Shown: piece after piece, positions 1 to 64,000 of the stretch
Layout of the letters: every line of letters starts with the position of its first letter
Numbering within the stretch: position 1 is the stretch's first letter
Assembly: GCA_025774935.1 (NCBI GenBank)
Contig: JALGZK010000003.1
Span: forward strand, 124,001 to 188,000
Length of the DNA stretch: 64,000 nt
DNA from: a bacterium
GTDB lineage: Bacteria > Joyebacterota > Joyebacteria > Joyebacterales > Joyebacteraceae
Direction of reading: 5' to 3'
Program-made: the position numbers and the translations under genes
Notes under the pieces: generated by a model
The model's input: the letters and a program-made list of their open reading frames with translations, nothing else
The model's database searches: none
Told to the model about the DNA's origin: nothing

Positions 1-116
1 TCGCTGGCGGGATCGGCCATGATCTCGTTGATCACGACCGCCCCGTTCGCCGCGCCGCAGCTGAGGAACCCTGCGAGAACCGAAGTGAGCACCACGATCG
101 TCCACGGAGTTCTCAT
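1..116 (-). CDS. 5' end of a secreted lamin-tail-type protein (partial)
   Basis: Only the first 38 codons are inside the window; the gene continues beyond base 1. The start ATG (114-116 on the plus strand) follows a good ribosome binding site, GGAGGAG, eight bases upstream. The peptide begins MRTPWTIVVLTSVLAGF, a typical signal peptide, and continues with VVINEIMADPAS. The VINEI(M/Y)xDP motif is the usual opening of lamin-tail (LTD) domains and also appears at the mature N-terminus of the 15695-18541 protein. A probable exported LTD protein is inferred; whether it carries a nuclease or sorting domain cannot be seen. A Cys in FLSCG is a poor lipobox. Confidence 0.6.
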   Translation of the reverse strand, partial: MRTPWTIVVLTSVLAGFLSCGAANGAVVINEIMADPAS

Positions 117-120
117 GTCG

Positions 121-502
121 GAGACTCCTCCAGAACAGGGGCCGCGTCATTGCAGAGAACAGGTCAGGAGAACGGGGAAGCCCCTGGGGAGCGAGGGCGA
201 ACGCCTCCGCCGCCGACAACGGCGTTCACGGGAGGCGACGCGGACAGAGCCGCGTCCGCCGACGCGGTCGTCGTACGTACCGCCCGGGCAACCACTGGTG
301 GTGCTCGCGAGCGGCAGCTCGACGGACGTGTCGATGGGGTAGACGGATTCGGGGCCGACGGCACTGGAGCTGCACATCTCGTTCCAGCCGCGGGGTGGAC
401 GAGTGGCAACCGGCCGTGGCGTCCCCAAGAGACGCGAAGCCGGACCCCGAAGGGCCCGGCTCCGACTGTGATTCCGCGCGTATTCGGCAGCGGACCGACG
501 CG
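121..502. other. Intergenic region downstream of first C25 protease
   Basis: This stretch of about 380 bases separates the stop of the first C25 protease from the start of the partial lamin-tail gene. It holds one strong hairpin (438-461) and the ribosome binding site of the partial gene. The short reading frames on both strands are mutually overlapping high-GC shadows without ribosome binding sites. I see no convincing promoter. Confidence 0.5.
438..461 (-). terminator. Hairpin with cUUCGg tetraloop after the first C25 gene
   Basis: Read on the minus strand, the RNA forms a 10-bp stem (AGCCGGGCCC with GGGUCCGGCU, one G-U pair) closed by a C-UUCG-G tetraloop. It begins 42 bases past the C25 stop codon. 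There is no long U tract, so it could be a terminator or a 3' stabilising hairpin. Confidence 0.5.
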
Positions 503-3500
503 CTATTTCAGAAGGACCATCTTCCGGGACTCCGACACCGTGCCCGCGGAGAGCCTCACGAGGTAGATGCCCGAAGCCACCCTCTCCTCTCGCTCGTCCC
601 GCCCGTCCCAGACCGCGACGTGCCGGCCGGGCTCGCACGGCCCTGACGCGAGCTTCCTGACCAGTCTTCCCGAGACGTTGTAGACCCCGAGCTCAACCGC
701 GGCGATGTCCGCGGGCACCGAGTACCCGATGGACGTCACCGGGTTGAACGGGTTCGGATAATTCTGCTCGAGCGCGATGGTCCGAGTGAACGCCCCGTCG
801 CCTTCATCGACGCCCGACGGGATGTGAACGCTGTAGTCGCCCGTTCTGCGGAAGTTGCCCCGGAACGTCGCCCAGTCGACGCCGTCGCCGTTGGCGTACG
901 CTCCCTCGCAGTCCCAGACGTAGATCCCGAGGTCCATCCCGGCGACGACCACTTCCACGTCTCCGTCGAGATCTACGTCGCCGAGGGTCGGCGTGCCGTA
1001 GACCTCGGCGTCGGTCCGGATCGGCCAGCCGTCGAGCAGCTGCCCCGTTCCGGAGACCGCGAAGACCTCGCCGGTGTTGCTCGCGACCACGATGTCCTGT
1101 CTCGTGTCGCCGTCGACGTCCCCGATTGCGACGCTGGTGCTCCTGATGTCCGAGTAGTTGACGTCGAACTGCTGCGGCCACCCGGCGAGCTCCTGCCCGT
1201 TGATGTCGAGGACGTGGATGAACCCGTCCTCGTCCGGTTGGATGATCTCGGGCACTCCGTCCCCCGAAACGTCCCCCACCGACGGTGACGCCGGGAGGTC
1301 ACCGCCGACGGAGAGCGGAACCGGCCACCCGGGCAGCGTGTCGCCACTCGCGCTGAACACGAAGATCCCGCTGTCGTTCGGCGTCACGATGATCTCGGGC
1401 GACCCGTCGTCGTCGAGATCGGCAACTGCCGGCGCGCCCACGACGCGCTCGCCACACCAGACCGGCCAGCCGGATACGTTCGTGCCATCGCGATTGAAGG
1501 CGAACAGGCTGTCGCAGCGCGATCCCACTATGACCTCGAGCTCGCGGTCTCCGTCGATGTCCGCGAGCGCGGGGGACGAGTACTGATAACCGTACGGCCA
1601 CGAGAGGTACCTGAAGACTCCCTCGGTCCCGGGGTTCCCGTCGCCGTCGATGATCTCGGAACCGTCCGAGGCCCAGCCGTAGAGGTACCCGTCGGCGCAC
1701 GGGATGACGACGTCGTCGAGACCGTCTCCGGTGAGATCGCCGAGCGCGGGCGTCCCCCAGCAGAACTTGCCGGTCGAGACCGGCCACCCGGGGAGCAGGT
1801 TGCCGTCCTCTCCGTTCCACGCGAAGATGCGGTAGTCCGGCGCCTCGGGTGTCCCGAAGTTGCCCCACGACGCCGCCACGACCTCCGGATAGGGGTCGCC
1901 GTCCATCTCGCCGACTGCGATCGACGCGCGGTAGCCACCTACCCCATAGGCCGTGTAGACGCCGTTCGTCCTGGGGTCGCCGTCGCCGTCCATGAACTCG
2001 ATACCGTTGTGATGCCAGCAGTAGACGTCGAGCGAGCCGATCATGACCTCGAAGTCGCCGTCGAGGTCGAGGTCAGCCAGCGTCGGCGTGCCGTAGATCG
2101 CTTCTCCGCCCAAGAGCGGCCACCCCTCCTGACTGGGAGGGTTCGTCGTGATCTCCAGCACCGCGGACTCCTCCCCCTCGTTGCCGGACGAGTCGACCGC
2201 GGACACGCGGTAGTAGTACTTGGTGTTCTCGAGTAGCCCGGAGTCCTCGAAGTAGGCCGTCCTCTCGATCACGCCGTCGTTCGCAAGGATGTAGGTTCCG
2301 GCTGCGTGATTTGTTCTATAGACGTTGTAGCCCCACAGGTCGGGCTCGAACGACTGGTTCCAGCGCAGGGAGATCGTCGTCCCGCGCACGTCGCCCCCGA
2401 GTCCGTCGAGCACACCGGGTCGCGCAAGGTCGAACCAGTGGGACCACTCCTTCCCGTCCTCGTCGGTGAGCACGAGCCTGAACCGTCCGCCAATCGGCGC
2501 GACGACGTCGAACTCGAAGCTGCCTTCTCCGTAGTGCGTGTCGCCTGGAACGATGTCGCCCCACGTGTTCGTGCTGTCGGTGATGGCGACGTCGCCTCCC
2601 GGATAGCGAAGAACGCCGGTGACCCCGTCGGCCACCCCGTTGCCTTCGTTCAGGACGTCGACCGTGAGGACGATCGTCTCCCCGACCCCGGGAACGCCGT
2701 TGCCGCCGACCCCGTCGTACACGTAGTTCGCCGCCTGGACCAGCTCCGGACGGAAAACTCTCATGAGGAAGCCGTCGGTCCACGTCGTTCTCGCCCCGTC
2801 GGTCATGTCGAGTGTGAAGAGCACGTCGTACTCGTTCGGGCAGTCATCGGTGATGCTGATCACGAAGGCGTCCTGGTACGAGACCTCCGTCAGCGCAGGT
2901 ACCGTGTCCAGATCGTGAGATCCGTCCGGGAGGGAGATGTACACGTCACCGTCGATGAGCGTCGCACCCACGCTCGACGCGCCGCTCTGACCGCCGTTCC
3001 CCACGACGATGTCGAGCTCGACGGTCTCGCCCGCCTCCGCGATCCCGTTCCCGTTGCCGTCGCTGGCGCCGGACGCATCATCGTCGATGACCACCGACCT
3101 GAGCGTCAGGTGCGGTCCGGAGCTCGAAGCGACGCCGATCGTGTCCTCGTAGGGTACGTGGTCCTTGGCTGTCACCGTGATCGTCATCGTCCCGATCGTC
3201 TGCGGGGTGAACGAGACGATCGCCTGTCCGCCGGCGTCGGTGTGTCCGGTGGCGTAGACGTCGTCGCCCTTTGTCACGCAGACGAGAGCCCCCTCGACCG
3301 CAGCCGGGTCGGACACGGAGACCACGAGGTCCGTGGGGCCGAGAGCGACCGTGGCGTCGTGCACGACCGTCAGCTCCTTCGGGTACGCCGTCCACAGATG
3401 GGCCTCCGGCTCGCCCAGGAAGAGGAAGGAGAGCTGAGTCACTCTGTCGGTGTTGTCATAGAACGAGTCCGCAACGAAGGGGACCTTGTAGGTCGCGCTC

Positions 3501-5233
3501 ACCACGCCGCCCCTGGTCGTCCCGTCCACGTAGAGGTTCTCGAACCACTCCTGGAAGTACTCATCAGCGGTGTTCGGGTAGCAGAAGCGGGTCGGTCCGA
3601 CGAGGGAGGTCGCTCCCCCCTCCGGGTTGTTCATGAAGTGCTCCGCGATGCAGTCGGACTCGATCTCAGCCGAGGAGCAGTTCAGAAGCCACAGGAAGCC
3701 GCATCGGTCGAGGCCGTTCTCGAGTGCGTCAGCGTCGGGGATGTGGATGTACTGCCCGTTGCTCGTCCGGAGGACGTCCTTGTTGCCGTGACCGACGTGC
3801 GACACGATGTTGTAGCCGAGGTTGATGGAGTCGATGGCCGCGGCCTTCGAGAGCGGATACGAACCCGGGTACTCGGTGTAGTTCTGATACAGACGCGTGT
3901 AGTTGAGGCCGGGCGGGATCAGCGGGAGGATGGGTTCCACGATCCCCGCGCCGTCCGTCGTGATGTCATCACCGGGCTGCCAGTTGTACGGGAAAAGCAC
4001 CTCTGCCAGGAACATCAGCCGCGCCGCGAACGAGTAGAGCGGCGCCGTCTCGTACGTCATCGCCTTGTCGATGAAGGTCTCGACCTCGATGCTGTTCGCA
4101 ACCGGAGCGCGGCCGACGAAGACGTCGGGGTAGAGGTCCGTCCAGTCGCCTGGTTCCATGATGCTCACGTAGGCCTCGCCGAAGTCGCTGTCGCCGTCGT
4201 CATTCCAGGTGCCGTCGAGATCGCTGTAGTACAGGTCCGTCGAGATGCCGCTGTCGGCGAAGTGCGCGCTCTTGGCCATCCTGATGGGCACGACCGCCGT
4301 GTCGCCTCCCAGGAGCACGTACGTCGTGCCCCATGAGGAATACGCGTCCTTGAGGAACAGCCGGATGCGCTCGGCCGTGTCGCAGCCGCCCGGGTAGTTC
4401 GACTCGATCCACGAGACCGTCCGGACCACCGCCGGAACGCCCTTCTGCGTCTTCCAGTCCGCGAGCTCCTGGAACTGCGGTGCGAACTCGTCGCTCGTCA
4501 CGATTGCGTACTCGACCGGACTTCCCTCGAGCGAGGGGCTGTAACGCGGGAGGAATCCCCCCGGTCCCAACTCGTCGGCGATCTCCGCGCCGGCGAGCTT
4601 CCCTGCAACGTCCTCAGGATTCGCGACGACATCTTCCACGAGGCGGCGGTAGAGGTCGTCCGACCGCGCGGTCATGCGCTGGCGCGGCACCGACCGGTCG
4701 TCGCCGGCCGCTAGCTCGAGCTCGACCGAGACGCTGCGCGCGAGCGTGAGCTTGCCCGTGGCAGGCGCATACGTGAGCGGGTAGACCGCGACGCTCGCGA
4801 TCCGATACCCGCCGAGGAAACCGTCTCCGAGGTAGACGACGCGGTTCGCGGGATAGACCGACGCGCTCTCGTAGATCGCGGGATCCGGGTCGACGCGTTC
4901 GGCTGTCTGCCCCATGGGCGCCTCGGGCTGCGCCGGGGCGACCCGGTGCGTTCCGGGAACCTCCTCCTCCAGCCACGAGGCGATCACGTCCTCGACCTGC
5001 ATGTCCGCGGGAATCACGAACGAGAGGTACTCGACCGGGAGCGCGGGAGCGCCGTGGGCCTTGACCGACCCCAGCCCCTCGATCGCAACCCTCGAGTAGA
5101 CGCCCTCCGGAGTGACCCTGACCTCGGCGGGGTCGAACGACGTCTCGTGGGCGGGACCCGCAGCCCACGTGAGTGCGGCCCCACCAGCGAGGAAGAGTAA
5201 GACGAGAATGTGCGCGAACCGGCCGGAGCCCAT
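503..5233 (-). CDS. C25 (gingipain-family) cysteine protease with propeller and T9SS sorting domain, paralog 1
   Basis: A 1,576-residue secreted protease. Order seen: signal peptide (about 1-24), a C25 propeptide-like region (about 30-225), the catalytic domain from about residue 230 (start YSPSLEGSPVEY), an Ig/CARDB-like region (about 650-950), a fibronectin III unit (about 955-1050), FG-GAP/VCBS-like propeller repeats rich in ADLDLDGD motifs (about 1060-1470), and a C-terminal T9SS type A/FlgD-like domain ending KMVLLK. The catalytic pair is visible as His482 in HVGHGN and Cys519 in LLNCSS, 37 residues apart. The ATG follows AAGGGGG. C25 enzymes of this type are expected to pass the outer membrane through T9SS and digest protein at the cell surface. 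Cleavage specificity (Arg, Lys or other) cannot be read from sequence. It is the last of three tandem paralogs. Confidence 0.9.
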   Translation of the reverse strand: MGSGRFAHILVLLFLAGGAALTWAAGPAHETSFDPAEVRVTPEGVYSRVAIEGLGSVKAHGAPALPVEYLSFVIPADMQVEDVIASWLEEEVPGTHRVAPAQPEAPMGQTAERVDPDPAIYESASVYPANRVVYLGDGFLGGYRIASVAVYPLTYAPATGKLTLARSVSVELELAAGDDRSVPRQRMTARSDDLYRRLVEDVVANPEDVAGKLAGAEIADELGPGGFLPRYSPSLEGSPVEYAIVTSDEFAPQFQELADWKTQKGVPAVVRTVSWIESNYPGGCDTAERIRLFLKDAYSSWGTTYVLLGGDTAVVPIRMAKSAHFADSGISTDLYYSDLDGTWNDDGDSDFGEAYVSIMEPGDWTDLYPDVFVGRAPVANSIEVETFIDKAMTYETAPLYSFAARLMFLAEVLFPYNWQPGDDITTDGAGIVEPILPLIPPGLNYTRLYQNYTEYPGSYPLSKAAAIDSINLGYNIVSHVGHGNKDVLRTSNGQYIHIPDADALENGLDRCGFLWLLNCSSAEIESDCIAEHFMNNPEGGATSLVGPTRFCYPNTADEYFQEWFENLYVDGTTRGGVVSATYKVPFVADSFYDNTDRVTQLSFLFLGEPEAHLWTAYPKELTVVHDATVALGPTDLVVSVSDPAAVEGALVCVTKGDDVYATGHTDAGGQAIVSFTPQTIGTMTITVTAKDHVPYEDTIGVASSSGPHLTLRSVVIDDDASGASDGNGNGIAEAGETVELDIVVGNGGQSGASSVGATLIDGDVYISLPDGSHDLDTVPALTEVSYQDAFVISITDDCPNEYDVLFTLDMTDGARTTWTDGFLMRVFRPELVQAANYVYDGVGGNGVPGVGETIVLTVDVLNEGNGVADGVTGVLRYPGGDVAITDSTNTWGDIVPGDTHYGEGSFEFDVVAPIGGRFRLVLTDEDGKEWSHWFDLARPGVLDGLGGDVRGTTISLRWNQSFEPDLWGYNVYRTNHAAGTYILANDGVIERTAYFEDSGLLENTKYYYRVSAVDSSGNEGEESAVLEITTNPPSQEGWPLLGGEAIYGTPTLADLDLDGDFEVMIGSLDVYCWHHNGIEFMDGDGDPRTNGVYTAYGVGGYRASIAVGEMDGDPYPEVVAASWGNFGTPEAPDYRIFAWNGEDGNLLPGWPVSTGKFCWGTPALGDLTGDGLDDVVIPCADGYLYGWASDGSEIIDGDGNPGTEGVFRYLSWPYGYQYSSPALADIDGDRELEVIVGSRCDSLFAFNRDGTNVSGWPVWCGERVVGAPAVADLDDDGSPEIIVTPNDSGIFVFSASGDTLPGWPVPLSVGGDLPASPSVGDVSGDGVPEIIQPDEDGFIHVLDINGQELAGWPQQFDVNYSDIRSTSVAIGDVDGDTRQDIVVASNTGEVFAVSGTGQLLDGWPIRTDAEVYGTPTLGDVDLDGDVEVVVAGMDLGIYVWDCEGAYANGDGVDWATFRGNFRRTGDYSVHIPSGVDEGDGAFTRTIALEQNYPNPFNPVTSIGYSVPADIAAVELGVYNVSGRLVRKLASGPCEPGRHVAVWDGRDEREERVASGIYLVRLSAGTVSESRKMVLLK

Positions 5234-5542
5234 GGTACCCCCTTGTGTCTGTCGTGAGTCGGCAGCCTGCGTCCGGGGGACCCCCGGGGTCGACGTCGGT
5301 GCTTGGGACGGCGCCTCTACCCGCCTTGTTCGAACCGCTCCAAAGCGCCGCGGAATCGGCGATTAAGGGCGAATCACACGCGATGGTGCGCCCCGAGCTG
5401 CCTGTCCTGCTCGTATCCCGTGATGTCGTGTCTGAACAGCTCTCTCAGTCTCCGCTCTCGGCATCGCTCCCGGGTGTGGACCCTTGCCTCCTGGATGGTG
5501 CGGAGCCCCGAGGGACCCTCTTGCTGAGAGCCCTCCTGCGTC
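5234..5542. other. Leader/intergenic region between C25 paralogs 1 and 2
   Basis: The region contains a 15-base perfect palindrome (5273-5287, arms CCGGGGG/CCCCCGG around A) 40-54 bases before the start codon, and a small CGCCG/CGGCG hairpin near 5346. I could not find a convincing promoter or a clear terminator for the upstream paralog, so read-through from paralog 2 is possible. Confidence 0.4.
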
Positions 5543-8500
5543 CTACTTCAGAAGAACGATCTTCCTCGTCCGCCCGCTCTCCCCCGCCGACAGTCTCACG
5601 AAGTAGACTCCGGAGCCGGCGCGAGCACCGCCTTCGTCGCGACCGTCCCAGACCGCGGAGTGGCGCCCGGGCTCCACGTCGCCGGAGACGAGGGTCCGGA
5701 CGAGCTGACCCGCCACGTTGTAGACGGAGAGCTCGATCGGGCCTGCGTCCGCGGAGACGGAATAGACCAATGTGGTCGCCGGGTTGAACGGGTTCGGGTA
5801 GTTGAGCTCGAGCGCGAGAGTCCGCGCGATCGATCCGTCTTCGGGAACACTGGTGACCGGTTCGTAGCCCGCGTTCCCCGACCGCTTGAAGTCGTAGCGG
5901 AACGTCGGCCACGGCGCTCCCTCACCCGCGGCGTACACGCCCTCGCAGTCCCACACGTAGACGTAGTTGTCGGCGCTCGCGTAGATCACCTCGACGTCCA
6001 GGTCGAGATCGAGGTCCGCCAGCGACGGCGTCGAGAAGAGACTGGCACCGGTCACGATCGGCCAACCGTCGAGGAGCTCCCCCGTCGACGTGAGCGCGTA
6101 GACCTTCCCCGACTGGCTGGCGACGACGAGGTCGAGGCTCGAGTCCCCGTCGACATCGCCGACGACGACGCTCGAGCCCGTGTCGAAATCGAGGGCGTCC
6201 TGCCAGAGGTGGAGCGTCTCGCCCGTCGCGCTGAGAACATAGATGTCACCGTACTCGTTCGGCTGGATGATCTCGAGCTGTTCGTCTCCCGCGATGTCGG
6301 CCACCGCCGGCGATGGCGGGAAGTCGCCGCCGATGTCGATCACCGCCGTCCAGAGCGTGTCGCCTCCCGCACTGAACACGAACATCTTGCTGTCGTTCAC
6401 GGCCATGATGATCTCGGCGTTGCCGTCGAGGTCGAGGTCGGCCACACACGGGGAGCCCATCGCGTGCTCGCCGACCCAGAGCGGCCACCCGTCCACGCTG
6501 GTGCCGTCGGGGTTGAAGACGTACAGGCTGTCGGAGCGGGACGGCACGACGATCTCGATCTCCACGTCCTGGTCGATGTCCGCGAGCACCGGCGAGCCGT
6601 ACGCGTACTGCCACGAGAGGTTCGCGAAGATGCCGATCGTCGCGGGGTTCTGGTCGCCGTCGATGAGCTCGTCGCCGTTCGACTTCCACGCGTAGAGGTT
6701 CCCGTCGGCGCAGGGAATGACCACCTCGTCGAGCCCGTCGTAGTCCAGGTCCCCGAGCGCGGCCGTGCCCCAGACGAACCAGGCGGTCGTGACGGGCCAC
6801 CCATCGAGGACCGTCCCGTCGTCGGCGTTCCACGCGTAGACGCGGTGCTCCGGCTCTTCGAACGTTCCGTAGTTGCCCCAGGGCGCACACACGATCTCGG
6901 GGTACGGATCGCCGTCCATCTCCCCGACGGATATCGACGAACGGTAGCCGTCGATGCCCTCGATCGCGAAGACGCCGTTGGTCCTCGGGTCGCCGTCGCC
7001 GTCGATGAACTCGACTCCGTCGTGGTGCCAGCAGAGAATCTCGCCCGAGGCCACGAGGATCTCGAGGTCGCCGTCGAGGTCGATGTCAGCGACCGCCGGA
7101 GAGGAGTAGTTGGTCTCGCCTCCGAGGAGCGGCCACCCTATCTGGGCGGGCGGGTTCGTGCTCACCTCGATCACCTCCGACCACGGCCCGTCGTTCCCCG
7201 ACGAGTCGACGGCCGCGACGCGGTAGTAGTACATCGTGTACTCGTCGAGGCCGGCGTCCTCAAAGTAGGAGACCCTCTCGACGATGGCGTCGTTCGCCCG
7301 CTGGTAGGTCCCGGCCGGGTGGTCCGTTCTGTAGATGTTATAGCCGAAGAGGTCGGGGTCGTCGGTCGGGTCCCACTGCAGGTAGATCGTCGTCGCCCGG
7401 ACGCTCGCGGAGAGCGTGTCGACTGTCCCGGGCCGGGCGAGATCGAACCACCCGGACCACTCCGATCCCGCCTCGTCCGTGAGGATGAGCTGGAAGTGCC
7501 CCGCGAGCGGAGCGCTCACGTCGAACCCGAACCCGGACTGGCCGGACGCCGTCACGCCCTCTGGCAGGTCTCCCCAGGAATCGGTGCTGTCGGTGATGGT
7601 CACCTCGGGGCCCGGGTAGCGCAGGATGCCATCGACGAGTCCCGCGTCGCCGTTACCCTCGTTGTGAACGTCGATCGTGAGGACGACCGTCTCTCCCACC
7701 TCCGGCACGCCGTTTCCGCCGACTCCGTCGTCGACCTCGTTCCTCACCTGGCGGAGCTCGGGACGGAACAACCTCAACACCCAGTCGCTCTGCCACGTCG
7801 CTCTCGACGCGTCATCCATGACGACCTGGAGGGGAACGTCGTGCTCGTTCGGGCTGTCGGCGGAGACCGAGACCAGGAACGCGTCCTGGAACGCGACCTC
7901 CGTCTGCGGAGGGATCGCCCCCAGGGAGTGCGAGCCGTCGATGATCGAGACGTAGGGATCGGCGCCGTCCGTGAGGATCGCGCTCACGTTCGTGGCGCCT
8001 CCCTGCCCGCCGTTCCCGACGACGATGTCGAGCTCGATGGTCTCCCCGGCTTCCGCCTTCCCGTTCCCGTTCCCGCTGCTGAACCCGGACGAGTCGTCGT
8101 CCACTGTCACCGAACGAAGCGAGAGGTGCGCGCCCGCGGTGGACGCCACCCCGATCGTGTCCTCGTACGGAAGGTGGTCCTTCGCCGTCACGGTGATCGT
8201 CATGGCGCCCGTCGTCTCGGGTGTGACGGACAGCGTCAGCTGTCCCGACGGATCGGTGAGCCCGCGTTCGTACACTTCGCCGTCCTTCATGATGCACACG
8301 AGGGCGCTGTCGACGGCCGCGGGATCGGAGACCGTCACCGCGATGTCGGCGGGACCGAGGGTGATCGAGGCATCGTGGAGGACGGTGAGTGGCTCGGGAC
8401 GGTCCGTCCACAAGCGCATCTCCGGGTCGCCCAGATACAGGAACGAGAACTGAGTCCAGCGCTCGTCGTTGTTGTAGACCGACATGGGGACGTGCGGCAC

Positions 8501-10294
8501 CTTGCACATCGCGCACACGACGCCGGCGCGGGTCGTTCCCTGGAGATAGAAGTAGTCGAACCAATCGAAGTAGTAGTACCTGACGCGGCGCGGGACGCAG
8601 AAGCTCGTCGGTCCGAAGAGCGACGAGGCGCCGCCGTCGGGGTCGTTCATGAAGTGTTCGCCTATGCAGTCGAATTCGATCGCGGCAGTCGTGCAGTTCA
8701 GCATCCACACGAAGCCCGATTTGTCCTGCCCGTTGGACAGGTTGTCGACGTCCTGCAGCCGGATGTAGTTGTTCCGACTGACCCGGAGGATGTCCTTGTT
8801 GCCGTGCGCCACGTGGGACACGATGTTGTAGCCGACGTTCAGGGAGTCGAGAGCCGAGGTCCTGTCGAGCGGGAACGAGCCGGGGAACACGTCGTCCCGC
8901 TGGTAGAGCCGGGAGGTGTGGACCTCGGGAGGAACGTCCGGCATCACGACCTCGCAGGCGTGCTCGGCCCCGCACATGTAGACGCTGTCGGGCGGCTCCC
9001 AGTCGTACGGGAAGATCACCTCACCCATGAAGAGATCCCTGCCGGCGAACGCGACGTCCGGGCTCGTCTCATAGACGAGGCTCTTATCGATGAAGGTCTC
9101 GACCTCGAACAGGGTCGCGACCGGCGCCCGTCCGACGAAGATGTCCGGATAAAGATCGACGCTGTCCCCCGGGTCCTCGGCGGTGATGCGGGCCTCGCCG
9201 AACCTGCTGTCGCCGTCCGCGTTCCAATTGAGATCCAGGTCACTGAAGTAGAGGTCGCAGGTTATGAACTGCCCACCGTAGTACTCGAGCCACGCCTGCC
9301 GGTAGGGAACCACCTCCGTGTCGCCGCCGAGGAGCGCGTAGGTCGTGCCCCACGATGAGAACGCGTCCTTGAGGAACAACCGAATCCGTTCGGCCGCGTC
9401 GCACCCGCCCGGGTAGTTCGACTCGATCCACGAGACCGTCCGGACCACGGCCGGAACGCCCTTCCTGGTCTTCCAGTCCGCGTACTCCTGGAAGAGCGGC
9501 GCGAACTCGTCGTTCGTCACGATCACGTACTCGACCGGGCTTCCTTCGAGAGAGGGGCTGTAGCGCGGTAGGAATCCCTCAGGCCCGAAGCCGTCCACGA
9601 CGTCGACGCCTGCGAGCTTCCCGGCAACGTCCTCCGGGTTCGCGACGAAGCTCCTCACCAGTCTCCTGTAGAGATCATCCGAGCGAGCGGTCATCCGCCC
9701 CCGCGGCTGCGACCGGTCGGCGGCAGGCACGAGCACGAGCTCGACCGAGATGTTGCGCGCGAGCGTGAGCTTGCCCGTGTCGGGCACGTACGTCAGAGGA
9801 TGGACGGCGACGTTCGCGATCCGGTAGCCGCCGAGGTAACCGTCCCCCAGGTAGACGACGCGTTCCGCGGGATACGCGGAGTCGCTCGCGTAGAGCGACG
9901 GGTCCGGGGAGGTCCACTCCGGTTCCTCGCCCATGGGAGCGTTCCGCTGCGCCGGGAGGACGCGGTACGAGCCCGCGAGCTCCTCTTCGTCCCACGACGC
10001 CGTGACGTCTTCGACGCGCCGGTCGGCGGGGATCACGAACGAGAGGTACTCCACCGGAAGCGCAGGAGCGCCCGGGGAGCCGGACGTCTCCGTGCCGGGG
10101 ATCACCACGCGCGAGTACGATCCGAGCTGGTCTACGACGACGTCACTGGGGTCGTACGACACCCGATGAATCGGGCCCGCCGCGCGGACCGGGCCTGCCG
10201 CGAGCGCCAGGGCTAGCGCCGCGAAGAGCAGCGGGACGACCCCGACGACTCGGCCCCGGAACACGAGATGGACGTATGATCTTCCCGGGAGCAT
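5543..10294 (-). CDS. C25 (gingipain-family) cysteine protease with propeller and T9SS sorting domain, paralog 2
   Basis: A 1,583-residue paralog of the flanking proteases with the same domain order. It has a longer N-terminus (MLPGRSYVHL..., a long Ala/Leu-rich signal segment to about residue 38), a propeptide region, and a catalytic domain from about 245 (YSPSLEGSPVEY). The pair His497 (in HVAHGN) and Cys534 (in MLNCTT) keeps the same 37-residue spacing. Ig-like and Fn3 units, FG-GAP repeats and a T9SS-type tail ending KIVLLK follow. The Gly before the active-site His in its two neighbours is Ala here. The ATG follows GGAAGGAG five bases upstream. A sigma70-type promoter lies about 290 bases upstream (10580-10608), giving a leader of about 280 bases. 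Different substrate preference among the paralogs is plausible but unproven. Confidence 0.9.
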   Translation of the reverse strand: MLPGRSYVHLVFRGRVVGVVPLLFAALALALAAGPVRAAGPIHRVSYDPSDVVVDQLGSYSRVVIPGTETSGSPGAPALPVEYLSFVIPADRRVEDVTASWDEEELAGSYRVLPAQRNAPMGEEPEWTSPDPSLYASDSAYPAERVVYLGDGYLGGYRIANVAVHPLTYVPDTGKLTLARNISVELVLVPAADRSQPRGRMTARSDDLYRRLVRSFVANPEDVAGKLAGVDVVDGFGPEGFLPRYSPSLEGSPVEYVIVTNDEFAPLFQEYADWKTRKGVPAVVRTVSWIESNYPGGCDAAERIRLFLKDAFSSWGTTYALLGGDTEVVPYRQAWLEYYGGQFITCDLYFSDLDLNWNADGDSRFGEARITAEDPGDSVDLYPDIFVGRAPVATLFEVETFIDKSLVYETSPDVAFAGRDLFMGEVIFPYDWEPPDSVYMCGAEHACEVVMPDVPPEVHTSRLYQRDDVFPGSFPLDRTSALDSLNVGYNIVSHVAHGNKDILRVSRNNYIRLQDVDNLSNGQDKSGFVWMLNCTTAAIEFDCIGEHFMNDPDGGASSLFGPTSFCVPRRVRYYYFDWFDYFYLQGTTRAGVVCAMCKVPHVPMSVYNNDERWTQFSFLYLGDPEMRLWTDRPEPLTVLHDASITLGPADIAVTVSDPAAVDSALVCIMKDGEVYERGLTDPSGQLTLSVTPETTGAMTITVTAKDHLPYEDTIGVASTAGAHLSLRSVTVDDDSSGFSSGNGNGKAEAGETIELDIVVGNGGQGGATNVSAILTDGADPYVSIIDGSHSLGAIPPQTEVAFQDAFLVSVSADSPNEHDVPLQVVMDDASRATWQSDWVLRLFRPELRQVRNEVDDGVGGNGVPEVGETVVLTIDVHNEGNGDAGLVDGILRYPGPEVTITDSTDSWGDLPEGVTASGQSGFGFDVSAPLAGHFQLILTDEAGSEWSGWFDLARPGTVDTLSASVRATTIYLQWDPTDDPDLFGYNIYRTDHPAGTYQRANDAIVERVSYFEDAGLDEYTMYYYRVAAVDSSGNDGPWSEVIEVSTNPPAQIGWPLLGGETNYSSPAVADIDLDGDLEILVASGEILCWHHDGVEFIDGDGDPRTNGVFAIEGIDGYRSSISVGEMDGDPYPEIVCAPWGNYGTFEEPEHRVYAWNADDGTVLDGWPVTTAWFVWGTAALGDLDYDGLDEVVIPCADGNLYAWKSNGDELIDGDQNPATIGIFANLSWQYAYGSPVLADIDQDVEIEIVVPSRSDSLYVFNPDGTSVDGWPLWVGEHAMGSPCVADLDLDGNAEIIMAVNDSKMFVFSAGGDTLWTAVIDIGGDFPPSPAVADIAGDEQLEIIQPNEYGDIYVLSATGETLHLWQDALDFDTGSSVVVGDVDGDSSLDLVVASQSGKVYALTSTGELLDGWPIVTGASLFSTPSLADLDLDLDVEVIYASADNYVYVWDCEGVYAAGEGAPWPTFRYDFKRSGNAGYEPVTSVPEDGSIARTLALELNYPNPFNPATTLVYSVSADAGPIELSVYNVAGQLVRTLVSGDVEPGRHSAVWDGRDEGGARAGSGVYFVRLSAGESGRTRKIVLLK

Positions 10295-10579
10295 CGTTGC
10301 TCCTTCCGGACCGGCGGATCCCTCCCCCGATCCGACAAGAACGAAAACCAGGACCCGGCCCCGAACGGGAGTCGGGACCTGATCCTGGCGCGTGCTGGCC
10401 GGTCACAGCGGCCTATGCCGCGCCGAACCGCAAAAGAGACGACGCGCCGCGCACTCGCGCGCCGCCGTCACTGGACACAGTACTCTCCTGCGGCTCGTAG
10501 CAGTATCGGCTCTCGTGCTGCTCCTGTGACCCGGGTGACCCCCGAACCAGGGGCTGATAGGTTTTCACTCTACAGAACG

Positions 10580-10608
10580 ATTATACCACAATCTGCATCA
10601 CATCTCAA
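10580..10608 (-). promoter_or_regulatory. Sigma70-type promoter for C25 paralog 2
   Basis: On the minus strand the sequence is TTGAGA, exactly 17 bases, then a perfect TATAAT. It lies in an AT-rich island in otherwise GC-rich DNA, and transcription would start near 10573. It is one of the best promoter matches in the window. Confidence 0.75.
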
Positions 10609-10631
10609 GGAACGAGAGACGGCTCCGGACG

Positions 10632-10652
10632 CCGCAGAGACGCCTTCTGCGG
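10632..10652 (-). terminator. Hairpin directly after C25 paralog 3
   Basis: A perfect 7-bp stem (CCGCAGA/TCTGCGG, 7-base loop) begins at the base following the stop codon. It has no U tract. It would separate paralog 3 from the paralog 2 promoter just downstream. Confidence 0.4.
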
Positions 10653-13600
10653 TCACTTGAGCAGCACCATCTTCCTCGTCCGGGACACGGCAGCGGCGGA
10701 AAGCCTGACGAAGTAGACGCCCGACGCGACGGCCTCCCCTCTCTCGTCCCTGCCGTCCCACACGACCACGTGGCGGCCCGGTGTCGCCTCCCCGGAGGCG
10801 AGCGTCCGGACGCGTCTCCCGGCAACGTTGTAGACGGCCAGCTCGATCGGGCCGCCGTCCGACGGCACGGCGTACGCGATCGAAGTCACGGGGTTGAACG
10901 GATTGGGGTGGTTCTGCTCGAGCGCGAACGCACGCACTGGAAGCTCCCCGTCGTCGGGGACGCCTACCATGACGGAGTACGAGTAGTCCCCCGTTCTCCG
11001 GGCGTCGTGGCGGAAGCTTGCCCACTCGACGCCCTGGCCGTACGCGTAGTCCCCCTCGCAGTCCCAGACGTAGATGTTGACGTCCATCCCTGCGACGATG
11101 ACCTCGACGTCCCCGTCGACGTCGAGATCCGCAAGAGTCGGCGTGCAGAAAATCTCTGCGTCCGTCCGAATCGGCCATCCGTCGAGCACGTCGCCGCCCG
11201 CCGACAGTGCGAAGACCTGTCCGGCGAAGCTCGAGACGACGATGTCGGGACTCGAGTCGCCGTCGATGTCCCCGATGGACGCGCTCGAGCCGGTGTTCTC
11301 GCCGATCGACCGCGGCCAGCCGTCGAGGTACTCGGCGTGGCCGTCGAGGACGTGTATCGTTCCGTACTCGTCCGGGACGACGATCTCGAGGACTCCGTCC
11401 CCGTTGAGATCGGCCAGCGACGGGGACGGCGGGAAGTCGCCGCCCACGTCGATCGGGAACGGCCATCCCGCCAGCGTGTCACCGCCCGCGCTGAACACGT
11501 ACATGTCGCTGTCGTTCGCGACGACGACGATCTCCGGGCCAGGCTCGCCGTCAAGCTCCCCGACGCACGGGGAGCCGATGATGCGGTTGCCGCACCACAC
11601 GGGCCATCCGGGGACCCTCGTCCCGTCGGCCTCGAAGACGTAGAGGCTCTCGGCCCTCGACGGAACGATGATCTCGAGCTCCGTGTCGTCGTCGATGTCA
11701 GCGAGCGCGGCCGAGCCGTACTGGTACCCGTACGGCCACATGAGATAGGCGAAGACGCCGACGGTCGAAGGGTCGTTGTCGCCGTCGACAAGCTCGTCGC
11801 CGGTCGCCGACCATCCGTAGAAGAACCCGTCGGCGCTCGACAGCACCACGTCGTCGAGGCCGTCTCCCGTGAGGTCCCCGAGCGCCGGTGTCGCCCAGCA
11901 GAATCCGCCTGTGCTGACGGGCCAGCCGTCGAGGAGCGTCCCGTCGTCGGCGTTCCACGCGAAGATGCGGTAGTCCGGATCCTCGGGAGTCCCGAAGTTG
12001 CCCCAGGAGGCGCCGACGACCTCGGGGTACGGATCACCGTCGAGCTCGCCTACGGCCAGGGACGACCTGTAGCCGCCCAGGCCTTCGGTCGCGAAGATGC
12101 CGTTCGTCCTCGGGTCCCCGTCGCCGTCCATGTACTCGACGCCGTTGTGGTGCCAGCAGAGAACCTCGCCGGACCCCACGAGCACCTCCAGGTCCCCGTC
12201 GAGGTCGACGTCTGCGATGACAGGCGTTCCGTAGTTCGCCTCCTGGCCGATCAGAGGCCAGCCTGCCTGCGCGGGAGGGTTCGTGCTGATCTCGAATGGG
12301 CTGGTGAGCGGGCCTTCGTTGCCGGACGAGTCGATCGCCGCCACCCGGTAGAAGTACTTCGTCTTCTCCGCGAGACCCTTGTCCTGGAAGTACGAAGTGC
12401 GCTCGACGACTCCCTCGTTGGCCGTAACGTAGTTCGTCCACGGCTGGTTCGACCGGTAGACGTTGTATCCCCACAGATCCGGCTCTTCAGCCGGGCCCCA
12501 CCGGAGGGATATGGTCGTGGCCTTCACTTCACCCGCGAGGCCCGCCAAGGGTCCCGGAGGCGACAGGTCGAACAGATGAGACCACTCCTTCCCGTCCGCG
12601 TCGGTCAGTACGAGGTGGAAGGGATCAGCGATGACGGAGTTCACGTCGAACGCAAAGCCGGCCTCGCCGGAGACGGTGTCTCCCGGTTCGATGTCGCCCC
12701 ACGACTCGGTGCTGTCGGTGATCGTGACCTCGGTGCCGGGATGGCGGAGGACTCCGGTGATCGCGTCCGCCACTCCGTTTCCTTCGTTGAGAAGATCGAC
12801 CGACAGGACGATCGTCTCTCCCACGTTCGGGACGCCGTTGCCGCCCGGACCGTCGTCGACGTGGTTGCGGGCCTGGACGAGGCTGGGCCGGTAGATCTTC
12901 AGCACGAACTCGCTCGTCCAGATCGCCCTCGTGCCGTCGGTGAGCTCGATGGTGAGCGGGGCCTCATACTCGTTCGGGCAGTCGTCGGCGATCGCGAGGG
13001 TGAACGCTTCCTCGTAGGCAACCTCGGACAGACCGGGGACGCTCCCGAGTGCGTGTGTGTCGTCGACGAGCGTGATGTAGGTGTCACCGTTGTGGAGAGT
13101 CGCCGTGACCCCTGACGCCTCGTTCTGGCCGCCATTGCCGATCGTCACGTCGAGCTGGACTGTCTCACCGGCCTCCGCCATCCCGTTGGCGTTGCCGTCG
13201 CTCGCCCCGATCTGGTCGTCGTTCACGAGCGTCGCCCGAAGCGTCAGGTGTGGCTCGAGACTCGGGACCACGCCTATCGTCGCTTCGTACGGCAGGTGGT
13301 CCTGAGCGGTCACCGTGATCGTCATGGGGCCGGTGGTCCTGGGTACGAACGAGAGCGTCACGGACCCGCTCGCGTCGGTGACGCCGCAGGCGTAGACCTC
13401 TCCGCCCTTCACGACGCAGACGAGCGCGCTGTCGACCACGGCGGGATCGGTCACCGTGACGGTGAGATCGGTGGGGCCGAGCGGGACGGACGGCGGGTGG
13501 TCGGCGATCATGGTGTTCGGACGACCCGTCCAGAGTCTCGACTCCGGGTCCCCCAGGAGAAGGTAAGAGAGCTGCGTCCAGCGATCGGTGCCGTCGTGAC

Positions 13601-15377
13601 CGGAAGTCCCGACGAACGGCGCCTTGCACAGAGCGCTGACGACTCCCGCCCTGGTCGTGTTCAGCTGGTAGAGACTTTCGAACCACGCGTAGTAGTACGA
13701 CGAGGTCGTGACCGGGAAGCAGTAGCGCGTCGGCCCGAACACCCCGGACATGCCGCCGTTCGGGTTGCTCAGGAGATGCTCCGCGATCGAGTCGAACTCG
13801 ACCGCCGCGGTCGAGCAGTTCAGCATCCACGCGAACCCCGACCTGGCGACACCGTTGGAGAGAGCGTCGACGTCCTGGATGGTGATGTAGTTGTTCCGGC
13901 TCGTGCGGATGATGTCCTTGTTCCCGTGCCCCACGTGCGCCGTGATGTTGTAGCCGGCCCCAAGTGAGTCGAGCGCGGATTCGCGGTTGAGGGGGAATGA
14001 CCCCGGGAAGGCCGTGTGGTTCTGGTAGACCCGCGCGTAGTGGACGTCGGAGGAGATCAGGGAGACGGTGGGCTCGATGATGTCGCCGGCACCGTCCGTC
14101 TGGATGGCGTCGCCGGGCTGCCAGTCGTACGGGAAGACCACCTCGCCCAGCAGCAGCTCTCGTCCCGCGAACGCGACGTTCGGCGACTTCTCGTAGGTGA
14201 GGACCTTGTCGATGAACGTCTCGACCTCGTACGTGCTGATTACCGGGGCGCGTCCGACGAAGACGTCGGGATACAGGTCGAGGCTGTCGCCGGGAGACGC
14301 AGAGCCGTTGAACGCCTCCCCGAACCTGTCGTCGCCGTCGTCGTTCCAGTTGCCGTCGAGGTCGCTGTAGTAGAGATCCGTCGGGATGAACTCGCCGCCG
14401 TAGTACCACGTCCACGCGAAGCGTACGGGGACCGCGCCGGTGTCGCCTCCGATCAGAACGTAGGTCGTTCCCCACGACGAGAAGGCGTCCGCGAGGAAGA
14501 GACGGATCCGCTCCGCCGTGTCGCACCCGCCAGGGTAGTTCGCGTCGATCCACGAGACCGTGCGTACGACCGCCGTGATCCCCTTTTGCGTCTTCCAGTC
14601 CGCGAGCTCCTGGAATCGCGAGGCGAACTCGTCGGTCGTGACGATCACGTACTCGACGGGGCTCCCGTCGAGCGACGGGCTGTAGCGCGGGAGGAAGCCC
14701 TGGGACCCCACGTCGCCCACGACTTCGACAGCATGGAGCTTGCCCGCTACGTCCTCGGGGTTCTCGACCATGCTCTCGACGAGGCGCCGGTAGAGATCAT
14801 CGGAACGGGCGGTCATCCGTCGGCGCGGCTGAGACCTGTCGGCGGCGGGCGCGAGCTCGAGCTCGACCGAGATGTCGCGCGCCAGCGCGAGCCTGCCGGT
14901 GGCCGGAGCATACGTGATCGGGTAGACGGCGACCGTCGCGATCCGATAGCCGCCGAGGTAGCCGTCGCCGAGATACACTACGCGGCTTGATGGATAGGCG
15001 TCGTTGCTCTCGTAGATCGAGGGATCGGGCTCGACCCGCTCGGCGATCTGCCCGATCGGGGCTTCGGGCTGGGCGGGAGCGATTCGGTGCGTGCCGGGAA
15101 TCTCCTCTTCGGCCCACGACGCGAGAACGTCCGCAACCCGCCGGTCGGCGGGGATGACGAACGAGAGATACTCGACGGGGAGGGCGGGAGCGCCGGGAGT
15201 CTTGACCGCCCGCTCGGCGCCCGCGACCGCTATCCTTGAGTAGACGCCGTCCACCTCGATCGCCAGATCCGCGGAGTCGTACGATCTCTCGAGAGCCGGG
15301 CCTCCGGCTGCCGCGAGTGCGGCCCCGCAGAGCAGGAACAGGGTGAGGAGGATCTGGGCGGAACGTCTCGAGGTCAT
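10653..15377 (-). CDS. C25 (gingipain-family) cysteine protease with propeller and T9SS sorting domain, paralog 3
   Basis: A 1,574-residue protease closest in layout to paralog 1. It has a signal peptide (about 1-25), a propeptide-like part, and a catalytic domain from about 231 with His484 (HVGHGN) and Cys521 (MLNCST). Ig-like, Fn3 and FG-GAP propeller repeats follow, then a T9SS tail ending KMVLLK. The downstream Cys of the other two (NC..AxxExxC) is Ser here (VEFDS), so a secondary cysteine is lost while the catalytic one remains. The ATG follows AAGGAGAG. Long stretches such as RTVSWI(E/D)xNYPGGCD are shared among all three, which indicates tandem duplication. The leader carries a 12-bp inverted repeat (15423-15470). 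Confidence 0.9.
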   Translation of the reverse strand: MTSRRSAQILLTLFLLCGAALAAAGGPALERSYDSADLAIEVDGVYSRIAVAGAERAVKTPGAPALPVEYLSFVIPADRRVADVLASWAEEEIPGTHRIAPAQPEAPIGQIAERVEPDPSIYESNDAYPSSRVVYLGDGYLGGYRIATVAVYPITYAPATGRLALARDISVELELAPAADRSQPRRRMTARSDDLYRRLVESMVENPEDVAGKLHAVEVVGDVGSQGFLPRYSPSLDGSPVEYVIVTTDEFASRFQELADWKTQKGITAVVRTVSWIDANYPGGCDTAERIRLFLADAFSSWGTTYVLIGGDTGAVPVRFAWTWYYGGEFIPTDLYYSDLDGNWNDDGDDRFGEAFNGSASPGDSLDLYPDVFVGRAPVISTYEVETFIDKVLTYEKSPNVAFAGRELLLGEVVFPYDWQPGDAIQTDGAGDIIEPTVSLISSDVHYARVYQNHTAFPGSFPLNRESALDSLGAGYNITAHVGHGNKDIIRTSRNNYITIQDVDALSNGVARSGFAWMLNCSTAAVEFDSIAEHLLSNPNGGMSGVFGPTRYCFPVTTSSYYYAWFESLYQLNTTRAGVVSALCKAPFVGTSGHDGTDRWTQLSYLLLGDPESRLWTGRPNTMIADHPPSVPLGPTDLTVTVTDPAVVDSALVCVVKGGEVYACGVTDASGSVTLSFVPRTTGPMTITVTAQDHLPYEATIGVVPSLEPHLTLRATLVNDDQIGASDGNANGMAEAGETVQLDVTIGNGGQNEASGVTATLHNGDTYITLVDDTHALGSVPGLSEVAYEEAFTLAIADDCPNEYEAPLTIELTDGTRAIWTSEFVLKIYRPSLVQARNHVDDGPGGNGVPNVGETIVLSVDLLNEGNGVADAITGVLRHPGTEVTITDSTESWGDIEPGDTVSGEAGFAFDVNSVIADPFHLVLTDADGKEWSHLFDLSPPGPLAGLAGEVKATTISLRWGPAEEPDLWGYNVYRSNQPWTNYVTANEGVVERTSYFQDKGLAEKTKYFYRVAAIDSSGNEGPLTSPFEISTNPPAQAGWPLIGQEANYGTPVIADVDLDGDLEVLVGSGEVLCWHHNGVEYMDGDGDPRTNGIFATEGLGGYRSSLAVGELDGDPYPEVVGASWGNFGTPEDPDYRIFAWNADDGTLLDGWPVSTGGFCWATPALGDLTGDGLDDVVLSSADGFFYGWSATGDELVDGDNDPSTVGVFAYLMWPYGYQYGSAALADIDDDTELEIIVPSRAESLYVFEADGTRVPGWPVWCGNRIIGSPCVGELDGEPGPEIVVVANDSDMYVFSAGGDTLAGWPFPIDVGGDFPPSPSLADLNGDGVLEIVVPDEYGTIHVLDGHAEYLDGWPRSIGENTGSSASIGDIDGDSSPDIVVSSFAGQVFALSAGGDVLDGWPIRTDAEIFCTPTLADLDVDGDVEVIVAGMDVNIYVWDCEGDYAYGQGVEWASFRHDARRTGDYSYSVMVGVPDDGELPVRAFALEQNHPNPFNPVTSIAYAVPSDGGPIELAVYNVAGRRVRTLASGEATPGRHVVVWDGRDERGEAVASGVYFVRLSAAAVSRTRKMVLLK

Positions 15378-15422
15378 GGTCTCTCCTTCGCACTTCCGGG
15401 GACGTCAGCCCACCCGAAACGC

Positions 15423-15470
15423 ACGACAGGATCGAAGCTCGCCCGGATGGACGGCGCCCGATCCTGTCGT
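15423..15470 (-). repeat. 12-bp inverted repeat in the C25 paralog 3 leader
   Basis: ACGACAGGATCG (15423-15434) and its exact complement CGATCCTGTCGT (15459-15470) flank a 24-base loop, ending 46 bases before the start codon. It could be an mRNA hairpin affecting translation or stability, or a protein-binding operator. An imperfect CAGGA/TCCTG palindrome occupies the same place before paralog 2. Confidence 0.6.
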
Positions 15471-15617
15471 GGTCATCGAATCGTCAGGGGGGCGACGCCG
15501 CACCGAGCCGCATACCGCCGTTACGGTGGGCCGTTCCACGCGATGTCTCTGTCCACTGGTGTCTTGTCTAAGGAACAGCCTGTAGCAGTATGCCCGCGCG
15601 TTGCTCCCCGCTCTCAG

Positions 15618-15659
15618 GCGGGCGGGACCCGTGCCCTGGATGGGTCGGCCCCCGCCCGC
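15618..15659 (-). terminator. Large GC-rich hairpin after the lamin-tail/OB-fold gene
   Basis: GCGGGCGGG (15618-15626) pairs with CCCGCCCGC (15651-15659). The stem extends inward through GACCC/GGGTC with a small asymmetry. It starts 36 bases beyond the stop codon at 15695. A U tract is lacking. It could end the upstream message or form part of the paralog 3 leader. Confidence 0.5.
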
Positions 15660-15694
15660 GTCTATTTACTGAACCGTGCGGCCGGCGAGTGGCG

Positions 15695-18541
15695 CTACTT
15701 CAGAAGCACCATCTTCCTGCTTACCCTGTCCTCCCCGGTCGCCAGCTTGTAGAAGTAGACTCCGCTCGCTGCCTTCTCACCGGTGTCGGTCGTACCGTCC
15801 CAGACGACGTGGTGCGGACCCGCCCCGAGCCATCCGCTGACGAGGGACGCGATCCTGCGGCCCGTCACGTCGTAGACCTCGAGCGTGACCCCGCCGGCCT
15901 CAGCCAGGCTGAAGGCGATCGTCGTCTTCGGGTTGAACGGGTTCGGCACGTTCTGCGCGAGCGCGAACCTCTGCTCGACGACGCCATCGTCGACCCCGGT
16001 GGGGTTGACGACGATGTCCTCATTGCCACGCGGCTCCATCTTGTAGTTGCCGAACGAGAAGGTCGTGATGCCGTGAACGTAGACGTTGTCGCCCTCGGTG
16101 GGAACGTAGTCGTAGTCTGCGCGGTCGTCCACGCGGCAGGTGTCAGAGGCGCTACCTGTGTTCTGGATCGCCCACTCACCGAAGCCGAGATCGGCCACCT
16201 CGACCGTCGCGTCGGCGGCGTAGACCAGCACGCCTTCGTACTTCTCTCCGGTGATGACGTTTTGGAGTTCCGGAGTGGCAATCGGCGTGGCATAAGGCGG
16301 CCCCCCGGGGCGCAGGTAGACGGCCGCCTCCGGGAAGTGAAGGGCGATCTGCGTCTCGCCGAAGTACTCCTCCACCTCGCCACAGACGATGATGTCGTCG
16401 CCCCGGACGAACGAGAGCGTGGCCGTGCGGTCGAAGACCTGGACGCCGTTCCAGGCGCCCTCCTGGTCCTGGATGTAGAAGTTGTAGTTGCTGAAGATCC
16501 CGGGCTCCGCCGTCACGTTTCCGCGCACGTTGACCGCCAGGGTATCCATGGCCGACGCGTCACCTCCACCGTCGGTCGCCTGGACCTCCGCGATCGTCAG
16601 GAGTCCTACGTAGAAGCTGTAGGTCCCTACGACGGGACGCCGTGCGGAGAGCGTGCCGTCGGACGCCGTGATGTAGTAGTAGACGCGCTGACCGTCAGTG
16701 AACGGACCGATGTCGGCCGCCCACGAGTCGCCGACGCCCTGGACCATCGGCACGGTCGCGTACGAGCCCATTGCGGTCGACTTGTAGTGGAGGTCCGCCG
16801 AGGTGACCGCCACGTTGTCTGTGATCTCCGCCGAGATCGTTATCACCTCGCCGTCAACGGGCGGGATCGGCGAGTACCGCACGGTGCTGATCTCCGGCGG
16901 GCCGATGATGTCCTCGTCGTAGCGCGGATTGATCTTGAACGTGCCGTAGCTGAACTGGACCGTTCCGCGCAGCTCCGCAAGCTCGTCCCCCGCCTGAGGC
17001 GTGTAGTTGTAGTACGCGAGGTCATCGACGCGGCACGTGTCCGCGGGTGTCGTGTCGTAGACCGTCCACATCCCGTACCCGATGTCGGGACTGTCGACGG
17101 TCACGTTGTCGATCGAGCAGAGCTGGCCCTCGTACAGCTCCGCGGAGGAGCTTCCCCACGCGATGTCGGCCGTTGCGATGTCGGTGTAACCGTACACGGG
17201 GTTCCCGGACGAGTGGACGACGATCGACTCGGGGAAGTGGCGCGAGATCTCCGTCTCGTCGTAGTACTCCGAGATCGTCCCGCATACCGTCACGTCGTCG
17301 CCCTCGTTGAGGTCGCCGTCGAAGCCCGAGACGTAGCACTTGATGCCCTTGTAGGGGCCCACGCCCTCGTGGATGTAGATGACCGACGACAGATAGACGC
17401 CCTCGCCTGCCGTCACGATGCCACGCACGTTCGCGGCCTGCCCCGTGAGCGAGATGTCGTTCTCCTGGATGTACGCGATCGGGGTGTAGCCGATCGAGAA
17501 GCTGAACGGGTCGGCCTGACCGGTCCCCGGATAGCTGATCGTGGCGCCCTGGTCGTCCGTCGCCTCGACGTAGTAGTCGATCTGATAGCCGTCGGACTGC
17601 GTCGGAATCAGTCCGTGGTAGACCGAGTCGCCGGGCGCCGCCGTGGCGACCACCGAGTTCCAAGCTCCGCCGTTGACCGAATACCAGACATCCACAGACA
17701 CGACCGCTCCTTCGTCCGTGATCATGGCGCTCACGTCCGTCGGAGTCGAGTCGTTCGGCGGGATCGGCGAGTAGCGCACGAGCCTGATCCACGGCGGCTG
17801 GTTCAGCGTGTTCTGGTAGCCAGGGGTCGGCGCCTGCAGTGAGAAGTCTACGCTCGAGTTGTCGGTGTCGGCGCTCGTCGGACTCCGTCCGAGCGTGTTC
17901 CCCACGAACGGAATGTCCGGATACGCGTTGTCGTCCGCGCCGTCGTCACCCGGGCATGGGTCGGCGACGCACTCCGTCATGTCCGCGTACTCGACGAGGT
18001 CGACGAGGGTGATGAGCGACGCGCTCGTATACAGGTAGACGACGTCCGCGTGGCTCGTGAACCCGCATATGACGCCGTATCCGTTACCCCCCACCAGGCG
18101 CACCTGATCGTCGTTCGCGGGATCGTCGTCGAGCCTGATCATGTTCGGAGTCGGAAGGTGATCCACCTCGTAGCTCATCGGCGGGTCGTACATCTCGAAG
18201 TCGCAGAACTCGAACGGGAACTCGTCGTAGAATCCGTCGCCGTCGAGCGCGTCCTTGGCGACGACGATGTATCCGTCGGCCGCGATGATCGTGCCCTCCG
18301 GGAACTCCCATCGGTTCTCCCCGCCGCAAATCTGGAAGTACTCCGGTCCGGTGAGCACCCAGCCGCTGATGTCGATGGGGTCCACGGTCGGGTTGTAGAG
18401 CTCGATGAACTCGGAGCCGTCGTAGAAGCTCGGCGGGTCGCAGTAGATCTCGTTAATGACAACGTTGTCGCCTGCCGGGTTCGCGGCTGCCAGTCCGAAC
18501 GAGAACGCCAGCACGGCGACGACGAGTGATGCTCTCTTCAT
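15695..18541 (-). CDS. Secreted lamin-tail / duplicated Ig-OB-fold protein with T9SS sorting domain
   Basis: A 948-residue exoprotein. The start chosen is MKRASLVVAVLAF at 18541, behind GAGGGAGG; an in-frame start at 18631 lacks a signal peptide at its N-terminus. Order: signal peptide (about 1-20), lamin-tail domain (about 24-245; starts VVINEIYCDPP, includes FIELYNP and SGWVL), then two copies of an Ig-like unit (IRLVRYSPIPP... and ISTVRYSPIPP...) each followed by a YhcR-like OB-fold (VRGIVTAGEG..., VRGNVTAEPG...), and a T9SS type A/FlgD-like tail ending KMVLLK. LTD and YhcR-type OB-folds are often found on extracellular nucleases, but no nuclease domain is visible, so a role in binding extracellular DNA or surface polymers is inference. 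It has its own promoter (18707-18735). Confidence 0.75.
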   Translation of the reverse strand: MKRASLVVAVLAFSFGLAAANPAGDNVVINEIYCDPPSFYDGSEFIELYNPTVDPIDISGWVLTGPEYFQICGGENRWEFPEGTIIAADGYIVVAKDALDGDGFYDEFPFEFCDFEMYDPPMSYEVDHLPTPNMIRLDDDPANDDQVRLVGGNGYGVICGFTSHADVVYLYTSASLITLVDLVEYADMTECVADPCPGDDGADDNAYPDIPFVGNTLGRSPTSADTDNSSVDFSLQAPTPGYQNTLNQPPWIRLVRYSPIPPNDSTPTDVSAMITDEGAVVSVDVWYSVNGGAWNSVVATAAPGDSVYHGLIPTQSDGYQIDYYVEATDDQGATISYPGTGQADPFSFSIGYTPIAYIQENDISLTGQAANVRGIVTAGEGVYLSSVIYIHEGVGPYKGIKCYVSGFDGDLNEGDDVTVCGTISEYYDETEISRHFPESIVVHSSGNPVYGYTDIATADIAWGSSSAELYEGQLCSIDNVTVDSPDIGYGMWTVYDTTPADTCRVDDLAYYNYTPQAGDELAELRGTVQFSYGTFKINPRYDEDIIGPPEISTVRYSPIPPVDGEVITISAEITDNVAVTSADLHYKSTAMGSYATVPMVQGVGDSWAADIGPFTDGQRVYYYITASDGTLSARRPVVGTYSFYVGLLTIAEVQATDGGGDASAMDTLAVNVRGNVTAEPGIFSNYNFYIQDQEGAWNGVQVFDRTATLSFVRGDDIIVCGEVEEYFGETQIALHFPEAAVYLRPGGPPYATPIATPELQNVITGEKYEGVLVYAADATVEVADLGFGEWAIQNTGSASDTCRVDDRADYDYVPTEGDNVYVHGITTFSFGNYKMEPRGNEDIVVNPTGVDDGVVEQRFALAQNVPNPFNPKTTIAFSLAEAGGVTLEVYDVTGRRIASLVSGWLGAGPHHVVWDGTTDTGEKAASGVYFYKLATGEDRVSRKMVLLK

Positions 18542-18706
18542 CCTCGAATCCTCCCTCACATAGCGACTGAGCCCTCTGTCTCGCAGGGGGTGCTTGACTG
18601 CGCGTATGGTCCCGTCATCCTCCCTTTGCACACGGATGCTCGTATCCGACCTCCGGGCCGGGACAAACCCCTACAACCCGCAGAGCGGCTTCTTTTGCAC
18701 ACTAAC

Positions 18707-18735
18707 ACTATAGCACATTCTCCGTCGATTGTCCA
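18707..18735 (-). promoter_or_regulatory. Sigma70-type promoter for the lamin-tail/OB-fold gene
   Basis: TGGACA, 17 bases, TATAGT on the minus strand, five of six consensus bases in each box, in a local AT-rich patch. Predicted start is near 18700, giving a leader of about 160 bases. Confidence 0.7.
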
Positions 18736-18823
18736 GCACTCGTCTACCTCATTCCGCTCCCGTCGCGGGGACGCCTGAGACGCGCCGAGAGCTCTGTCTC
18801 CCGGCGAAGGGGGCGGAAGAGCA

Positions 18824-18854
18824 ACGCCCGCCGTTCGACCGGACCGGCGGGCGT
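18824..18854 (-). terminator. Strong hairpin ending the 5'-nucleotidase operon
   Basis: Perfect 10-bp arms, ACGCCCGCCG and CGGCGGGCGT, with an 11-base loop, starting 26 bases past the stop codon. The minus strand continues with a pyrimidine-rich but not poly-U stretch. Confidence 0.6.
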
Positions 18855-18879
18855 CGTCTCGCATATCTGCACGGTGTCT

Positions 18880-20667
18880 CTACTGATACTGCCCCGTTCC
18901 TTCATCGTCAGGTGGCGCGAGGGGTTCCATGCCCTCCATCGCCTGCACGAGAGCGGGGTCGATGTCCCCCTCGTCGTCGCGCACCCAGCGTCCGTCCAGC
19001 TCCACGTCGATCGGCGTGTGCCGCTCGATGTAGTGCACGACGGCGTCCATGCAGGTCGTCGAGGTCCGCATCTTCTTGTCCTCGGGTATGCCGGGCAGCA
19101 TGTAGAGACCGGCGTTCCCGGCGGCCAGGAAGTCGGACGTCACGACGCGGTACGTGCGGTCGGGGTGCCACTGCTCTCCCCCGATCGTGAAGTGCGTGAC
19201 CCGGTCGTAGTCGGGCCGCGTCTTGTTGTAGTGGATGACACCGCCGGACATGTAGACGCCGTGGTGGCCAGCGCTTACGCGGTACTCGATGACTTCCTTG
19301 AGAAGCCTGCCGTCCATCTCGTAGACCATGAGCGAGTTCCCGAAGGGGAGCACGCGGAAGACCTGCCTGGGCGTCACCGGCCCCTGCGGGATTTCGTCCC
19401 TGATCCCGCCGAGGTTCGTGAACGCGAAGTCGGCGGTGACTTCCTCGCGCATGGCGTCGCAGACGAGGTTCCCCATGCGGGTCTCCCCTTCGCCGCCGCG
19501 TGTGAGATCGACCTCGGTGAACCCGATGATCCTGTCCATCCCCTCTTCGGCCTCGGCGACCATGTCTCCGATGAACTCGCCGGCCTCTTCATCCGGCCAC
19601 CACTCGTCCTCGAAGAGGGTGATGAGGCCACCGCGGTAGCTCGGGAGATCGTACCCGGCCAGCGTCCTCGTCTCGCGATCGATCAGGAGGTCGACGTGTC
19701 CGACGCCCGATCCGCGTCCGTACGTCTGGAAGAAGAGCGTGTGATTGGTGGGCTCCTCCCAAGGCTTGTCGAAGCCCCGGTGGATGTGCCCGCCGAAGAA
19801 CACGTCGATGCCGGGGACCTTGTGCCCGACCTCCATCGCACTCGGCGCCCATCCGCTCTCCTCAACGGGCTCGCGTAGGCCCTCGCGCTCCAGCGCCTCC
19901 TCCTCGGCGATCATCGCCTCGTAGCCCACCTGCGGGTCGTACGGAAGACCCATGTGGCCGGAAATGATCACGATGTCGGCGCCCTTCTCGCGGACCTCCG
20001 CCACGTACTTCTCGGCCGTCTCGACCTCAGGCAGGAAGGAGACGGGCTCTACGTGTCCCGGAAACGCCATCTTCGGCGTGTCGGTGGTCGTGAGTCCGAT
20101 GATCGCCACCCTGATGCCGTCGTAGTCCTTGATGAGGTAGGGCTGCGTGCCCTCGATCGGATCCCCCGACTCCGCCCACACGATGTTCGCCGTGAGCACG
20201 GGCATCTCCGACCTGTCGATCAGATTGCAGAGGTTCCCGCATCCCTCGTCGAAGTCGTGGTTCCCGATGGTCCAGAGATCGAGCCCGATGTAGTTGAAGT
20301 AGTCGATCACTGGCTCGCCACCGCGGAGGTTGCCCACCGGCGTTCCCTGAAACGTGTCGCCCTGATCCATCAGGAGGACGTGGTCACCGTTCGCCGCCGC
20401 CTCTTCCCTCAGCCGCTCGATGTACGAGACGGCCGACGCCCCTCCGCCCAGCGGTGGCGGGAACTCCCTGTTCATGAATGTCGCGCCGCTGCGGTCGATG
20501 CCCCCGTGCATGTCGTTCGTGAAGATGACCGAGAGCTTCATGATCCCGTCGCCGTCCGGGTCCGCGTTCCCCCCTGCACCACCCGCCGACGCGACCGGCG
20601 CGATACACCAAGTGGCGACGGCGCACGTCAGAATGAGCGGTCCAAGTCGTGCTGCTGCTCTCCTCAT
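18880..20667 (-). CDS. Secreted 5'-nucleotidase / metallophosphatase (UshA-like)
   Basis: A 595-residue enzyme with a signal peptide (about 1-28). The calcineurin-like domain shows the metal motifs TNDMHGG, DQGDTF, GNHDFDE, SGHMG and GGHIHRG. The C-terminal 5'-nucleotidase domain (from about residue 380) includes GxRDEIPQGPVTxxxVxxVLPFGN, GVYMSGGV and TSDFLAAG. Family members hydrolyse nucleoside monophosphates, and often UDP-sugars or 2',3'-cyclic nucleotides, outside the inner membrane. No T9SS tail is present, so a periplasmic location is likely. It is the last gene of a minus-strand unit starting at 34564. Together with the nucleoside importer upstream it would supply nucleosides from extracellular nucleotides (inference). 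Confidence 0.88.
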   Translation of the reverse strand: MRRAAARLGPLILTCAVATWCIAPVASAGGAGGNADPDGDGIMKLSVIFTNDMHGGIDRSGATFMNREFPPPLGGGASAVSYIERLREEAAANGDHVLLMDQGDTFQGTPVGNLRGGEPVIDYFNYIGLDLWTIGNHDFDEGCGNLCNLIDRSEMPVLTANIVWAESGDPIEGTQPYLIKDYDGIRVAIIGLTTTDTPKMAFPGHVEPVSFLPEVETAEKYVAEVREKGADIVIISGHMGLPYDPQVGYEAMIAEEEALEREGLREPVEESGWAPSAMEVGHKVPGIDVFFGGHIHRGFDKPWEEPTNHTLFFQTYGRGSGVGHVDLLIDRETRTLAGYDLPSYRGGLITLFEDEWWPDEEAGEFIGDMVAEAEEGMDRIIGFTEVDLTRGGEGETRMGNLVCDAMREEVTADFAFTNLGGIRDEIPQGPVTPRQVFRVLPFGNSLMVYEMDGRLLKEVIEYRVSAGHHGVYMSGGVIHYNKTRPDYDRVTHFTIGGEQWHPDRTYRVVTSDFLAAGNAGLYMLPGIPEDKKMRTSTTCMDAVVHYIERHTPIDVELDGRWVRDDEGDIDPALVQAMEGMEPLAPPDDEGTGQYQ

Positions 20668-20717
20668 TGCTCTGTCCCCCCGCTCTCTTTCCTGTCGGAA
20701 GACCTCGTGTCAGGGCC

Positions 20718-21947
20718 CTAGAACGCGTAGACCGCGCTCAGCATCGCAGTCGAGGTCGTCTCGCGCAGCCGCTCCGTGCCCCCGAGGCTGTACTCCCTGA
20801 CGCCTCCCATGGCGCCGAGCTCGACCCTGGCGCCGAGGACGGCGAGCCCGAGGCCGATGCTGAACTGGGATCGCGACGTACTGTCATCAAAATACGCCGG
20901 CTGATACGAGAATCCAAACCTCGCGAACGAGTTGTCGAAGAACCCGTGGTCGACGCCCATGCGGAATATCCAGACGTCGTCGAAGTCCGGGTCACCGGTG
21001 AGGTTGTCCTTGAACGAGGACCAGTTCGAATACTCGATGTCGAAGCTCACGGTCGTCCGAACCATGTTCCGCGGGTGGTACTGACAGCCGACCGCCAGCG
21101 AGTACGGGTACTTGTACTCGAAGCGGCCCCCCGTGGTCGTGTCGCTCTCGGACGAGGCCATCGTGTAATCGCCCTTGAGCGTGAAGCTCGAGCGGAAGAC
21201 GGCGCCGAAGTCCCACCGATGGAGCCGGTCGGTGAAGAAGCCGAGAGTGAACTGGGTGCCGGAGACATCATCGAACCGGACGCTCTCGAACTCGTCGTCC
21301 TCGTCCGAGTCCGGCGGGAACACCCAGCGCGTCTCCGAGGTCCACTCGCCTCTCAGGAAGTCGATGCCGAGCCCGATGTAGTAGTCCTCGGCGACCTCCT
21401 GCCCGAGCGAGACGGTCCACGCGTTGACGCCGCCGTCTCCGTCGGCGAAGTAGTCGGCGATGATCTTGTCGTCGGGTTCCGTCTGGAAGTCCGGGTCCCT
21501 GTACTGGACGTGGTAGTAGTAGTTCATGTCGAGGCGTGGCGCGTATCCGACCGCCACGGTCGGCGCCCAGGCGCCCTCCACCTCCGGCTTGTATGCGACT
21601 CCTCCGAAGTAGTGATCGTACAGACCCGTGTTCAGGGCGTACGTGTTGTAGACGAGGATGCCGTCGAAGCTGTCGTGCACCGGAAAGTCCCTCGATTCCT
21701 CGGCCGCGACGAGCGAGGCTGAGAGCAGCACCTCCGCACGTTCGGTCTTGCCGAGAAGCGAGGGGTTCAGCCACATCCCCCTCACGCCCATCGCCGAGGC
21801 GAGCCCCGACCCGCCGAGAGCCAGCGACCTGGCCTCGACCGGCGGTATCATATTGCCGTACCTCCACCCGTCGTAGGTGAAGGCACCCGCGCTCCCTGCG
21901 AGAAGAGTGGTGACGAGGAGCGCGACTACGGCAGTGGTTGATCGCAT
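20718..21947 (-). CDS. Outer-membrane beta-barrel protein (OmpP1/FadL/PorV-like)
   Basis: 409 residues from MRSTTAVVALLVTT, chosen because GGGAGG precedes it and a clean signal peptide follows; the in-frame start at 21995 adds 16 polar residues before that signal. The mature N-terminus ARSLALGGSGLASAMGVRGMWLNPSLLG resembles the RALxMGGAxxAxxxxxxAxxxNPAxL opening of PorV/OmpP1-type barrels. The rest alternates amphipathic strands and ends in Phe (AVYAF), the usual last residue of a barrel recognised by BamA. Specific function is unknown. The position next to another PorV-like gene suggests an exoprotein shuttle or transport role. Confidence 0.65.
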   Translation of the reverse strand: MRSTTAVVALLVTTLLAGSAGAFTYDGWRYGNMIPPVEARSLALGGSGLASAMGVRGMWLNPSLLGKTERAEVLLSASLVAAEESRDFPVHDSFDGILVYNTYALNTGLYDHYFGGVAYKPEVEGAWAPTVAVGYAPRLDMNYYYHVQYRDPDFQTEPDDKIIADYFADGDGGVNAWTVSLGQEVAEDYYIGLGIDFLRGEWTSETRWVFPPDSDEDDEFESVRFDDVSGTQFTLGFFTDRLHRWDFGAVFRSSFTLKGDYTMASSESDTTTGGRFEYKYPYSLAVGCQYHPRNMVRTTVSFDIEYSNWSSFKDNLTGDPDFDDVWIFRMGVDHGFFDNSFARFGFSYQPAYFDDSTSRSQFSIGLGLAVLGARVELGAMGGVREYSLGGTERLRETTSTAMLSAVYAF

Positions 21948-22012
21948 GACCTGCCTCCCTCGTGTGTGTAAGCCGCTCGTGATCATCTTCCTCATGTTCG
22001 TCTCGTGTCCCT

Positions 22013-22028
22013 GCCGCGTCCGCGCGGC
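22013..22028 (-). terminator. Short GC hairpin after the HhH-barrel gene
   Basis: A 6-bp stem, GCCGCG/CGCGGC with a 4-base loop, lies 17 bases beyond the stop codon in a 97-base gap. It is weak and probably allows read-through into the next gene. Confidence 0.3.
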
Positions 22029-22044
22029 GCCGCCCGTGCGCTCG

Positions 22045-24525
22045 CTACCAGGAGTAGTCGACCTGCAGGCGGAAAGTGTTTATGTCGTCTCTGACGTACC
22101 AGGCGTCCGGCTCGGGATTGCCCGGCGGGTTCTCGTTGTACTCCCTGGCGTCGACGTACGTGAGCGGGTATCCGTGGTCGTTCGTCCAGCGGAACCGGAT
22201 CGCGAGGTGATCCGAGATCCTGTCCGCGATCGCCAGCCACCAGCGGACGGCCCGCTTGTCCCTCACGGAGAACTGCCCGTCCTCGAAGATCCAGAGGAAC
22301 CCGTCGTAGTAGGTCACCGCCGCCGTCACCCGCAGGAACTCGTTGAAGTTGTGGGTGACCGCTCCGCCGACCGCGTAGGACGGGAGCCCCGCGGACCCTT
22401 CGTCCGGGTGTCCCCCGTCGGCGTCCGCGTTGTCGACGAGCCGCGGCCGCGGCGGCCAGTTGATCCAGCTCCGCGAGAGAAGGAACTCGACCTCGTCGTA
22501 CTTCGAGAGGCGGTACTCGAGCCGGAACCGCGTCTCGACCTGGTCGTAGCTCATCGGCGTGAGCCAGTCCGTCCTCCACCGGCCCTGCCACTTCTGTCTC
22601 AGGTTCATCACGATGTTGTAGATCGGCTGATAGCGGAGTCTCAAGAGGAGCCGTCCGTAGTCCGCGCCGTCGGCCTTCCGCTCCCAGACATCGAAGTCGA
22701 TCGAGGGCGTCAGCGTGTGAGAGAACCTGTACCGGGACGAGAGATAGAGCCCCCGCTCGGCCTGCGGCGTCACGGAGTTGACGAAGAGCATCGCGTACAG
22801 CGGGTCCGTAAGGTAGTACTGGTCCTCGAGGACCGTGCCCTTGAACCGTTTGTACTCCGAGAACGCGCGGTTGTACGGGTTGTCGAACTCGACGTCGTAG
22901 TCGCGGTAGAGGGCGAGGAGGTTCAGGTTGCTGAAAGACGCCCATCCGTTCACGACGAACGCCTTCGGGTCGGCGCCGAAGTCGAACAGGTCGCCGTCCA
23001 CGTCGAGCCCGGCGAACTCGCCGGCGAACGAGTAGTTGTCGTAGACCCACTGGAACTCCGTGCCCCAGACTCGCCGGTACTTCCCGGGGCTCGTGTAGGT
23101 GCTCCAGTACTCGCTGTCGGTGGCGACGAGGTTGTCCTCGTCGTCGTCGTTCACGATCCACGTCACGTCCGTCGTGCCGTCGGGATCGTACGCCGACTTG
23201 AAGTACTTGTTGTACCAGGACTGGTACCCCGAGACGCCGACCCACGTTCCGGGCGCGAAGACGTACTTCAGGTTCCCGCCGAACGTCCGTTCGTGGAGGA
23301 CATCCCGCATCGCCCGGAGGCCCCCGGCCTCGAGATCGCTGTTCGTGACACGCGGCGTCATGATCAGGTGCTGGTTCGCCGAGCCGTCGGGGTTCAGGAC
23401 CGCGTCCTTCCAGTCGTCGGAGTAGAACAGCACCGTTCTCCAGTCTCCGACCTGGAACTCGGTCGCGGCGCCCCACATCTTGTATTCCTCGGTCTGAGAG
23501 ATGTCGTCGAGGATGCCAATGTACCGCTTGTCCCAGCCGAAGCCCGAGTTCCTCGACTTGAAGAAGTCGGTGTTCTGCATCACGAGACCCTGTCCGAACG
23601 CGATCTGGTAGTTGCCGAGGATCGTGTTGTCGAAGCGGACGGGACCGATGCTCTTGTTCCTGAGCGTGACGTTGAACTTCCAGACATCGGGCTGATTGAT
23701 CGAGCCGAACCCGTGGTAGACGAGCGCGCCCGCCCGGATGTCCTGCCTCCAGCGCGTCCGAACCTTATGCTGGTAGGACGACGGAGCGTAATCGAGCCTC
23801 AAGCGGTCCCACCACGAGTCGTAGGCGCCGTCGGCGAGATTGCGGTCCTCCCTGAGCACCTCCTCCACGTCGAAGATGACGTCGGTGTTGAAGAGGCGGT
23901 ACTGGTAGCTTCCCCTGGGACCGCCCTCGAACGACGGATCGTCGTAGCGGACGAAGTTCCGGGCGTTGTAGTAGCCCCAATACGTCAGCCCAGGCACGTT
24001 CCTGAGCTGCGAGCGCCGCTCCAGACGGTTCCGCCGCGTGTAGTTGTAGATGGCGGCCGCGTCCGTGGGCGAGAGCTGCTGCAGGTTCGCGATCTCCCAG
24101 TACGATGCCTTGTTGACGTTCAACGGATCCCTCGCGAGGTCGATCCAGTAGTCGACCAGAGCCTCCGAGGCCCCCTCCTCCGCCTCCCAGTTCCTGATCC
24201 GGTAGTAGATCTCGTTGACCCTCTGGAGCTCCTCGTCCTCGATGGGGACCGGGACGATCTTCACGAGCGGCTTGAGGGCGTTGAGCTCCTCCTGCGTGAT
24301 CCCCGGGATCGTCCGCAGCTCGTAGATGCTCGAGAAGTACGCCCTGTACTCGCGGTACTCCCAGATCGCCTGCGCGTCCTCCGCGTCGATCGGGAGCTTC
24401 ATTATCTCCTCGAGGGTCGCCTGGTTGAGGTCCAGCGGCTCACCCGCGTGGACGACGGTCGCACCGGCGGCGAGACCGAAGCCGACGAGGATCGCGGCGA
24501 GACCCATCGCTCTGAGTTTCTTCAT
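22045..24525 (-). CDS. Helix-hairpin-helix protein fused to a predicted outer-membrane beta-barrel
   Basis: 826 residues from MKKLRAMGLAAILVG; GGGAGG sits four bases before this ATG, and the alternative start at 24543 would place that site inside the gene. A signal peptide (about 1-27) is followed by two ComEA-like helix-hairpin-helix units: about 28-85 (PLDLNQATLEEI...ELRTIPGIT) and about 125-185 (PLNVNKASYWEI...QLRNVPGLT). The remaining 630 residues are rich in alternating aromatic strands and end in Trp (VDYSW), typical of a beta-barrel. Homologous architecture is known as uncharacterised HhH-domain proteins in Bacteroidota and relatives. ComEA-type HhH motifs bind DNA backbone, so a role in extracellular DNA capture is attractive but unproven. 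Confidence 0.65.
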   Translation of the reverse strand: MKKLRAMGLAAILVGFGLAAGATVVHAGEPLDLNQATLEEIMKLPIDAEDAQAIWEYREYRAYFSSIYELRTIPGITQEELNALKPLVKIVPVPIEDEELQRVNEIYYRIRNWEAEEGASEALVDYWIDLARDPLNVNKASYWEIANLQQLSPTDAAAIYNYTRRNRLERRSQLRNVPGLTYWGYYNARNFVRYDDPSFEGGPRGSYQYRLFNTDVIFDVEEVLREDRNLADGAYDSWWDRLRLDYAPSSYQHKVRTRWRQDIRAGALVYHGFGSINQPDVWKFNVTLRNKSIGPVRFDNTILGNYQIAFGQGLVMQNTDFFKSRNSGFGWDKRYIGILDDISQTEEYKMWGAATEFQVGDWRTVLFYSDDWKDAVLNPDGSANQHLIMTPRVTNSDLEAGGLRAMRDVLHERTFGGNLKYVFAPGTWVGVSGYQSWYNKYFKSAYDPDGTTDVTWIVNDDDEDNLVATDSEYWSTYTSPGKYRRVWGTEFQWVYDNYSFAGEFAGLDVDGDLFDFGADPKAFVVNGWASFSNLNLLALYRDYDVEFDNPYNRAFSEYKRFKGTVLEDQYYLTDPLYAMLFVNSVTPQAERGLYLSSRYRFSHTLTPSIDFDVWERKADGADYGRLLLRLRYQPIYNIVMNLRQKWQGRWRTDWLTPMSYDQVETRFRLEYRLSKYDEVEFLLSRSWINWPPRPRLVDNADADGGHPDEGSAGLPSYAVGGAVTHNFNEFLRVTAAVTYYDGFLWIFEDGQFSVRDKRAVRWWLAIADRISDHLAIRFRWTNDHGYPLTYVDAREYNENPPGNPEPDAWYVRDDINTFRLQVDYSW

Positions 24526-24562
24526 CGTACCTCCCGGATTCACTCGTGTTGCCCCTCACGTC

Positions 24563-24586
24563 GGGCGCCTGTTCGCGGCGGCGCCC
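24563..24586 (-). terminator. Possible hairpin after the PorV-like gene
   Basis: GGGCGCC/GGCGCCC arms (7 bp) with a 10-base loop lie in the 79-base gap after the PorV-like gene. There is no U tract. It may be an attenuator within the operon. Confidence 0.3.
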
Positions 24587-24604
24587 CTCGGGCCCAGGGC
24601 CCGT

Positions 24605-25486
24605 CTAGAACGAATAGCCAAGGGCGAAGTGATGGGTGCCCGGCAGAACGTCGTGCGTCGTGTAGCTGTAGTCGATGCGGAAGCCTTCCCAGTGCGTGCC
24701 GAATCCGAGAGAGAGCCTGTTCGGCTGGGTCTGCATTCCGCCGCGCAGCGTCAGGTAGTCCAGGACTCCGAACTCGAGCCCGAACGACGTGCGGATGTCC
24801 TCGCTGTCCTGCTTTGAGACCTCGAGGGTCGTGTTCACGGCGCCGTAGGGACTGTACGCGACGCCGACGGCGAACCACTGCGCCAGATCCTCGGCGTCGG
24901 GGTCGCCCATCTTCGGGTTGTTCAGGTTGTGCATGAAGAAACCGAACCGCGTGCGGCCGCGGAGCGTCCCGAGGACTCCGACGTCGACACCGAAGGAATT
25001 CGCGGAGCCCAGGTTCTGGCCGCCGATGCTCTCGCCGTCGAACGAGAGCCCGTACAGATTGAGTCCGTACCCGACGGCGAGCGACGAGTGGACGTCCTCC
25101 ATGATCGTGAACCCGTGCCCGAAGCTCACGGTGTACTCGCTCTCGAGCTTCACGCCCTGGTACTCGACCCCGAAGAGCCTCCCCCCGAGAGCGAACGTGC
25201 CCCACTTCTCCGTCGGGTAGGTGCCGGCGAGGGCACCCAGACTCAGGAAGTCGTAGCCGTAGAGATCGACGTAGCTGGCGTACAGGTCGATCTTCTCCTG
25301 CTCCGCGAGCCCCGCTGGGTTCGTGAAGAGCGCCGTCGCGTCATCGGACAGCGCCACGAACGCTCCCCCCATCGCCCGCGCTCGCGGTGAGAGGATCAGG
25401 TTGTCGAACACCCCGGCGGCGCCGGCCGCGTACGGCAGCAGCAGAACCGCGGCCGCCAGGGCGACTGTCGTTCTTGCCCTCTTCAC
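24605..25486 (-). CDS. PorV/PorQ family outer-membrane protein
   Basis: 293 residues with a signal peptide (about 1-23). The mature start LSPRARAMGGAFVALSDDATALFTNPAGLAEQEK is the PorV/PorQ (UPF0164) signature, and the protein ends in Phe (FALGYSF) like a barrel. PorV carries T9SS cargo from the translocon to the attachment complex; PorQ-type relatives have less defined roles. The many T9SS-type tails in this window give it obvious potential clients. It sits 52 bases downstream of an exoprotein gene and is presumably co-transcribed with it. Confidence 0.75.
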   Translation of the reverse strand: MKRARTTVALAAAVLLLPYAAGAAGVFDNLILSPRARAMGGAFVALSDDATALFTNPAGLAEQEKIDLYASYVDLYGYDFLSLGALAGTYPTEKWGTFALGGRLFGVEYQGVKLESEYTVSFGHGFTIMEDVHSSLAVGYGLNLYGLSFDGESIGGQNLGSANSFGVDVGVLGTLRGRTRFGFFMHNLNNPKMGDPDAEDLAQWFAVGVAYSPYGAVNTTLEVSKQDSEDIRTSFGLEFGVLDYLTLRGGMQTQPNRLSLGFGTHWEGFRIDYSYTTHDVLPGTHHFALGYSF

Positions 25487-25538
25487 ACGTGCCTCCTTTG
25501 AGGTCGAGACGACCTCCGTCTTCGCATCATGGGTTTCC

Positions 25539-28500
25539 TCAATCGAGTTTCCGTCCTATGACAATCGGCACCGCGGCGTCGCTACTGCCACCGGTGTCGC
25601 GTTCCCGCACCTGGATGCTGCACACGTACACTCCGGCGGGCATCTTCTCGCCCTCATCGTTCTTCCCGTCCCACAGCTGACGCTGCGGACCGAGGCACAT
25701 GCCGTCGAAGAGCGTCTTCACCTCCCTGCCCTGGAGATCGAAGATCCTGACGACCACGTTGCTTGCCTTGGTCGCGTTGTACGAGATCTCGATCTCCTCG
25801 CCGGATCCGATGTCGAGCACCTTCGCCTCGGTGGCGATCTTCGCGCTCGACGAGTAGTCGTCCTCGAGCTTCACCATGTCGCTCTGATAGCGGGGGGCGA
25901 GCTCGTAGCCTGCGAAGTACGGGGAATTCTGGTCGTACTGGAGTAGCGCGCCCGTGACGCGGACGCGATCGCCGACGGCGAACACCGAGAAGTCCAGGTC
26001 CGTGAAGTTCTGGTAGACCTGGATCGAGCCGGTGCCGTCGTCGATATAGAACGCGAAACCGGAGAGGGTGATGACGACGCCCTCGGTCTGGATGAGCGCT
26101 CCCTCCCTGTCCTCGACGCCCACGTCGCCGGTCTCGAGCACCGTCGGCTCGAGGGGCTCGAAGCCCCTCGCGAAGATGGTGACGTTCGCGTCCGCGATCT
26201 CCGTCACGGCCCCGGCTCCGGTCGAGAAGCTCACGTACTCCTCTACCACTCCGTCGGCCTGATACAGATCACCGATGAGCGGCCCGTCCGTCATGAACGT
26301 GCTGTTGTAGACGTTGACGCCATAGCCGTCGAGGTCCTCCACGTACATGCTCGTGCGATCCGGCTGGAAGACGCCGGCCGGGACGGTCGCGAAGCCGACG
26401 ACGGCGTGGTCCTCACCGATGAGCGGCGAGAACCCCACCTCGTCGTATTCCTGGACCTCGGAGATCGGGGTCGTCACCGGGAAGTGTCCGTCGAAGTCGT
26501 CGGAGTCGGTCACCATGACGTTTCCGGCGAGGTCCGCGATGCCGGAGATCTCGATGAGGTACTCCTGCTCGGGGCTCTGGTTGGCGGTCTTGAGCAGTAC
26601 GGTTCTCTTGTCCCGCGACAGCCACGCCTGGCGAACGTCCAGTCGCTCTTCCGTGATCGCGTAGTTCGAGAGGTCGAGCGCGTCGTCGCGGTCGATCGGT
26701 TCCGTGAACTCGATCGTCACGAACCACGTGCCCGCCGACCTGACGCGTCTGACCGTAGGCTCCAGAGAGTCGTCGGGGACGTTCACCGCGCCCGGTGTCG
26801 GTTCGGAGCTCAGTATGAGGTCGACGCTGCTCACGTCGGTGTCGGTCGAGTTCTCGTCGCGTCCGAGCGAGTAGTCCTTCGGCGGCGGCCCCGGCACCCA
26901 CGCGTCGTCTGGGCCACCCAGGCCCGTTCCGCCGCACGCGTCCTCTGGCCAGAAGACGGGGTCGCGATACTCCACCGCGTCGACGAGACTCGTGAGACTC
27001 AGGTCGGAGTAGAGGTAGACCGCCTCGTAGGACGGAACTCCCACGATCTGGGTGCCGTTCCCGTCGGGGCCGCCGACGAGACGTATCTCCCTGCTCGTTC
27101 CGACGCTCGGCGGCGAAACGATCTCGAGGTTCGGCGAGTTCGGGTCGTCCGGATCGAGGAAGCCGGGGTCGTAGAGCTCCCAGTCGGGATAGAACCCGAA
27201 CACCGGCTGGAACCCCCCTGCCCCTCCGCGCCTGGCGTCCTTCGCGACGGACAGGTAGCCGAGCGGGCCGATCGACGCGCCGGCCGGGAAGACCCACATG
27301 TTCATCCCGCCGCAATCGCCGGAGTCGTCGACGTCGGTGAGGACCCACCCCGTGAGGTCGATCTCCGCGGAGTTGGGGTTGTAGAGCTCGATGAACTCGG
27401 AGCGGTCCTGGCTGTCGGCTCCGTATGCGTAGATCTCGTTGATGAGGACCGCGCCCTCGGGCGCGATGACCCCGACGCCCACCTCTGGCGATGCCACGAT
27501 GGGCGTGAGCTCGCCGCCGTCGGTCGCGGTCGAGACCTCGAACGTCCCGCCTCCTGCGGAATCGGGCGTCCCGAGATCGAGCAGAAGGACGGAGCCGGGT
27601 CTTCCGTGAACGAGCGTGCAGCCCTCGATCGTGACGAGGGACGGACTCGTGCTTCCCGGAGTCACGCTCGCGAACCTGAAGGCGTCGCCGGAGAGCGCGA
27701 CGTCGGCCGCGTCGCCGGAGAAGTCCCATCCGTCCGGAATCGCGATCGTGACGGTTTCGAGCGTGTCCGCTTCGCCGCGGAAGTGGAACGCGAGGTCGAT
27801 CGTCTGGTCGACGTAGGTCCACGCGGGATCGGCCTCGGCCACTCCGCCCCCGTCGCCTCTCGACAACACGTACGACCGTGAGGGCGGGAGCATTCCGTGC
27901 CCCCGCCAGTAGATGACCGCTCTCGGCTGCGGGATGACGACGCCGTAGACGTCGAACGTCTCGAACGGCGGCGGCGATCCGCAGATGTCGGTGTCGGCGT
28001 CGAACCAGAGCCGGCACGTCGAGTCGGCTCCGGCGATGAGCGTTGCCTCGTCCTCGTCGCACTCATCCGAGGGCCACTCGAGCGGGAACTCGAGGGAGAC
28101 GCGCTTCGTCACAGCATAGATGCCCTCGTACTGCTCGCCGGACTCGCGCGCGAGGTCACGTGGCGCCACGACGACCGGGTCGGGCAGCGGGTTGCCGCTG
28201 CTCAGGATCTCCATCCGCGCTTCCGGGGCCAGCGACGTCTCCACCCTGATCGACGTCCGCCTGCCTGTGCCGGACAGGACATCGACCATCCCAGTCACAC
28301 GGACGCTGTCGCCCTGAGCGACGACCGGCGAGGCCGCCAGCGACTGGTACACGTTCACTCCGCCGGTGGCGTCCTGGACGTAGATGTCGGTGTTGTCCGC
28401 GAGCACTCCCGTCCCAACGGTGACCACACCCTCCACCGTCACGACCTCGAACCGCAGAACGGGGAAGCCGTCCTCGTCGTCCTCGTTGACGTCGGAGATG

Positions 28501-28589
28501 GGGATCACCTCTCCCATCGCCGCCGCCGGGAGCGCCACGATGAGCGCGGCGCCGAGGAACGCGAGTAGCTGCCTCACAATCAGGTTCAT
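25539..28589 (-). CDS. Secreted lamin-tail / OB-fold protein with FlgD-like C-terminus ending in RKLD
   Basis: 1,016 residues with a signal peptide (about 1-26), then a YhcR-like OB-fold (about 28-210; ISDVNEDDEDGF...VEGVVTVGTG). A linker region leads to a lamin-tail domain (about 395-600; VLINEIYAYG, FIELYNPN, GWVLTDVD), a Big-like unit (about 615-710), a second OB-fold (about 715-900; ISEVQEYDEVGFSPLIG) and a FlgD-Ig-like end (VRIFDLQGREVKTLF). The last residues are GRKLD, not the KMVLLK seen in the proteases. The ATG follows GGAAGGAC. No catalytic domain is recognisable. Extracellular nucleic-acid binding is a domain-based guess. Confidence 0.65.
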   Translation of the reverse strand: MNLIVRQLLAFLGAALIVALPAAAMGEVIPISDVNEDDEDGFPVLRFEVVTVEGVVTVGTGVLADNTDIYVQDATGGVNVYQSLAASPVVAQGDSVRVTGMVDVLSGTGRRTSIRVETSLAPEARMEILSSGNPLPDPVVVAPRDLARESGEQYEGIYAVTKRVSLEFPLEWPSDECDEDEATLIAGADSTCRLWFDADTDICGSPPPFETFDVYGVVIPQPRAVIYWRGHGMLPPSRSYVLSRGDGGGVAEADPAWTYVDQTIDLAFHFRGEADTLETVTIAIPDGWDFSGDAADVALSGDAFRFASVTPGSTSPSLVTIEGCTLVHGRPGSVLLLDLGTPDSAGGGTFEVSTATDGGELTPIVASPEVGVGVIAPEGAVLINEIYAYGADSQDRSEFIELYNPNSAEIDLTGWVLTDVDDSGDCGGMNMWVFPAGASIGPLGYLSVAKDARRGGAGGFQPVFGFYPDWELYDPGFLDPDDPNSPNLEIVSPPSVGTSREIRLVGGPDGNGTQIVGVPSYEAVYLYSDLSLTSLVDAVEYRDPVFWPEDACGGTGLGGPDDAWVPGPPPKDYSLGRDENSTDTDVSSVDLILSSEPTPGAVNVPDDSLEPTVRRVRSAGTWFVTIEFTEPIDRDDALDLSNYAITEERLDVRQAWLSRDKRTVLLKTANQSPEQEYLIEISGIADLAGNVMVTDSDDFDGHFPVTTPISEVQEYDEVGFSPLIGEDHAVVGFATVPAGVFQPDRTSMYVEDLDGYGVNVYNSTFMTDGPLIGDLYQADGVVEEYVSFSTGAGAVTEIADANVTIFARGFEPLEPTVLETGDVGVEDREGALIQTEGVVITLSGFAFYIDDGTGSIQVYQNFTDLDFSVFAVGDRVRVTGALLQYDQNSPYFAGYELAPRYQSDMVKLEDDYSSSAKIATEAKVLDIGSGEEIEISYNATKASNVVVRIFDLQGREVKTLFDGMCLGPQRQLWDGKNDEGEKMPAGVYVCSIQVRERDTGGSSDAAVPIVIGRKLD

Positions 28590-28626
28590 GGGTCCTTCCT
28601 TTCGGTCTCTCTCGTTTCCGGGCGTA

Positions 28627-29727
28627 TCAGTCGAGCTTCACGCCGACCACGGCCGGCGTCACGGCGTGGCTGACCCCGCCGTCGTCATCGGTGACCTGGA
28701 GGCGGCAGACGTACGTTCCGGCGGGGACGATCCGGCGGAGGTCGTCACGCCCGTCCCAGCCGCGGACGCCCTCACCGTAGAACCCCTGCTTGTAGTACTC
28801 GGGCAGCGTCGACTCACCATAGTAGACCGTGTCCGTGAGGATCCTCACGGAGCGGCCCTGCAGGTCGAACACCTCGATCTTCGTGTGGCTCCCGTCGGGG
28901 GCCGCATACTCAATGGGAAGCACCTCCCCGACGTCGGGGTTGAAGACGGCGGCCGGCGCATCGATGGTCGCGTTCGGCCAGTAGGCCGGCGGCGGAGGCG
29001 GGGGCGGCACCGCGTGCTGGAGGTCGCTCTGGTACCGAGGGACGATCTCGTAGCCATCGAAGTACGGAGCGTCCCGGTCGTACTGCGTGATGATCCCGGT
29101 GACATCGAGAGTGTCGCCGAGGTCGAACACGCTGAAGTCGACGAGCGGGTTGTTGCCCTGGTAGATGTTGATGCGGTCGCCGGACCACGGCTCCTCGATG
29201 TCCATGCTCCACTCGTAGTTCGTCACGACGATGACGCCGACCGTTCGAACCAGCCGTCCCTCGTTGTCCTCGGAGTAGCAATCGCCGACAGACAGGATCG
29301 GCGGCACGGGCTCGTCGTACCCGGTCGACAGCTCCACGAGGTTGTCCGCGTTCCCGACGACGATCTCCGTCACGGCCCCCGCGCCTGTGGTGGCGCTGAT
29401 GTACTCCTCCACCTCACCCGTGACCTGGAAGCTGTCGCCGAGCGCGAACTCGTACGGCAGCGACGTCCAGTCGACCGGGACGAAGATGTTCAGCCCGCAG
29501 TCGTTGCTCTCGATGTAGATCGACGTGTACTGAGCCACCAGGAGCCCCGGCGGAAACGTCAGCTTGCCGCGCACCGTCACGGTCTGACCCGCGAGGGGCG
29601 AGAGCCCCATGTCGTCGTACTCCTGGACCTCACAGATCGTCGTCGCATGCGCGCTCCCGACCCCCGCCGCGATGAACGCGGCGAGCGCCAGCACTCGGAA
29701 CGCCAGGCGCTTCCTCTGTCGTGTCAT
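28627..29727 (-). CDS. Secreted OB-fold protein with FlgD-like C-terminus ending in VKLD
   Basis: 366 residues with a signal peptide (about 1-28), a YhcR-like OB-fold region (about 30-240; ICEVQEYDDMGLSPLAGQ, VRGKLTFPPG, YIESNDCGLNIF), a proline-rich linker (VPPPPPPPAYW) and a FlgD-Ig-like end (IEVFDLQGRSVRIL...). It ends GVKLD, matching the RKLD end of the next gene 37 bases downstream rather than the KMVLLK tails elsewhere. It lacks the lamin-tail domain and looks like a shortened relative of that neighbour. The ATG follows AAGGGAGG. Confidence 0.6.
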   Translation of the reverse strand: MTRQRKRLAFRVLALAAFIAAGVGSAHATTICEVQEYDDMGLSPLAGQTVTVRGKLTFPPGLLVAQYTSIYIESNDCGLNIFVPVDWTSLPYEFALGDSFQVTGEVEEYISATTGAGAVTEIVVGNADNLVELSTGYDEPVPPILSVGDCYSEDNEGRLVRTVGVIVVTNYEWSMDIEEPWSGDRINIYQGNNPLVDFSVFDLGDTLDVTGIITQYDRDAPYFDGYEIVPRYQSDLQHAVPPPPPPPAYWPNATIDAPAAVFNPDVGEVLPIEYAAPDGSHTKIEVFDLQGRSVRILTDTVYYGESTLPEYYKQGFYGEGVRGWDGRDDLRRIVPAGTYVCRLQVTDDDGGVSHAVTPAVVGVKLD

Positions 29728-29814
29728 CGATCCTCCCTTCGGATTCTCTCGATTCTCATATCGCTGTCGGTCGCCGCCCCGTCGCGATCACCCGCGGGAC
29801 GGGCGACGTTCTCC

Positions 29815-31125
29815 TCACATCGGAACGATGTTCGCGATCTCGTTGTCGACAGCCTCCGCGGCGATGTCGAGCGCTTCTTTTGGAGACTTGTGCTTCCGGA
29901 GGGCCGACTCCACACCCATCTCCTCCAGGTGCTTCCGTCCGGCGTACCAGTCGCTCGTCCGCGGCTCGTATGAGGCGTACTCCAGCTGATCGAGGACCTC
30001 GCTCAGCCCCTCGATGGCCTCGAACCGCGCGAGCATCGCAGCCGACTCGCGGGCGCTCGTGCGCACCGGCGCGTAACCGGTCTTGACGGCCCAGCGCGCC
30101 GTGACCTCCGGGCTCGTGAACCACTTGATGAACGCCCAGGCGGCGTCTTTCTCCTTCTGCCCCGCGTCCTTGAAGACGACCACGTTCGTCCCAGCGACGA
30201 AGCAGCCCTTCTCCTTCCCGTCCGGGAGCGGCGCGACGGCCATGTCGAACGTGTACTTCCCTTCCATGAACGAGAGCGAGACGGTCGAACCCTCGATCAT
30301 GCCTACCTTCCCGGCCTGGAAGTCGTTCTGGTACTCGTACCCCGAGGTGATCTTCCCGTAGTCGGTCAGGAGTCTCACCATGAACTCGAGCGCCTCGACT
30401 CCCTCGGGGCTGTTGAACGCCGCCTTCGTGCCGTCGTCGGTGAGGACCTGCCCGCCGTTCTGAAGGAGCAGGTTCTCGAACATCCACGCGCTGATCTGGC
30501 CGGCGGTGCCCCACTGGTCGATCTCGCCGTCGCCGTCGGTGTCCTTGGTTAGGCGCCGCGAGAGCTCCTCGTACTCGCGCCAGTTCGAGGGCGCGGCGTC
30601 GAGACCCTCGGCCTCGAACAGGTTCTTGTTCCAGTAGAGCGCGCGGACGCTCTTGTTGAACGGGAACGAGTAGACCGTCCCGTCCCACGTGTTGTTCTCG
30701 AGCATCCCGGGAACGAAGTCAGCGAGCTCGTCGGCGGTGAGACCGTTCGGTCCCTCGATGTACGCAGTGAGCGGCTCGGCGCTCTCGTTGTCGATGAGCG
30801 CCTCCGTCCAGGCCTCGTAGGCCTGCGCGAGGACCGGAGGTTGGCCCGCGGCCACGGCCGCCATGATCTTCTGCGAGAGCGCCTGGTAGCGCCCCATGCT
30901 GATCGACTCGATCTCGATGTCGGGGTGGGCCTCGTTGAACTCGGCTATGAGCTCGTCGAGGGCGTCCCCGAGAGGTCCTCCCATCGCGTGCCAGAACGGC
31001 ACCTTCGTGACTCCCGAGACCGTCTCCTCCCCGCCCCCGGAGCAGCCCGCGAGGAGGATGCTCGCCCCCAGGGCCACAGCGAGTCCGAGCGCGATCCCGC
31101 GCTTGAGCGTGCAAGCCGTTCTCAT
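29815..31125 (-). CDS. UgpB-like ABC transporter substrate-binding lipoprotein
   Basis: 436 residues from the ATG at 31125, seven bases after GGAGGT; a GTG at 31134 overlaps that site and is rejected. The lipoprotein signal ends at the lipobox LLAGC (Cys about 27). The mature part starts VPFWHAMGGPLGDALDELIAEFN and contains PPVLAQAYEAWTEALI and SFPFNKSVRALYWNKNLFE, which match the UgpB branch of family 1 solute-binding proteins. UgpB binds glycerol-3-phosphate or glycerophosphodiesters; relatives bind sugars, so the substrate is uncertain. It is encoded after its two permeases. No ATPase gene of this transporter is in the window. Confidence 0.8.
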   Translation of the reverse strand: MRTACTLKRGIALGLAVALGASILLAGCSGGGEETVSGVTKVPFWHAMGGPLGDALDELIAEFNEAHPDIEIESISMGRYQALSQKIMAAVAAGQPPVLAQAYEAWTEALIDNESAEPLTAYIEGPNGLTADELADFVPGMLENNTWDGTVYSFPFNKSVRALYWNKNLFEAEGLDAAPSNWREYEELSRRLTKDTDGDGEIDQWGTAGQISAWMFENLLLQNGGQVLTDDGTKAAFNSPEGVEALEFMVRLLTDYGKITSGYEYQNDFQAGKVGMIEGSTVSLSFMEGKYTFDMAVAPLPDGKEKGCFVAGTNVVVFKDAGQKEKDAAWAFIKWFTSPEVTARWAVKTGYAPVRTSARESAAMLARFEAIEGLSEVLDQLEYASYEPRTSDWYAGRKHLEEMGVESALRKHKSPKEALDIAAEAVDNEIANIVPM

Positions 31126-31141
31126 CGTGTCCACCTCCGGA

Positions 31142-32158
31142 TCAGCTCTTCATGCCTGACGTGGCCAGGCTCTGGATGATCTGTTTCTGCGCGAAGAAGT
31201 ACGCCACGACGAGCGGCGCGATCGAGAACGTCGCGGCGGCCATCATCAGCTCGTGGCTCGTCCCCTGCTCCTGCGAGAACCTCGCGAGTCCCACCTGGAG
31301 AGGCCTGACGTCGGGCGTGTCGGTCATGACGAGCGGCCAGAGGAACGAGTTCCAGGTGCCGACGATCGTGAAGATCACGACGGCGACGAGCACGGCCTTC
31401 GAGAGCGGGAGCATCACGCGCCAGAGGAACCCGAAGCGGCTGCAGCCGTCGATGATGGCGGCGTCGTAGAGATCGTTCGGGATCGTCTTGAAGTGCTGGC
31501 GCAAGAGGAAGATGCTGAAGACGTGCGCGATCCAGGGCACGATCAGCGCCTGGTAGGTGTTTATCCAGCCGAGCTTCACGAGGATGATGTACGACGGCAC
31601 GATGTAGACCGGCTGCGGCACCATCATCATCGACAGGAAGAGGACGAAGAGGTTGTCCCTTCCCCAGAACCTCATCCGCGCGAACGCGTAGGCGGCGAGC
31701 GAGGACGTGACGAGGACGCCGGCCACGACGAAGATCGTGACGAGGATCGTGTTGAAGTAGTAGCGGGCGAACGGGGCCTGGCGCCAGGCCTCCGCGTAGT
31801 TCCGGAACCTGAGGCGGAGCCGGTCGACGACGAGTGACTCTTCGACGGTGTACGACGGGCCGCCCTCGACCGATCTGACGACGGCCGTTCCCGCCGCCGC
31901 GTCTCGCGTCACGACGTAGACTTCCTCCCAGGTTCCGGCAGACGCCTCGACGAAGTGGCCCGTCGGGACCCAGGTCGGCGGGAACTCGAGGATCTCGATC
32001 GGCGACTTGAGCGACGTCGTGATCATCCAGAAGAACGGGACGACCATGACGATGACGCCGATCCAGAGAGCGCCGTAGAGCCCCGCTCGTCCGAAACCGC
32101 GGCGCGCCCTGTAGGCGGCGGCAAGCTCGTGATCCGTCATCCTCGCCGTGGCTTCCAT
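31142..32158 (-). CDS. ABC transporter permease, UgpE/MalG type
   Basis: 338 residues with about six membrane helices and the EAA loop DAAIIDGCSRFGFLWRVMLPLSK, followed by WNSFLWPLVMTDTPDVRPLQVGL, close to UgpE. It has a long extracytoplasmic stretch (about residues 62-130) between helices 1 and 2, where E. coli UgpE has a much shorter one. Start uncertain: ATG at 32158 has only a weak GGGAG, and an internal ATG 18 bases downstream follows GGCGAGG. It lies 16 bases before the binding-protein gene and 60 after the partner permease. Confidence 0.82.
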   Translation of the reverse strand: MEATARMTDHELAAAYRARRGFGRAGLYGALWIGVIVMVVPFFWMITTSLKSPIEILEFPPTWVPTGHFVEASAGTWEEVYVVTRDAAAGTAVVRSVEGGPSYTVEESLVVDRLRLRFRNYAEAWRQAPFARYYFNTILVTIFVVAGVLVTSSLAAYAFARMRFWGRDNLFVLFLSMMMVPQPVYIVPSYIILVKLGWINTYQALIVPWIAHVFSIFLLRQHFKTIPNDLYDAAIIDGCSRFGFLWRVMLPLSKAVLVAVVIFTIVGTWNSFLWPLVMTDTPDVRPLQVGLARFSQEQGTSHELMMAAATFSIAPLVVAYFFAQKQIIQSLATSGMKS

Positions 32159-32218
32159 CGTCCGTGCGATCTCCCGTGCATCGTCCGGAGCGGCCGCTCC
32201 GGCGTCGTGCGATGGCTG

Positions 32219-33193
32219 CTAGTAGTAGACCCGCCGCTCGACGATCCGTCGCTGGATCAGCGTGAGCGTCAGGATGATCGCGAACAGGACGAGCGCGACC
32301 GCGCTCGCGAACCCCATGTTCCCGCCCGCGTCGAATCCCCTCTCGAAGAGGTAGTACACGATGACCTTCGTCGTCCCCATCGGCCCGCCCACGGGCGGCC
32401 CGGTCATGAGGTAGATCTGAGTGAACACCTGGAACGACACGATGGTCGTTGAGAGGAGCACGTAGAAGGTCGTCGGCGAAAGGAGGGGCCACGTGACCTT
32501 CCAGAAGACCTGCATCGGGCTCGCGCCGTCGATCCGCGCGGCCTCGTAGTACTGGTCGGGGATGTTCTGGAGCCCGGCCAGGAAGATGACGATGTTGTAC
32601 CCGATGCCGCGCCAGACCGAGACGATCATGACCGCGACGAGCGCGAGGCTGGGGCCGGCGAGTCCGTCGGGCCACCACTCCCATCCGGCGGCCGACGCCA
32701 CGAGCTCGAAGACACCTCTCGGCTCCTCGAGCCACAGGAGCGCCGAGCCTCCCAGCCGGTCGAACGCGTAGTTCAGGAGCCCGAGGCGCGGGTGGAAGAT
32801 CCACTTCCACACCATCGAGACCGCCACGAGCGACGTGACCACCGGGAGGAAGTAGACGGTCCGGTAGAAGCCTAGGGCGCGGATCTTCTTGTTCAGGAGG
32901 ACCGCGGCGAGGAGGGCGAGGAAGAGGCTGACCGGCACGACTCCCGCGACGTAGTACGCGGTCGTCCCGAGCGAGTTCCAGAACGACGGGTCCCTCCAGA
33001 GCTGCGCGTAGTGGGCGAGCCCGATGAACCCGCGAATCCTCCCCATCCTGACGTCGAAGAAGCTCAGGAAGAACGCGGAGCCGATGGGCAGCATGCGGAA
33101 GACGGCGACGATGATCCCGGCCGGCACGATGTAGAGCGCCGCGGTCAGCGGGTCCATGAACTTCTTTCGCCTGAGGGTCGAGATCCAGCTCAT
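32219..33193 (-). CDS. ABC transporter permease, UgpA/MalF type
   Basis: 324 residues from MSWISTLRRKKFMDPL; the ATG follows GGGAAAG. A start at 33244 would add 17 residues without support. Six membrane helices are apparent. The EAA loop reads YEAARIDGASPMQVFWKVTWPLLSP, and GYNIVIFLAGLQNIP is typical of UgpA-like permeases. It pairs with the UgpE-like gene and the UgpB-like lipoprotein. The ATPase must come from elsewhere, as in systems that share one MsmX/UgpC-type ATPase. Confidence 0.82.
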   Translation of the reverse strand: MSWISTLRRKKFMDPLTAALYIVPAGIIVAVFRMLPIGSAFFLSFFDVRMGRIRGFIGLAHYAQLWRDPSFWNSLGTTAYYVAGVVPVSLFLALLAAVLLNKKIRALGFYRTVYFLPVVTSLVAVSMVWKWIFHPRLGLLNYAFDRLGGSALLWLEEPRGVFELVASAAGWEWWPDGLAGPSLALVAVMIVSVWRGIGYNIVIFLAGLQNIPDQYYEAARIDGASPMQVFWKVTWPLLSPTTFYVLLSTTIVSFQVFTQIYLMTGPPVGGPMGTTKVIVYYLFERGFDAGGNMGFASAVALVLFAIILTLTLIQRRIVERRVYY

Positions 33194-33256
33194 CACGTCT
33201 TTCCCGCTCCCGCTTCCCACCCGTCCCGCACTTCGCGCCTGCACCCGCCGACGCAG

Positions 33257-34564
33257 CTACCAGTCGTGTGCCTCGAGCATGACCTCAATCGTGGAGCCGT
33301 CCGTCGTCGCTATGAGGTTGCCGTAGTCCGGCGGCGCGTTGCGACTCGTGTTCGGGAAGATTCGGTCGGTCACGAAGTAGTCGGCGTCGTACCGGCGCAG
33401 GGCGTCCAGCACGATCTCCTTCTCGAGAGGCGCCTCGACCATGGCGTTCGAGATGAAGCCGATCCTCGGCAGCACGTTGCTGAGCCAGTAGGTCGACGTC
33501 GCGTCGTCGTTCGCGTGGTGCGCGACCTGGAGCAGGTCGGCATCCACGCCGCTCCGCCCGTAGTAGTCGATGATGTAGTGCTCGACGAAGAACTCCCCGT
33601 CGGCCATCGTGATGTAGGAGACGTCGTGGAAGTTGAACTTGAAGACGATCGAGTCGTTGTTGCCGTTCGGCTCCGCGGGCTCGATGCCCTCATAGCCCAC
33701 GCTCTGCATGCCGACTCCCGCGGAGAGCACCTGGACGGAGAACCCGGGCGTCGAGTCCCACTGGAGCGCATCGGTGTTCGAGGACGAGTCTCCCTGCTTC
33801 ACGTACGTGACCGGGAAGTTGTACTCGTTGATCTTGTAGAGGAGGCAGCCGCCCAGGTTGGAGACGATGTGCTCTTCGTCCGGGAGGATCACGTCCCCGA
33901 TCCAGTAGAGGTCCATGACACCCGGGTCTACGATGGTCGCGCACTGGTCGTCGGTCTCGCCCACGTAGCCCCCGTAGTGATCCCCGTGGTGGTGGGTCAC
34001 GGCCGCCGCCTCGAACGCGTCGATGCCGTGTTCGTCGAGGAACGTGATAACGCCGTCGAGGTGGGAGACGCTGCCGGCGTCGATCATCATGTGTCCGCCC
34101 GAGGGGCCCGTCAGGACCATCGCGAGGCCCCAGCCCACGTCGATCATCGAGAGCGTCATCGTGTCACCGTCGAAGCTCACACCGGTGATCGAGGCCGGCA
34201 GTTCGGTGTCGGTCTCGTACGCCTCGTTGCCCGCCCGGTCCATGCTTCGCACCCGAACCGCGTACTCCTCCCCGTCCTCCATCCCGAGAAGCGTGGCGCT
34301 GTGCGACGACTCGTGGACGTTCGGCGTCTCGTAGACGTAGTGGTAGAAGTCCTCGCCGACCGGCGTGTACTCGACGACGCAGAGCGCGGGCTCGTTGGTC
34401 GTCCAGGTCACCACGCCGTCGCTGTAGCTGAAGCTCGTGACGACCGGCGGGTCCTGGTCCTGCGCTGGGTCGAAGGGGTTCGTGTCGTCGCTGCACCCGG
34501 ACGCGAGGATGAGGCCGAGGGCCAGCGAAAGAAATACCAGGGGCCAGGTTCTGACTCGTCCCAT
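33257..34564 (-). CDS. Lipoprotein with Fn3-like domain and metallo-beta-lactamase fold (ComEC C-terminal type)
   Basis: 435 residues. A lipoprotein signal ends LILASGC (Cys about 24). An Fn3-like region follows (about 40-130; VVTSFSYSDGVVTWTTNEPA...YAVRVRSMDRAGNEA). The metallo-beta-lactamase domain begins near 140 (LSMIDVGWGLAMVLTGPSGGHMMIDAG) and has the metal motif THHHGDHYGG. This MBL subgroup resembles the C-terminal domain of the competence protein ComEC and free-standing secreted hydrolases; ComEC-type domains are linked to DNA strand degradation, but phosphodiesterase or other hydrolase activity is equally possible. It is the first gene after a strong promoter (34641-34669), with AAGGAG before the ATG. 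Confidence 0.75.
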   Translation of the reverse strand: MGRVRTWPLVFLSLALGLILASGCSDDTNPFDPAQDQDPPVVTSFSYSDGVVTWTTNEPALCVVEYTPVGEDFYHYVYETPNVHESSHSATLLGMEDGEEYAVRVRSMDRAGNEAYETDTELPASITGVSFDGDTMTLSMIDVGWGLAMVLTGPSGGHMMIDAGSVSHLDGVITFLDEHGIDAFEAAAVTHHHGDHYGGYVGETDDQCATIVDPGVMDLYWIGDVILPDEEHIVSNLGGCLLYKINEYNFPVTYVKQGDSSSNTDALQWDSTPGFSVQVLSAGVGMQSVGYEGIEPAEPNGNNDSIVFKFNFHDVSYITMADGEFFVEHYIIDYYGRSGVDADLLQVAHHANDDATSTYWLSNVLPRIGFISNAMVEAPLEKEIVLDALRRYDADYFVTDRIFPNTSRNAPPDYGNLIATTDGSTIEVMLEAHDW

Positions 34565-34640
34565 GACGGTGCTCCTTCTGTCGTCTCTGCGAACTGGTAG
34601 GATCGGCGCGGCGGCCTGGCGGCGGCCGCCGAGTTCACCG

Positions 34641-34669
34641 ATTCTAGGGCCTCAAGGGGGGGTAGTCAA
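34641..34669 (-). promoter_or_regulatory. Sigma70-type promoter for the MBL-UgpABE-nucleotidase unit
   Basis: TTGACT, exactly 17 bases, TAGAAT on the minus strand. Predicted start is near 34634, giving a 70-base leader to the MBL lipoprotein gene. It lies just after the hairpin that closes the upstream purine operon. Confidence 0.7.
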
Positions 34670-34704
34670 GGAGAGACGGGGGCGTTCCGGGCCCGAACGG
34701 CGGA

Positions 34705-34728
34705 GGCCATCCGGCAAACCGGACGGCC
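34705..34728 (-). terminator. Hairpin ending the purine operon
   Basis: 10-bp arms with one mismatch in the DNA (a G-U pair in the minus-strand RNA: GGCCGUCCGG with CCGGAUGGCC) and a 4-base loop, 25 bases past the stop codon of the phosphatase gene. There is no long U tract. Confidence 0.55.
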
Positions 34729-34752
34729 CCGGGCGGGTGGTCCGTGCCGGGC

Positions 34753-36723
34753 CTACTGGCTGCCGGGCGTTCGGGCGTACGACGAGAAGTCGGGGACCTC
34801 GTCGATGGGGACGCCTGCCGTCGAGTACACCGTGAGCGACACACGATCGTCAGACACGTCGAAGAGGCAGTAGTGGTTCACGAGCGAGAACGCCTCGACG
34901 TTCCCCGACCACGGTGACGACAGATCCTGCACGTAGAACGGCGCGCCCGCGCCGCCGCTCACGATGTGCCACACCGGTCGCGTGAACGCCGGATCGACGT
35001 CCGAGTCGACGAGCGTTCGCGAGTAGTTGTGCTCGTCGCCGCTCATGAACGCGACGACCTTGTCGTGGCGCACGAGCGTCGTCCACAGCCTGTCGCGCAT
35101 GTCGATGACGTCGCCGAGCGGGACGTCGTGGTCGTTCAGCCCACCTTCGTGCCCCTTCCCCGCGTCTCCCCAGAACATCGCGTCCCACAGGTGCCCGCCG
35201 TTCGGGAACGCCGGCTCGTGCGTGAACACGAAGACCCAGTCGATGGCGTCGTCCTCCTGCGTCATCCTGAGATCCTCCTCGAGCCAGTCGAGCTGGTTCT
35301 GCATGACGTATCCCTCGCGGCATCCGCCGAGCACCTCGAGCGCGACCTCCGTGCCGTCCTTGTCGCTCGGGTAGCGCTTGGTTCCCGTGCTGTTCTTCAC
35401 GCCGGTGAACCAGTAGTTCGAGTTCAGGGAGACGAAGTGGCAGTTCCCGTGGTCGAACGAGTAGACGGTCTCGCCGTAGTCGGGACCGGTCGCGGTCCCG
35501 ACGCCCGTCTTGCGGGTCTCCGGGCCGAGGCAGAACCCGTACGAGCTCCCGCGGGGGTTCGCGAACGTGTCCGTGAAGATCGCTTCCGCGCTCCGAGGGT
35601 CCTCACGGTCTCGGAACATGACGATGCGGTAGCCGTCGTGCTCCGGATCGGGAACCTCGAAGTAGTCCCCGACCTGCTCGTGGTTCCCGACGCCCTCGTA
35701 GATCGGGAGCGAGGAGCCCACGAGACCGGCACAGCGCATCCAGGACGCGAGCTGTTGCTCGAAGGCATTCTGCGAGCTCGTGTACCCGCTGATGAGGTCG
35801 CCGCCGAACAGGAAGAGCTCGGCGCCCCGGGCGCGGGCGCCCGTCAGGACCGCCGCGAGGCCGGCGCGGTTCACGCCCTCGACCGCATGAGCGCCCCCGC
35901 CGGCGCCCGCCCGGCTGTCCGAGGCGAACCCGAACCGGAACCCCGATTCGCCGCGAGGGGGCGCGGTCGTTACCTCGTACGTCGGGGTCATCCCCCCGTC
36001 GTGCCCGTAGTGCACCCGGTACCCGTAGGCCGTCCGGGGCTCGAGCCCCGTCACACGGACCTCGTGTCTCTCCGAGGGCTCGGGAGCCACGAACTCGCGG
36101 TCCGCGACCACGACGGCCCCCGGCGCGGGGACGTCGGTCTCCCACGAGACGACGAACGAGTCCGGGCCGACGAGATCGACGAAGGGCCCGTGGACCATCG
36201 TGCTCGCGAGGCTGTATCTGCCCTCCTTCGGTTCGCCGTGCCTCTGGTAGCGAAAGCGGCGTTCGTATGTCCTGATCGACCCGTAGTCCGGGTCGTATAC
36301 CTCCACCTTGAATGCCACGACCCCACCTCCGCCCGCGACGAACCCGCTGTCGTAGAGCCTCGACTCGAGCTTCGAGACGTCCACGCGGATCCTGTGCAGC
36401 GTCGCCACCGAGCCCGGGTCGTCGCCGGGCTCGACCGCCACCCTCCGGTAGACTGGCTGCTCGATGCCGCCGGCGAGGAACACCGGCCCGTACCGCACGA
36501 CGGCCGGCGGAGTCGCGACGCTCGTCTCGAACTCGACGACCACCTTCGGTCCCTCGAACCCTGTCACGGCGGGCCCGCTCACGACGAGCGGCGACGCGCG
36601 GAAGCCGATCGGCGCGAGGTCCCCGAACGTGATCTCCGAGAGTGACGCCGGCGGCTCCGCAGACGAGGCGGCCGCCACAGCGACCACCAGAACCGCAATG
36701 GCGCTGAGCGCGATGGTCTTCAC
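34753..36723 (-). CDS. Secreted purple-acid-phosphatase-like metallophosphoesterase
   Basis: 656 residues from a GTG at 36723, eight bases after GGAGG; the longer reading frame upstream only overlaps the permease gene in another frame and is not coding. The protein begins MKTIALSAIAVLVVAVAAASSAEP, a signal peptide. An N-terminal Fn3-like region (about 150-270) is followed by a calcineurin-like fold with FASDSRAGAGGG, FLFGGDLISGY, GVGNHE, FVFTHEPAFP and SGDEHNYSR. Purple acid phosphatase relatives release phosphate from monoesters, including nucleotides. It is the last gene of the purine operon, 14 bases after the NupQ-type permease, so dephosphorylating extracellular or periplasmic nucleotides before uptake is a reasonable inference. 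Confidence 0.8.
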   Translation of the reverse strand: MKTIALSAIAVLVVAVAAASSAEPPASLSEITFGDLAPIGFRASPLVVSGPAVTGFEGPKVVVEFETSVATPPAVVRYGPVFLAGGIEQPVYRRVAVEPGDDPGSVATLHRIRVDVSKLESRLYDSGFVAGGGGVVAFKVEVYDPDYGSIRTYERRFRYQRHGEPKEGRYSLASTMVHGPFVDLVGPDSFVVSWETDVPAPGAVVVADREFVAPEPSERHEVRVTGLEPRTAYGYRVHYGHDGGMTPTYEVTTAPPRGESGFRFGFASDSRAGAGGGAHAVEGVNRAGLAAVLTGARARGAELFLFGGDLISGYTSSQNAFEQQLASWMRCAGLVGSSLPIYEGVGNHEQVGDYFEVPDPEHDGYRIVMFRDREDPRSAEAIFTDTFANPRGSSYGFCLGPETRKTGVGTATGPDYGETVYSFDHGNCHFVSLNSNYWFTGVKNSTGTKRYPSDKDGTEVALEVLGGCREGYVMQNQLDWLEEDLRMTQEDDAIDWVFVFTHEPAFPNGGHLWDAMFWGDAGKGHEGGLNDHDVPLGDVIDMRDRLWTTLVRHDKVVAFMSGDEHNYSRTLVDSDVDPAFTRPVWHIVSGGAGAPFYVQDLSSPWSGNVEAFSLVNHYCLFDVSDDRVSLTVYSTAGVPIDEVPDFSSYARTPGSQ

Positions 36724-36737
36724 TTCCAGTACCTCCG

Positions 36738-37640
36738 CTAGTAGGGCTTGCCGAGAGACGCCGGCGGGCGGGCGCGTCCGATCACGCCGACCAGGGCGAC
36801 CATCGTGAGCAGGTAGGGAATCATCTGCACGAACTGGGTCGGGACGTCGCGTCCCTGCAGGCTCATCTGCACGGCCTCCGCGTAGCCGAAGAGGAGGCAC
36901 GCGCCGAGCGCCCCGACGGGGTTCCACTTCCCGAAGATCATCGCCGCGAGCGCGATGAACCCGCGGCCTGCCGACATGTTCTTCACGAACTGGTGGGTGT
37001 TGAGGGCCAGGAAGGCGCCGCCGAGGCCCGCGAGCGCGCCGGAGATCAGGACGCCGGAGAACCGCATCAGATGGACGCTCACGCCGAGCGTGTCGACCGC
37101 CTCGGGGTGCTCGCCGGTCGCTCGGAGCCTGAGCCCGAAGGGCGTGCGGAAGAGAACGACATGCGCGAGGGCGACCGAGCCCAGGGCGACGTAGACGAGA
37201 GGCGGGTAGTGCCCGATCACCGGGTTGACGACGCGCGCGAGAACTCCCCACGATTCGGGCAGCGCCCAGTGAGCCATGCCGGCCACGGGCGGCGAGTTGG
37301 CGGAGCTGCCCCAGATGATCCACGTGAGGAACTGCGTCGCCCCCATCGCGAGGAGGTTGATCGCCACGCCGCTGACGATCTGGTCCGCGCGGAACACGAT
37401 CGATACGACGGCGTGAAGGAGGGACACGAGCATGCCCGCGAAGACGCCGGCGGCCGCCCCCGCCCAGGGGTCACCGGTGTAGTACGTCGCGACGATGCTC
37501 GCGAACGCGCCGGTCAGGAGGATCCCCTCGAGGGCGATGTTGACGACCCCCGAGCGCTCCGAGAAGAGGCCGCCGAGCGCCGTCAGGATGAGCGGCGTCG
37601 CCATCCTGAGGGCGGAGTCGAGAACCGCGAGTTCGAACAC
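36738..37640 (-). CDS. Nucleoside ABC transporter permease, NupQ/YufQ type
   Basis: 300 residues, GTG start after AGGGAGAAGG. About eight hydrophobic segments are present. The hallmark ERSGVVNIALEGILLTGAF, followed by VSGVAINLLAMGATQFL and GRGFIALAAMIFGKWNP, identifies the smaller permease of the BMP/Nup nucleoside ABC family (COG1079-like). Partners are the NupP-type permease (39350-40456), the double ATPase and the BMP lipoprotein. It is split from its partner permease by murJ, which is unusual. Confidence 0.88.
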   Translation of the reverse strand: MFELAVLDSALRMATPLILTALGGLFSERSGVVNIALEGILLTGAFASIVATYYTGDPWAGAAAGVFAGMLVSLLHAVVSIVFRADQIVSGVAINLLAMGATQFLTWIIWGSSANSPPVAGMAHWALPESWGVLARVVNPVIGHYPPLVYVALGSVALAHVVLFRTPFGLRLRATGEHPEAVDTLGVSVHLMRFSGVLISGALAGLGGAFLALNTHQFVKNMSAGRGFIALAAMIFGKWNPVGALGACLLFGYAEAVQMSLQGRDVPTQFVQMIPYLLTMVALVGVIGRARPPASLGKPY

Positions 37641-37691
37641 CGCCTGCCTTCTCCCTGTTCTCCAAGACGCGCCTCTTCCAGGCGCGCCGGG

Positions 37692-39353
37692 CTAGCCGGC
37701 TTCTCCCCTGCCGCGCCGGAGCTTCCCGAGGATCTCACCCACCCCAGACCTCACCATGTCCCACGTCTCGACGATCTGTCCCCGCGCGGTGAACCACGCC
37801 GCCCCGAGGTAGACGGCCGCGGCGAACGCGGAGGCGCCCACAAGGACGCCGATCCGCGGACCGAGAGTCGACGGGACGTCGAGCTGGACGATCCATCGCC
37901 CGAGGTAGTAGAGCGCGACCGCCATGACCGCCGTCGCCGCCGCCGTGCCACCGAACGCCTTCATGAGCGTTTTGAACCGCCCCTTCATGAGCACCGGCGG
38001 AAGCAGGATCAAGAAGAGAACGAGCTTGAACACGTGCGAGACCGACGTCGAGAGCGCGATGCCCGCGTGCTGGAAGCGGTCGAGGAACACGAAGATGAGC
38101 CCGACCTTGACCCCGAGCCTGACGAACCCCGCGATGACCGGCGTCTTCGTGTCCTTCATCGCAATGAACGCCGAGATCATCGTCGTCGTGAGGCCGAGCG
38201 CCCAGATGGTCGGCGAGTAGAGGAGGAGGGCGGACACCGTGTACGCGACGGACGTCTCGTCGAACGCTCCCCGCTGGAAGACGACGCGAACGAACGGCTC
38301 GCCCAGCATCGCCATGCCGACCGAGATCGGGAAGAGACTGAAGAACACGATCCTCATCGAGGTGTGGAGGCGGTCGGCGAGGAGCTCCGTCTCTCCCCGA
38401 GCCGCGAGTCTGGAGTAGAACGGGAAGAGCACGGTCCAGAACGCGGCGACGAGGACCTCCCTCGGGAGGTCGATAAGTCTGAGCGCGTAGGAGAGCCCGG
38501 AGATGCTGCCCTCGGCCAGGCCCGACGCGAACACGCGATCGATGACCTCGTCGAGCTTCGCCCCGGCCATGCCGATGAAGAGCGGAAGCCCCAGCTTGAG
38601 CACGCCCCAGAACATCTGGTTCCTGAAGTCGATGCGAACCCGGATGTGCTTCCGGTACCTCCAGAGGATCGGAGACTGAATGAGGAAGCTCGCGACCGAC
38701 GTCGCGATCGTTCCGAAGGCCATCGCGCGGATGCCGTAGCGCGCCGTGAAGAACAGGGCGACGCACATCATGATGACGTTGCTCGCCGGGTGGGTGAGCC
38801 CGGGCAGGACGAAGCTCCCGTACACGTGATGGACGTTCCGGAGCGTCCCGCCGACCGCGTAGAGGACGATCGTGACCGACATGATCCTGACGAGAGACGC
38901 GGCGAGCTCCCGGCTCGCGTCCCCGAATCCCGGTGCGATCAGCCCCACGAGCGACGGCGCCGCGATCCACACGGTAGTGGCGATCACGATCGACACGACG
39001 ATGAAGTTCCCCACGAACGTGCCGGCCGCGCGCCAGGCCTTCTCCTCCCCCTCCTTCTCGATGATCTCCGAGAAGAGCGGCACGAATCCGGAGCGGATCG
39101 GCGAGCGGTACCAGTGCAGGATCATCATCGGGATCGTCACGGCGACGAGGTACGCGTCCATGAGCGAGGTCGTCCCGAACTTCGACGCGACGACGATGTC
39201 CTTGAAGAGACCGAGCGCCTTTCCGACGACCGAGAGACCAATGACCCACACGGCGGACACGGCCACGCGGGCCAGCTGGCGGCTGTCGCTTCCGGTGGTT
39301 TCGGGTCCGTTCGACCCGATTCCGTTGAGCGTCTCTCCGCTCGAGTCGGTCAA
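37692..39353 (-). CDS. murJ: MurJ/MviN lipid II flippase family protein
   Basis: 553 residues with about 14 hydrophobic segments. The motif ALGLFKDIVVASKFGTTSLMDAYLVAVTIP near the N-terminus and the segment YRSPIRSGFVPLFSEIIEKEGEEKAWR match MurJ/MviN of the MOP exporter superfamily. MurJ moves lipid II across the inner membrane for peptidoglycan synthesis. The start is TTG at 39353 after GGAGGAGG, overlapping the stop of the NupP-type gene in TTGA, so the two are translationally coupled. Its place between two nucleoside permease genes has no obvious functional reason. A paralog exporting another lipid-linked precursor is an alternative. Confidence 0.82.
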   Translation of the reverse strand: MTDSSGETLNGIGSNGPETTGSDSRQLARVAVSAVWVIGLSVVGKALGLFKDIVVASKFGTTSLMDAYLVAVTIPMMILHWYRSPIRSGFVPLFSEIIEKEGEEKAWRAAGTFVGNFIVVSIVIATTVWIAAPSLVGLIAPGFGDASRELAASLVRIMSVTIVLYAVGGTLRNVHHVYGSFVLPGLTHPASNVIMMCVALFFTARYGIRAMAFGTIATSVASFLIQSPILWRYRKHIRVRIDFRNQMFWGVLKLGLPLFIGMAGAKLDEVIDRVFASGLAEGSISGLSYALRLIDLPREVLVAAFWTVLFPFYSRLAARGETELLADRLHTSMRIVFFSLFPISVGMAMLGEPFVRVVFQRGAFDETSVAYTVSALLLYSPTIWALGLTTTMISAFIAMKDTKTPVIAGFVRLGVKVGLIFVFLDRFQHAGIALSTSVSHVFKLVLFLILLPPVLMKGRFKTLMKAFGGTAAATAVMAVALYYLGRWIVQLDVPSTLGPRIGVLVGASAFAAAVYLGAAWFTARGQIVETWDMVRSGVGEILGKLRRGRGEAG

Positions 39354-40456
39354 GCAGCCTCCTCCGCTTGCGTGTCCGCGAGGGCGGCCCGCGCCTCACG
39401 GGCGGCGATCCTCCTCACGAAGATCTCGTTCCCGACAACGACGAGGATGATCGTCACCGCCTGGAGCACGAGGATGAGTTCGCGCGGCACGTCGGTGAAG
39501 ACGTCCACCTCCAGCGCTCCTGCGTTGAGCACTCCGAAGAGGAGCGCCGCGAAGAGCACCCCGAGCGGCGTGTTCTTCCCCAGAAGAGCGACCGCGATCC
39601 CCATGAAACCGATCCCGCTCGAGAAGTTGTCGAGGAAGCGGTGCCGGAACCCCATGACTTCGTTCGTCGCAACGAGGCCGGCGAACGCGCCGCTCGTGAT
39701 CATCGCAAGGACTATCGTGCGCCTGACGTTGATGCCCGCGCTCTCGGCCGCGTCCTGGTTCAACCCGACCGCCCGGACCTCGTACCCGAACGTGGTCCGA
39801 TAGAGGATGAACCACGCCACCCAGACGGCGGCGAGAGCGATGAGGATCGACGCGTTCAGGGGGTTCGCACTCGGCATCGGGATCCCCACGGCCTGGAGCG
39901 CGCCAGCGAGCCGCGGCAGGTGCCCCGACGCGATCTCCGCCGTCTGGGGCGTCATCTGCGCGGGCTCCTTGAAGATGTTGATGACGAGGTAGCTCGTGAG
40001 CCCGATCGCGATGAAGTTCATCATGATCGTGTTGATGACCTCGTGCACGCCGAAGCGCGCCTTGAGCATCCCGGGGACCGAAGCCCAGAGCGCTCCGCCC
40101 ACTGCGGAGACCGCGATCAGGACCGGCACAGCGATCCACCACGGTACCCCGGCGAGGCCGAGTCCGGCCCACGCGCAGAGGAACGACCCGATGTAGAGCT
40201 GACCCTCTCCGCCGATGTTGAAGAGCCCGGCCCTGAACGCGAAGGCAACGGCGAGCCCCGTGAAGATGAGCGGGCACGCGTTGAAGAGCACGAGGCCGAA
40301 ACCGTCGACGCTCCCGAACGCCCCCCGGAAGAGAATCGCGTAGACGCGGAACGGGCTCTCGCCGATGGCCGTGACTACGAGCCCTCCCACGAGGAAGGCC
40401 GCCGCGACCGCGACTATCGGGGACAGGACGCCCGCGTATCTGGTCCAGCGATCCAT
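39350..40456 (-). CDS. Nucleoside ABC transporter permease, NupP/YufP type
   Basis: 368 residues with about ten hydrophobic segments. LFNACPLIFTGLAVAFAFRAGLFNIGGEGQLYIGSFLCAW, VHEVINTIMMNFIA and GFMGIAVALLGKNTPLGVLFAALLFG are typical of the larger permease of the BMP/Nup family (COG4603-like). The ATG follows GAGGAG. The gene is 31 bases after the ATPase gene, and its stop overlaps the murJ start. Family members import purine and pyrimidine nucleosides. Confidence 0.88.
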   Translation of the reverse strand: MDRWTRYAGVLSPIVAVAAAFLVGGLVVTAIGESPFRVYAILFRGAFGSVDGFGLVLFNACPLIFTGLAVAFAFRAGLFNIGGEGQLYIGSFLCAWAGLGLAGVPWWIAVPVLIAVSAVGGALWASVPGMLKARFGVHEVINTIMMNFIAIGLTSYLVINIFKEPAQMTPQTAEIASGHLPRLAGALQAVGIPMPSANPLNASILIALAAVWVAWFILYRTTFGYEVRAVGLNQDAAESAGINVRRTIVLAMITSGAFAGLVATNEVMGFRHRFLDNFSSGIGFMGIAVALLGKNTPLGVLFAALLFGVLNAGALEVDVFTDVPRELILVLQAVTIILVVVGNEIFVRRIAAREARAALADTQAEEAA

Positions 40457-40487
40457 CGATCTCCTCTTCCGGCTCCCCGCAGCAGCC

Positions 40488-42071
40488 TCAGCTCCCCGCC
40501 CGACCTCGCTGCGGCGCTCCGGCCGCGCGCGGGGGCGCGGCCTGGCTTTCGCTTCGTCCGGCTCCGGCCCCGGTCATGTGGAGACCGAGCTCCTCCTCGC
40601 CGACCGCGTCTCCGTCGAACGTCGCGACGATCGCGCCCCGGTACATGACAGCGATCCGGTCGGAGAGCGTCATGATCTCGGAGAGCTCTGCGGACACGAG
40701 GAGCACAGCGGCGCCGGCGTCCCTCATGGAGAGGAGGCTCGTGTGCACGAACTCGACTGCGCCGATGTCGACGCCACGCGTTGGCTGCGACGCCACGAGG
40801 AGGGCCGGCTCGCAGTCGAACTCGCGCGCGACGATGAGCTTCTGTTGGTTCCCGCCGGAGAGGTTCGCGGCCTCGGTGGCGGGATCGGCCGGCCGGAGGT
40901 CGTGTTCCTCGATGAGCCTCGCGGCGTGATCGTTCATCTCGTCGAGGCAGAGACGCCCCAGCCGCGAGAACGGCTCGCGGTGCTGTCGTCCGAGCACGAG
41001 GTTCTCCGCGATCGTGAAGTCGAGAACGAGCCCGCGCGCCTGACGGTCTTCCGGGATGTGGGCCACCCCGAGGTCCCGGATGTGTCTCGGCGAACGGTTC
41101 GTGATGTCGGCGCCGTTCAGCGTCACCCGACCGGACGACGCCCTCCGCAGACCCGTGATGATCTCGACGAGCTCCGTCTGCCCGTTGCCCTGGACGCCTG
41201 CAACTCCGAGGACCTCCCCGGAGCGGATCTCGATGTCGACGTCCCGCAGGACCTCGGTCCCCTTCCGCCCGGCCGCCGAGAGCCCGCTCACGGAGAGCAC
41301 CGTGTCGCCGGGGCTGCCCTCTTCCTTCGTGACCCGGAGGAGGACGTAACGCCCGACCATCATCTTCGCGAGCTCCTCCTTCGTCGTCTGCGCCGCGTCG
41401 ACGATGCCCGTCACGCGGCCGTCACGCATGACGGTGACGCGGTCGGCAAGTTCGATGACCTCGTCGAGCTTGTGGGTGATGAAGACGATCGTGCGACCGC
41501 TCTCCCTGAGAGCGCGGAGGATACCGAAGAGCTCGCGGACTTCCTGAGGGGTGAGGACGCCGGTCGGTTCGTCGAGGATGAGGATCCTCGCACCGCGGTA
41601 GAGGACCTTGACGATCTCGACCCTCTGCTCGAGGCCGACCGAGAGGTTCTCGATGAGCTCGTCCGGGTCGAGCTCAAAGCCGTACTCGCCGGAGAGCGTT
41701 TCGACGCGTTCGCGCGCGGCCGCCGCGTCGATCACGACACCCCTAGTCGGCTCCTCGCCGAGGATGACGTTCTCCGCGACGGTCAGCGTGTCGACGAGCA
41801 TGAAGTGCTGGTGGACCATTCCGACGCCGGCGCGGATGGCGTCCGCCGGGCGGTGCCGGACGAGCGGCTTCCCCTCGAGCCGCACCTCACCGGCGTCCGG
41901 AGGAACGAGCCCGTAGAGGACCTTCATGAGCGTCGACTTGCCCGCGCCGTTCTCGCCGACGATGGCGTGTATCTCGCCCTCGCGGACGTCGAGGTCGACG
42001 CGGTCGTTCGCGAGAACGCGCGGGTACCGTTTGGTGATCCCGCGCATCTCGATCGCGTTCGTCTCCGGCAT
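40488..42071 (-). CDS. Nucleoside ABC transporter double ATPase, NupO/YufO type
   Basis: 527 residues with two ABC domains in tandem. The first has Walker A GENGAGKST (about 39-47), MVHQHFMLV, signature LSVGLEQRVEIVKVL and Walker B ARILILDEPT. The second (about 260-500) has a degenerate Walker A, GVQGNGQTEL, signature LSGGNQQKLIVARE and LLVASQPTRGVDIG. A degenerate second site is usual in RbsA/NupO-type ATPases. It belongs with the BMP lipoprotein 24 bases upstream and the permeases downstream. The last 30 residues are Ala/Gly/Arg-rich and probably disordered. Confidence 0.9.
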   Translation of the reverse strand: MPETNAIEMRGITKRYPRVLANDRVDLDVREGEIHAIVGENGAGKSTLMKVLYGLVPPDAGEVRLEGKPLVRHRPADAIRAGVGMVHQHFMLVDTLTVAENVILGEEPTRGVVIDAAAARERVETLSGEYGFELDPDELIENLSVGLEQRVEIVKVLYRGARILILDEPTGVLTPQEVRELFGILRALRESGRTIVFITHKLDEVIELADRVTVMRDGRVTGIVDAAQTTKEELAKMMVGRYVLLRVTKEEGSPGDTVLSVSGLSAAGRKGTEVLRDVDIEIRSGEVLGVAGVQGNGQTELVEIITGLRRASSGRVTLNGADITNRSPRHIRDLGVAHIPEDRQARGLVLDFTIAENLVLGRQHREPFSRLGRLCLDEMNDHAARLIEEHDLRPADPATEAANLSGGNQQKLIVAREFDCEPALLVASQPTRGVDIGAVEFVHTSLLSMRDAGAAVLLVSAELSEIMTLSDRIAVMYRGAIVATFDGDAVGEEELGLHMTGAGAGRSESQAAPPRAAGAPQRGRAGS

Positions 42072-42095
42072 TCCTCGGCGCCTCCGGGGGCGGGA

Positions 42096-43106
42096 CTACT
42101 CCTTCGGGACGATGATCTCGCCGGCCACGATCGCCGCCTTCGCTTCCTCCACTCTCGCGATCATCTCGTCGGTGATCATGTCCTCGTTGTACTGGTCGAC
42201 GGCGTAGGCGATGCCGTCGTCCGCGAGACCGAACTCCCTGAGGCCTCCCTCGAAAATCCCCTCGAGGGCCGACTGGACGATCCTGTAGACGGCGTTGTCG
42301 ACGCGCTTGACCATGCTTGTGAGCACGTTCCCGGGAGCCATGTAGTTCTGGTTCGAGTCGACACCGATCGCGTACCTGTTGACCTCCTTCGCCGCCTCGA
42401 TCACTCCGTTCCCGGTGCTGCCGGACGCGTGATAGATGACGTCGACGCCGCGTCCGTACTGAAGGAGGGCAAGCTCCTTGCCCTTCGCCGGATCGGCGAA
42501 CGCCTGCGGCGTCGTTCCAGCGTACGCGACGGTCGTGGAGATGCCGGGGGTCACGTACCGCGCACCCGCGATGTATCCCGCCTCGAACTTGTGGATGAGC
42601 GGGATGTCCATCCCGCCCACGAACCCGAGCCGTCCGGTCTCCGTGTACATCGCCGCGAGCACGCCGACCAGAAACGACCCCTCCTCCTCGCGGAACGTGA
42701 GGCCGGCCAGGTTCGGAGGGAGCGTCTCATCGGGCCGCGCGTCGAAGTCGACGCACGCGAAGCTGACGTTCGGGTAGTCGACGGCCACCTTCCTCATCGC
42801 CTCGCTGAAGAGGAACCCGACTCCGATGATGACGTCGTAGTCGGCCTGCGCGAGCTTCCTGAGCCCTGTCTCCCGGTCGGCGTCCTGTCCGGGCTCGAAC
42901 TCGGTGTGCTCGACGCCGAAATCGTCGGCGGCGCGGAGGAGACCCCGGTAGGCCGAGTCGTTGAACGACTTGTCGCCCTTCCCACCCACGTCGAAGACCA
43001 TGCCGACGCGGAAGGCCCCGCTGCCGCCCCCCTCGCGCGTGGCGTTGCATCCTGCGGCGAACGCGACGACGAGGACCGCGAGCAGGAGCGCTGTGGCTTT
43101 CATCAT
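42096..43106 (-). CDS. BMP-family nucleoside-binding lipoprotein
   Basis: 336 residues with lipobox AFAAGC (Cys about 20). MVFDVGGKGDKSFNDSAYRGL is the BmpA/PnrA/Med signature; NVSFACVDFD, GFVGGMDIPLIHKFEAGYIAGA and VIYHASGSTGNGVIEAA are also typical. PnrA and Lactococcus BmpA bind purine nucleosides, so this is the likely binding protein of the Nup-type transporter. AAAGGAG precedes the ATG, which overlaps the stop of the MFS gene in ATGA. A second in-frame ATG follows directly and is also possible. Confidence 0.88.
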   Translation of the reverse strand: MMKATALLLAVLVVAFAAGCNATREGGGSGAFRVGMVFDVGGKGDKSFNDSAYRGLLRAADDFGVEHTEFEPGQDADRETGLRKLAQADYDVIIGVGFLFSEAMRKVAVDYPNVSFACVDFDARPDETLPPNLAGLTFREEEGSFLVGVLAAMYTETGRLGFVGGMDIPLIHKFEAGYIAGARYVTPGISTTVAYAGTTPQAFADPAKGKELALLQYGRGVDVIYHASGSTGNGVIEAAKEVNRYAIGVDSNQNYMAPGNVLTSMVKRVDNAVYRIVQSALEGIFEGGLREFGLADDGIAYAVDQYNEDMITDEMIARVEEAKAAIVAGEIIVPKE

Positions 43107-44392
43107 CTGCCGTTCTCCTTTCCTCTATATAGAGGGGCGACTAAGGCCGGCTTCCCGGCAAGCTCCTCCCGGGACGACTCCGGGCGTGCCCCTGGCGCGG
43201 CCTCGTCCTCCGGCGTCTCTTCGATGTACCGGAGCGAGCCCGACACCTTCGCGCGGCGCATCACGAACAGATACCCGACGAACCCCGCGACGACCACTAG
43301 AGAACCACCCTTGAAGACGAAGTCAAGCCCGAAGATGCCTTCCAGGAACCCCCCGCCCAACGGTCCCAGGATGAGTCCGATGCTCATGCCCGTGTTGTAG
43401 ACCGCCATCATCGTGCCCATGCCGTTGAAACGCCTGCCGCACTGGGTCGCCATCGCGAGTCCCGCCGGGAACCCGAGCGCGCCGGCGGTCCCCGTGGCGG
43501 CCTGGAGGAAGAAGAGCGACGTGATCGACTGGCAGTACGGGATCGCGAAGATGACCGCGGCGCTCGCGATGATGCCGACGCCCATGAGGAACGGTCTCGA
43601 AACGCGGTCCGCCAGCCGCCCGAACGGGATCTGCAGGAGCCCCGCCAGCAGGATGTTCGTCGCGAGCAGGACGCCGATCATGGAGAGGGACGCCCCGCGC
43701 GACTCCGCGACGAACGGGAGGAACGGGATGACGACGCCGCGCCCGAACGAGACTACCGTGCGGAAGAGGAGGAGGGCGATGACGACCGGCTGCGCCAGGA
43801 GCACGCTCACCGGAACTCGCTTCTTCCAGCGCTCCTTGTGGACGCCGAGCTCCGGCAGGAACAGAAGAACGAGCAGGAACGACGTCGCCGCGAGCGTGCC
43901 CATCACGATGAACGGCGCTTCCATCCCCAGCCGGTCCGCGAGAGGGCCGCCGAGGAGCGGACCGATGCCGAACGCCAGGAAGAGGGAGACCGTGAAGGTC
44001 CCCATGTACGTCCCTTCCCGCCCCTTCGGCGAGATCTCGCCGATGTACGCCTGCGCGATGGGGATGACCAGTCCGGCGGAGGCCCCGTGGAGCGCCCGCA
44101 CAAGGATGAGCTGGCCCGCGGTCTCGACCCGGAGATATGCGAGGGAGAAGAGCGAGAGGATCGCGAGGCCGACCGCGAGGAAGACCTTCCGCCCGCGCTT
44201 GTCCGAGAGCCGGCCGATGAACGGCGTCAGTACCAGACGCGCCATCGAGAAACCGGAGAAGATCATCCCGAGGGCGATCCCGGCAGCGCCCAGGTCGCGG
44301 GCATAGAGCGGCAAGAGAGGGCCGATGAAACCGACCCCCATCGTCGACGCGAAGACCGCTATGAAGAGGACGATGTAGACCCGTCTGTGCAC
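43103..44392 (-). CDS. MFS transporter, 12-TM drug/metabolite type
   Basis: 429 residues with about 12 membrane helices and the motif A sequence GRLSDKRGRKVF after helix 2. GTG start with a modest CAGGA seven bases upstream. The closest resemblance is to TetA/MdtG-like drug:H+ antiporters. The gene lies between adenine deaminase (67 bases upstream) and the BMP lipoprotein (4-base overlap), so export of a purine breakdown product or uptake of a purine base are both possible. Sequence alone does not fix the substrate. Confidence 0.78.
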   Translation of the reverse strand: MHRRVYIVLFIAVFASTMGVGFIGPLLPLYARDLGAAGIALGMIFSGFSMARLVLTPFIGRLSDKRGRKVFLAVGLAILSLFSLAYLRVETAGQLILVRALHGASAGLVIPIAQAYIGEISPKGREGTYMGTFTVSLFLAFGIGPLLGGPLADRLGMEAPFIVMGTLAATSFLLVLLFLPELGVHKERWKKRVPVSVLLAQPVVIALLLFRTVVSFGRGVVIPFLPFVAESRGASLSMIGVLLATNILLAGLLQIPFGRLADRVSRPFLMGVGIIASAAVIFAIPYCQSITSLFFLQAATGTAGALGFPAGLAMATQCGRRFNGMGTMMAVYNTGMSIGLILGPLGGGFLEGIFGLDFVFKGGSLVVVAGFVGYLFVMRRAKVSGSLRYIEETPEDEAAPGARPESSREELAGKPALVAPLYRGKENGR

Positions 44393-44459
44393 GGTCGGTT
44401 CCTGGAGTAGTCGGCGAGAGGAGCCGGCAAGAGGTGCCGCGGCGCCGCGCGCCGCGTCT

Positions 44460-46178
44460 CTAGACGAACAGATCCGTCAGCTCGAACTCGTTCACGTCGA
44501 AGAGGCCCTTGTCGGTGACCTTGAGCTCCGGGATGACCGGCAGCGCGAGGAACGACATTGCCATGAACGGATCGGCCAGCTTCGAGCCCAACCGTCTTGC
44601 CGCCTTCCTCACCGTGTCGAGTCCCTCGACGACCTCGGGCAGCGTCCCTTCGGACATGAGCCCGGCGATCGGCAGCGGCAGCCCGGCGATCAGCTTCCCG
44701 TCTCGAACGACGGCGAGTCCGCCACGCATCTTCGAGATCTCGACCACGGCGGCCATCATGTCCTCGCTCGACGTTCCCACGACGACGATGTTGTGGGAGT
44801 CGTGGGCGACGGAACTCGCGATGGCGCCCTTCTTGAGACCGAATCCCCTCACGATGCCGTGTCCGATGTTCTCGCTCGCGAGGTGTCGCTCGACGACCGC
44901 GAGCGGGAGGAGATCGCGCTCGGTGTCCGCGACGACGCGCCCGTCCTCGACCTTCGGTGCCGCGACGCTCGCCTTGGTCACGATCTGGTCCGGTACGAGG
45001 TCGATGACCTTGACCCGCTTCCCCTTCGCGGGGATGTCGAAGTCCTCGGGCGCGAGCCACTTGATGTTGATCGAGCTCCGGAGGGTGATCTCCGGCATGC
45101 GGGGCCTCGGAACGACCATCTCCCCGTTCTCAGCCACCACCTTCCCGCTCTTCAGGACCATCTTCACGTTGAACCGCTTCAGGCTATCCACGACGACGAG
45201 GTCCGCGGCATACCCGGGCGCGATCGCCCCCAGGTCTTTGAGGCCGAAGTACTGCGCCGTGTTGATCGTCGCGAGTCTGATGGCGGAGACGGGATCGAGG
45301 CCCTCCTTTACTGCCATCTTGACCATGTGGTCGATGTGGCCCTTCTCCAGGAGGTCCTTCGGATGCCGGTCGTCGGTGACGAAGAAGCAGCGTGACAGGT
45401 TCTCGCAGGTGACGGCCGGCAGGAGGTCCAGCAGGTTCTTCGTGACCGAGCCCTCGCGGATCATGATGTACATGCCGAGCCTGAGCTTCTCGATGACCTC
45501 GTCGATCGCCGTGCTCTCGTGGTCCGACGTCACGCCGGCCGCGACGTAGGCGTTCAGGTCCTTGCCCGTGAGGCCCGGAGCGTGGCCGTCGATCCTCTTC
45601 GACTTGTCTTCGGTCATGGAGATCTTGTCGAGGAGCCCCTCGTCCTCTCGCAGGACGCCGGGGTAGTTCATCATCTCCCCCAGACCGAGGACCCACTTCT
45701 CCCGGAGAAGCGGGTAGAGGTCGAACCCCCTCAGGTTCGCGCCGCTCGTCTCGAACTTGGTTGCCGGAACGCACGACGACAGCATGACGAAAATGTTGAC
45801 CGGACTGTACTTGCTGGAGTTCAGGATGTAATGGATCCCCTCTAGTCCGTGGACGTTCGCGATCTCGTGGGGGTCGCAGACGACGGAGGTCGTGCCGCGT
45901 GGCACCACCGACCTGGCGAACTCCTGGACCTTCACCATCGTGCTCTCGACGTGCATGTGGCCGTCGATGAGCCCCGGCAGCACGAACGCCCGGCCGAGGT
46001 CCATCTCCTTCTTGCCGCTGTACTCCCCGATCCCGACGATCCTCTCCCCCCAGATGGCGATGTCGGCCGGGTACACCTCGGCCGAGAAGACGTTCACGAC
46101 ACGCCCGTTCTTGATGACGAGCTCCGGCTGGATCTGTCCCCTCGCCGCCCTGATGATCCTCGTCATTCCCTCTTTCAT
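44460..46178 (-). CDS. ade: Adenine deaminase
   Basis: 572 residues, the normal size for Ade (EC 3.5.4.2; adenine to hypoxanthine plus ammonia). Metal ligands are visible in PGLIDGHMHVESTMV (about 68-82). CDPHEIANVHGLEG, GLGEMMNYPGVL and GHAPGLTGKDLNAYVAAGVTSDHE follow, all hallmarks of Ade. The C-terminal part has VAHDSHNIVVVG. GGAG precedes the chosen ATG by seven bases; an internal ATG five codons in (MTRII) is an alternative. The gene is 13 bases after carbamate kinase. It would feed adenine into the hypoxanthine/xanthine route used by the hydroxylase subunits of the same operon. Confidence 0.93.
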   Translation of the reverse strand: MKEGMTRIIRAARGQIQPELVIKNGRVVNVFSAEVYPADIAIWGERIVGIGEYSGKKEMDLGRAFVLPGLIDGHMHVESTMVKVQEFARSVVPRGTTSVVCDPHEIANVHGLEGIHYILNSSKYSPVNIFVMLSSCVPATKFETSGANLRGFDLYPLLREKWVLGLGEMMNYPGVLREDEGLLDKISMTEDKSKRIDGHAPGLTGKDLNAYVAAGVTSDHESTAIDEVIEKLRLGMYIMIREGSVTKNLLDLLPAVTCENLSRCFFVTDDRHPKDLLEKGHIDHMVKMAVKEGLDPVSAIRLATINTAQYFGLKDLGAIAPGYAADLVVVDSLKRFNVKMVLKSGKVVAENGEMVVPRPRMPEITLRSSINIKWLAPEDFDIPAKGKRVKVIDLVPDQIVTKASVAAPKVEDGRVVADTERDLLPLAVVERHLASENIGHGIVRGFGLKKGAIASSVAHDSHNIVVVGTSSEDMMAAVVEISKMRGGLAVVRDGKLIAGLPLPIAGLMSEGTLPEVVEGLDTVRKAARRLGSKLADPFMAMSFLALPVIPELKVTDKGLFDVNEFELTDLFV

Positions 46179-46191
46179 GGCATCGCTCCGG

Positions 46192-47145
46192 TTACGCCCC
46201 GCTCACCTGCCTCGTGATCCGCGTCCCGGTCTCTCCGTCGAGCGCGCGACCGATCGACTCGGGGTTCGTGATGATGACCTCGTCTCCGCCCCCCTCTATG
46301 AACGCGACCCCCGCGAGGATCTTCGGACCCATACTCCCCGCCGGGAAGTGCCCCTCTTCGTGATAGCGGCGCGCGCTGTCGACCGTGAGCTCGCGGAGCC
46401 ACGTCTGGTTCTCGGCTCCGAAGTTGAGCGCGACGCGCTCGACGTCGGTCGAGATGATGAGGAGATCGGCCCCGATGTCGTTCGCGAGGAGCCGCGAGGC
46501 GTGGTCCTTGTCGATCACCGCCTCGACGCCCCTGAGCTTGCCGTCCTCCTCGACCACGGGGATGCCGCCCCCGCCGACACCGATCACCACGCACCCGGCG
46601 GCGAGCAGGGCCTTGATCGCGTCTGCCTCGACCACGCGCGTCGGCATGGGCGAGGGCACAACGCGACGCCACCCGCGGTTCGCGTCCTCGACGACGTTCC
46701 ACCCCTCCTCCAGCTCCTTGCGCTCCGCTTCCTCCTGAGTGTAGAAAGGCCCGATCGGCTTCGAGGGACTCGCGAATGCCGGGTCGGCGCGATCGACGAC
46801 CGTTTGCGTCACCACGGTGACGACGGTCCTGTCCACCCCGCGTGCGCGGAGCTCGGCGCCGAGCACCTGCTGGATCATGTAGCCCATGCCGCCCTGCGAG
46901 TCGGCCCCGCAGGTGTCGAGCGGGAGCGGGGGAAGCACCGTCGTGGCGAGCTCGGCCCGCAGGAGGATGTTCCCGACCTGCGGTCCGTTCCCGTGCGTCA
47001 CGACGACGTCGTACCCCCTCGCGATCATATCGGCGATGTGCCGGCTCGTCTCCTTCGCGTTCGCGAACTGCTCGGGGATGGTCCCTCGCTGTCCTGCCTT
47101 GGTGATCGAGTTCCCCCCGATCGCGACGACTGCCAGTGTTCCCAT
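46192..47145 (-). CDS. arcC: Carbamate kinase
   Basis: 317 residues from MGTLAVVAIGGNSITK; AGGAGAGG lies about ten bases upstream, and the in-frame extension upstream has no family similarity. VVTHGNGPQVGNILLR, CGADSQGGMGYMIQQ, GVGGGGIPVV and SMGPKILAG are ArcC motifs. In catabolism the enzyme transfers phosphate from carbamoyl phosphate to ADP, giving ATP, CO2 and ammonia. Its place directly after two carbamoyltransferases and before adenine deaminase argues for energy recovery from purine-derived ureido groups, as proposed for YqeA in E. coli. Confidence 0.93.
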   Translation of the reverse strand: MGTLAVVAIGGNSITKAGQRGTIPEQFANAKETSRHIADMIARGYDVVVTHGNGPQVGNILLRAELATTVLPPLPLDTCGADSQGGMGYMIQQVLGAELRARGVDRTVVTVVTQTVVDRADPAFASPSKPIGPFYTQEEAERKELEEGWNVVEDANRGWRRVVPSPMPTRVVEADAIKALLAAGCVVIGVGGGGIPVVEEDGKLRGVEAVIDKDHASRLLANDIGADLLIISTDVERVALNFGAENQTWLRELTVDSARRYHEEGHFPAGSMGPKILAGVAFIEGGGDEVIITNPESIGRALDGETGTRITRQVSGA

Positions 47146-47209
47146 GAACTGCTGCCTCTCCTGCAATTGATGGTGGCCGGCCGCCCGGGGCGGCTGCCGG
47201 TCCCTCGCG

Positions 47210-48217
47210 CTACTCGGGCCCCATCGTGAGGGCCATGACCGCCTTTTGCGCGTGGAGCCGGTTCTCCGCCACGTCGTAGATGATCGACCGTTCTGCATCG
47301 CACACGTCGTCGTCCGCCTCGTTCTCGCGGTCGATTGGCATCGGGTGGATGAAGTAGGCGTCGTTCGTCCGCTTCAACCGCTCTGAGGTCGCGCGCCAGT
47401 CCTGGTGCTCGGCCGAGAGCTTCACGTCGGCCTCTCGGCCCTCGGTGTAGCGGCTCGGGTGCATCCAGTGCCGAGAGTAGACCACGTCGGCGCCCTCGTA
47501 CGCGGCTTCCTGATCGTGCGTGACCTCGAACGACGCCGCGTTCTCCGCGCAGTTCGCCCTCGCCTGTTCGACGACCTCGGGGTCGAGCTCGAAGCCCTCG
47601 GGATACGCGAGACGGACGTTCATCCCGAGGCGCGAGTTGATGAGGATGCTCTCCTGCACGGAGCTCCACGAACGGACCATCGGCGAGTAGCCCCAGATCT
47701 GGAGGAGCGTCTTCCCGCTCGTGTCTCCCATGTGCTCGCGGAGTCCCTGTACGTCAGCCAGCCCCTGGCACGGGTGGAACTTGTCGTGTGCCATGCTCAC
47801 GACCGGCACGTCCGCGATCTCCGCGAACTCCCTGAGGAACGCGTCGCCATCGCCATACCCCTCGACCGAGTCCTCGAGGATCCGGATCCCGATCCCGCAT
47901 GAGTACCTCGCCATCACGTTCGCGGTGTCGTGGAGGACCTCTCCCCTCTGCGTGCTCGTGCGGAGCCGGAGTTTCGACGGCTCGAGGAACTGGGCGTGTC
48001 CGCCGAGCTCGGTCGCCGCGGCCTCGAAGGACTGCCTGGTCCTGAGCGACGAGTTGTAGAACATCATCATGAACGTCCGGGCCCGGAGGATGTTCTCGTG
48101 CTCCGGACTGAACCGCTCCCGTTTCATCTTCGCGGCGAGCTCGAGGGTCGCTTCGATCTCCGCGACGCTCCAGTCCTGCGTGCAGATTAGGTCGCGCCCC
48201 CTGAGGTCAACTACCAT
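47210..48217 (-). CDS. Carbamoyltransferase of the AOTC/YgeW-like clade, copy 2
   Basis: 335 residues from MVVDLRGRDLICTQ (GGGAGGT seven bases upstream). The carbamoyl-phosphate loop reads SLRTRQSFE (residues 57 on) instead of the STRTR of classical ornithine and aspartate enzymes, as in acetyl- or succinylornithine carbamoyltransferases. HPCQGLAD is conserved. The usual C-terminal HCLP motif is HPMP here, nearer the HPLP of aspartate carbamoyltransferases. The protein ends AENRLHAQKAVMALTM. The start overlaps the stop of copy 1 by 11 bases. Beside carbamate kinase it probably works in the phosphorolytic direction, but the ureido substrate is unknown. Confidence 0.82.
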   Translation of the reverse strand: MVVDLRGRDLICTQDWSVAEIEATLELAAKMKRERFSPEHENILRARTFMMMFYNSSLRTRQSFEAAATELGGHAQFLEPSKLRLRTSTQRGEVLHDTANVMARYSCGIGIRILEDSVEGYGDGDAFLREFAEIADVPVVSMAHDKFHPCQGLADVQGLREHMGDTSGKTLLQIWGYSPMVRSWSSVQESILINSRLGMNVRLAYPEGFELDPEVVEQARANCAENAASFEVTHDQEAAYEGADVVYSRHWMHPSRYTEGREADVKLSAEHQDWRATSERLKRTNDAYFIHPMPIDRENEADDDVCDAERSIIYDVAENRLHAQKAVMALTMGPE

Positions 48218-49277
48218 CGCCGCCACCTCCCACTCTGTCCATAGTGAGTGCCATGATCGCCTTCTGCGCGTGGAGCCGGTTCTCGGCTTCGTCAAAGACG
48301 ACCGAGTGCGGACCGTCGATGACCTCGTTCGTCACCTCGTACCCGCGGTCGCACGGAAGGCAGTGCATGTACTTGACGTCCTTGTCGGCCAGTCCGAGCT
48401 TGGCGTCGTTGCAGATCCAGTCCTTGTTCGCGTCGAAGAGCGCCTGCGTCTCGTCGAGCATCGGCTTCTCCGCGATGGGCGGGATGAGCTCCTTCGACGT
48501 CCAGGCTTTCGGGTAGACGACGTGAGCGCCTTCGAACGCGGCCTCCATGTCGTTCACGATCTCGAAGCTCCCGCCCGACCCAGCGGCGCGCTCCCTCGTC
48601 GCGGCGAGGATCTCGTCGTCGAGCTCGAGCCCCTCGGGGTGCGCCAGCACGACGTCGCAGCCCACCGTCGCGGCCGCGATGACCACGCTCTGCGGGACCG
48701 AGAGCGGCTTGTGGACCGACGGGCTGTAGGCCCAGCTCATCACGAACTTGACGCCCTTGAATCCGCCGAAGTGCTCGCGCACGGTCATGATGTCGGCCAT
48801 GGCCTGACAGGGATGGAAGATGTCGCACTCCATGTTGATGACCGGGATGTCGGCCCACCGCGCGAACTCGCGGACGATGCGGTTCGCCTTGCCGTAGATC
48901 CAGTCGACGGGATCCCCGTACATGCGGATCGAGATGCCGTGCCCCATGCGGTCGAGCACGCGCGCCACGTCCGAGACGCGTTCGGTCGAGTACGCGACCT
49001 CGTCACCCTCGAGCGCCGGCGTGTAGATCTTCCCCGGGTCCAGGAAGTGTGCGTGGCCGCCCATCTGCGTCATCCCCGCCTCGAAGCTGTTCCTGGTCCT
49101 CAGCGACTGGTTGTAGAAGATCATGAAGAGCGTCCGGTCCTCGAGGTACTTGTGGGGCGCTCCCCTCTTGAACTTCTCCTTGAGCACGTCGGCGAAGTCG
49201 AGGATCGTCTCGACCTCGTCCTTCGTGTAGTCGAGGATGGTGATGAAGTCCCTGCCGTTGAACCGCGTGTCGATCAT
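48207..49277 (-). CDS. Carbamoyltransferase of the AOTC/YgeW-like clade, copy 1
   Basis: 356 residues from MIDTRFNGRDFIT, four bases after GGAGGT; the start at 49304 lacks a binding site. The phosphate loop is SLRTRNSFEAGM (58 on), HPCQAMAD is at 155 on, and MSWAYSPSVHKPLSVPQ closely resembles the MTWAYSPSxGKPLSVPQ stretch I recall from E. coli YgeW. MHCLPCDRG gives the HCLP motif that copy 2 lacks. The end DEAENRLHAQKAIMALTM resembles acetylornithine carbamoyltransferase. YgeW acts in the purine-degradation gene set of E. coli. The context here, between the hydroxylase FAD subunit and carbamate kinase, supports a similar role. Confidence 0.85.
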   Translation of the reverse strand: MIDTRFNGRDFITILDYTKDEVETILDFADVLKEKFKRGAPHKYLEDRTLFMIFYNQSLRTRNSFEAGMTQMGGHAHFLDPGKIYTPALEGDEVAYSTERVSDVARVLDRMGHGISIRMYGDPVDWIYGKANRIVREFARWADIPVINMECDIFHPCQAMADIMTVREHFGGFKGVKFVMSWAYSPSVHKPLSVPQSVVIAAATVGCDVVLAHPEGLELDDEILAATRERAAGSGGSFEIVNDMEAAFEGAHVVYPKAWTSKELIPPIAEKPMLDETQALFDANKDWICNDAKLGLADKDVKYMHCLPCDRGYEVTNEVIDGPHSVVFDEAENRLHAQKAIMALTMDRVGGGGDGS

Positions 49278-49322
49278 CGATACCTCCGTGTGTGAGATTC
49301 CCATGCGCGCACTCGGCGCGTT

Positions 49323-50219
49323 CTACCCGTCTTCCTCCAGATCGAGGCAGAGCCGCCTCAGCGCCGACCGTGTCAGCGTCTCGATCAGAATCCGCCGGTA
49401 TCTGCCGGAAGCCCGTACGTCGTCGATACAGCTCGCGCTCCCGACGGCGCGCGCCGCGACCGCGTCGATCACGGCTTCACAGTCGCCCGCCGGCCACTCC
49501 GACTCGAACAGGTTCTCCGCGTCACGCGCCCTCACGGCGGTCGGCGCGACCGAGCCGAGCGCGATCCGGACGAGCCCCGCCTCCGGTTCGTAGAGAGCTG
49601 CGACGGACACGATGGCGATGGCGAGCGCCTTCCTCTGCCCCGCCTTGAGATAGAGACTCCGCGCGCTCTCCGCCGGGCAGTCGAAGGAGATGTCCGCGAT
49701 GAGTTCGTCATCCCTGAGCACTGTCTCGCCGGGACCCGTGAAGAAGCCCTCGAGCGGGAGACCGGCCCGGTCGCCCTCGCAGTCGTCAGCCGAGACGACT
49801 CTGACGGCGGCGTCCAGGGCGAGGAGCGCGACGGCGGCGTCCGCCGCGGGCGACGCGTTCGCCACGTTCCCGCCGACCGTGCCGCGAGAGCGAATCTGAG
49901 GCGAACCGACCGTCGCGCACGCCTCCGCGAGAAGCGGGACGTGCTGGCGGACGAGGTCGTCGCGGGCGAGTGCCCCGTGCGTGTTGAGCGCTCCCATCGT
50001 CATCTGTCCGACCGCGTCGGGATCGGGCGTGAGGTCCACGCCTCCGAACTCCTCGATCCCGGCGAGGTCGACCAGCACCTCGGGACGTTCGTCGCCGCTC
50101 CTGAGACGGGCGGTAAGGTCGGTGCCGCCCGCTATGGGCGTCGCTCGTCCCGCCGCTTCGCGGAGGATCTCGGCCGCCTCAAGGGCAGTCGTCGGGAACT
50201 TCCACGCCGGCTCGTACAT
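49323..50219 (-). CDS. xdhB: Xanthine dehydrogenase-type FAD-binding subunit
   Basis: 298 residues, normal for separate FAD subunits (XdhB/YgfM). FAD motifs PIAGGTDLTARLRSG (about 28-42) and SPQIRSRGTVGGNVANASPAAD (about 105-126) are clear, and a CO-dehydrogenase flavoprotein C-terminal domain follows. It passes electrons from the 2Fe-2S subunit to NAD or another acceptor. GGGAGGGG precedes the ATG, which lies 41 bases inside the yqeB gene, so translation is coupled. Its 2Fe-2S partner is 6 kb upstream in the same operon (56347-56820), and no molybdenum subunit is in the window. Confidence 0.9.
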   Translation of the reverse strand: MYEPAWKFPTTALEAAEILREAAGRATPIAGGTDLTARLRSGDERPEVLVDLAGIEEFGGVDLTPDPDAVGQMTMGALNTHGALARDDLVRQHVPLLAEACATVGSPQIRSRGTVGGNVANASPAADAAVALLALDAAVRVVSADDCEGDRAGLPLEGFFTGPGETVLRDDELIADISFDCPAESARSLYLKAGQRKALAIAIVSVAALYEPEAGLVRIALGSVAPTAVRARDAENLFESEWPAGDCEAVIDAVAARAVGSASCIDDVRASGRYRRILIETLTRSALRRLCLDLEEDG

Positions 50220-51069
50220 CGACCGTCCCCTCCCGGTTCGTCTCGTCGACCGGGACGACTCCGCGCCCGAGGAGGGCCTCGAGCACCGCGCCGCCGACTG
50301 CGGCCGCCTTGTCCGACACGGCGGCGGGGTCGACCGCCGACCCGCGAGGGTCGACGTCGCCCGCCTTCGCCCCCTCCGAGAGCCGAACCCCGTCGGCGAC
50401 GAGCCCGCGTACGAGCCCTGCGACTCCCGCCCGGACCGGGCGGCCGGCGACGTGTCCCACGACGTCGCCCTCGTCGACGAGATCGCCGATCGACCTTACG
50501 GACTCGAACGTCCCGTCCGCGGGCGAACGCATCACGCGCCCGGACGTCACCCCGGCGATCTCGCCGGGGAGGCCGGTGTCCGGGGCGGCGGCTCCCGATT
50601 CGATGACGAGTCCGAGGGAGTCCCCTCTCTTCGTCTCGATGACGAGGTCGACGTCGCGGCCAGCCTCGAACCCGGGACCGAGCCCGATCGTCACGGGCGC
50701 GTCGCCGCGTCCGGTGCCGAGGTTGACCTTCGCCATCCGTGCGTCGACGACGGCCCGAGGACGCAACACTCGGATCGCGCGCCCGTCCGGATCGACGACG
50801 ACGGGCACCCGGTCGTCCGCCTCGTCGGAGGACGCGCGCGCGCGAGCGAGTTCGGAAAGCACGTCCGGCTCGACCCGGCGCGCCGAGATCCCGTCGACCT
50901 CGGCTTCGCCGGAGAAGACGGCCTCGGCGAACGCCGCGGCGCGCCGCACGACGGTCGGGGACTCCGCCTCGAGAACGACCACCCGGTACCCCGAGCGGTG
51001 AAGTGTCGCGGCGACCCCAGTCCCGAGGTCCCCGCCGCCCCGTACGATGACGAGAGACCGAGCGCTCAT
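50179..51069 (-). CDS. yqeB: YqeB-family accessory protein of selenium-dependent molybdenum hydroxylases
   Basis: 296 residues from MSARSLVIVRGGGDLGTGVAATLHRSG; the ATGA overlap with the XdhC gene fixes this start. The N-terminal Rossmann-like region with RGGGDLxTGxAxxLHRxGYxVVVLE and the later segment DARMAKVNLGTGRGDAPVTIGLGPGFEAGRDVDLVIET are characteristic of the EF2563/YqeB family. These proteins accompany molybdenum hydroxylases that carry a labile selenium ligand. Their exact chemistry is not settled. Presence here suggests that the xanthine-dehydrogenase-like enzyme is of the selenium-dependent kind, which is an inference. Confidence 0.88.
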   Translation of the reverse strand: MSARSLVIVRGGGDLGTGVAATLHRSGYRVVVLEAESPTVVRRAAAFAEAVFSGEAEVDGISARRVEPDVLSELARARASSDEADDRVPVVVDPDGRAIRVLRPRAVVDARMAKVNLGTGRGDAPVTIGLGPGFEAGRDVDLVIETKRGDSLGLVIESGAAAPDTGLPGEIAGVTSGRVMRSPADGTFESVRSIGDLVDEGDVVGHVAGRPVRAGVAGLVRGLVADGVRLSEGAKAGDVDPRGSAVDPAAVSDKAAAVGGAVLEALLGRGVVPVDETNREGTVDVRAGVEVPDDCP

Positions 51070-51893
51070 GTCCGGCTCACACCCTTGTGGACGCCCTTGT
51101 CCTTCAGCATCGCCGTGTCTTCGATGCCGTGGCGGACGGCGATCATCTCGGCCACGACCGATACCGCGATCTCCTCGGGAGTCTCGGCGCCGATGTCGAG
51201 TCCTATCGGCGCGTGGACCGTACGGAGTGCCGCGGCGGGCACACCGTCCGCCTCGAGCTTCTCGAAGCTCGCACGGACCTTCTCGACGCTCCCGATCATC
51301 CCGACGTACCTCGGACGGCACGGCAGGAGGACCTTCACCCAGTCCTGATCGAAGCGGTGCCCGCGCGTGACAACGACCACGAACGTCGCCTCGTCGACGG
51401 CGATCGGATCGTGCATGAGCTCGGTGCCGCCGACGAGCCTCCTGTCGGCGGACGGGAAGCGCTCCTCGCTCACGACACCCTCGCGGTCGTCGACCACCGT
51501 GACCCGGAACCCCGCGCGCTTCGCGGCCGCGGCCACGGCCTGGCCGACGTGTCCGCCGCCGACGATGAGAACCGCCGGGCCGGCCGCGATCGGCTCGAGG
51601 AAGATGTCCATCCTCCCGCCGCACGTCATGCCAACGTCATCCCCGAGATCGTACGAGAGCAGAACGGGTTCGTTCGAGCTCACCAGTTCACGGGCTCGCT
51701 CGATCGTCTCCGCCTCGATCGCCCCGCCCCCGACCGTCCCGACCGTCCGCCCGTCCGGATAGACGATCATCTTCGCGCCGGCCCCGCGCGGCGTGGATCC
51801 GCCGGCGGACACGACCGTCGCGACGACGCCTCCGACAGCCTCGCGGTGCATTCGGGCGATCTCATCGTAGAGGTCGGCGAGCTTCAGAGACAT
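51066..51893 (-). CDS. XdhC/CoxI-family molybdenum hydroxylase maturation protein
   Basis: 275 residues from MSLKLADLYDEIARMH; GGAGAGG precedes this ATG, and the 23-residue in-frame extension is unsupported. The N-terminal XdhC/CoxI domain has STPRGAGAKMIV, GTVGGGAIEAE and DVGMTCGGRMDIFLEPI. The C-terminal Rossmann domain has VGGGHVGQAVAAAAKRAGF. Proteins of this family bind and sulfurate the molybdenum cofactor before insertion into xanthine dehydrogenase. I leave the symbol blank because xdhC means an iron-sulfur subunit in E. coli. It overlaps yqeB by four bases. Confidence 0.88.
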   Translation of the reverse strand: MSLKLADLYDEIARMHREAVGGVVATVVSAGGSTPRGAGAKMIVYPDGRTVGTVGGGAIEAETIERARELVSSNEPVLLSYDLGDDVGMTCGGRMDIFLEPIAAGPAVLIVGGGHVGQAVAAAAKRAGFRVTVVDDREGVVSEERFPSADRRLVGGTELMHDPIAVDEATFVVVVTRGHRFDQDWVKVLLPCRPRYVGMIGSVEKVRASFEKLEADGVPAAALRTVHAPIGLDIGAETPEEIAVSVVAEMIAVRHGIEDTAMLKDKGVHKGVSRT

Positions 51894-51924
51894 CTCGTAC
51901 CTCTCCAAAAGGAAAACCGACCCC

Positions 51925-51949
51925 GCGGCACGCCGGAGCGGCACGCCGG
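51925..51949. repeat. 12-bp direct repeat in the mocA-xdhC gap
   Basis: GCGGCACGCCGG occurs at 51925-51936 and again at 51938-51949, one base apart. It lies in the 135-base gap between the nucleotidyltransferase and XdhC-family genes, the largest gap inside the operon. It could be an operator or simply slippage. No promoter boxes were seen beside it. Confidence 0.5.
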
Positions 51950-52028
51950 GCCGGAGTCCCATGCCGGCGCGCAGATGCGCACCGACGCGCTGCCGTCCGT
52001 GGACGACCGACGGTCTTCGGACGGATTA

Positions 52029-52631
52029 CTACTGGGGGTCGAGCCCGTCCTTGACCGCCACGTAGTCGTCCCATTCGTCGATGTCGACGAGGAACTTGTC
52101 GTCCCCAAGATCGACGTCGACGACGGAGTCGGCTTCGCGCTCCAGGATGTGCCGCGCTCCGGCGTCTCCCTCGAGCGCCTCGAGTTCGGCTCCGAAGGAG
52201 CCGTCGAGAACGACCGGGTGCCCGCGCCTTCCCGCGAAGGAGGGCACTGCGATCCGCGCGCCCTTCGCGTGGGCGTCGACAAGCGCGTCGACGTCCTCGG
52301 TGCGGAAGAACGGTGCGTCGCCAAGCACGACGATGTATGCGCCCGTCCCCCACGAGCACGCGGCGACACCGTGTGCGAGCGACGTCCCCATCCCTTCGGC
52401 GAAACGCATGTTAGCGATCAGCTCGACGCGCTCGTCGCCGATGCCGCAGAGCGCCTGCCCGACATCGTTGGCCCTGTAACCGAGCACCACGACGACCTCG
52501 TCGACCTTCTTCGAAGCGAGGAGCTTCCCGACGACCGTGCGGATCATCGGCTCACCGACGATCGGCAGGACCTCTTTCTTGTCCTTCATCCGCTTCGATT
52601 CGCCCGCTGCAAGAACGACTGCAGATACCAT
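52029..52631 (-). CDS. mocA: Molybdenum cofactor nucleotidyltransferase (MocA/YgfJ-like)
   Basis: 200 residues of the MobA-like NTP-transferase fold. The N-terminal loop VLAAGESKRMKDKKEVLPI (5 on) fits LAAGxSxRMGxxK with a Lys-Asp insertion-like change, and VVLGDAPFF supplies the metal-binding Asp (usual GDMP). MocA transfers CMP to molybdopterin to make the cytosine dinucleotide cofactor used by many hydroxylases; YgfJ is the paralog next to selenium-dependent hydroxylase genes in E. coli. With YqeB and XdhC encoded just downstream, a role in preparing the hydroxylase cofactor is likely. GGAAGG precedes the ATG. Confidence 0.85.
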   Translation of the reverse strand: MVSAVVLAAGESKRMKDKKEVLPIVGEPMIRTVVGKLLASKKVDEVVVVLGYRANDVGQALCGIGDERVELIANMRFAEGMGTSLAHGVAACSWGTGAYIVVLGDAPFFRTEDVDALVDAHAKGARIAVPSFAGRRGHPVVLDGSFGAELEALEGDAGARHILEREADSVVDVDLGDDKFLVDIDEWDDYVAVKDGLDPQ

Positions 52632-52684
52632 AGTTCCTTCCGGGAGCTTCGAGTCCGCGAGGGACCTCGCCGCCCACGCCCGTA

Positions 52685-53845
52685 CTACGCGTGGGCCATC
52701 ATGCCGCTGATTCTCTCAATCGCCTTCTCGATGTTCTCGAGCGAGTTCGCGTAGCTGAATCTGAGGTATCCCTCGCCGTAGGCGCCGAAGCAGGTTCCGG
52801 ACAGACAGGCGACTCCGGCCTCGTTCAGGACCTTGTCGGCGAGCACCTGTGACTCGAGCCCGGTCTCGGTGATGTTCGGGAAGACGTAGAACGCACCCTT
52901 CGGCCTCAGGCACGAGATCCCCTTGATGCCGTTGAGGCCGTCGACGATCGCGTCGCGCCTCTGCTTGAAGATCCCGACCATCTCCTCGACCTTGTCCTGC
53001 GGCCCCTCGAGCGCCTCGATGCCGGCGAGCTGCACGAACGACGTCGCGTGGGAGTAGATGTTCGTGTTGAGCTTCGCGAACTTCTCCGCGATCGGCGTCG
53101 GCATCGCAGCGTACCCGAGCCGCCAGCCGGTCATGGCGTAGGTCTTGGAGTGCGCGTCCATGAGGATCGTGCGCTCCTTCATGCCGGGATACGTCACGAT
53201 CGAGTGATGCTCTCCTTCGTAGATGATCTTGCTGTAGACCTCGTCGGACAGCACGATCACGTCGTTCTCGACGGCGAGCTCGGCGATCCGCTTGAGATCG
53301 CTCTCCTCGAGCACGCCACCCGTCGGGTTCTGCGGCGAGTTGAGGATCAGCATCTTGGTCTTCGGGCTGATGATCGCCTCGAGATCCGCGATGTCGAACC
53401 GGAAGTCGCGTTCCTCCTTGAGCTTCAGGGGAATCGCCTTCCCGCCCGAGAACTCGATCGCCGACTCGTAGATCGGGTAGCCGGGATTCGGGTAGATGAC
53501 CTCGTCGCCGTGGTCGACGAGCGCGAGGATCGGCAGGAAGATGATCGGCTTCCCGCCCGGAGTGAGAATGATCTGATCGGGTGTGTACTCGACGCCGCGG
53601 TCCTTGGCGAAGTAGTTGCAGATCGCCTGCCTGGCCTCCATCAGTCCTGCGGACGGACCGTAGTGAGTATAGCCAGCCCAGATCGCCTTCTCGGCCGCCT
53701 TCCTGATGTTGTCGGGGGTGTCGAAGTCGGGCTCGCCGATCTCGAGGTGGACGATGTCCCGTCCCTGGGCCTCGAGCGCCCTTGCCTTCGCGAGAACCTC
53801 GAAGGCCGTCTCCGTGCCGAGCCTGTTCATCCTCTCCGCGAACAT
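52685..53845 (-). CDS. Class I/II pyridoxal-phosphate aminotransferase (aspartate aminotransferase-like)
   Basis: 386 residues from MFAERMNRLGTETAF, five bases after AAGGAGGG. An in-frame GTG at 53914, overlapping the preceding TGA, would add 23 charged residues and is a less likely start. The fold type I motifs are all there: THYGPSAGLMEAR, NSPQNPTGGV, LSDEVYSKIIYEG, and the cofactor lysine Lys234 in HSKTYAMTGWRLGY. AspC/AatA-type enzymes exchange aspartate or alanine with 2-oxoglutarate. In this operon it may handle an amino acid produced from purine breakdown or provide glutamate-linked nitrogen disposal; the substrate is not determined. Confidence 0.85.
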   Translation of the reverse strand: MFAERMNRLGTETAFEVLAKARALEAQGRDIVHLEIGEPDFDTPDNIRKAAEKAIWAGYTHYGPSAGLMEARQAICNYFAKDRGVEYTPDQIILTPGGKPIIFLPILALVDHGDEVIYPNPGYPIYESAIEFSGGKAIPLKLKEERDFRFDIADLEAIISPKTKMLILNSPQNPTGGVLEESDLKRIAELAVENDVIVLSDEVYSKIIYEGEHHSIVTYPGMKERTILMDAHSKTYAMTGWRLGYAAMPTPIAEKFAKLNTNIYSHATSFVQLAGIEALEGPQDKVEEMVGIFKQRRDAIVDGLNGIKGISCLRPKGAFYVFPNITETGLESQVLADKVLNEAGVACLSGTCFGAYGEGYLRFSYANSLENIEKAIERISGMMAHA

Positions 53846-53910
53846 CCCTTCCTCCTTCTGCTTCGTTTCCCGGCCCCGCTGTTCGCGGGACCTCGTGGCC
53901 ATTCCGCTCT

Positions 53911-54936
53911 TCACTGAACTCGATCCCTCGCCGCCTCGGTGTCCCGCCCCTCGAGCGAGCGCTTCCTCGACAGCACCTCACGGACCGCGGAAGCGATGTC
54001 GCGCGACTTCAGCCCGAAGTGCGACAGCAGCTGCTCGTGCTCCCCCGACTCGCCGAAGCGGTCCTCGATTCCCACGATCTTGATCGGCGTTGGTCTGGAC
54101 GATTGCGCGAGCGCTTCCGCCACCGCGCCCCCGAGTCCGCCGATGGTCGATCCCTCCTCCGCCGTCACGAGCGCTCCGGTCTCGACCGCTGCGCGGTTGA
54201 CGATGGCGCGGTCGAGCGGCTTGATCGTGTGGCAGTTGATCACGCGTACGCCGAGCCCGTCGTCCTCCAACAGCCTCGCCGCCTTCAGCGCCTCGTAGAG
54301 CATGACGCCGTTCGTGAGCACCGAGGCGTCGTCGCCCTGCCGATAGACGCCGGCCTGGCCGATCGTGAACGGCGTGATGTTCGTCGTGATGATAGGGACC
54401 CTCGCCGCCGCGAATCTGATGTAGACGGGACCTGGCGTCCGCGCCGCCGCGACCGTGGCCTTCCGGGCCTCGACCGCGTCGGTCGGAACGATGACCGTCA
54501 TTCCGGGGAGCGTCCGCATGACGGCGACGTCTTCCAGTGACTGTCTCGAACCGCCCGCCCCTCCCGCTGAGAGCCCCGCGTCGGCGCCACAGATGTTCAC
54601 GTTCAGCGATCCGTAGCAGATCGTGGAACGGATGATGTCCCAGGCCTTCCCTGCCGCCAGCATCCCGTGCGTCGTGACGAAGACGCACTTCCCGGCGAGC
54701 GCGAGTCCGGCGGCCGTTCCGATCATGTCCTGCTCGCAAAGCCCGATGTCCAGGAACCGGTCCGGGAACCTCTTCCGGAAACCGCTCGTTCCGCTCGATC
54801 CCGCGAGGTCGGCGTCCATCACTATGATGTCCGTACCCCGCTCCGCGAGTTCGATCAGGCCGCGCTCGTAGCCTCTGTTGGTCGCCTCTGTCTCGACGAC
54901 GCTGTGATGGATGTCGACCAATCCCATTTCGGCCAT
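53911..54936 (-). CDS. Transketolase, C-terminal (pyrimidine-binding and C-domain) subunit
   Basis: 341 residues covering the pyrimidine-binding domain (about 15-185; LCEQDMIGTAAGLALAGKCVFVTTHG, with the catalytic Glu in CEQ) and the transketolase C-terminal domain (about 200-320; DGLGVRVINCHTIKPLD). The N-terminal half is the separate gene 97 bases upstream. Split transketolases are common in archaea and anaerobes. The enzyme would route pentose phosphates, for example ribose released from nucleosides, into central metabolism. GGAG lies seven bases before the ATG. The intergenic gap holds a small 6-bp hairpin (54967-54982). Confidence 0.88.
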   Translation of the reverse strand: MAEMGLVDIHHSVVETEATNRGYERGLIELAERGTDIIVMDADLAGSSGTSGFRKRFPDRFLDIGLCEQDMIGTAAGLALAGKCVFVTTHGMLAAGKAWDIIRSTICYGSLNVNICGADAGLSAGGAGGSRQSLEDVAVMRTLPGMTVIVPTDAVEARKATVAAARTPGPVYIRFAAARVPIITTNITPFTIGQAGVYRQGDDASVLTNGVMLYEALKAARLLEDDGLGVRVINCHTIKPLDRAIVNRAAVETGALVTAEEGSTIGGLGGAVAEALAQSSRPTPIKIVGIEDRFGESGEHEQLLSHFGLKSRDIASAVREVLSRKRSLEGRDTEAARDRVQ

Positions 54937-55033
54937 GTCAAACTCCTCGATGAACTCCCGCCATCCCGACGGTCACCCGTCGCCACCGCCTCCCTTCAGA
55001 GCCCCGCCGTGCCGCACCCGCCCCCTCCAACTC

Positions 55034-55849
55034 TCAGGCCAGCGCCTTCATCGCTTCCTCGTAGAGGTCCTCGGTCAGCTTCCTGTCGTGCCACTCGGCC
55101 TTGTTCTCCATGAACGGCACGCCCTTGCCCTTCACGGTCCTCGCGATGACGACCGTCGGCTGGCCCTTGACCGACGCGGCCTCAGAGAACGCAGCAGTGA
55201 GCTGCTCGACGTTGTGGCCGTCGATCTCGACCACGTGCCAGTTGAAGGTCCTCCACTTGTCCTGGAGCGGCGACAGGGCGACGATGTCCTCCGTGCCGCC
55301 GTCTCCCATCATCCGGTTCCGGTCGATGACCGCGCAGACGTTATCGAGCTTGTGGTGCGCGGCGGTCATGCCTGCCTCCCAGACCTGCCCTTCGTGGGCC
55401 TCGCCGTCGCCCATGAGGCAGTAGATCCGGTACTGCCGCCCGTCACGCTTCGCCGCCATTGCGATCCCGTTAGCGATGGAGAGTCCCTGCCCGGGCGACC
55501 CGACGGAAGCATCGATGCCCGGTGTCTTGTGCATGTCCGGGAACCCCTGGAGCTTCGTGCGGATCTTCCGGAAGGTGAGCAGGTCCTTGACGTCGAAGTA
55601 CCCGCGCCTCGCCAGCGCCGCGTAGAGGGCCGGCGCTGCGTGAGCCTTCGAGAGTACGAGGCGGTCGCGCTCCTCCCACGACGGGCGATCCGGCCGCACT
55701 CGCATCACCCCCCAGTAAAGGGCGACGAGGATGTCGACCGACGAGAGCGACCCTCCCGCGTGCCCGGACCCCGCCTCGAGGAGCATCGTGAGCACGTCCC
55801 GTCTCACGACCTTCGCGATGTCCCTGAGCTCGATCGGTGTGGGACTCAT
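55034..55849 (-). CDS. Transketolase, N-terminal (diphosphate-binding) subunit
   Basis: 271 residues equal to the thiamine-diphosphate-binding half of transketolase. SGHAGGSLSSVDILVALYWGVM, SKAHAAPALYAALARRG and GSPGQGLSIANGIAMAAK lead to the cofactor motif GDGEAHEGQVWEAGMTAAHHKLDN. It ends at residue 271 and is completed by the next gene. AGGAG lies six bases before the ATG. It starts nine bases after the PPC-domain gene. Together the pair interconverts pentose and hexose phosphates in the non-oxidative pentose phosphate route. Confidence 0.9.
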   Translation of the reverse strand: MSPTPIELRDIAKVVRRDVLTMLLEAGSGHAGGSLSSVDILVALYWGVMRVRPDRPSWEERDRLVLSKAHAAPALYAALARRGYFDVKDLLTFRKIRTKLQGFPDMHKTPGIDASVGSPGQGLSIANGIAMAAKRDGRQYRIYCLMGDGEAHEGQVWEAGMTAAHHKLDNVCAVIDRNRMMGDGGTEDIVALSPLQDKWRTFNWHVVEIDGHNVEQLTAAFSEAASVKGQPTVVIARTVKGKGVPFMENKAEWHDRKLTEDLYEEAMKALA

Positions 55850-55858
55850 GTGTCTCTC

Positions 55859-56281
55859 CTACTTGAATGTCAGCGCCATGAGGCCGGTCGCCTCGTCGAG
55901 TTCGCGCGCGGCCTTGATGTCGGACTTCACGAGCACGAGTTCGTTGGTCACGTTCACCTTCCCTTTCGAGAGGTGTCCCGCGACCGTCTCCTTGCTTCGT
56001 CGCGCGAGCACGGCGTGGAAGTGGAAGTTGTACTCTCCGCCCTGACGGATGACGTTACCAGTCATCGAGACTAGCTCCATGGGCTCGGGGAAGAGGACCG
56101 GCGCATAGCGTCCCGTTCCCACGAAGAAGTTGAGCTCCGCCTGCTTGAGCATCCCGATCGCCGACACCAGGATCCCGACCTCGACCTTGCACGCGGCGCA
56201 TACCTCCTTGAGCGACTCGAAGAGGTCCTCGTCCTGGTGGAGGCGGATCATGATGAGGTTGCCGGACTGTCTGTATTCCAT
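55859..56281 (-). CDS. PPC/DUF296-domain protein
   Basis: 140 residues from MEYRQSGNLIMIRLHQDEDLFESL, a normal length for a stand-alone PPC (plant and prokaryote conserved, DUF296) domain. GILVSAIGMLKQAEL, the Gly-rich turn VGTGRYAP and the glycine/histidine stretch GGEYNFHFHAVLA are characteristic. An upstream ATG at 56329 lacks a binding site. Bacterial PPC proteins form trimers. Some have been proposed to bind DNA or small metabolites, but their function is mostly unknown. Its place among purine genes could mean a regulatory or ligand-binding role in this pathway. Confidence 0.8.
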   Translation of the reverse strand: MEYRQSGNLIMIRLHQDEDLFESLKEVCAACKVEVGILVSAIGMLKQAELNFFVGTGRYAPVLFPEPMELVSMTGNVIRQGGEYNFHFHAVLARRSKETVAGHLSKGKVNVTNELVLVKSDIKAARELDEATGLMALTFK

Positions 56282-56346
56282 TCCCTGGTGGTCCCCTTCC
56301 GGCGGCGCGACCCGTGTGGTTCGGTGCATTCAGTCGCGCGGCCAGG

Positions 56347-56820
56347 TTACGCCGACGCCTTCTCAATCGCGTCGACGATCTTCACGTACCCCGTGCACCT
56401 GCACAGGTTCCCCGACACCGCTCTCTCGATCTCACTCCGCGAGGGGGCCGGGTTCGACGCAAGGAGCGCGTAAGCCGACATGATCATCCCGGGTGTGCAG
56501 TACCCGCACTGGACCGCCCCGACCTCGACGAACGCGCGCTGGATCGGGTGCCGCTCGCCGTCGGAGTCGGAAGCCGCGCCGGCGTCGGCGAGTCCCTCGA
56601 TCGTGAGAACCTCGCGACCCGCGCACTGCACGGCGAAGACGAGGCACGAGTTCACCGGTTCGCCGTCGAGGATCACGGTGCACGCGCCGCACTCCCCGTG
56701 CCCGCACCCCACCTTCGTTCCCGTGAGGCCGAGGTGCTCCCGGAGGAGCTCGACGAGCGTCGTGGTCGGCCCGACGTCTGCGAACCGCTCGCGTCCGTTG
56801 ACAGTCAGCGTGATCTCCAC
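56347..56820 (-). CDS. Xanthine dehydrogenase-type 2Fe-2S subunit
   Basis: 157 residues from a GTG at 56820 (VEITLTVNGRERF), just after AGAGGAG; the longer frame upstream is not family-like. The first 2Fe-2S cluster ligands are in GCGHGECGACTVILDG and NSCLVFA. The second cluster ligands are in CGYCTPGMIM and CRCTGYVKIVDAI. Such subunits pass electrons from the molybdenum centre to the FAD subunit. It lies 17 bases after the threonine-synthase-like gene. The FAD partner is encoded 6 kb downstream in the same operon. The catalytic molybdenum subunit is missing from the window. Confidence 0.92.
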   Translation of the reverse strand: MEITLTVNGRERFADVGPTTTLVELLREHLGLTGTKVGCGHGECGACTVILDGEPVNSCLVFAVQCAGREVLTIEGLADAGAASDSDGERHPIQRAFVEVGAVQCGYCTPGMIMSAYALLASNPAPSRSEIERAVSGNLCRCTGYVKIVDAIEKASA

Positions 56821-56837
56821 GATCTCCTCTGACTCCC

Positions 56838-58085
56838 CTAAATCTCCGCCCGGTCCCTGAGCGCCCGCTCGACGTCCTCGAGCGAGCGTCCGACGGGCAC
56901 CGCTTCCCCTGCAGCTCGCATGGCGCTCTCGGTGTCCTTCAGACCGCTTCCCGTCATGAGCACGACGACGGTGTCGTCGGGGGTGACGGAGCCCTCGCGG
57001 ACCGCCGCGGCCAGTCCCGCGAACGCGGTCACGCCGGCGGGCTCGCCGAATACGCCCGTTGACCTTGCGAGCTCGGCCATCCCCGCGAGGATCGCGTCGT
57101 CGGGGACGGCCATCATGCGTCCCCCGCTCGCCCGAACACCTCGCACGGCCTTCCGCCAGTTGCGGGGATGGCCGCACGCGATGCTGTCGGCGCAGGTGTC
57201 GGCCTCACACGGCACGAGCTCGCAGAGCCCGTCGAAGGCCTCCCTGATCGGGTCACACCCTTCGGCCTGGACCCCGACTAGCTCCGGGACCTTCTCCGTG
57301 AACCCGAGCTTCTCGAACTCCGCGAATCCCTTGTAGACGCCGCTCATGATGCACCCGTCGCCTACGGGGACGAAGACCTTGTCGGGCACCTCGAAGTCAA
57401 GCTGTTCGCACACTTCGAGAGCGACGGTCTTCTTCCCCTCGACAAGGTAGGGGTTCACGGCGCAGGAGCGGTTGTACCAGCCGAAAGCAGCGATCGCCTC
57501 GGACGCGAGATCGAACGCGTCGCCGTAGGTGCCGTCTACGGCGAAGACGGTCGCCCCGAGCACCAGCAGCTGCGCGACCTTCGGCGAGGGCGCGTCGGCC
57601 GGAACGAAGATGTAGCACGGCAGTCCCTGCGCCGCCGCAAAGCCCGCAAGCGAGCACCCGGCGTTGCCGGTCGACGCCGCCGCGACCGCCGAAACGCCCT
57701 CCTCCGCCGCCCGCGCCATCGCTACCGACGTCGCGCGGTCCTTGAGCGACGCCGTCGGATTCATGCTGTCGTCCTTGACGTACAGGTTCGGAAGCCCGAG
57801 GACGCCCTCAGCGTGATAGAGCGGGGTCCAGCCCGTCCTTAGAACCGGGAGCGTCTCTTCCGAGCCGATCGGCAGGAGCGGCATGTAGCGCCAGTGGGAG
57901 TTTTCGATGGACCGCTCGAGGTCGGCGCGGGAGAACTCCCTCGCGATCTCGTCGTAGTCGTAGAGGACGTCGAGAATCCCCTCGAGCCCGCAGTCGACGC
58001 AGGTGTACGTCACCTCGCCCGGCGCGTATACCCGGTCGCACAACACGCACTTGAATCCCGTGACCCTCGCGCCGCTCCGATCCAT
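56838..58085 (-). CDS. Threonine synthase-like pyridoxal-phosphate enzyme with N-terminal zinc ribbon
   Basis: 415 residues. The ATG at 58085 overlaps the SsnA stop (TGATG) and follows GGAAGG. A four-cysteine zinc ribbon (Cys13, Cys16, Cys29, Cys32) precedes a fold type II core with the cofactor lysine Lys115 in NPTASLKDRATS, then ASTGNAGCSLAGFAAAQG and VLMTGSGLKD. Threonine synthases make threonine from phosphohomoserine. In E. coli the comparable position of the purine gene set is taken by YgeX, a diaminopropionate ammonia-lyase of the same fold. A beta-eliminating or replacing activity on a purine-derived amino acid is therefore possible, but true threonine synthase is not excluded. Confidence 0.8.
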   Translation of the reverse strand: MDRSGARVTGFKCVLCDRVYAPGEVTYTCVDCGLEGILDVLYDYDEIAREFSRADLERSIENSHWRYMPLLPIGSEETLPVLRTGWTPLYHAEGVLGLPNLYVKDDSMNPTASLKDRATSVAMARAAEEGVSAVAAASTGNAGCSLAGFAAAQGLPCYIFVPADAPSPKVAQLLVLGATVFAVDGTYGDAFDLASEAIAAFGWYNRSCAVNPYLVEGKKTVALEVCEQLDFEVPDKVFVPVGDGCIMSGVYKGFAEFEKLGFTEKVPELVGVQAEGCDPIREAFDGLCELVPCEADTCADSIACGHPRNWRKAVRGVRASGGRMMAVPDDAILAGMAELARSTGVFGEPAGVTAFAGLAAAVREGSVTPDDTVVVLMTGSGLKDTESAMRAAGEAVPVGRSLEDVERALRDRAEI

Positions 58086-59431
58086 CACATGGCCTTCCAC
58101 AGGTCCCGGGCGCACGCTCGCGCCTCGGCCATGACCTCTTCATCGTCGACCGTCAGGATCTCCCGGTCCAGCATGATGACCCTGCCGTTCACGATCACGG
58201 TCTCCACCATCCAGCCCGTGAGTCCGAAGATGACGTGCCCCGTGAGATTGCCCGCTTCGAGCGGGGTCGGCGGATCGTAGTCCAGCACGATGAGGTCCGC
58301 CAGGGCCCCCGGCTCCAGCACACCGACCGTCTCCCCGAAGAGGCGCGAGGCCACCACAGGGTTGCACTCGAGGCAGAGCCTCGGGCCCACGCCGTGTCCT
58401 ACCCGCGGGTCTCCCGCTTCGTGCCGGTGAATCAGGTTCGCGGCCTTCATCTCGTCGAACATGCTCGCGGTGAACCCGTCCGTCCCGAGACCCACGAGCG
58501 CTCCTTCATCGAGGAGCGTCGGGACGGCCGCACAACCGACCGCGTTGTTCATGTTCGATTGCGGGTTGTGAACCACGATCGTGTCGGTCTCCTTGAGGAG
58601 CGCCCGCTCGCGCTCGTCGACATGGATGCAGTGCGCGGCGATCGTCCTCGGGCCGAGGATGCCGAAGGAGTGAAGCCGCTCGACGACTCTGGTCCCGGAA
58701 CGGCGGACGCTGTCCTCTACGTCGGCGCGGTCCTCGGCGACGTGAACGTGGCACCCGACCCCGAACCGGTCAGCCACCGCGGCCGCCCGCTCCAGAGTTC
58801 CGTCCTCCAGCGTGAAGCTCGCGTGGAGACCGACGCTCGCCGTCAGCATCGCGTCACCGCTCGAGCCCCCGCCATCCGCCGCGAAACGCTCGTTCTCGGC
58901 GAGCCCATCGTCACGCACGGACGGTCCGTCGCGGTCCGTGACCTCGAAACACAGGTTCGCCCTCAGCCCGACGTCGGCGAGCGCGTCCGCGAGCGTGTGC
59001 AGGCTGCCCTCCACCGTGGCCTGACTCGCGTGGTGGTCGACAATCGTCGTCGTCCCGTTCCGGATGAGGTCGACCGCTCCCGCCAGAGCCGAAGCGCGGA
59101 CTCCATCGAGCGTCAGCGCGCGGTCCAGCCGCCACCAGAGGTGCTCGAGGATCTCAGTGAAGTTCGAGGAGGGCTCGATCTCCGCGATGAGGCCCCTGGC
59201 CAGTGCGCTGTAGAGGTGCGTGTGCGCGTTCACGAGCCCCGGCATCACAAGCCGGCCTGTGGCGTCGATCACCTCAGCGTCGGGATGCCGGTCCAGGACC
59301 TCGCCGAGCTCTCCGACGGCCACCACGCGCGACCCGCGAATCGCCACGCCGCCGTCCGGGACCACCCGTCCTGACGCTCCGCCGGTGGCAACTGCACCGC
59401 CCCCCACGACGATCTCGCGTTCCCCACCCAT
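58085..59431 (-). CDS. ssnA: SsnA-like aminohydrolase of the purine degradation gene set
   Basis: 448 residues from MGGEREIVVGGG, behind GAGGG. Amidohydrolase superfamily: metal ligands in GLVNAHTHLYSALARG (66 on), HVHVAEDRADVEDS, AAHCIHVDERE, and HNPQSNMNNAVG plus GTDGFTASMFDE, the last two typical of the SsnA/chlorohydrolase branch. SsnA is encoded with xanthine-dehydrogenase-type genes in E. coli and is required in anaerobic purine/urate degradation; guanine deaminase is the nearest alternative. It is the first gene of the 22-gene operon, with the next start overlapping its stop. Confidence 0.87.
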   Translation of the reverse strand: MGGEREIVVGGGAVATGGASGRVVPDGGVAIRGSRVVAVGELGEVLDRHPDAEVIDATGRLVMPGLVNAHTHLYSALARGLIAEIEPSSNFTEILEHLWWRLDRALTLDGVRASALAGAVDLIRNGTTTIVDHHASQATVEGSLHTLADALADVGLRANLCFEVTDRDGPSVRDDGLAENERFAADGGGSSGDAMLTASVGLHASFTLEDGTLERAAAVADRFGVGCHVHVAEDRADVEDSVRRSGTRVVERLHSFGILGPRTIAAHCIHVDERERALLKETDTIVVHNPQSNMNNAVGCAAVPTLLDEGALVGLGTDGFTASMFDEMKAANLIHRHEAGDPRVGHGVGPRLCLECNPVVASRLFGETVGVLEPGALADLIVLDYDPPTPLEAGNLTGHVIFGLTGWMVETVIVNGRVIMLDREILTVDDEEVMAEARACARDLWKAM

Positions 59432-59507
59432 GCTCGCACCCTCAGGACGCACGCCGACGCTCGAACGGCGCATCCGGCGCCGCTCAGGTTGACGACCAAA
59501 CTGGGAC

Positions 59508-59534
59508 GAAAGCGCCCTAAGACTAGGGACTTTC
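59508..59534 (-). other. Two-part hairpin at the start of the ssnA leader
   Basis: On the minus strand GAAAG pairs with CTTTC (outer, 5 bp) and CCCTA with TAGGG (inner, 5 bp), joined by a 1x2 internal loop and capped by a 4-base loop. It would be at the very 5' end of the operon mRNA. It does not match any riboswitch consensus I can recall. A role in transcript stability or ligand sensing is open. Confidence 0.45.
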
Positions 59535-59544
59535 CGAACTTATA

Positions 59545-59573
59545 AGGTTACGGGAGGGTTCTTGCGCTGTCAA
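59545..59573 (-). promoter_or_regulatory. Sigma70-type promoter of the purine operon
   Basis: A perfect TTGACA, exactly 17 bases, then TAACCT on the minus strand. The -10 keeps the key TA...T positions. A second AT-rich hexamer, TTATAA, lies a few bases further downstream at suboptimal spacing. Predicted start is near 59538, giving a leader of about 107 bases. Confidence 0.6.
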
Positions 59574-59713
59574 CGGGATTCGGGGAGTCCCTTCGCAGTG
59601 CTCCGTCTGACACAGGCGAGTCGATTCAGGGGCTCGGCGTCAAGATGTCCGGCTTGTCGTCGGCCCCTCCCGGGGCTCCCCCAGTCCGGCGGGTCGACGA
59701 CCGTCACCATGAA

Positions 59714-59743
59714 GAGAGCCCACCCCTCAAGGGGTGGGCTCTC
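59714..59743 (-). terminator. Strong hairpin terminator after the HTSCSQ-repeat gene
   Basis: A perfect 13-bp stem, GAGAGCCCACCCC with its complement, and a 4-base loop, 25 bases past the stop codon of the upstream minus-strand gene. It insulates the purine promoter about 140 bases further on. It could act in both directions. Confidence 0.75.
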
Positions 59744-59768
59744 CATCCGTCGTCGCAACGTGGTCGGT

Positions 59769-60755
59769 CTAGCGGTACAGCGCCTTGATGGTACCCCAGG
59801 TCGCATCCTCGACGGGGACGTAGTTGGCGCAGGCCGCGCACGCGTTCTCGAGCTCACCGTAGCCCTCAGGCATGAGCTCGTAGCCGGGCAGACCCAGCCA
59901 GATCTCCTGCGAGCACGAGGTGTGGATGTCCATGTAGAACGTCCCGCAGCCCTCGACCTCAAGCTGGAAGCGCGACGCAGACTCCATCTCGCCGTTGCCC
60001 TTGTGGCCGTAGACGTAGAACCAAACGAACATCTCATCTCCCACGATCTGCGCATCGTGCAGGATGGCAGTCGCCGGGTGCTTGTCGTCCTTCCCGCGGG
60101 AGAAGACGCCGCTCAGCTCCGTGCCGTCGAAGTGAGCCACGGACTCACCGCGATAGTCGCTCGAGTCCTTGAACAGCGTCAGGTGCAGGTCCGCCGGGAC
60201 TGTCGTGCACGGAACCTCGAACCTCACGAACAACCACTGGATCTTGTACGGGTTCGGCACGCAGCCCTGCCGATCGTAGATGTCGCACGTGCCGTCCGCC
60301 TCCCTCACGAGGAAGTTCGCACTCGGGAACGGCAGACCTCCGTACGGGTGATCCAGGAAGATGTCCTGAGAGCACGAGGTGTGCATGTGCAGTCCGGTCT
60401 GGACGTCTCCCACGAACGCCTCGAAGTACGTGTCGGCCTCGTACTTGCCTTCCTTGTAGCCGATCGACTCGTACGTGATGCACAGCATGCCGTCGGACTC
60501 GGTCGCGCCCGTGATGCACATGAGCGCGTCGCACGCGATGTTGCTGAGCACGGTACCGTCGAAGTCGGCGCTCGTCGTGCCCTTCAGGTTCGCGGGCTCC
60601 TTGCCCTTGTGCATGTCGATCTGGATCGACACCGGGTACGAATCCGGGGCCGGCAAGCACAGCTCCATGTCCATGCTGTACAGGTCGGCGGCCATGGCGG
60701 CGGCACTCACCATGAGTATCCCCGCCACGAACACATACACTAACGAGCGTCTCAT
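59769..60755 (-). CDS. Secreted protein with two HTSCSQ-type repeats, function unknown
   Basis: 328 residues from MRRSLVYVFVAGILMVSAAA (AAAGGAG upstream); the in-frame extension to 60926 crosses the promoter and is rejected. After the signal peptide (about 1-24) the protein is two related halves. Half one ends LHMHTSCSQDIFLDHPYG and half two ends MDIHTSCSQEIWLGLPGY. Each contains an ADFDGTxLS or AHFDGTELS motif about 75 residues before. The HTSCSQ motif recalls small beta-domains in cell-surface proteins of archaea and bacteria, but no function is established. About ten cysteines suggest disulfides. It has its own promoter and terminator. No T9SS tail is present. Confidence 0.65.
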   Translation of the reverse strand: MRRSLVYVFVAGILMVSAAAMAADLYSMDMELCLPAPDSYPVSIQIDMHKGKEPANLKGTTSADFDGTVLSNIACDALMCITGATESDGMLCITYESIGYKEGKYEADTYFEAFVGDVQTGLHMHTSCSQDIFLDHPYGGLPFPSANFLVREADGTCDIYDRQGCVPNPYKIQWLFVRFEVPCTTVPADLHLTLFKDSSDYRGESVAHFDGTELSGVFSRGKDDKHPATAILHDAQIVGDEMFVWFYVYGHKGNGEMESASRFQLEVEGCGTFYMDIHTSCSQEIWLGLPGYELMPEGYGELENACAACANYVPVEDATWGTIKALYR

Positions 60756-60812
60756 CTCGGACTCCTTTCTGTTCCGATCAGACGTTTGCCTCGCCTTCTG
60801 GGGACTATGAAG

Positions 60813-60842
60813 AGTATAGCACAAGGGGTTAACATCCGTCAA
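60813..60842 (-). promoter_or_regulatory. Sigma70-type promoter for the HTSCSQ-repeat gene
   Basis: TTGACG, 18 bases, TATACT on the minus strand, both close to consensus and in a local AT-rich patch. Predicted start is near 60806, about 50 bases before the start codon. Confidence 0.7.
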
Positions 60843-61235
60843 GCACAAAAGTCCTACTCTGGCAGGATTCCGCCCCACACTACTCACCCTCCACACCTCC
60901 CGAATCCCGGAATCCCGGCCCTCCACTCCTCGTATTCACCGATTCCGAGTAGGACCCTCTCTGCGGAGGCTTCGTCATGATAACTGAGTGACAATCGGCC
61001 AGGCACGACCGCGCCACTGGCTGGCTCACACCCGGTGTTCCCAGGTCCAATCCGAGTCAACATCTTCCAAGCAGGAACCGTGCCATGGTCAGGAATCACT
61101 TCCCTGAGTCCCGCGTCTGTTCTTCTTTGACGGCAGCCCGCACCGAAGGTCGCACAGAAAACCCCAGTTTGCCAGCCGACGCCGGCTCCGCCCACCCGCG
61201 GGCGCGATCTCCCCCCTGGAGTGGCCGATGGACCG

Positions 61236-61264
61236 TGGCCACCGGCCCCAACATGTGGTATAAT
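61236..61264 (+). promoter_or_regulatory. Extended -10 promoter for the propeller genes
   Basis: TGGCCA, 17 bases, then a perfect TATAAT preceded by TG at the extended -10 position (TGGTATAAT). Predicted start is near 61271, giving a leader of about 90 bases. Confidence 0.7.
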
Positions 61265-61293
61265 AGATAGATGAGCGACCTGGCGACTCGTTC

Positions 61294-61343
61294 CGCTCGG
61301 CGGGCTCTGGTTCGGGGCCGAGCGGGGCGCATATTTGTGCGCC
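61294..61343 (+). other. Two stacked hairpins in the propeller gene leader
   Basis: CGCTCGGC (61294-61301) pairs exactly with GCCGAGCG (61317-61324). One base later GGCGCA (61326-61331) pairs exactly with TGCGCC (61338-61343). They fill the leader between the promoter and the GGGGAAAGG binding site. I cannot assign them to a known RNA class. Confidence 0.5.
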
Positions 61344-61362
61344 TGACCGCCCCCGGGGAAAG

Positions 61363-62718
61363 GTGTGTCCATTGCGTATCCCATCGGTCCGTCTGAACCA
61401 CGTGTGGATTGGGATGGCGGCGGCAGTGCTCCTGGCCGCCACGCCCGCCTCTCTGGCACGAGGACCCGGGTACGGCTACGTCGGGTGCTCGGACAGCGAT
61501 GACTGCGCGCCTTTCGACCCGATCACCTACGCCGTCGCCCCCGCCATCGACCTCAGACCCGAGGCCGACTTCCCGTACGACGCGACCATGCGCCCGGACG
61601 GCACAGAGGTCTGGTTCTGCGGAGCCACCGGGGACGGCGTGGTAGTCCTTGACGTAGCTACGGACGAGATCACCTACCGACTGGGTGTCGGGGACTTCCC
61701 TACGTCCGTCTGCTTCACCGACGACGGGCTCCTGGCGCTCGTCGCCAGCCGCAATGACGACAACGTCGCCATCATCGACGCGGCCACCCACCGAGTCACG
61801 GGAACGCTGACGGTTAAGACGGGGACCGGTGGCGACTACGACGGGCCCGGCCAGCTCGCTCTCGACCCCGTGAGCAAGAAGGTCTATGCAGTCGACTGGT
61901 ACGGACCCAACATCTATGAGATCGCCAGGGACGCCTCGGCCGTGCTCCGCTCAGCGACGGTAGGACAGAACCTCTGGGGGATCGTCGTCGATCCCCTGGG
62001 CCGGTACATCTACGCGACCGACCGCGGCACGAGCGAGGTCGTCGTCATCGATCCCGCCACGCTCACCGTGCATACTACGATCGATGTGAGCGATGACCCG
62101 CGGGGGATCGACGTCACCGGTGACGGGGGGAAGCTCGTCGTCCCGTGCGAGGACGACTCGAACGTCTTCATCATCAACACGAACGACTGGTCAACCGTCG
62201 CCCGGCCGATCCAGTACCTCGCAGACCCGCGCGACGTCGACATCCTCGACTCGGAGCACAAGGCCTACATCACCGGCGGCCGACTCGAGAACACCGGCGA
62301 GAGCTACATGTATGTTCTGAACCTGTTGAACAATCAGCTCATCTGGCAGTTCCTGCTGCCAGGAGCAAACGCGAACGTCGTGGCGGTTCAGGCGCAGATG
62401 ACCTCAGTCGGAACCGGGATCCCGGAGGCGGGGCCACCGGTGTCCTCGATCGCCCTCTCGTGCCACCCGAACCCGTTCGGCCCGCGGACGGCCGTGAGCT
62501 ACTTCCTCCCCGAACCCCGTACTGTCGAACTGGCGGTCTACGACGTCTCGGGCAGGAAGGTCGCCACTCTCGAGTCCGGACATCGCGGCGCTGGAGAGCA
62601 CACCGTCCGCTGGGACGGGGCGAACTCCCGGGGGCGTCCGGCGGCGACCGGGATCTACTTCGTGAGACTCACGGCGGGAACGGAGACTCGATCGATCAAG
62701 ACGGCGCTCCTCAGATAG
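61363..62718 (+). CDS. Secreted YVTN-type beta-propeller protein with T9SS sorting domain, copy 1
   Basis: 451 residues if GTG at 61363 is the start; TTG at 61372 (MRIPSVRLNHVW) lies eight bases after GGGGAAAGG and is at least as likely. A signal peptide (ending about TPASLARG) is followed by YGYVGCSDSDDCAPFD and six or so YVTN/NHL-like blades with repeated (A/G)xDVATDxI, YIYATDRGTSEVVVIDPAT and DDPRGIDVTGDG motifs. The T9SS type A/FlgD-like tail (from about 370) starts CHPNPFGPRTAVSYFLP and ends KTALLR. Such propellers usually bind proteins, glycans or metals at the surface. The start is preceded by a structured leader. Confidence 0.75.
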   Translation: MCPLRIPSVRLNHVWIGMAAAVLLAATPASLARGPGYGYVGCSDSDDCAPFDPITYAVAPAIDLRPEADFPYDATMRPDGTEVWFCGATGDGVVVLDVATDEITYRLGVGDFPTSVCFTDDGLLALVASRNDDNVAIIDAATHRVTGTLTVKTGTGGDYDGPGQLALDPVSKKVYAVDWYGPNIYEIARDASAVLRSATVGQNLWGIVVDPLGRYIYATDRGTSEVVVIDPATLTVHTTIDVSDDPRGIDVTGDGGKLVVPCEDDSNVFIINTNDWSTVARPIQYLADPRDVDILDSEHKAYITGGRLENTGESYMYVLNLLNNQLIWQFLLPGANANVVAVQAQMTSVGTGIPEAGPPVSSIALSCHPNPFGPRTAVSYFLPEPRTVELAVYDVSGRKVATLESGHRGAGEHTVRWDGANSRGRPAATGIYFVRLTAGTETRSIKTALLR

Positions 62719-62727
62719 GGGCGCCGT
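62701..62727 (+). terminator. Hairpin spanning the stop of propeller copy 1
   Basis: ACGGCGC (62701-62707) pairs with GCGCCGT (62721-62727), followed by TTTCGTGTT. The stem includes the last codons and flanks the stop. It is a weak terminator at best, and copy 2 begins 43 bases later. Confidence 0.4.
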
Positions 62728-62769
62728 TTCGTGTTACTGCTACTGACCTGCACACGGAGGTAGGTGTTC

Positions 62770-64000
62770 ATGAAGAGACTGCTCTCATTCCTGTTCGGTC
62801 TGACAGTCCTCGCCGTCGTCGCGAGTGGAACCGTGGCGGCCGCTCGGCTCGAGGGAGACGGCTACGTAGGATGCTCGGCATCGGACAACTGCGTGCCGTT
62901 CGACCTCGAGACACACACGCCCTCGAGCTCGATCGACCTCCTCCCGGAGGGGAACTACCCCTACGACGCCACGATGCGGCCTGGCGGCGCCGAGGTCTGG
63001 ATAGTCGGCAACTCGGGGGACGCCGTCGTCGTCATCGACGTCGCGACCAACGTCATCACGCACCGGATCCCGGTCGGCGACTACCCGAACTCGCTCTGTT
63101 TCACTGACGACGGCACGAAGGCGCTCGTCAGCAGTCGTAACGACGACGAGGTGAGCATCATCAACACGGCGACGTACGCGGTGACCGGTACGCTCCCGGT
63201 TGGCACCGGCTCCGGCGGCACGTACGACGGCCCGGGCAACATGGCCCTCGATCCCGTGAGCAAGAACATCTACGCGGTCGACTGGTACGACGACCACCTC
63301 TACGAGATCGCGCCGGACGCCTCAGCGGTGCTCGACGCCGTCGTCATAGGCTCGAGCTGCTGGCAGCTCGTCGTAGACCCGGACGGGGAGTACATCTACG
63401 TCACGGACCGCGGGACCGATCAGGTGAGGGTGATCGACCAAGACACGCTCGCGGAGGTCACGGCCGTCGCGGTCGGCGACGACCCCTGGGGCATCGACGT
63501 CACCGAGGACGGCGCGTACCTCGTCGTGGCGTGCGAGGACAACTCGAGCGCCTACGTCATCGACACGGCGGACTGGGCCGTGACCCCGATCTTCCTCGAG
63601 ACTGGCGCCGACCCTCGCGACGTCGACATCCGCGACGACCAGGGCTACGCGTACGTCGCAGGCGGCAGCTCACCGTCGGGCACCAGGGTCTACGTAGTAG
63701 AACCGTCGACGCACTCCCTCAAGTCGTCCTTCCTCGTCGAGTACGGCTCGAACGCAAACGTGATCGCGGTGCAGGAGCAGATGACGTCTGGCGGCACTGG
63801 CGTTCCCGAGATCGAGACTGCCCGTCTCGGGCTGTCGTGTTTCCCGAATCCGTTCAATCCGAAGACGACGGTCAGCTACCACCTCCCCGAGGCGGCCGAG
63901 GTCGAGCTCGCGGTCTACGACGTCGCCGGCAGACGAGTGGTCGTGCTCGCCTCCGGAGTTCGGGAGGCCGGCGATCACGCTGCGACCTGGGACGGCAAGG
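62770..64000 (+). CDS. Secreted YVTN-type beta-propeller protein with T9SS sorting domain, copy 2 (cut by window end)
   Basis: At least 410 residues; no stop occurs before base 64000. The ATG follows GGAGGT eight bases upstream. It begins MKRLLSFLFGLTVLAVVASG (signal peptide) and then GDGYVGCSASDNCVPFD, matching copy 1. Propeller blades follow with YIYVTDRGTDQVRVIDQDT and DDPWGIDVTEDG. The sorting domain starts at about 350 (SCFPNPFNPKTTVSYHLP) and is broken off at ATWDGK, just before the expected end of the domain. Close colinearity with copy 1 shows tandem duplication. Confidence 0.78.
   Translation, partial: MKRLLSFLFGLTVLAVVASGTVAAARLEGDGYVGCSASDNCVPFDLETHTPSSSIDLLPEGNYPYDATMRPGGAEVWIVGNSGDAVVVIDVATNVITHRIPVGDYPNSLCFTDDGTKALVSSRNDDEVSIINTATYAVTGTLPVGTGSGGTYDGPGNMALDPVSKNIYAVDWYDDHLYEIAPDASAVLDAVVIGSSCWQLVVDPDGEYIYVTDRGTDQVRVIDQDTLAEVTAVAVGDDPWGIDVTEDGAYLVVACEDNSSAYVIDTADWAVTPIFLETGADPRDVDIRDDQGYAYVAGGSSPSGTRVYVVEPSTHSLKSSFLVEYGSNANVIAVQEQMTSGGTGVPEIETARLGLSCFPNPFNPKTTVSYHLPEAAEVELAVYDVAGRRVVVLASGVREAGDHAATWDGK

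Follow-up and report, generated by a model that had tools for sequence, protein, structure and literature searches.

A purine gene row with two distinct carbamoyltransferases may encode a modified reductive urate pathway

A row of 22 bacterial genes probably forms the core of a reductive urate pathway variant that is coupled to nucleoside uptake and ends with two carbamoyltransferases, a reading to which we assign a probability of roughly 60%. The row lies in the window, which is the whole 64,000-nucleotide stretch of DNA that was analyzed. This reading draws on gene identities, a kept gene order, co-loss of genes, the lack of YgeY and YgeX matches at the limits used and an exchange in the same slot in another genus. 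The gene identities were based on Pfam and NCBIfam profiles and support the original prediction of purine import and of an anaerobic purine/urate breakdown that ends with carbamate kinase; SsnA, YqeB, ArcC and Ade all scored above curated cut-offs. The row would represent a known pathway in altered form, in a lineage that is not listed in the literature found. The words purine, xanthine, nucleoside, uric, adenine and carbamoyl do not occur in the main text of the paper on the phylum (PMC11323493). PMC12507026 names phyla in its distribution section and in a figure legend, and the present phylum is not among them. Both agree with the earlier claim that such a route had not been described in this lineage.

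Layout and conservation of the row

From ssnA to a secreted metallophosphatase gene the row comprises 22 consecutive minus-strand genes, as originally described, and runs from 59473 or, more likely, 59431 (the two candidate starts of ssnA) to 34753:

58085..59473, minus: ssnA, aminohydrolase of the reductive urate pathway (NF005540 553 bits, cut-off 444; TIGR03314 528.6, cut-off 455.5)
56838..58085, minus: PALP, threonine-synthase-like PLP enzyme, proposed diaminopropionate lyase replacing YgeX (PF00291; TIGR00260 203.7 bits, cut-off 167.1; YgeX model NF006058 56 bits, cut-off 276; residue pattern in 19 rows)
56347..56820, minus: [2Fe-2S] subunit of molybdenum hydroxylase (PF01799, PF00111)
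55859..56281, minus: PCC/PPC-domain protein, possible regulator (PF03479)
55034..55849, minus: transketolase N-terminal half (PF00456)
53911..54936, minus: transketolase C-terminal half (PF02779, PF02780)
52685..53845, minus: class I aminotransferase (PF00155; closest solved structures are aromatic/aspartate aminotransferases)
52029..52631, minus: MocA/YgfJ-like molybdopterin nucleotidyltransferase (TIGR03310 150.5 bits, under the cut-off of 186.45)
51066..51893, minus: XdhC/CoxI-type Mo-enzyme maturation factor (PF13478, PF02625)
50179..51069, minus: YqeB, selenium-dependent molybdenum cofactor protein (TIGR03309 315 bits, cut-off 220)
49323..50219, minus: FAD subunit of molybdenum hydroxylase (PF00941, PF03450)
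48207..49304, minus: OTC1, carbamoyltransferase of its own clade, not YgeW (PF02729/PF00185; YgeW model TIGR03316 168.5 bits, cut-off 500; tree)
47210..48217, minus: OTC2, second distinct carbamoyltransferase (PF02729/PF00185; clade support 100/99)
46192..47145, minus: arcC, carbamate kinase (TIGR00746 400 bits, cut-off 358)
44460..46178, minus: ade, adenine deaminase (TIGR01178 651 bits, cut-off 472.5)
43103..44392, minus: MFS transporter, substrate not assigned (PF07690)
42096..43106, minus: BMP/PnrA-type substrate-binding lipoprotein (PF02608)
40488..42071, minus: ABC importer ATPase with two ATPase domains (PF00005, two stretches)
39350..40456, minus: ABC importer permease 1 (PF02653)
37692..39353, minus: MurJ-family lipid II flippase (TIGR01695 266 bits, cut-off 235.6)
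36738..37640, minus: ABC importer permease 2 (PF02653)
34753..36723, minus: secreted metallophosphatase-like protein, weak matches, possible nucleotidase (PF00149 22.7 bits, cut-off 21.5; PF16656 26.8 bits, under the cut-off of 30)
34690..34755, minus: hairpin 3' of the last gene (-42.8 kcal/mol, z -3.06)

The 21 junctions, listed from ssnA onward, measured -1, 17, 65, 9, 97, 65, 53, 135, -4, -41, 18, -11, 64, 13, 67, -4, 24, 31, -4, 51 and 14 bases, and the expected 11- and 41-base overlaps are among them. The hairpin reported after the last gene was present and strong; no T run was found at it and a terminator scan of 33000-41000 gave 0 matches. The consensus promoter that had been claimed before ssnA was not recovered there. 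A perfect TTGACA box lies at about 59573-59568 with no good second hexamer 16-18 bases from it, and the one match in a promoter scan of 41000-60500 (1.1 expected) was not before ssnA.

Comparisons were made within the family to which this genome belongs, Candidatus Eisenbacteria / Effluviviaceae. Gene order was kept in the compared stretches of 17 other family genomes, G014 and G015 being left out, and the row is therefore not a product of chance. The exceptions were G007 (see below), G013, in which the MFS gene has shrunk to a 32-residue match, and G003, in which the metallophosphatase was unmatched in 638 bases beyond permease 2. All 13 family loci in the named collection had the same neighbors, though several of these loci are the same contigs. 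A single transcript for the whole row would be plausible. The absence of ssnA from G001 and G018 was rejected as a biological loss; the contigs stop within the operon.

Importer and modules

The BMP/Nup ABC importer set was complete by profile, with a BMP lipoprotein (PF02608), a double ATPase (PF00005 twice) and two permeases (PF02653 twice). The MurJ gene between the permease genes had been missed in the original prediction. The link of the importer to the purine genes is not unique to this row, as ssnA-ade and such an importer also share one cluster in G032, G180 and G119.

In the family genome G007 (97% complete) SsnA, OTC1, OTC2 and PALP were not found genome-wide at the limits used, and its operon has no FeS, XdhC-like, YqeB or FAD gene. 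The urate genes were lost as a group in G007, while the transketolase pair, aminotransferase, Ade, importer and MurJ were kept, and on this pattern the row looks like two modules. Distant FeS, FAD and XdhC-like genes of G007 adjoin its other Mo gene.

Components encoded outside the row

The route had been proposed to be self-contained. This did not hold: the Mo catalytic subunit, HyuA and PreT-PreA are all encoded elsewhere, and G007 splits the row. Among the 22 genes only the FeS and FAD subunits of the molybdenum hydroxylase were found and no catalytic subunit, a point that had not been noted before. An orphan Mo catalytic gene is located on another contig (C18) and is present in 18 of the 20 family genomes; it is absent from G007 and also from G005, although G005 has the operon. 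This orphan is likely the missing catalytic subunit of the row's hydroxylase. In the tree, the orphan lay farther from E. coli XdhD than did a different Mo gene of the genome under study (C30), and two Mo enzymes may therefore take part. The C30 enzyme (group B) was considered as a partner of the FeS and FAD subunits of the row, but FeS and FAD genes of its own accompany it. The 100% complete genome G003 has the orphan-type Mo gene only.

HyuA is encoded at C2:188488-189891, equivalent to 64488-65891 in window numbering, which is 5 kb upstream of ssnA, outside the operon and just past the window edge, where it had escaped the earlier description. It scored 447 bits against TIGR02033 (cut-off 393), and HyuA was above the cut-off in 10 of 13 family genomes searched; a diverged HyuA is retained in G007 despite the loss of the urate genes. 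An alpha/beta-hydrolase-like gene (PF12146 22.4 bits, under the cut-off) lies beside HyuA, which it also adjoins in 8 of the 9 other family stretches with HyuA. The genes for the PreT-PreA reductase lie some 51 kb past the window edge. In G004 the gene order is PreT-PreA-hydrolase-HyuA-ssnA. The PreA class, whose sequence fits yanthine and uracil alike as substrate, was found in 8 of 13 family genomes searched and not in the other 5, 4 of which carry the operon.

These enzymes could instead serve a pyrimidine route, in which PreTA would act as a dihydropyrimidine dehydrogenase and HyuA as a dihydropyrimidinase, and a carbamoyltransferase would split ureidopropionate into carbamoyl phosphate and beta-alanine, the latter serving the aminotransferase. 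Such a route would fit the match of PreA from G004 to the NAD-dependent dihydropyrimidine dehydrogenase (529.5 bits, cut-off 335), the match of HyuA to the dihydropyrimidinase model and the aminotransferase in the operon. However, SsnA, Ade, YqeB, the MocA-like protein and the Mo-hydroxylase subunits are purine-pathway parts, the aminotransferase is a class I enzyme closest to aspartate/aromatic enzymes, and G007, which has no ssnA, also has no PreA class. Moreover, the C. difficile urate cluster uses a PydA homologue, UacX, according to excerpts of PMC12507026. We consider the pyrimidine route improbable and prefer reductive urate degradation.

A tandem pair of carbamoyltransferases

The carbamoyltransferase that had been called YgeW-like is present, but it is one of a tandem pair, and the two members belong to two clades other than YgeW; the original prediction had counted only one. 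Against the YgeW models TIGR03316 and NF005538 (cut-offs 500 and 453), OTC1 scored 168.5 and 176.9 bits and OTC2 121.1 and 126.4 bits. In a tree of 70 rows, none of which was dropped, OTC1, OTC2 and YgeW formed three clades, with a support of 100/99 for the OTC2 clade and with YgeW as the closest clade to OTC1 (85/80). E. coli YgeW fell into one clade with all 20 placed single carbamoyltransferases of SsnA-positive genomes; the other 8 of these 28 genomes had a YgeW-like enzyme by score only. The superfamily motifs SxRT, HPxQ and HxLP, as given in excerpts of PMC4581275, are present in both enzymes with one variation. OTC1 has SLRT, HPCQ, HCLP and a proline loop, a feature shared with YgeW, that reads KPLSVPQS in OTC1; OTC2 keeps SxRTR and HPCQ, has HPMP instead of HxLP and lacks the proline loop. 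A single-sequence AlphaFold2 model of OTC2 was set aside (mean pLDDT 38.5).

OTC2 was full length in 17 of the 20 family genomes and partial in G012, and was not found in G007 and G014, the latter a 400-contig assembly in which ssnA was not found either. Neither YgeY (TIGR03526, E <= 1e-90), the hydrolase that takes off the second ureido group in gut bacteria, nor the diaminopropionate ammonia-lyase YgeX (NF006058, E <= 1e-80) was found in any of the 20. In one other genus, the same slot with homologous flanks on both sides holds arcC-OTC1-OTC2 in G119 and arcC-ygeY-ygeW in G257 and G385, and beside ygeY-ygeW G257 carries a frameshifted OTC1 stub fused to the OTC2 C-terminus. Within another family (f14), G032 has YgeY and one YgeW-type gene, whereas G180 and G319 have OTC2 without YgeY. 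Because of the same-slot exchange and the broken remnant in G257, OTC1 and OTC2 together most likely cover the functions of YgeW and YgeY.

Among the 386 genomes searched, 56 outside the family were SsnA-positive. YgeX was found in just 3 of these, and YgeY in all 28 with a single YgeW-like gene. YgeY was lacking in 5 of the 14 with OTC2 compared to 3 of the 42 without (Fisher 0.018, the genomes not being independent), and 3 had neither YgeY nor OTC2. YgeY and OTC2 occurred together in 10 of 16 outside genomes, in one cluster in G112 and G379, so a strict replacement in which the two never coexist was rejected, and OTC2 may have another role in those genomes. Left out of these counts were G102, G236, G320, G350 and G384 (sole carbamoyltransferase match <170 bits; none SsnA-listed) and a third, low match in G119; in one of the genome comparisons matches <600 bases were skipped.

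This coexistence bears on an alternative in which OTC1 would do the job of YgeW and another hydrolase, e.g., the alpha/beta-hydrolase-like protein, that of YgeY, leaving OTC2 to act on a different ureido compound or as a non-catalytic partner of OTC1. The HPMP variant, the missing proline loop and the nearly constant position of the hydrolase-like gene would also fit. Against it, ygeY-ygeW took the place of OTC1-OTC2 as a unit, the same exchange was seen between G032 and G180 or G319, SxRTR and HPCQ are intact in OTC2, and G007 retains the hydrolase-like gene though its urate genes are lost. We regard such a side role of OTC2 as unlikely, and retain the joint action of the pair.

The PALP enzyme

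PALP scored above the TIGR00260 cut-off, its closest solved structures are threonine synthases and it is the sole threonine-synthase-like gene found in the family (E <= 1e-20). It could thus be the threonine synthase of the cell, in a row where genes for housekeeping (threonine synthase, MurJ, transketolase, aminotransferase) stand alongside an ordinary purine cluster. Yet of the 17 outside genomes with stretches compared, 9 have the PALP gene in one cluster with ssnA or with OTC2-arcC, and G007, which is 97% complete and has no ssnA, gave no TIGR00260 match at E <= 1e-20. Further, GNA and GDG are present in all 19 PALP rows, and EGK in 18 of 19, where the structures 2zsj and 6cgq have GNT, GNA and EGQ; some of these positions presumably bind the substrate phosphate. 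A housekeeping role of PALP appears highly improbable. PALP was also rejected as YgeX proper by profile (NF006058, listed above), and we favor a lyase of the urate route.

Proposed route and implications

We infer all substrates, the OTC1, OTC2 and PALP reactions and the assembly of the Mo enzyme from subunits encoded apart. The secreted phosphatase may first remove phosphate from nucleotides, after which the BMP/Nup importer would take in nucleosides and Ade would deaminate adenine. The Mo hydroxylase, composed of the [2Fe-2S] and FAD subunits of the row and the unlinked orphan catalytic subunit, would alter the purine oxidation state, and PreT-PreA would reduce the ring. SsnA and HyuA would then open the two rings to yield diureidopropionate, from which OTC1 and OTC2 would each phosphorolyse one ureido group, giving two carbamoyl phosphate and diaminopropionate. 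Carbamate kinase would form two ATP instead of one, and PALP would convert diaminopropionate to pyruvate and ammonia. The phosphorolysis of ureido groups is uphill, as remarked for YgeW in excerpts of PMC12507026, and would need a pull from ArcC and PALP.

The chances seem evenly balanced that anaerobic urate fermentation was solved a second time, independently, by the OTC1 and OTC2 families, which would cash both ureido groups, double the substrate-level ATP of this step and swap as a unit with YgeW-YgeY. Paired carbamoyltransferases in urate degradation were not found in the literature covered, though Liu et al. 2025 (Nature Microbiology) could mention them. The reductive urate pathway was worked out only in 2025, in gut bacteria, and a commentary (PMC12990295) poses two open questions: which of the ureido groups YgeW attacks, and whether the pathway arose long ago or is a recent adaptation to the gut, the view that it favors. 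A version that looks intact, occurs throughout a family and conserves energy through a different ending, one that swaps with the gut-type ending, bears on both questions. If true, its spread over a family from a lineage known mainly from seep sediments and over nine other families among the 386 genomes would suggest that the route is old and environmental. It also hints at a way for an uncultured phylum to draw part of its living from nucleic acid debris, and it offers two enzymes that could be purified and for which a simple assay is predicted.

Comparison with known systems

The E. coli reductive urate cluster comprises xdhD-ygfM, ygfK, ssnA, hyuA, ygeW, yqeA, ygeY and ygeX, and the pathway is also known from C. 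difficile (excerpts of PMC12507026). Common to these and the present system are SsnA, HyuA, Mo-hydroxylase subunits, YqeB, MocA-like factors, a carbamoyltransferase, carbamate kinase and a putative PALP-superfamily lyase; a PydA-type flavin/Fe-S reductase, comparable to UacX, is a candidate for the ring-reducing enzyme. Unlike them, the present system gave no YgeY or YgeX match at the limits used, its two carbamoyltransferases fall outside the YgeW clade and its putative lyase is threonine-synthase-like; its Mo catalytic subunit, HyuA and PreTA lie outside the operon, and one row includes the BMP/Nup importer, Ade, a split transketolase and MurJ. The G032 cluster (loci L040 and L168) likewise has ssnA, ade, a hydantoinase/allantoinase-like enzyme, a carbamoyltransferase, arcC, a BMP/Nup importer and, at 54% identity, the same PALP. 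It differs in its single YgeW-clade carbamoyltransferase with YgeY beside it and in its adjacent Mo, FeS and YgfM-like FAD genes, and the transketolase halves, aminotransferase and MurJ were unmatched in its 38-kb stretch.

The proposed OTC2 step would be the reverse of the reaction of L-2,3-diaminopropionate transcarbamylase (DPTCase), which works in the biosynthetic direction in the zwittermicin and viomycin clusters according to excerpts of PMC4581275; this likeness is one of reaction. In the arginine and agmatine deiminase pathways, too, a carbamoyltransferase phosphorolyses a ureido group and carbamate kinase then forms ATP, whereas the substrate here would be a purine breakdown product with, as proposed, two ureido groups per molecule.

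Gene order and conservation of the operon

The window corresponds to 124001-188000 of contig 2 (C2) in a genome that comprised 3.24 Mb in 40 contigs and was 96% complete. In the named collection, its family relatives go under Candidatus Eisenbacteria, plain 'bacterium' and, for a single relative, Candidatus Effluviviaceae Genus IV; Candidatus Effluviviaceae is assigned to the cold-seep phylum Candidatus Effluviviacota in the portion of the source used here (PMC11323493). Gene calls and profile matches bore out the original prediction of a row of 22 minus-strand genes. The order was ssnA, PALP (threonine-synthase-like PLP enzyme), FeS, PCC (PCC/PPC-domain protein), TkN and TkC (transketolase halves), aminotransferase, mocA-like, XdhC-like, yqeB, FAD, the tandem carbamoyltransferases OTC1 and OTC2, arcC, ade, MFS, bmp, ATPase, permease 1, murJ, permease 2 and metallophosphatase, with intergenic distances of -41 to 135 bases. 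Folding recovered the predicted hairpin 3' of the last gene. A consensus promoter had also been predicted before ssnA, where the promoter scan found no complete one; a promoter-like site matching at 10 of 12 positions lay ahead of the next gene downstream of the row. Two further features were located at and within the row:

59700-59745, hairpin of very high stability (z -4.86) that lacks a long T run, located between ssnA and the upstream gene (59769-60926) and 3' of the latter
37692-39353, minus strand, MurJ-family lipid II flippase gene, between the two importer permease genes

Hairpins without T runs may be the terminators of this lineage. The position of murJ between the permeases was the same in all six other family genomes with coverage (G003, G004, G007, G010, G013 and G018). 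On two Synergistales contigs (L078 and L084) the transketolase halves were followed by a related aminotransferase (39-41% identity), and TkN, TkC and the aminotransferase may form a separate unit. Elsewhere in the window (503-15377), three successive minus-strand ORFs of ∼1575 codons each were observed; in the first, the sole one scanned, a type IX sorting domain was matched, along with weak matches to type IX sortase.

The row order was compared by tblastn against stretches from 17 other family genomes, and within contig reach it was kept in all 17, apart from exceptions in G007 (see below), G013, where the MFS gene was reduced to a 32-residue match, and G003, where the metallophosphatase was unmatched in the 638 bases remaining past permease 2. 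All 22 genes were present in G010. The same neighbors in the same order were found in 13 of 13 family loci (L044-L056) of the named collection, several of which duplicate contigs of the 17-genome set and are thus not independent evidence. At a limit of E ≤ 1e-100, 15 of the 20 family genomes had SsnA, and in G017 it was present as two pieces jointly above the cut-off. In G001 and G018 the operon was cut short by contig ends, and a comparable match was absent from G007 and G014.

Genes for the upstream half of the pathway were located on the same contig (C2), outside the row:

C2:188488-189891 (64488-65891 in window terms), HyuA, 447 bits to the dihydropyrimidinase/D-hydantoinase model (cut-off 393)
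about C2:238568-241131, PreA and PreT, which together make up a reductase of the dihydropyrimidine dehydrogenase type

Genes on the opposite strand separated HyuA from ssnA. In the relative G004 the order was PreT-PreA-hydrolase-HyuA, one opposite-strand gene and ssnA. Among the 13 family genomes searched, HyuA was above the cut-off in 10 and the PreA class was found in eight, with no PreA found in the operon carriers G001, G008, G011 and G012. According to the part of PMC12507026 used here, the urate cluster of Clostridioides difficile includes a PydA homologue of this kind, UacX, and ring cleavage is attributed to SsnA and HyuA.

Paired carbamoyltransferases and the proposed lyase

In Escherichia coli, YgeW phosphorolyses one ureido group and YgeY hydrolyses the other, after which YgeX acts (PMC12990295; for PMC12507026, in the part drawn on). 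No family genome out of 20 had YgeY at E ≤ 1e-90 (58 of 386 overall) or YgeX at E ≤ 1e-80 (9 of 386). The family arrangement was OTC1 and OTC2 in tandem, with OTC2 at full length in 17 of 20 genomes and partial in G012. A 70-row tree resolved three groups, OTC2 (support 100/99), YgeW (100/98) and OTC1 (91/91, including one long outside row; core 100/95). The YgeW clade contained E. coli YgeW and all 20 single carbamoyltransferases of SsnA-positive genomes placed in the tree, out of 28. The partner of OTC2 fell outside the OTC1 clade in G319 and G090. The SxRT and HPxQ motifs were kept in OTC1 and OTC2, and the third motif was HCLP in OTC1 and HPMP in OTC2. In the distant genome G155, a PCC-domain gene with 30% identity to that of the window (L224:9096-9488) was observed near an OTC1-OTC2 pair, hinting that PCC may regulate the pair.

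Outside the family, OTC2 (over 310 bits) was present in 16 genomes from nine families. Within one genus, a single slot flanked on either side by homologous sequence held arcC-OTC1-OTC2 in G119 and arcC-ygeY-ygeW in G257 and G385. Directly after ygeW, G257 carried a frameshifted remnant that began with a 31-residue stub 68% identical to G119 OTC1 and ended in OTC2 sequence (last 81 residues 85% identical); G385 showed no comparable remnant. Judged from sequence, OTC1-OTC2 has been displaced in place by ygeY-ygeW in G257, since the slot is the same and the remnant follows ygeW. In family f14, G032 had YgeY and a YgeW-type gene, and G180 and G319 had OTC2 and no YgeY match. Among the 56 SsnA-positive genomes outside the family, YgeY was present in all 28 with a single YgeW-like gene (adjacent in 21) and lacking in 5 of 14 with OTC2 vs. 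3 of 42 without it (Fisher p 0.018, a guide only, as the genomes are related). YgeY and OTC2 occurred together in 10 of the 16 outside OTC2 genomes, and in one cluster in G112 and G379, which counts against the simplest form of replacement.

PALP is the proposed diaminopropionate lyase. It could instead be a threonine synthase, as which it scores by profile and of which it is the only family gene found with such a score, but of the 17 outside genomes with stretches compared, nine had it clustered with ssnA or OTC2-arcC (G032, G037, G119, G155, G180, G184, G250, G290 and G379), and 19 PALP rows had residues in common at positions where two aligned threonine synthases differed from them. The exchange of YgeX for PALP, as the proposed lyase, may be widespread, because YgeX was found in only 3 of the 56 SsnA-positive outside genomes.

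Molybdenum catalytic subunit

The row of 22 genes contained no molybdenum catalytic subunit. Three MoCoBD_1 genes lay elsewhere in the genome, two of them with their own FeS and FAD genes nearby; the third, an orphan on contig 18, had none within the 19 kb examined. Orthologues of the orphan (66-86% identity) were present in 18 of 20 family genomes, its own counted and some being contig-end pieces, and in G003 (100% complete) this type was the sole MoCoBD_1 gene. It was not found in G007, nor in G005, though G005 carries the operon. The simplest reading is that FeS and FAD from the operon form one enzyme with the contig 18 orphan, split over two loci. In the outside genome G290, two contigs each carried one end of OTC1; on the first it was accompanied by Mo genes of related type, FeS, FAD, PreA, a HyuA-like gene and ssnA, and on the second by PALP-arcC-OTC2. 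In the tree, E. coli XdhD grouped with the contig 30 gene and not with the orphan, which speaks against a simple equation of orphan and XdhD. At L124:12164-17225, the contig 30 gene is the catalytic subunit of a complete Mo hydroxylase set, which is followed by a second SsnA-like amidohydrolase (26% identity).

A natural deletion in G007

In G007 (97% complete), SsnA, OTC1, OTC2 and PALP were not found genome-wide at the limits used, nor were the PreA class and the orphan Mo gene. The operon stretch had also lost FeS, XdhC-like, YqeB and FAD; distant FeS, FAD and XdhC-like genes adjoined its other Mo gene, which is 33% identical to the orphan and has its own partner genes. The metallophosphatase was absent between permease 2 and the following gene. 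Retained on one contig in unchanged order were HyuA (53% identity), a hydrolase-like gene, PCC, TkN, TkC, aminotransferase, mocA-like, arcC, ade, MFS, bmp, ATPase, permease 1, murJ and permease 2. The co-lost genes, two unlinked ones included, look like a urate module, and those kept look like a resident nucleoside/adenine operon. The lack of a PreA match is not confined to G007, being shared with the four operon carriers named earlier. Next to the single Mo hydroxylase detected in G007 lay two neighboring ORFs (L158:5112-8382) that by eye resembled histidine/aromatic ammonia-lyases.

Discussion

The system most likely combines nucleoside uptake with a reductive urate pathway that removes both ureido groups by phosphorolysis, with substrates and fluxes that we infer. 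Two ureido groups would give two carbamoyl phosphates and hence two ATP ahead of pyruvate. The finding is a variant of the known reductive urate pathway, which was described recently; the phyla named with its distribution, in the part of PMC12507026 used here, do not include this one. A commentary has asked if this pathway is ancient or arose recently in the gut (PMC12990295), and its presence in this family bears on that question. Compared with E. coli, the family has no YgeY or YgeX matches and instead carries an OTC1-OTC2 pair outside the YgeW clade. Antibiotic biosynthesis is known to use a carbamoyltransferase that acts on diaminopropionate (PMC4581275, in the part drawn on), which provides a chemical precedent for the OTC2 step; the proposed reaction would run in the opposite direction.

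Follow-up and report, generated by a model that had tools for sequence, protein, structure and literature searches.

What can two different transcarbamylases do beside a single carbamate kinase? The question is raised by a pair of genes, here called CT1 and CT2, in the window (the whole 64,000-nucleotide stretch of bacterial DNA that was analyzed). A sequence-only reading had described them as overlapping, non-identical tandem carbamoyltransferases feeding one carbamate kinase, and the gene arrangement is as it described. Both genes are on the minus strand, the CT2 ATG at 48217 gives an overlap of 11 nt with the end of CT1, the products are 42% identical, and a single carbamate kinase gene, scoring above its model cut-off, follows both copies. 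The motifs also agree: SLRTR, HPCQ and AENRLHAQKA are common to both products, HCLP belongs to CT1 and HPMP to CT2, and the YgeW-like stretch that had been noticed in CT1 is the proline-rich loop SPSVHKPLSVPQ. An internal ATG of CT1 at 49277 (codon 10) is a plausible alternative start. Both products match Pfam OTCace_N and OTCace (E <= 2e-32). Based on dN/dS values of about 0.09-0.23 against relatives, alike in CT1 and CT2, both are constrained genes under purifying selection. The tandem is found in at least 17 genomes of the window's family and recurs across many phyla. Coordinates are collected in Table 1.

Table 1 Genes of the tandem transcarbamylase locus and its surroundings
Feature	Position	Strand	Details
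CT1, knotted transcarbamylase, sister to the E. coli YgeW clade	48207..49304	-	ORF from first ATG
CT2, second knotted transcarbamylase, separate clade, second-substrate residues altered	47210..48217	-	
Carbamate kinase (ArcC type)	46192..47145	-	TIGR00746 400.8 bits, cut-off 358.25
SsnA aminohydrolase, reductive urate pathway marker	58085..59473	-	NF005540 553 bits, cut-off 444
Threonine-synthase-like fold-type-II PLP enzyme, recurrent neighbour, possibly replacing YgeX	56838..58115	-	
2Fe-2S subunit, xanthine-dehydrogenase-type molybdenum hydroxylase	56347..56820	-	
MocA/YgfJ-like molybdenum cofactor nucleotidyltransferase	52029..52631	-	
XdhC-type maturation factor	51066..51962	-	
YqeB, molybdenum hydroxylase maturation	50179..51069	-	TIGR03309 317 bits, cut-off 220
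FAD subunit, xanthine-dehydrogenase-type molybdenum hydroxylase	49323..50219	-	
Adenine deaminase	44460..46178	-	TIGR01178 651 bits, cut-off 472.5
PnrA/Bmp-type substrate-binding protein, probably nucleoside uptake	42096..43106	-	PF02608
ABC transporter ATPase, two ATPase domains	40488..42071	-	
ABC transporter permease 1	39350..40456	-	
ABC transporter permease 2	36738..37640	-	
D-hydantoinase, just past window end	C2:188489-189892		~5 kb beyond SsnA; TIGR02033 448 bits, cut-off 393

Working with E. coli enzymes, Li et al. (2025) described a pathway in which urate is reduced to yanthine, yanthine is opened by YgfK and SsnA to ureidomethyl-hydantoin, and HyuA forms 2,3-diureidopropionate; YgeW then phosphorolyses one ureido group, YgeY hydrolyses the other, and YgeX deaminates to give pyruvate (PMC12507026). 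The accompanying survey of pathway variants assigns one ureido group to YgeW or UacY and the other to YgeY, and a second transcarbamylase is not mentioned among these variants (PMC12507026). The order in which the ureido groups are cleaved is disputed (PMC12990295).

The CT1-CT2 pair lies in a minus-strand run from 59473 to 36738, with a gene order that is kept through the window's family. The run starts with SsnA, the PLP enzyme, the xanthine dehydrogenase (XDH) 2Fe-2S subunit, a PCC-domain protein, a split transketolase and an aminotransferase. It continues with the MocA-like protein, XdhC, YqeB, the XDH FAD subunit, CT1, CT2 and carbamate kinase, and it ends with adenine deaminase, an MFS transporter and a Bmp-type ABC uptake system. 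Both pathway markers at the locus, SsnA and the hydantoinase (HyuA), score above their cut-offs. The reductase of the yanthine step has a candidate in a PreA/PydA-like protein (534 bits, cut-off 335), whose gene lies ~55 kb from the cluster, beyond it. YgeY is absent from the window genome and from 16 sampled family members (best match ~32 bits, cut-off 321), and the window genome encodes three clear M20 peptidases, which belong to the CpsA, dipeptidase and aminopeptidase types. None of its PALP genes scored best as diaminopropionate ammonia-lyase (YgeX). Its other PALP genes are of the cysteine synthase, cystathionine synthase, threonine dehydratase and tryptophan synthase types, with one more left unassigned. 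Across phyla, the PLP enzyme at 56838-58115 recurs beside CT pairs or SsnA, where E. coli has YgeX, and could be another type of diaminopropionate lyase.

Several further features of the window were recorded. The split transketolase (two genes) and the aminotransferase at 52685-55849 are kept within the purine cluster through the family. The cluster encodes XDH 2Fe-2S and FAD subunits (49323-56820) without a molybdenum subunit; three candidate molybdenum subunits are encoded on contigs C7, C18 and C30, one of them fused and located beside 8-oxoguanine deaminase. In most family members, a MurJ-like gene (37692-39353 in the window) separates the two nucleoside-type ABC permease genes; its conservation is lower than that of the adjoining genes. 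Outside the cluster, the similar lengths of three successive minus-strand ORFs at 503-15377 (1574-1583 aa) suggest tandem paralogues.

Judged by sequence, CT1 and CT2 belong to the knotted transcarbamylase group, not to ornithine (OTC) or aspartate (ATC) transcarbamylases. In a tree of 81 transcarbamylases (supports given as value pairs), the knotted group that includes both is apart from OTC and ATC with support of 100/100. E. coli YgeW groups with the CTs of YgeY-carrying genomes (100/98). CT1 falls with the relatives that partner CT2 in a distinct clade (100/99), which is sister to the YgeW clade (99/84) and not inside it. CT2 forms a separate clade (100/99) outside both, and this clade is undescribed. 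Both proteins carry the loop insertion of the knotted group that is missing from OTC, and the CT2 loop is without several of the prolines. Against the YgeW models TIGR03316 and NF005538, CT1 scores 168.5 and 176.9 bits and CT2 121.3 and 126.4 bits, below the cut-offs of 500 and 453. In the alignment, the extra N- and C-terminal helices and the extended 240s loop of YgeW are found in neither protein, both of which are shorter.

We compared active-site residues using YgeW numbering, after the family review (PMC4581275). The carbamoyl-phosphate residues S71, R73, T74, R122, H165 and Q168 are invariant in all rows, including 57 of 57 CT2 sequences. The second-substrate positions are each fixed, but differently in each clade. 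Taking the YgeW clade, CT1 and CT2 in that order, the 80s-loop residue is Q, Y and R, position 160 is Q/E, E and A, position 203 is K/R, K and S, and position 270 is K, K and R. The conserved lysine that opens the 240s loop is Lys in CT1 and Arg in CT2, and three arginines (R84, R182 and R249) are conserved in CT2. CT1 is like YgeW in its knotted type, in the retention of K270 and K203 at the presumed second-substrate site and in belonging to an SsnA cluster with carbamate kinase, but it is shorter and has Glu at Q160 and Tyr in place of the 80s-loop Gln. CT2, in contrast, differs from YgeW at every one of these second-substrate positions. Because the carbamoyl-phosphate residues are kept while the second-substrate residues are changed, CT2 is predicted to be a carbamoyl-phosphate enzyme with a rebuilt second pocket.

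The distribution of CT2 was evaluated across 386 sampled genomes, mostly one from each of different families, with CT2 counted outside the window's family. SsnA was identified in 16 of 17 CT2 genomes and in 47 of 353 genomes without CT2 (Fisher p = 1.3e-12, genome relatedness being incompletely corrected). A second knotted CT is encoded in 15 of these 17 CT2 genomes, usually adjacent to CT2. Within the window's family, a genome without CT1 and CT2 (G007) is also without SsnA. SsnA matches of >300 bits occur in 45 genomes of a set of 49 named ones with CT2, and YgeY above the cut-off in 16.

YgeY shows a contrasting pattern. Where an SsnA genome encodes a single knotted CT, YgeY accompanies it in 29 of 30 cases, versus 10 of 16 with CT2 outside the family (Fisher p = 0.005, and p = 0.005 also with one row per family; relatedness is incompletely corrected), and in no CT2 genome sampled inside the family. 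Most of the genomes are metagenome-assembled, so gene absences are uncertain except in near-complete ones. Beyond the window's family, roughly half of the families with CT2 have YgeY alongside CT1-CT2, in some genomes in the same operon (L170), and three Elusimicrobia loci (L116, L124 and L154) have YgeY-like M20 genes just below the cut-off. We therefore reject the idea that CT2 replaces YgeY everywhere, given that the two coexist in some clusters. Where they do, YgeY could be a second option or an enzyme with another substrate. As the CT1 partners of CT2 form a clade apart from the YgeY-partnered CTs, the exchange concerns the CT pair.

Two comparisons of close relatives capture this exchange. 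In genus g108, two genomes (G304 and G429) have YgeY and a CT of the YgeW clade with their carbamate kinase, whereas G168, on a single contig, carries carbamate kinase, CT1 and CT2 at the place of YgeY-YgeW, followed by the same downstream gene. Identity is 91% between the carbamate kinases and 54-84% across the flanks, with 75-84% for XdhC and its neighbour upstream and a related gene downstream; between the CTs it is only 46%. In family f14, one genome (G032) has YgeY and one CT inside its SsnA cluster, and another (G229) has the same cluster genes without YgeY, plus a CT1-carbamate kinase-CT2 locus elsewhere. Together these exchanges are the strongest evidence that CT1-CT2 may do the work of YgeW-YgeY. 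Given the same slot in g108 and the same neighbours, the two pairs presumably carry out the same net conversion, from diureidopropionate to diaminopropionate. The difference is that a second transcarbamylase stands in for the M20 hydrolase YgeY, in which case phosphorolysis of the second ureido group would conserve its energy.

The locus is thus probably a variant of the anaerobic reductive urate (yanthine) pathway in which CT1 and CT2 between them phosphorolyse both ureido groups of 2,3-diureidopropionate. This variant is based on gene content, phylogeny, conservation, co-occurrence with SsnA and exchange with YgeY-YgeW, and from these we infer its substrates, step order, catalysis and ATP yield. 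CT1, the YgeW counterpart, would take the first ureido group; if the specificity reported for YgeW holds, it would remove the 2-ureido group and leave albizziin. CT2 would then take the second, leaving 2,3-diaminopropionate, which a PLP enzyme of the cluster probably deaminates. Each phosphorolysis would yield carbamoyl phosphate, from which the adjacent carbamate kinase would form ATP, giving two ATP per ring; a single ATP is expected when the second group is hydrolysed by YgeY. A chemical precedent for the step assigned to CT2 is the DPTCase of antibiotic clusters, which carbamoylates L-2,3-diaminopropionate to beta-ureidoalanine (PMC4581275), the reverse of the proposed CT2 reaction. DPTCase belongs to the unknotted OTC branch and has an HDLP motif (PMC4581275), whereas CT2 is knotted and has HPMP. 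The DPTCase/UGTCase motif, HDLP or H(T/S)LP, is matched by neither HCLP of CT1 nor HPMP of CT2. The sequence-only reading had already proposed one enzyme per ureido group. The SsnA/hydantoinase cluster, the lack of YgeY and the g108 swap support that proposal; some other CT2 genomes keep YgeY as well.

Those genomes bear on an alternative that we consider unlikely, in which CT1 performs the YgeW step, CT2 acts on a different ureido compound (for example from another purine or pyrimidine branch) and an unrecognized hydrolase removes the second group. The 10 SsnA genomes that combine CT2 with YgeY would fit such a division of labour, as would CT2 and carbamate kinase occurring without CT1 nearby and second-substrate residues unlike those of YgeW and CT1. 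Yet CT2 tracks SsnA very closely, and in the g108 swap YgeY is lost along with YgeW and nothing but CT1 and CT2 is gained. G168 has a single YgeY-like M20 gene; it scores 196 bits, and G304 and G429 have similarly scoring counterparts beside their true YgeY, which argues against it as the missing hydrolase.

It is less plausible still that CT1 and CT2 form one mixed trimer that catalyses a single step, with CT2 in a structural or regulatory role. In its favour are the overlap and usual adjacency of the two genes and the position of known transcarbamylase active sites between subunits (PMC4581275). However, the invariance of all the counted carbamoyl-phosphate residues makes CT2 look catalytic, and several loci have CT2 without CT1 nearby.

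AlphaFold models of the two proteins are confident (mean pLDDT of 93 for CT2 and 88 for CT1) and match solved transcarbamylases. The nearest PDB folds are acetylornithine transcarbamylase (AOTC) and OTC, with the Xanthomonas AOTC best for CT2, and this fold comparison does not discriminate function. CT2 is like the Xanthomonas AOTC in its knotted fold, best NCBIfam model and best PDB fold, and unlike it in its sub-cut-off score, in having no E92 or N185 and in its catabolic cluster. AOTC is the best NCBIfam match of both proteins (CT1 279 and CT2 249 bits, cut-off 288). The equivalents of AOTC E92, N185 and K302 are T, K and E in CT1 and G, S and E in CT2, and the OTC DxxxSMG motif is missing (KAWTSKE in CT1, RHWMHPS in CT2). 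Despite the shared folds and best scores, we reject the highly improbable option that either copy is a misplaced anabolic ornithine, acetylornithine or succinylornithine transcarbamylase, based on the sub-cut-off scores, the missing motif residues, the grouping of neither copy with OTC or AOTC in the tree, and the separate OTC (with SMG motif) and ATC that the window genome encodes elsewhere. The sequence-only reading had named a firm grouping with anabolic enzymes, in a genome whose arginine pathway lacks that step, as its own refutation, and this did not occur.

The preferred reading, phosphorolysis of both ureido groups by CT1 and CT2, concerns a widely spread clade. Among 84,980 species genomes scanned, 187 CT2 relatives were identified, and the 80 retained include Elusimicrobia, Chloroflexi, genomes deposited as Deltaproteobacteria, WOR-3, Cloacimonadota, Verrucomicrobia, Thorarchaeota and Lokiarchaeota. 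The CT2 clade spans Effluviviacota (the phylum of the window), Elusimicrobia, Chloroflexi and Asgard archaea. CT2 with carbamate kinase and without CT1 in the examined locus sequence was found at several loci, mostly in Myxococcota and one in Bacillota. No carbamate kinase was seen at the loci near the Asgard CT1-CT2 pairs, and the neighbours of these pairs and of the lone Myxococcota CT2 genes, scanned for substrate clues, gave no clear answer. The neighbours of the Thorarchaeota CT1-CT2 pairs (L118:6106-19275) include a protein of the penicillin amidase family and an ABC transporter of the oligopeptide type, and carbamate kinase is not among them. In some Elusimicrobia, Auribacterota and genome G365, CT2 is partnered by knotted transcarbamylases of a third deep clade (L094:5720-6820, L105:638-1675 and L156:12533-13567).

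On balance, and a little less firmly than for the pathway variant itself, we favour a new function for CT2, the catabolic phosphorolysis of a ureido-amino-propionate; together with CT1 it would constitute a two-ATP-per-ring module for anaerobes, found across many bacterial phyla and in Asgard archaea. Elucidation of the reductive urate pathway dates only from 2025. If our reading is true, the ATP conserved at this stage would be doubled, and a function would be assigned to a widespread clade whose member in the window, CT2, falls below every NCBIfam transcarbamylase cut-off. It would also provide enzyme pairs to compare, which could settle which ureido group goes first. More broadly, it would point to purine breakdown in many uncultured lineages, Asgard archaea among them.
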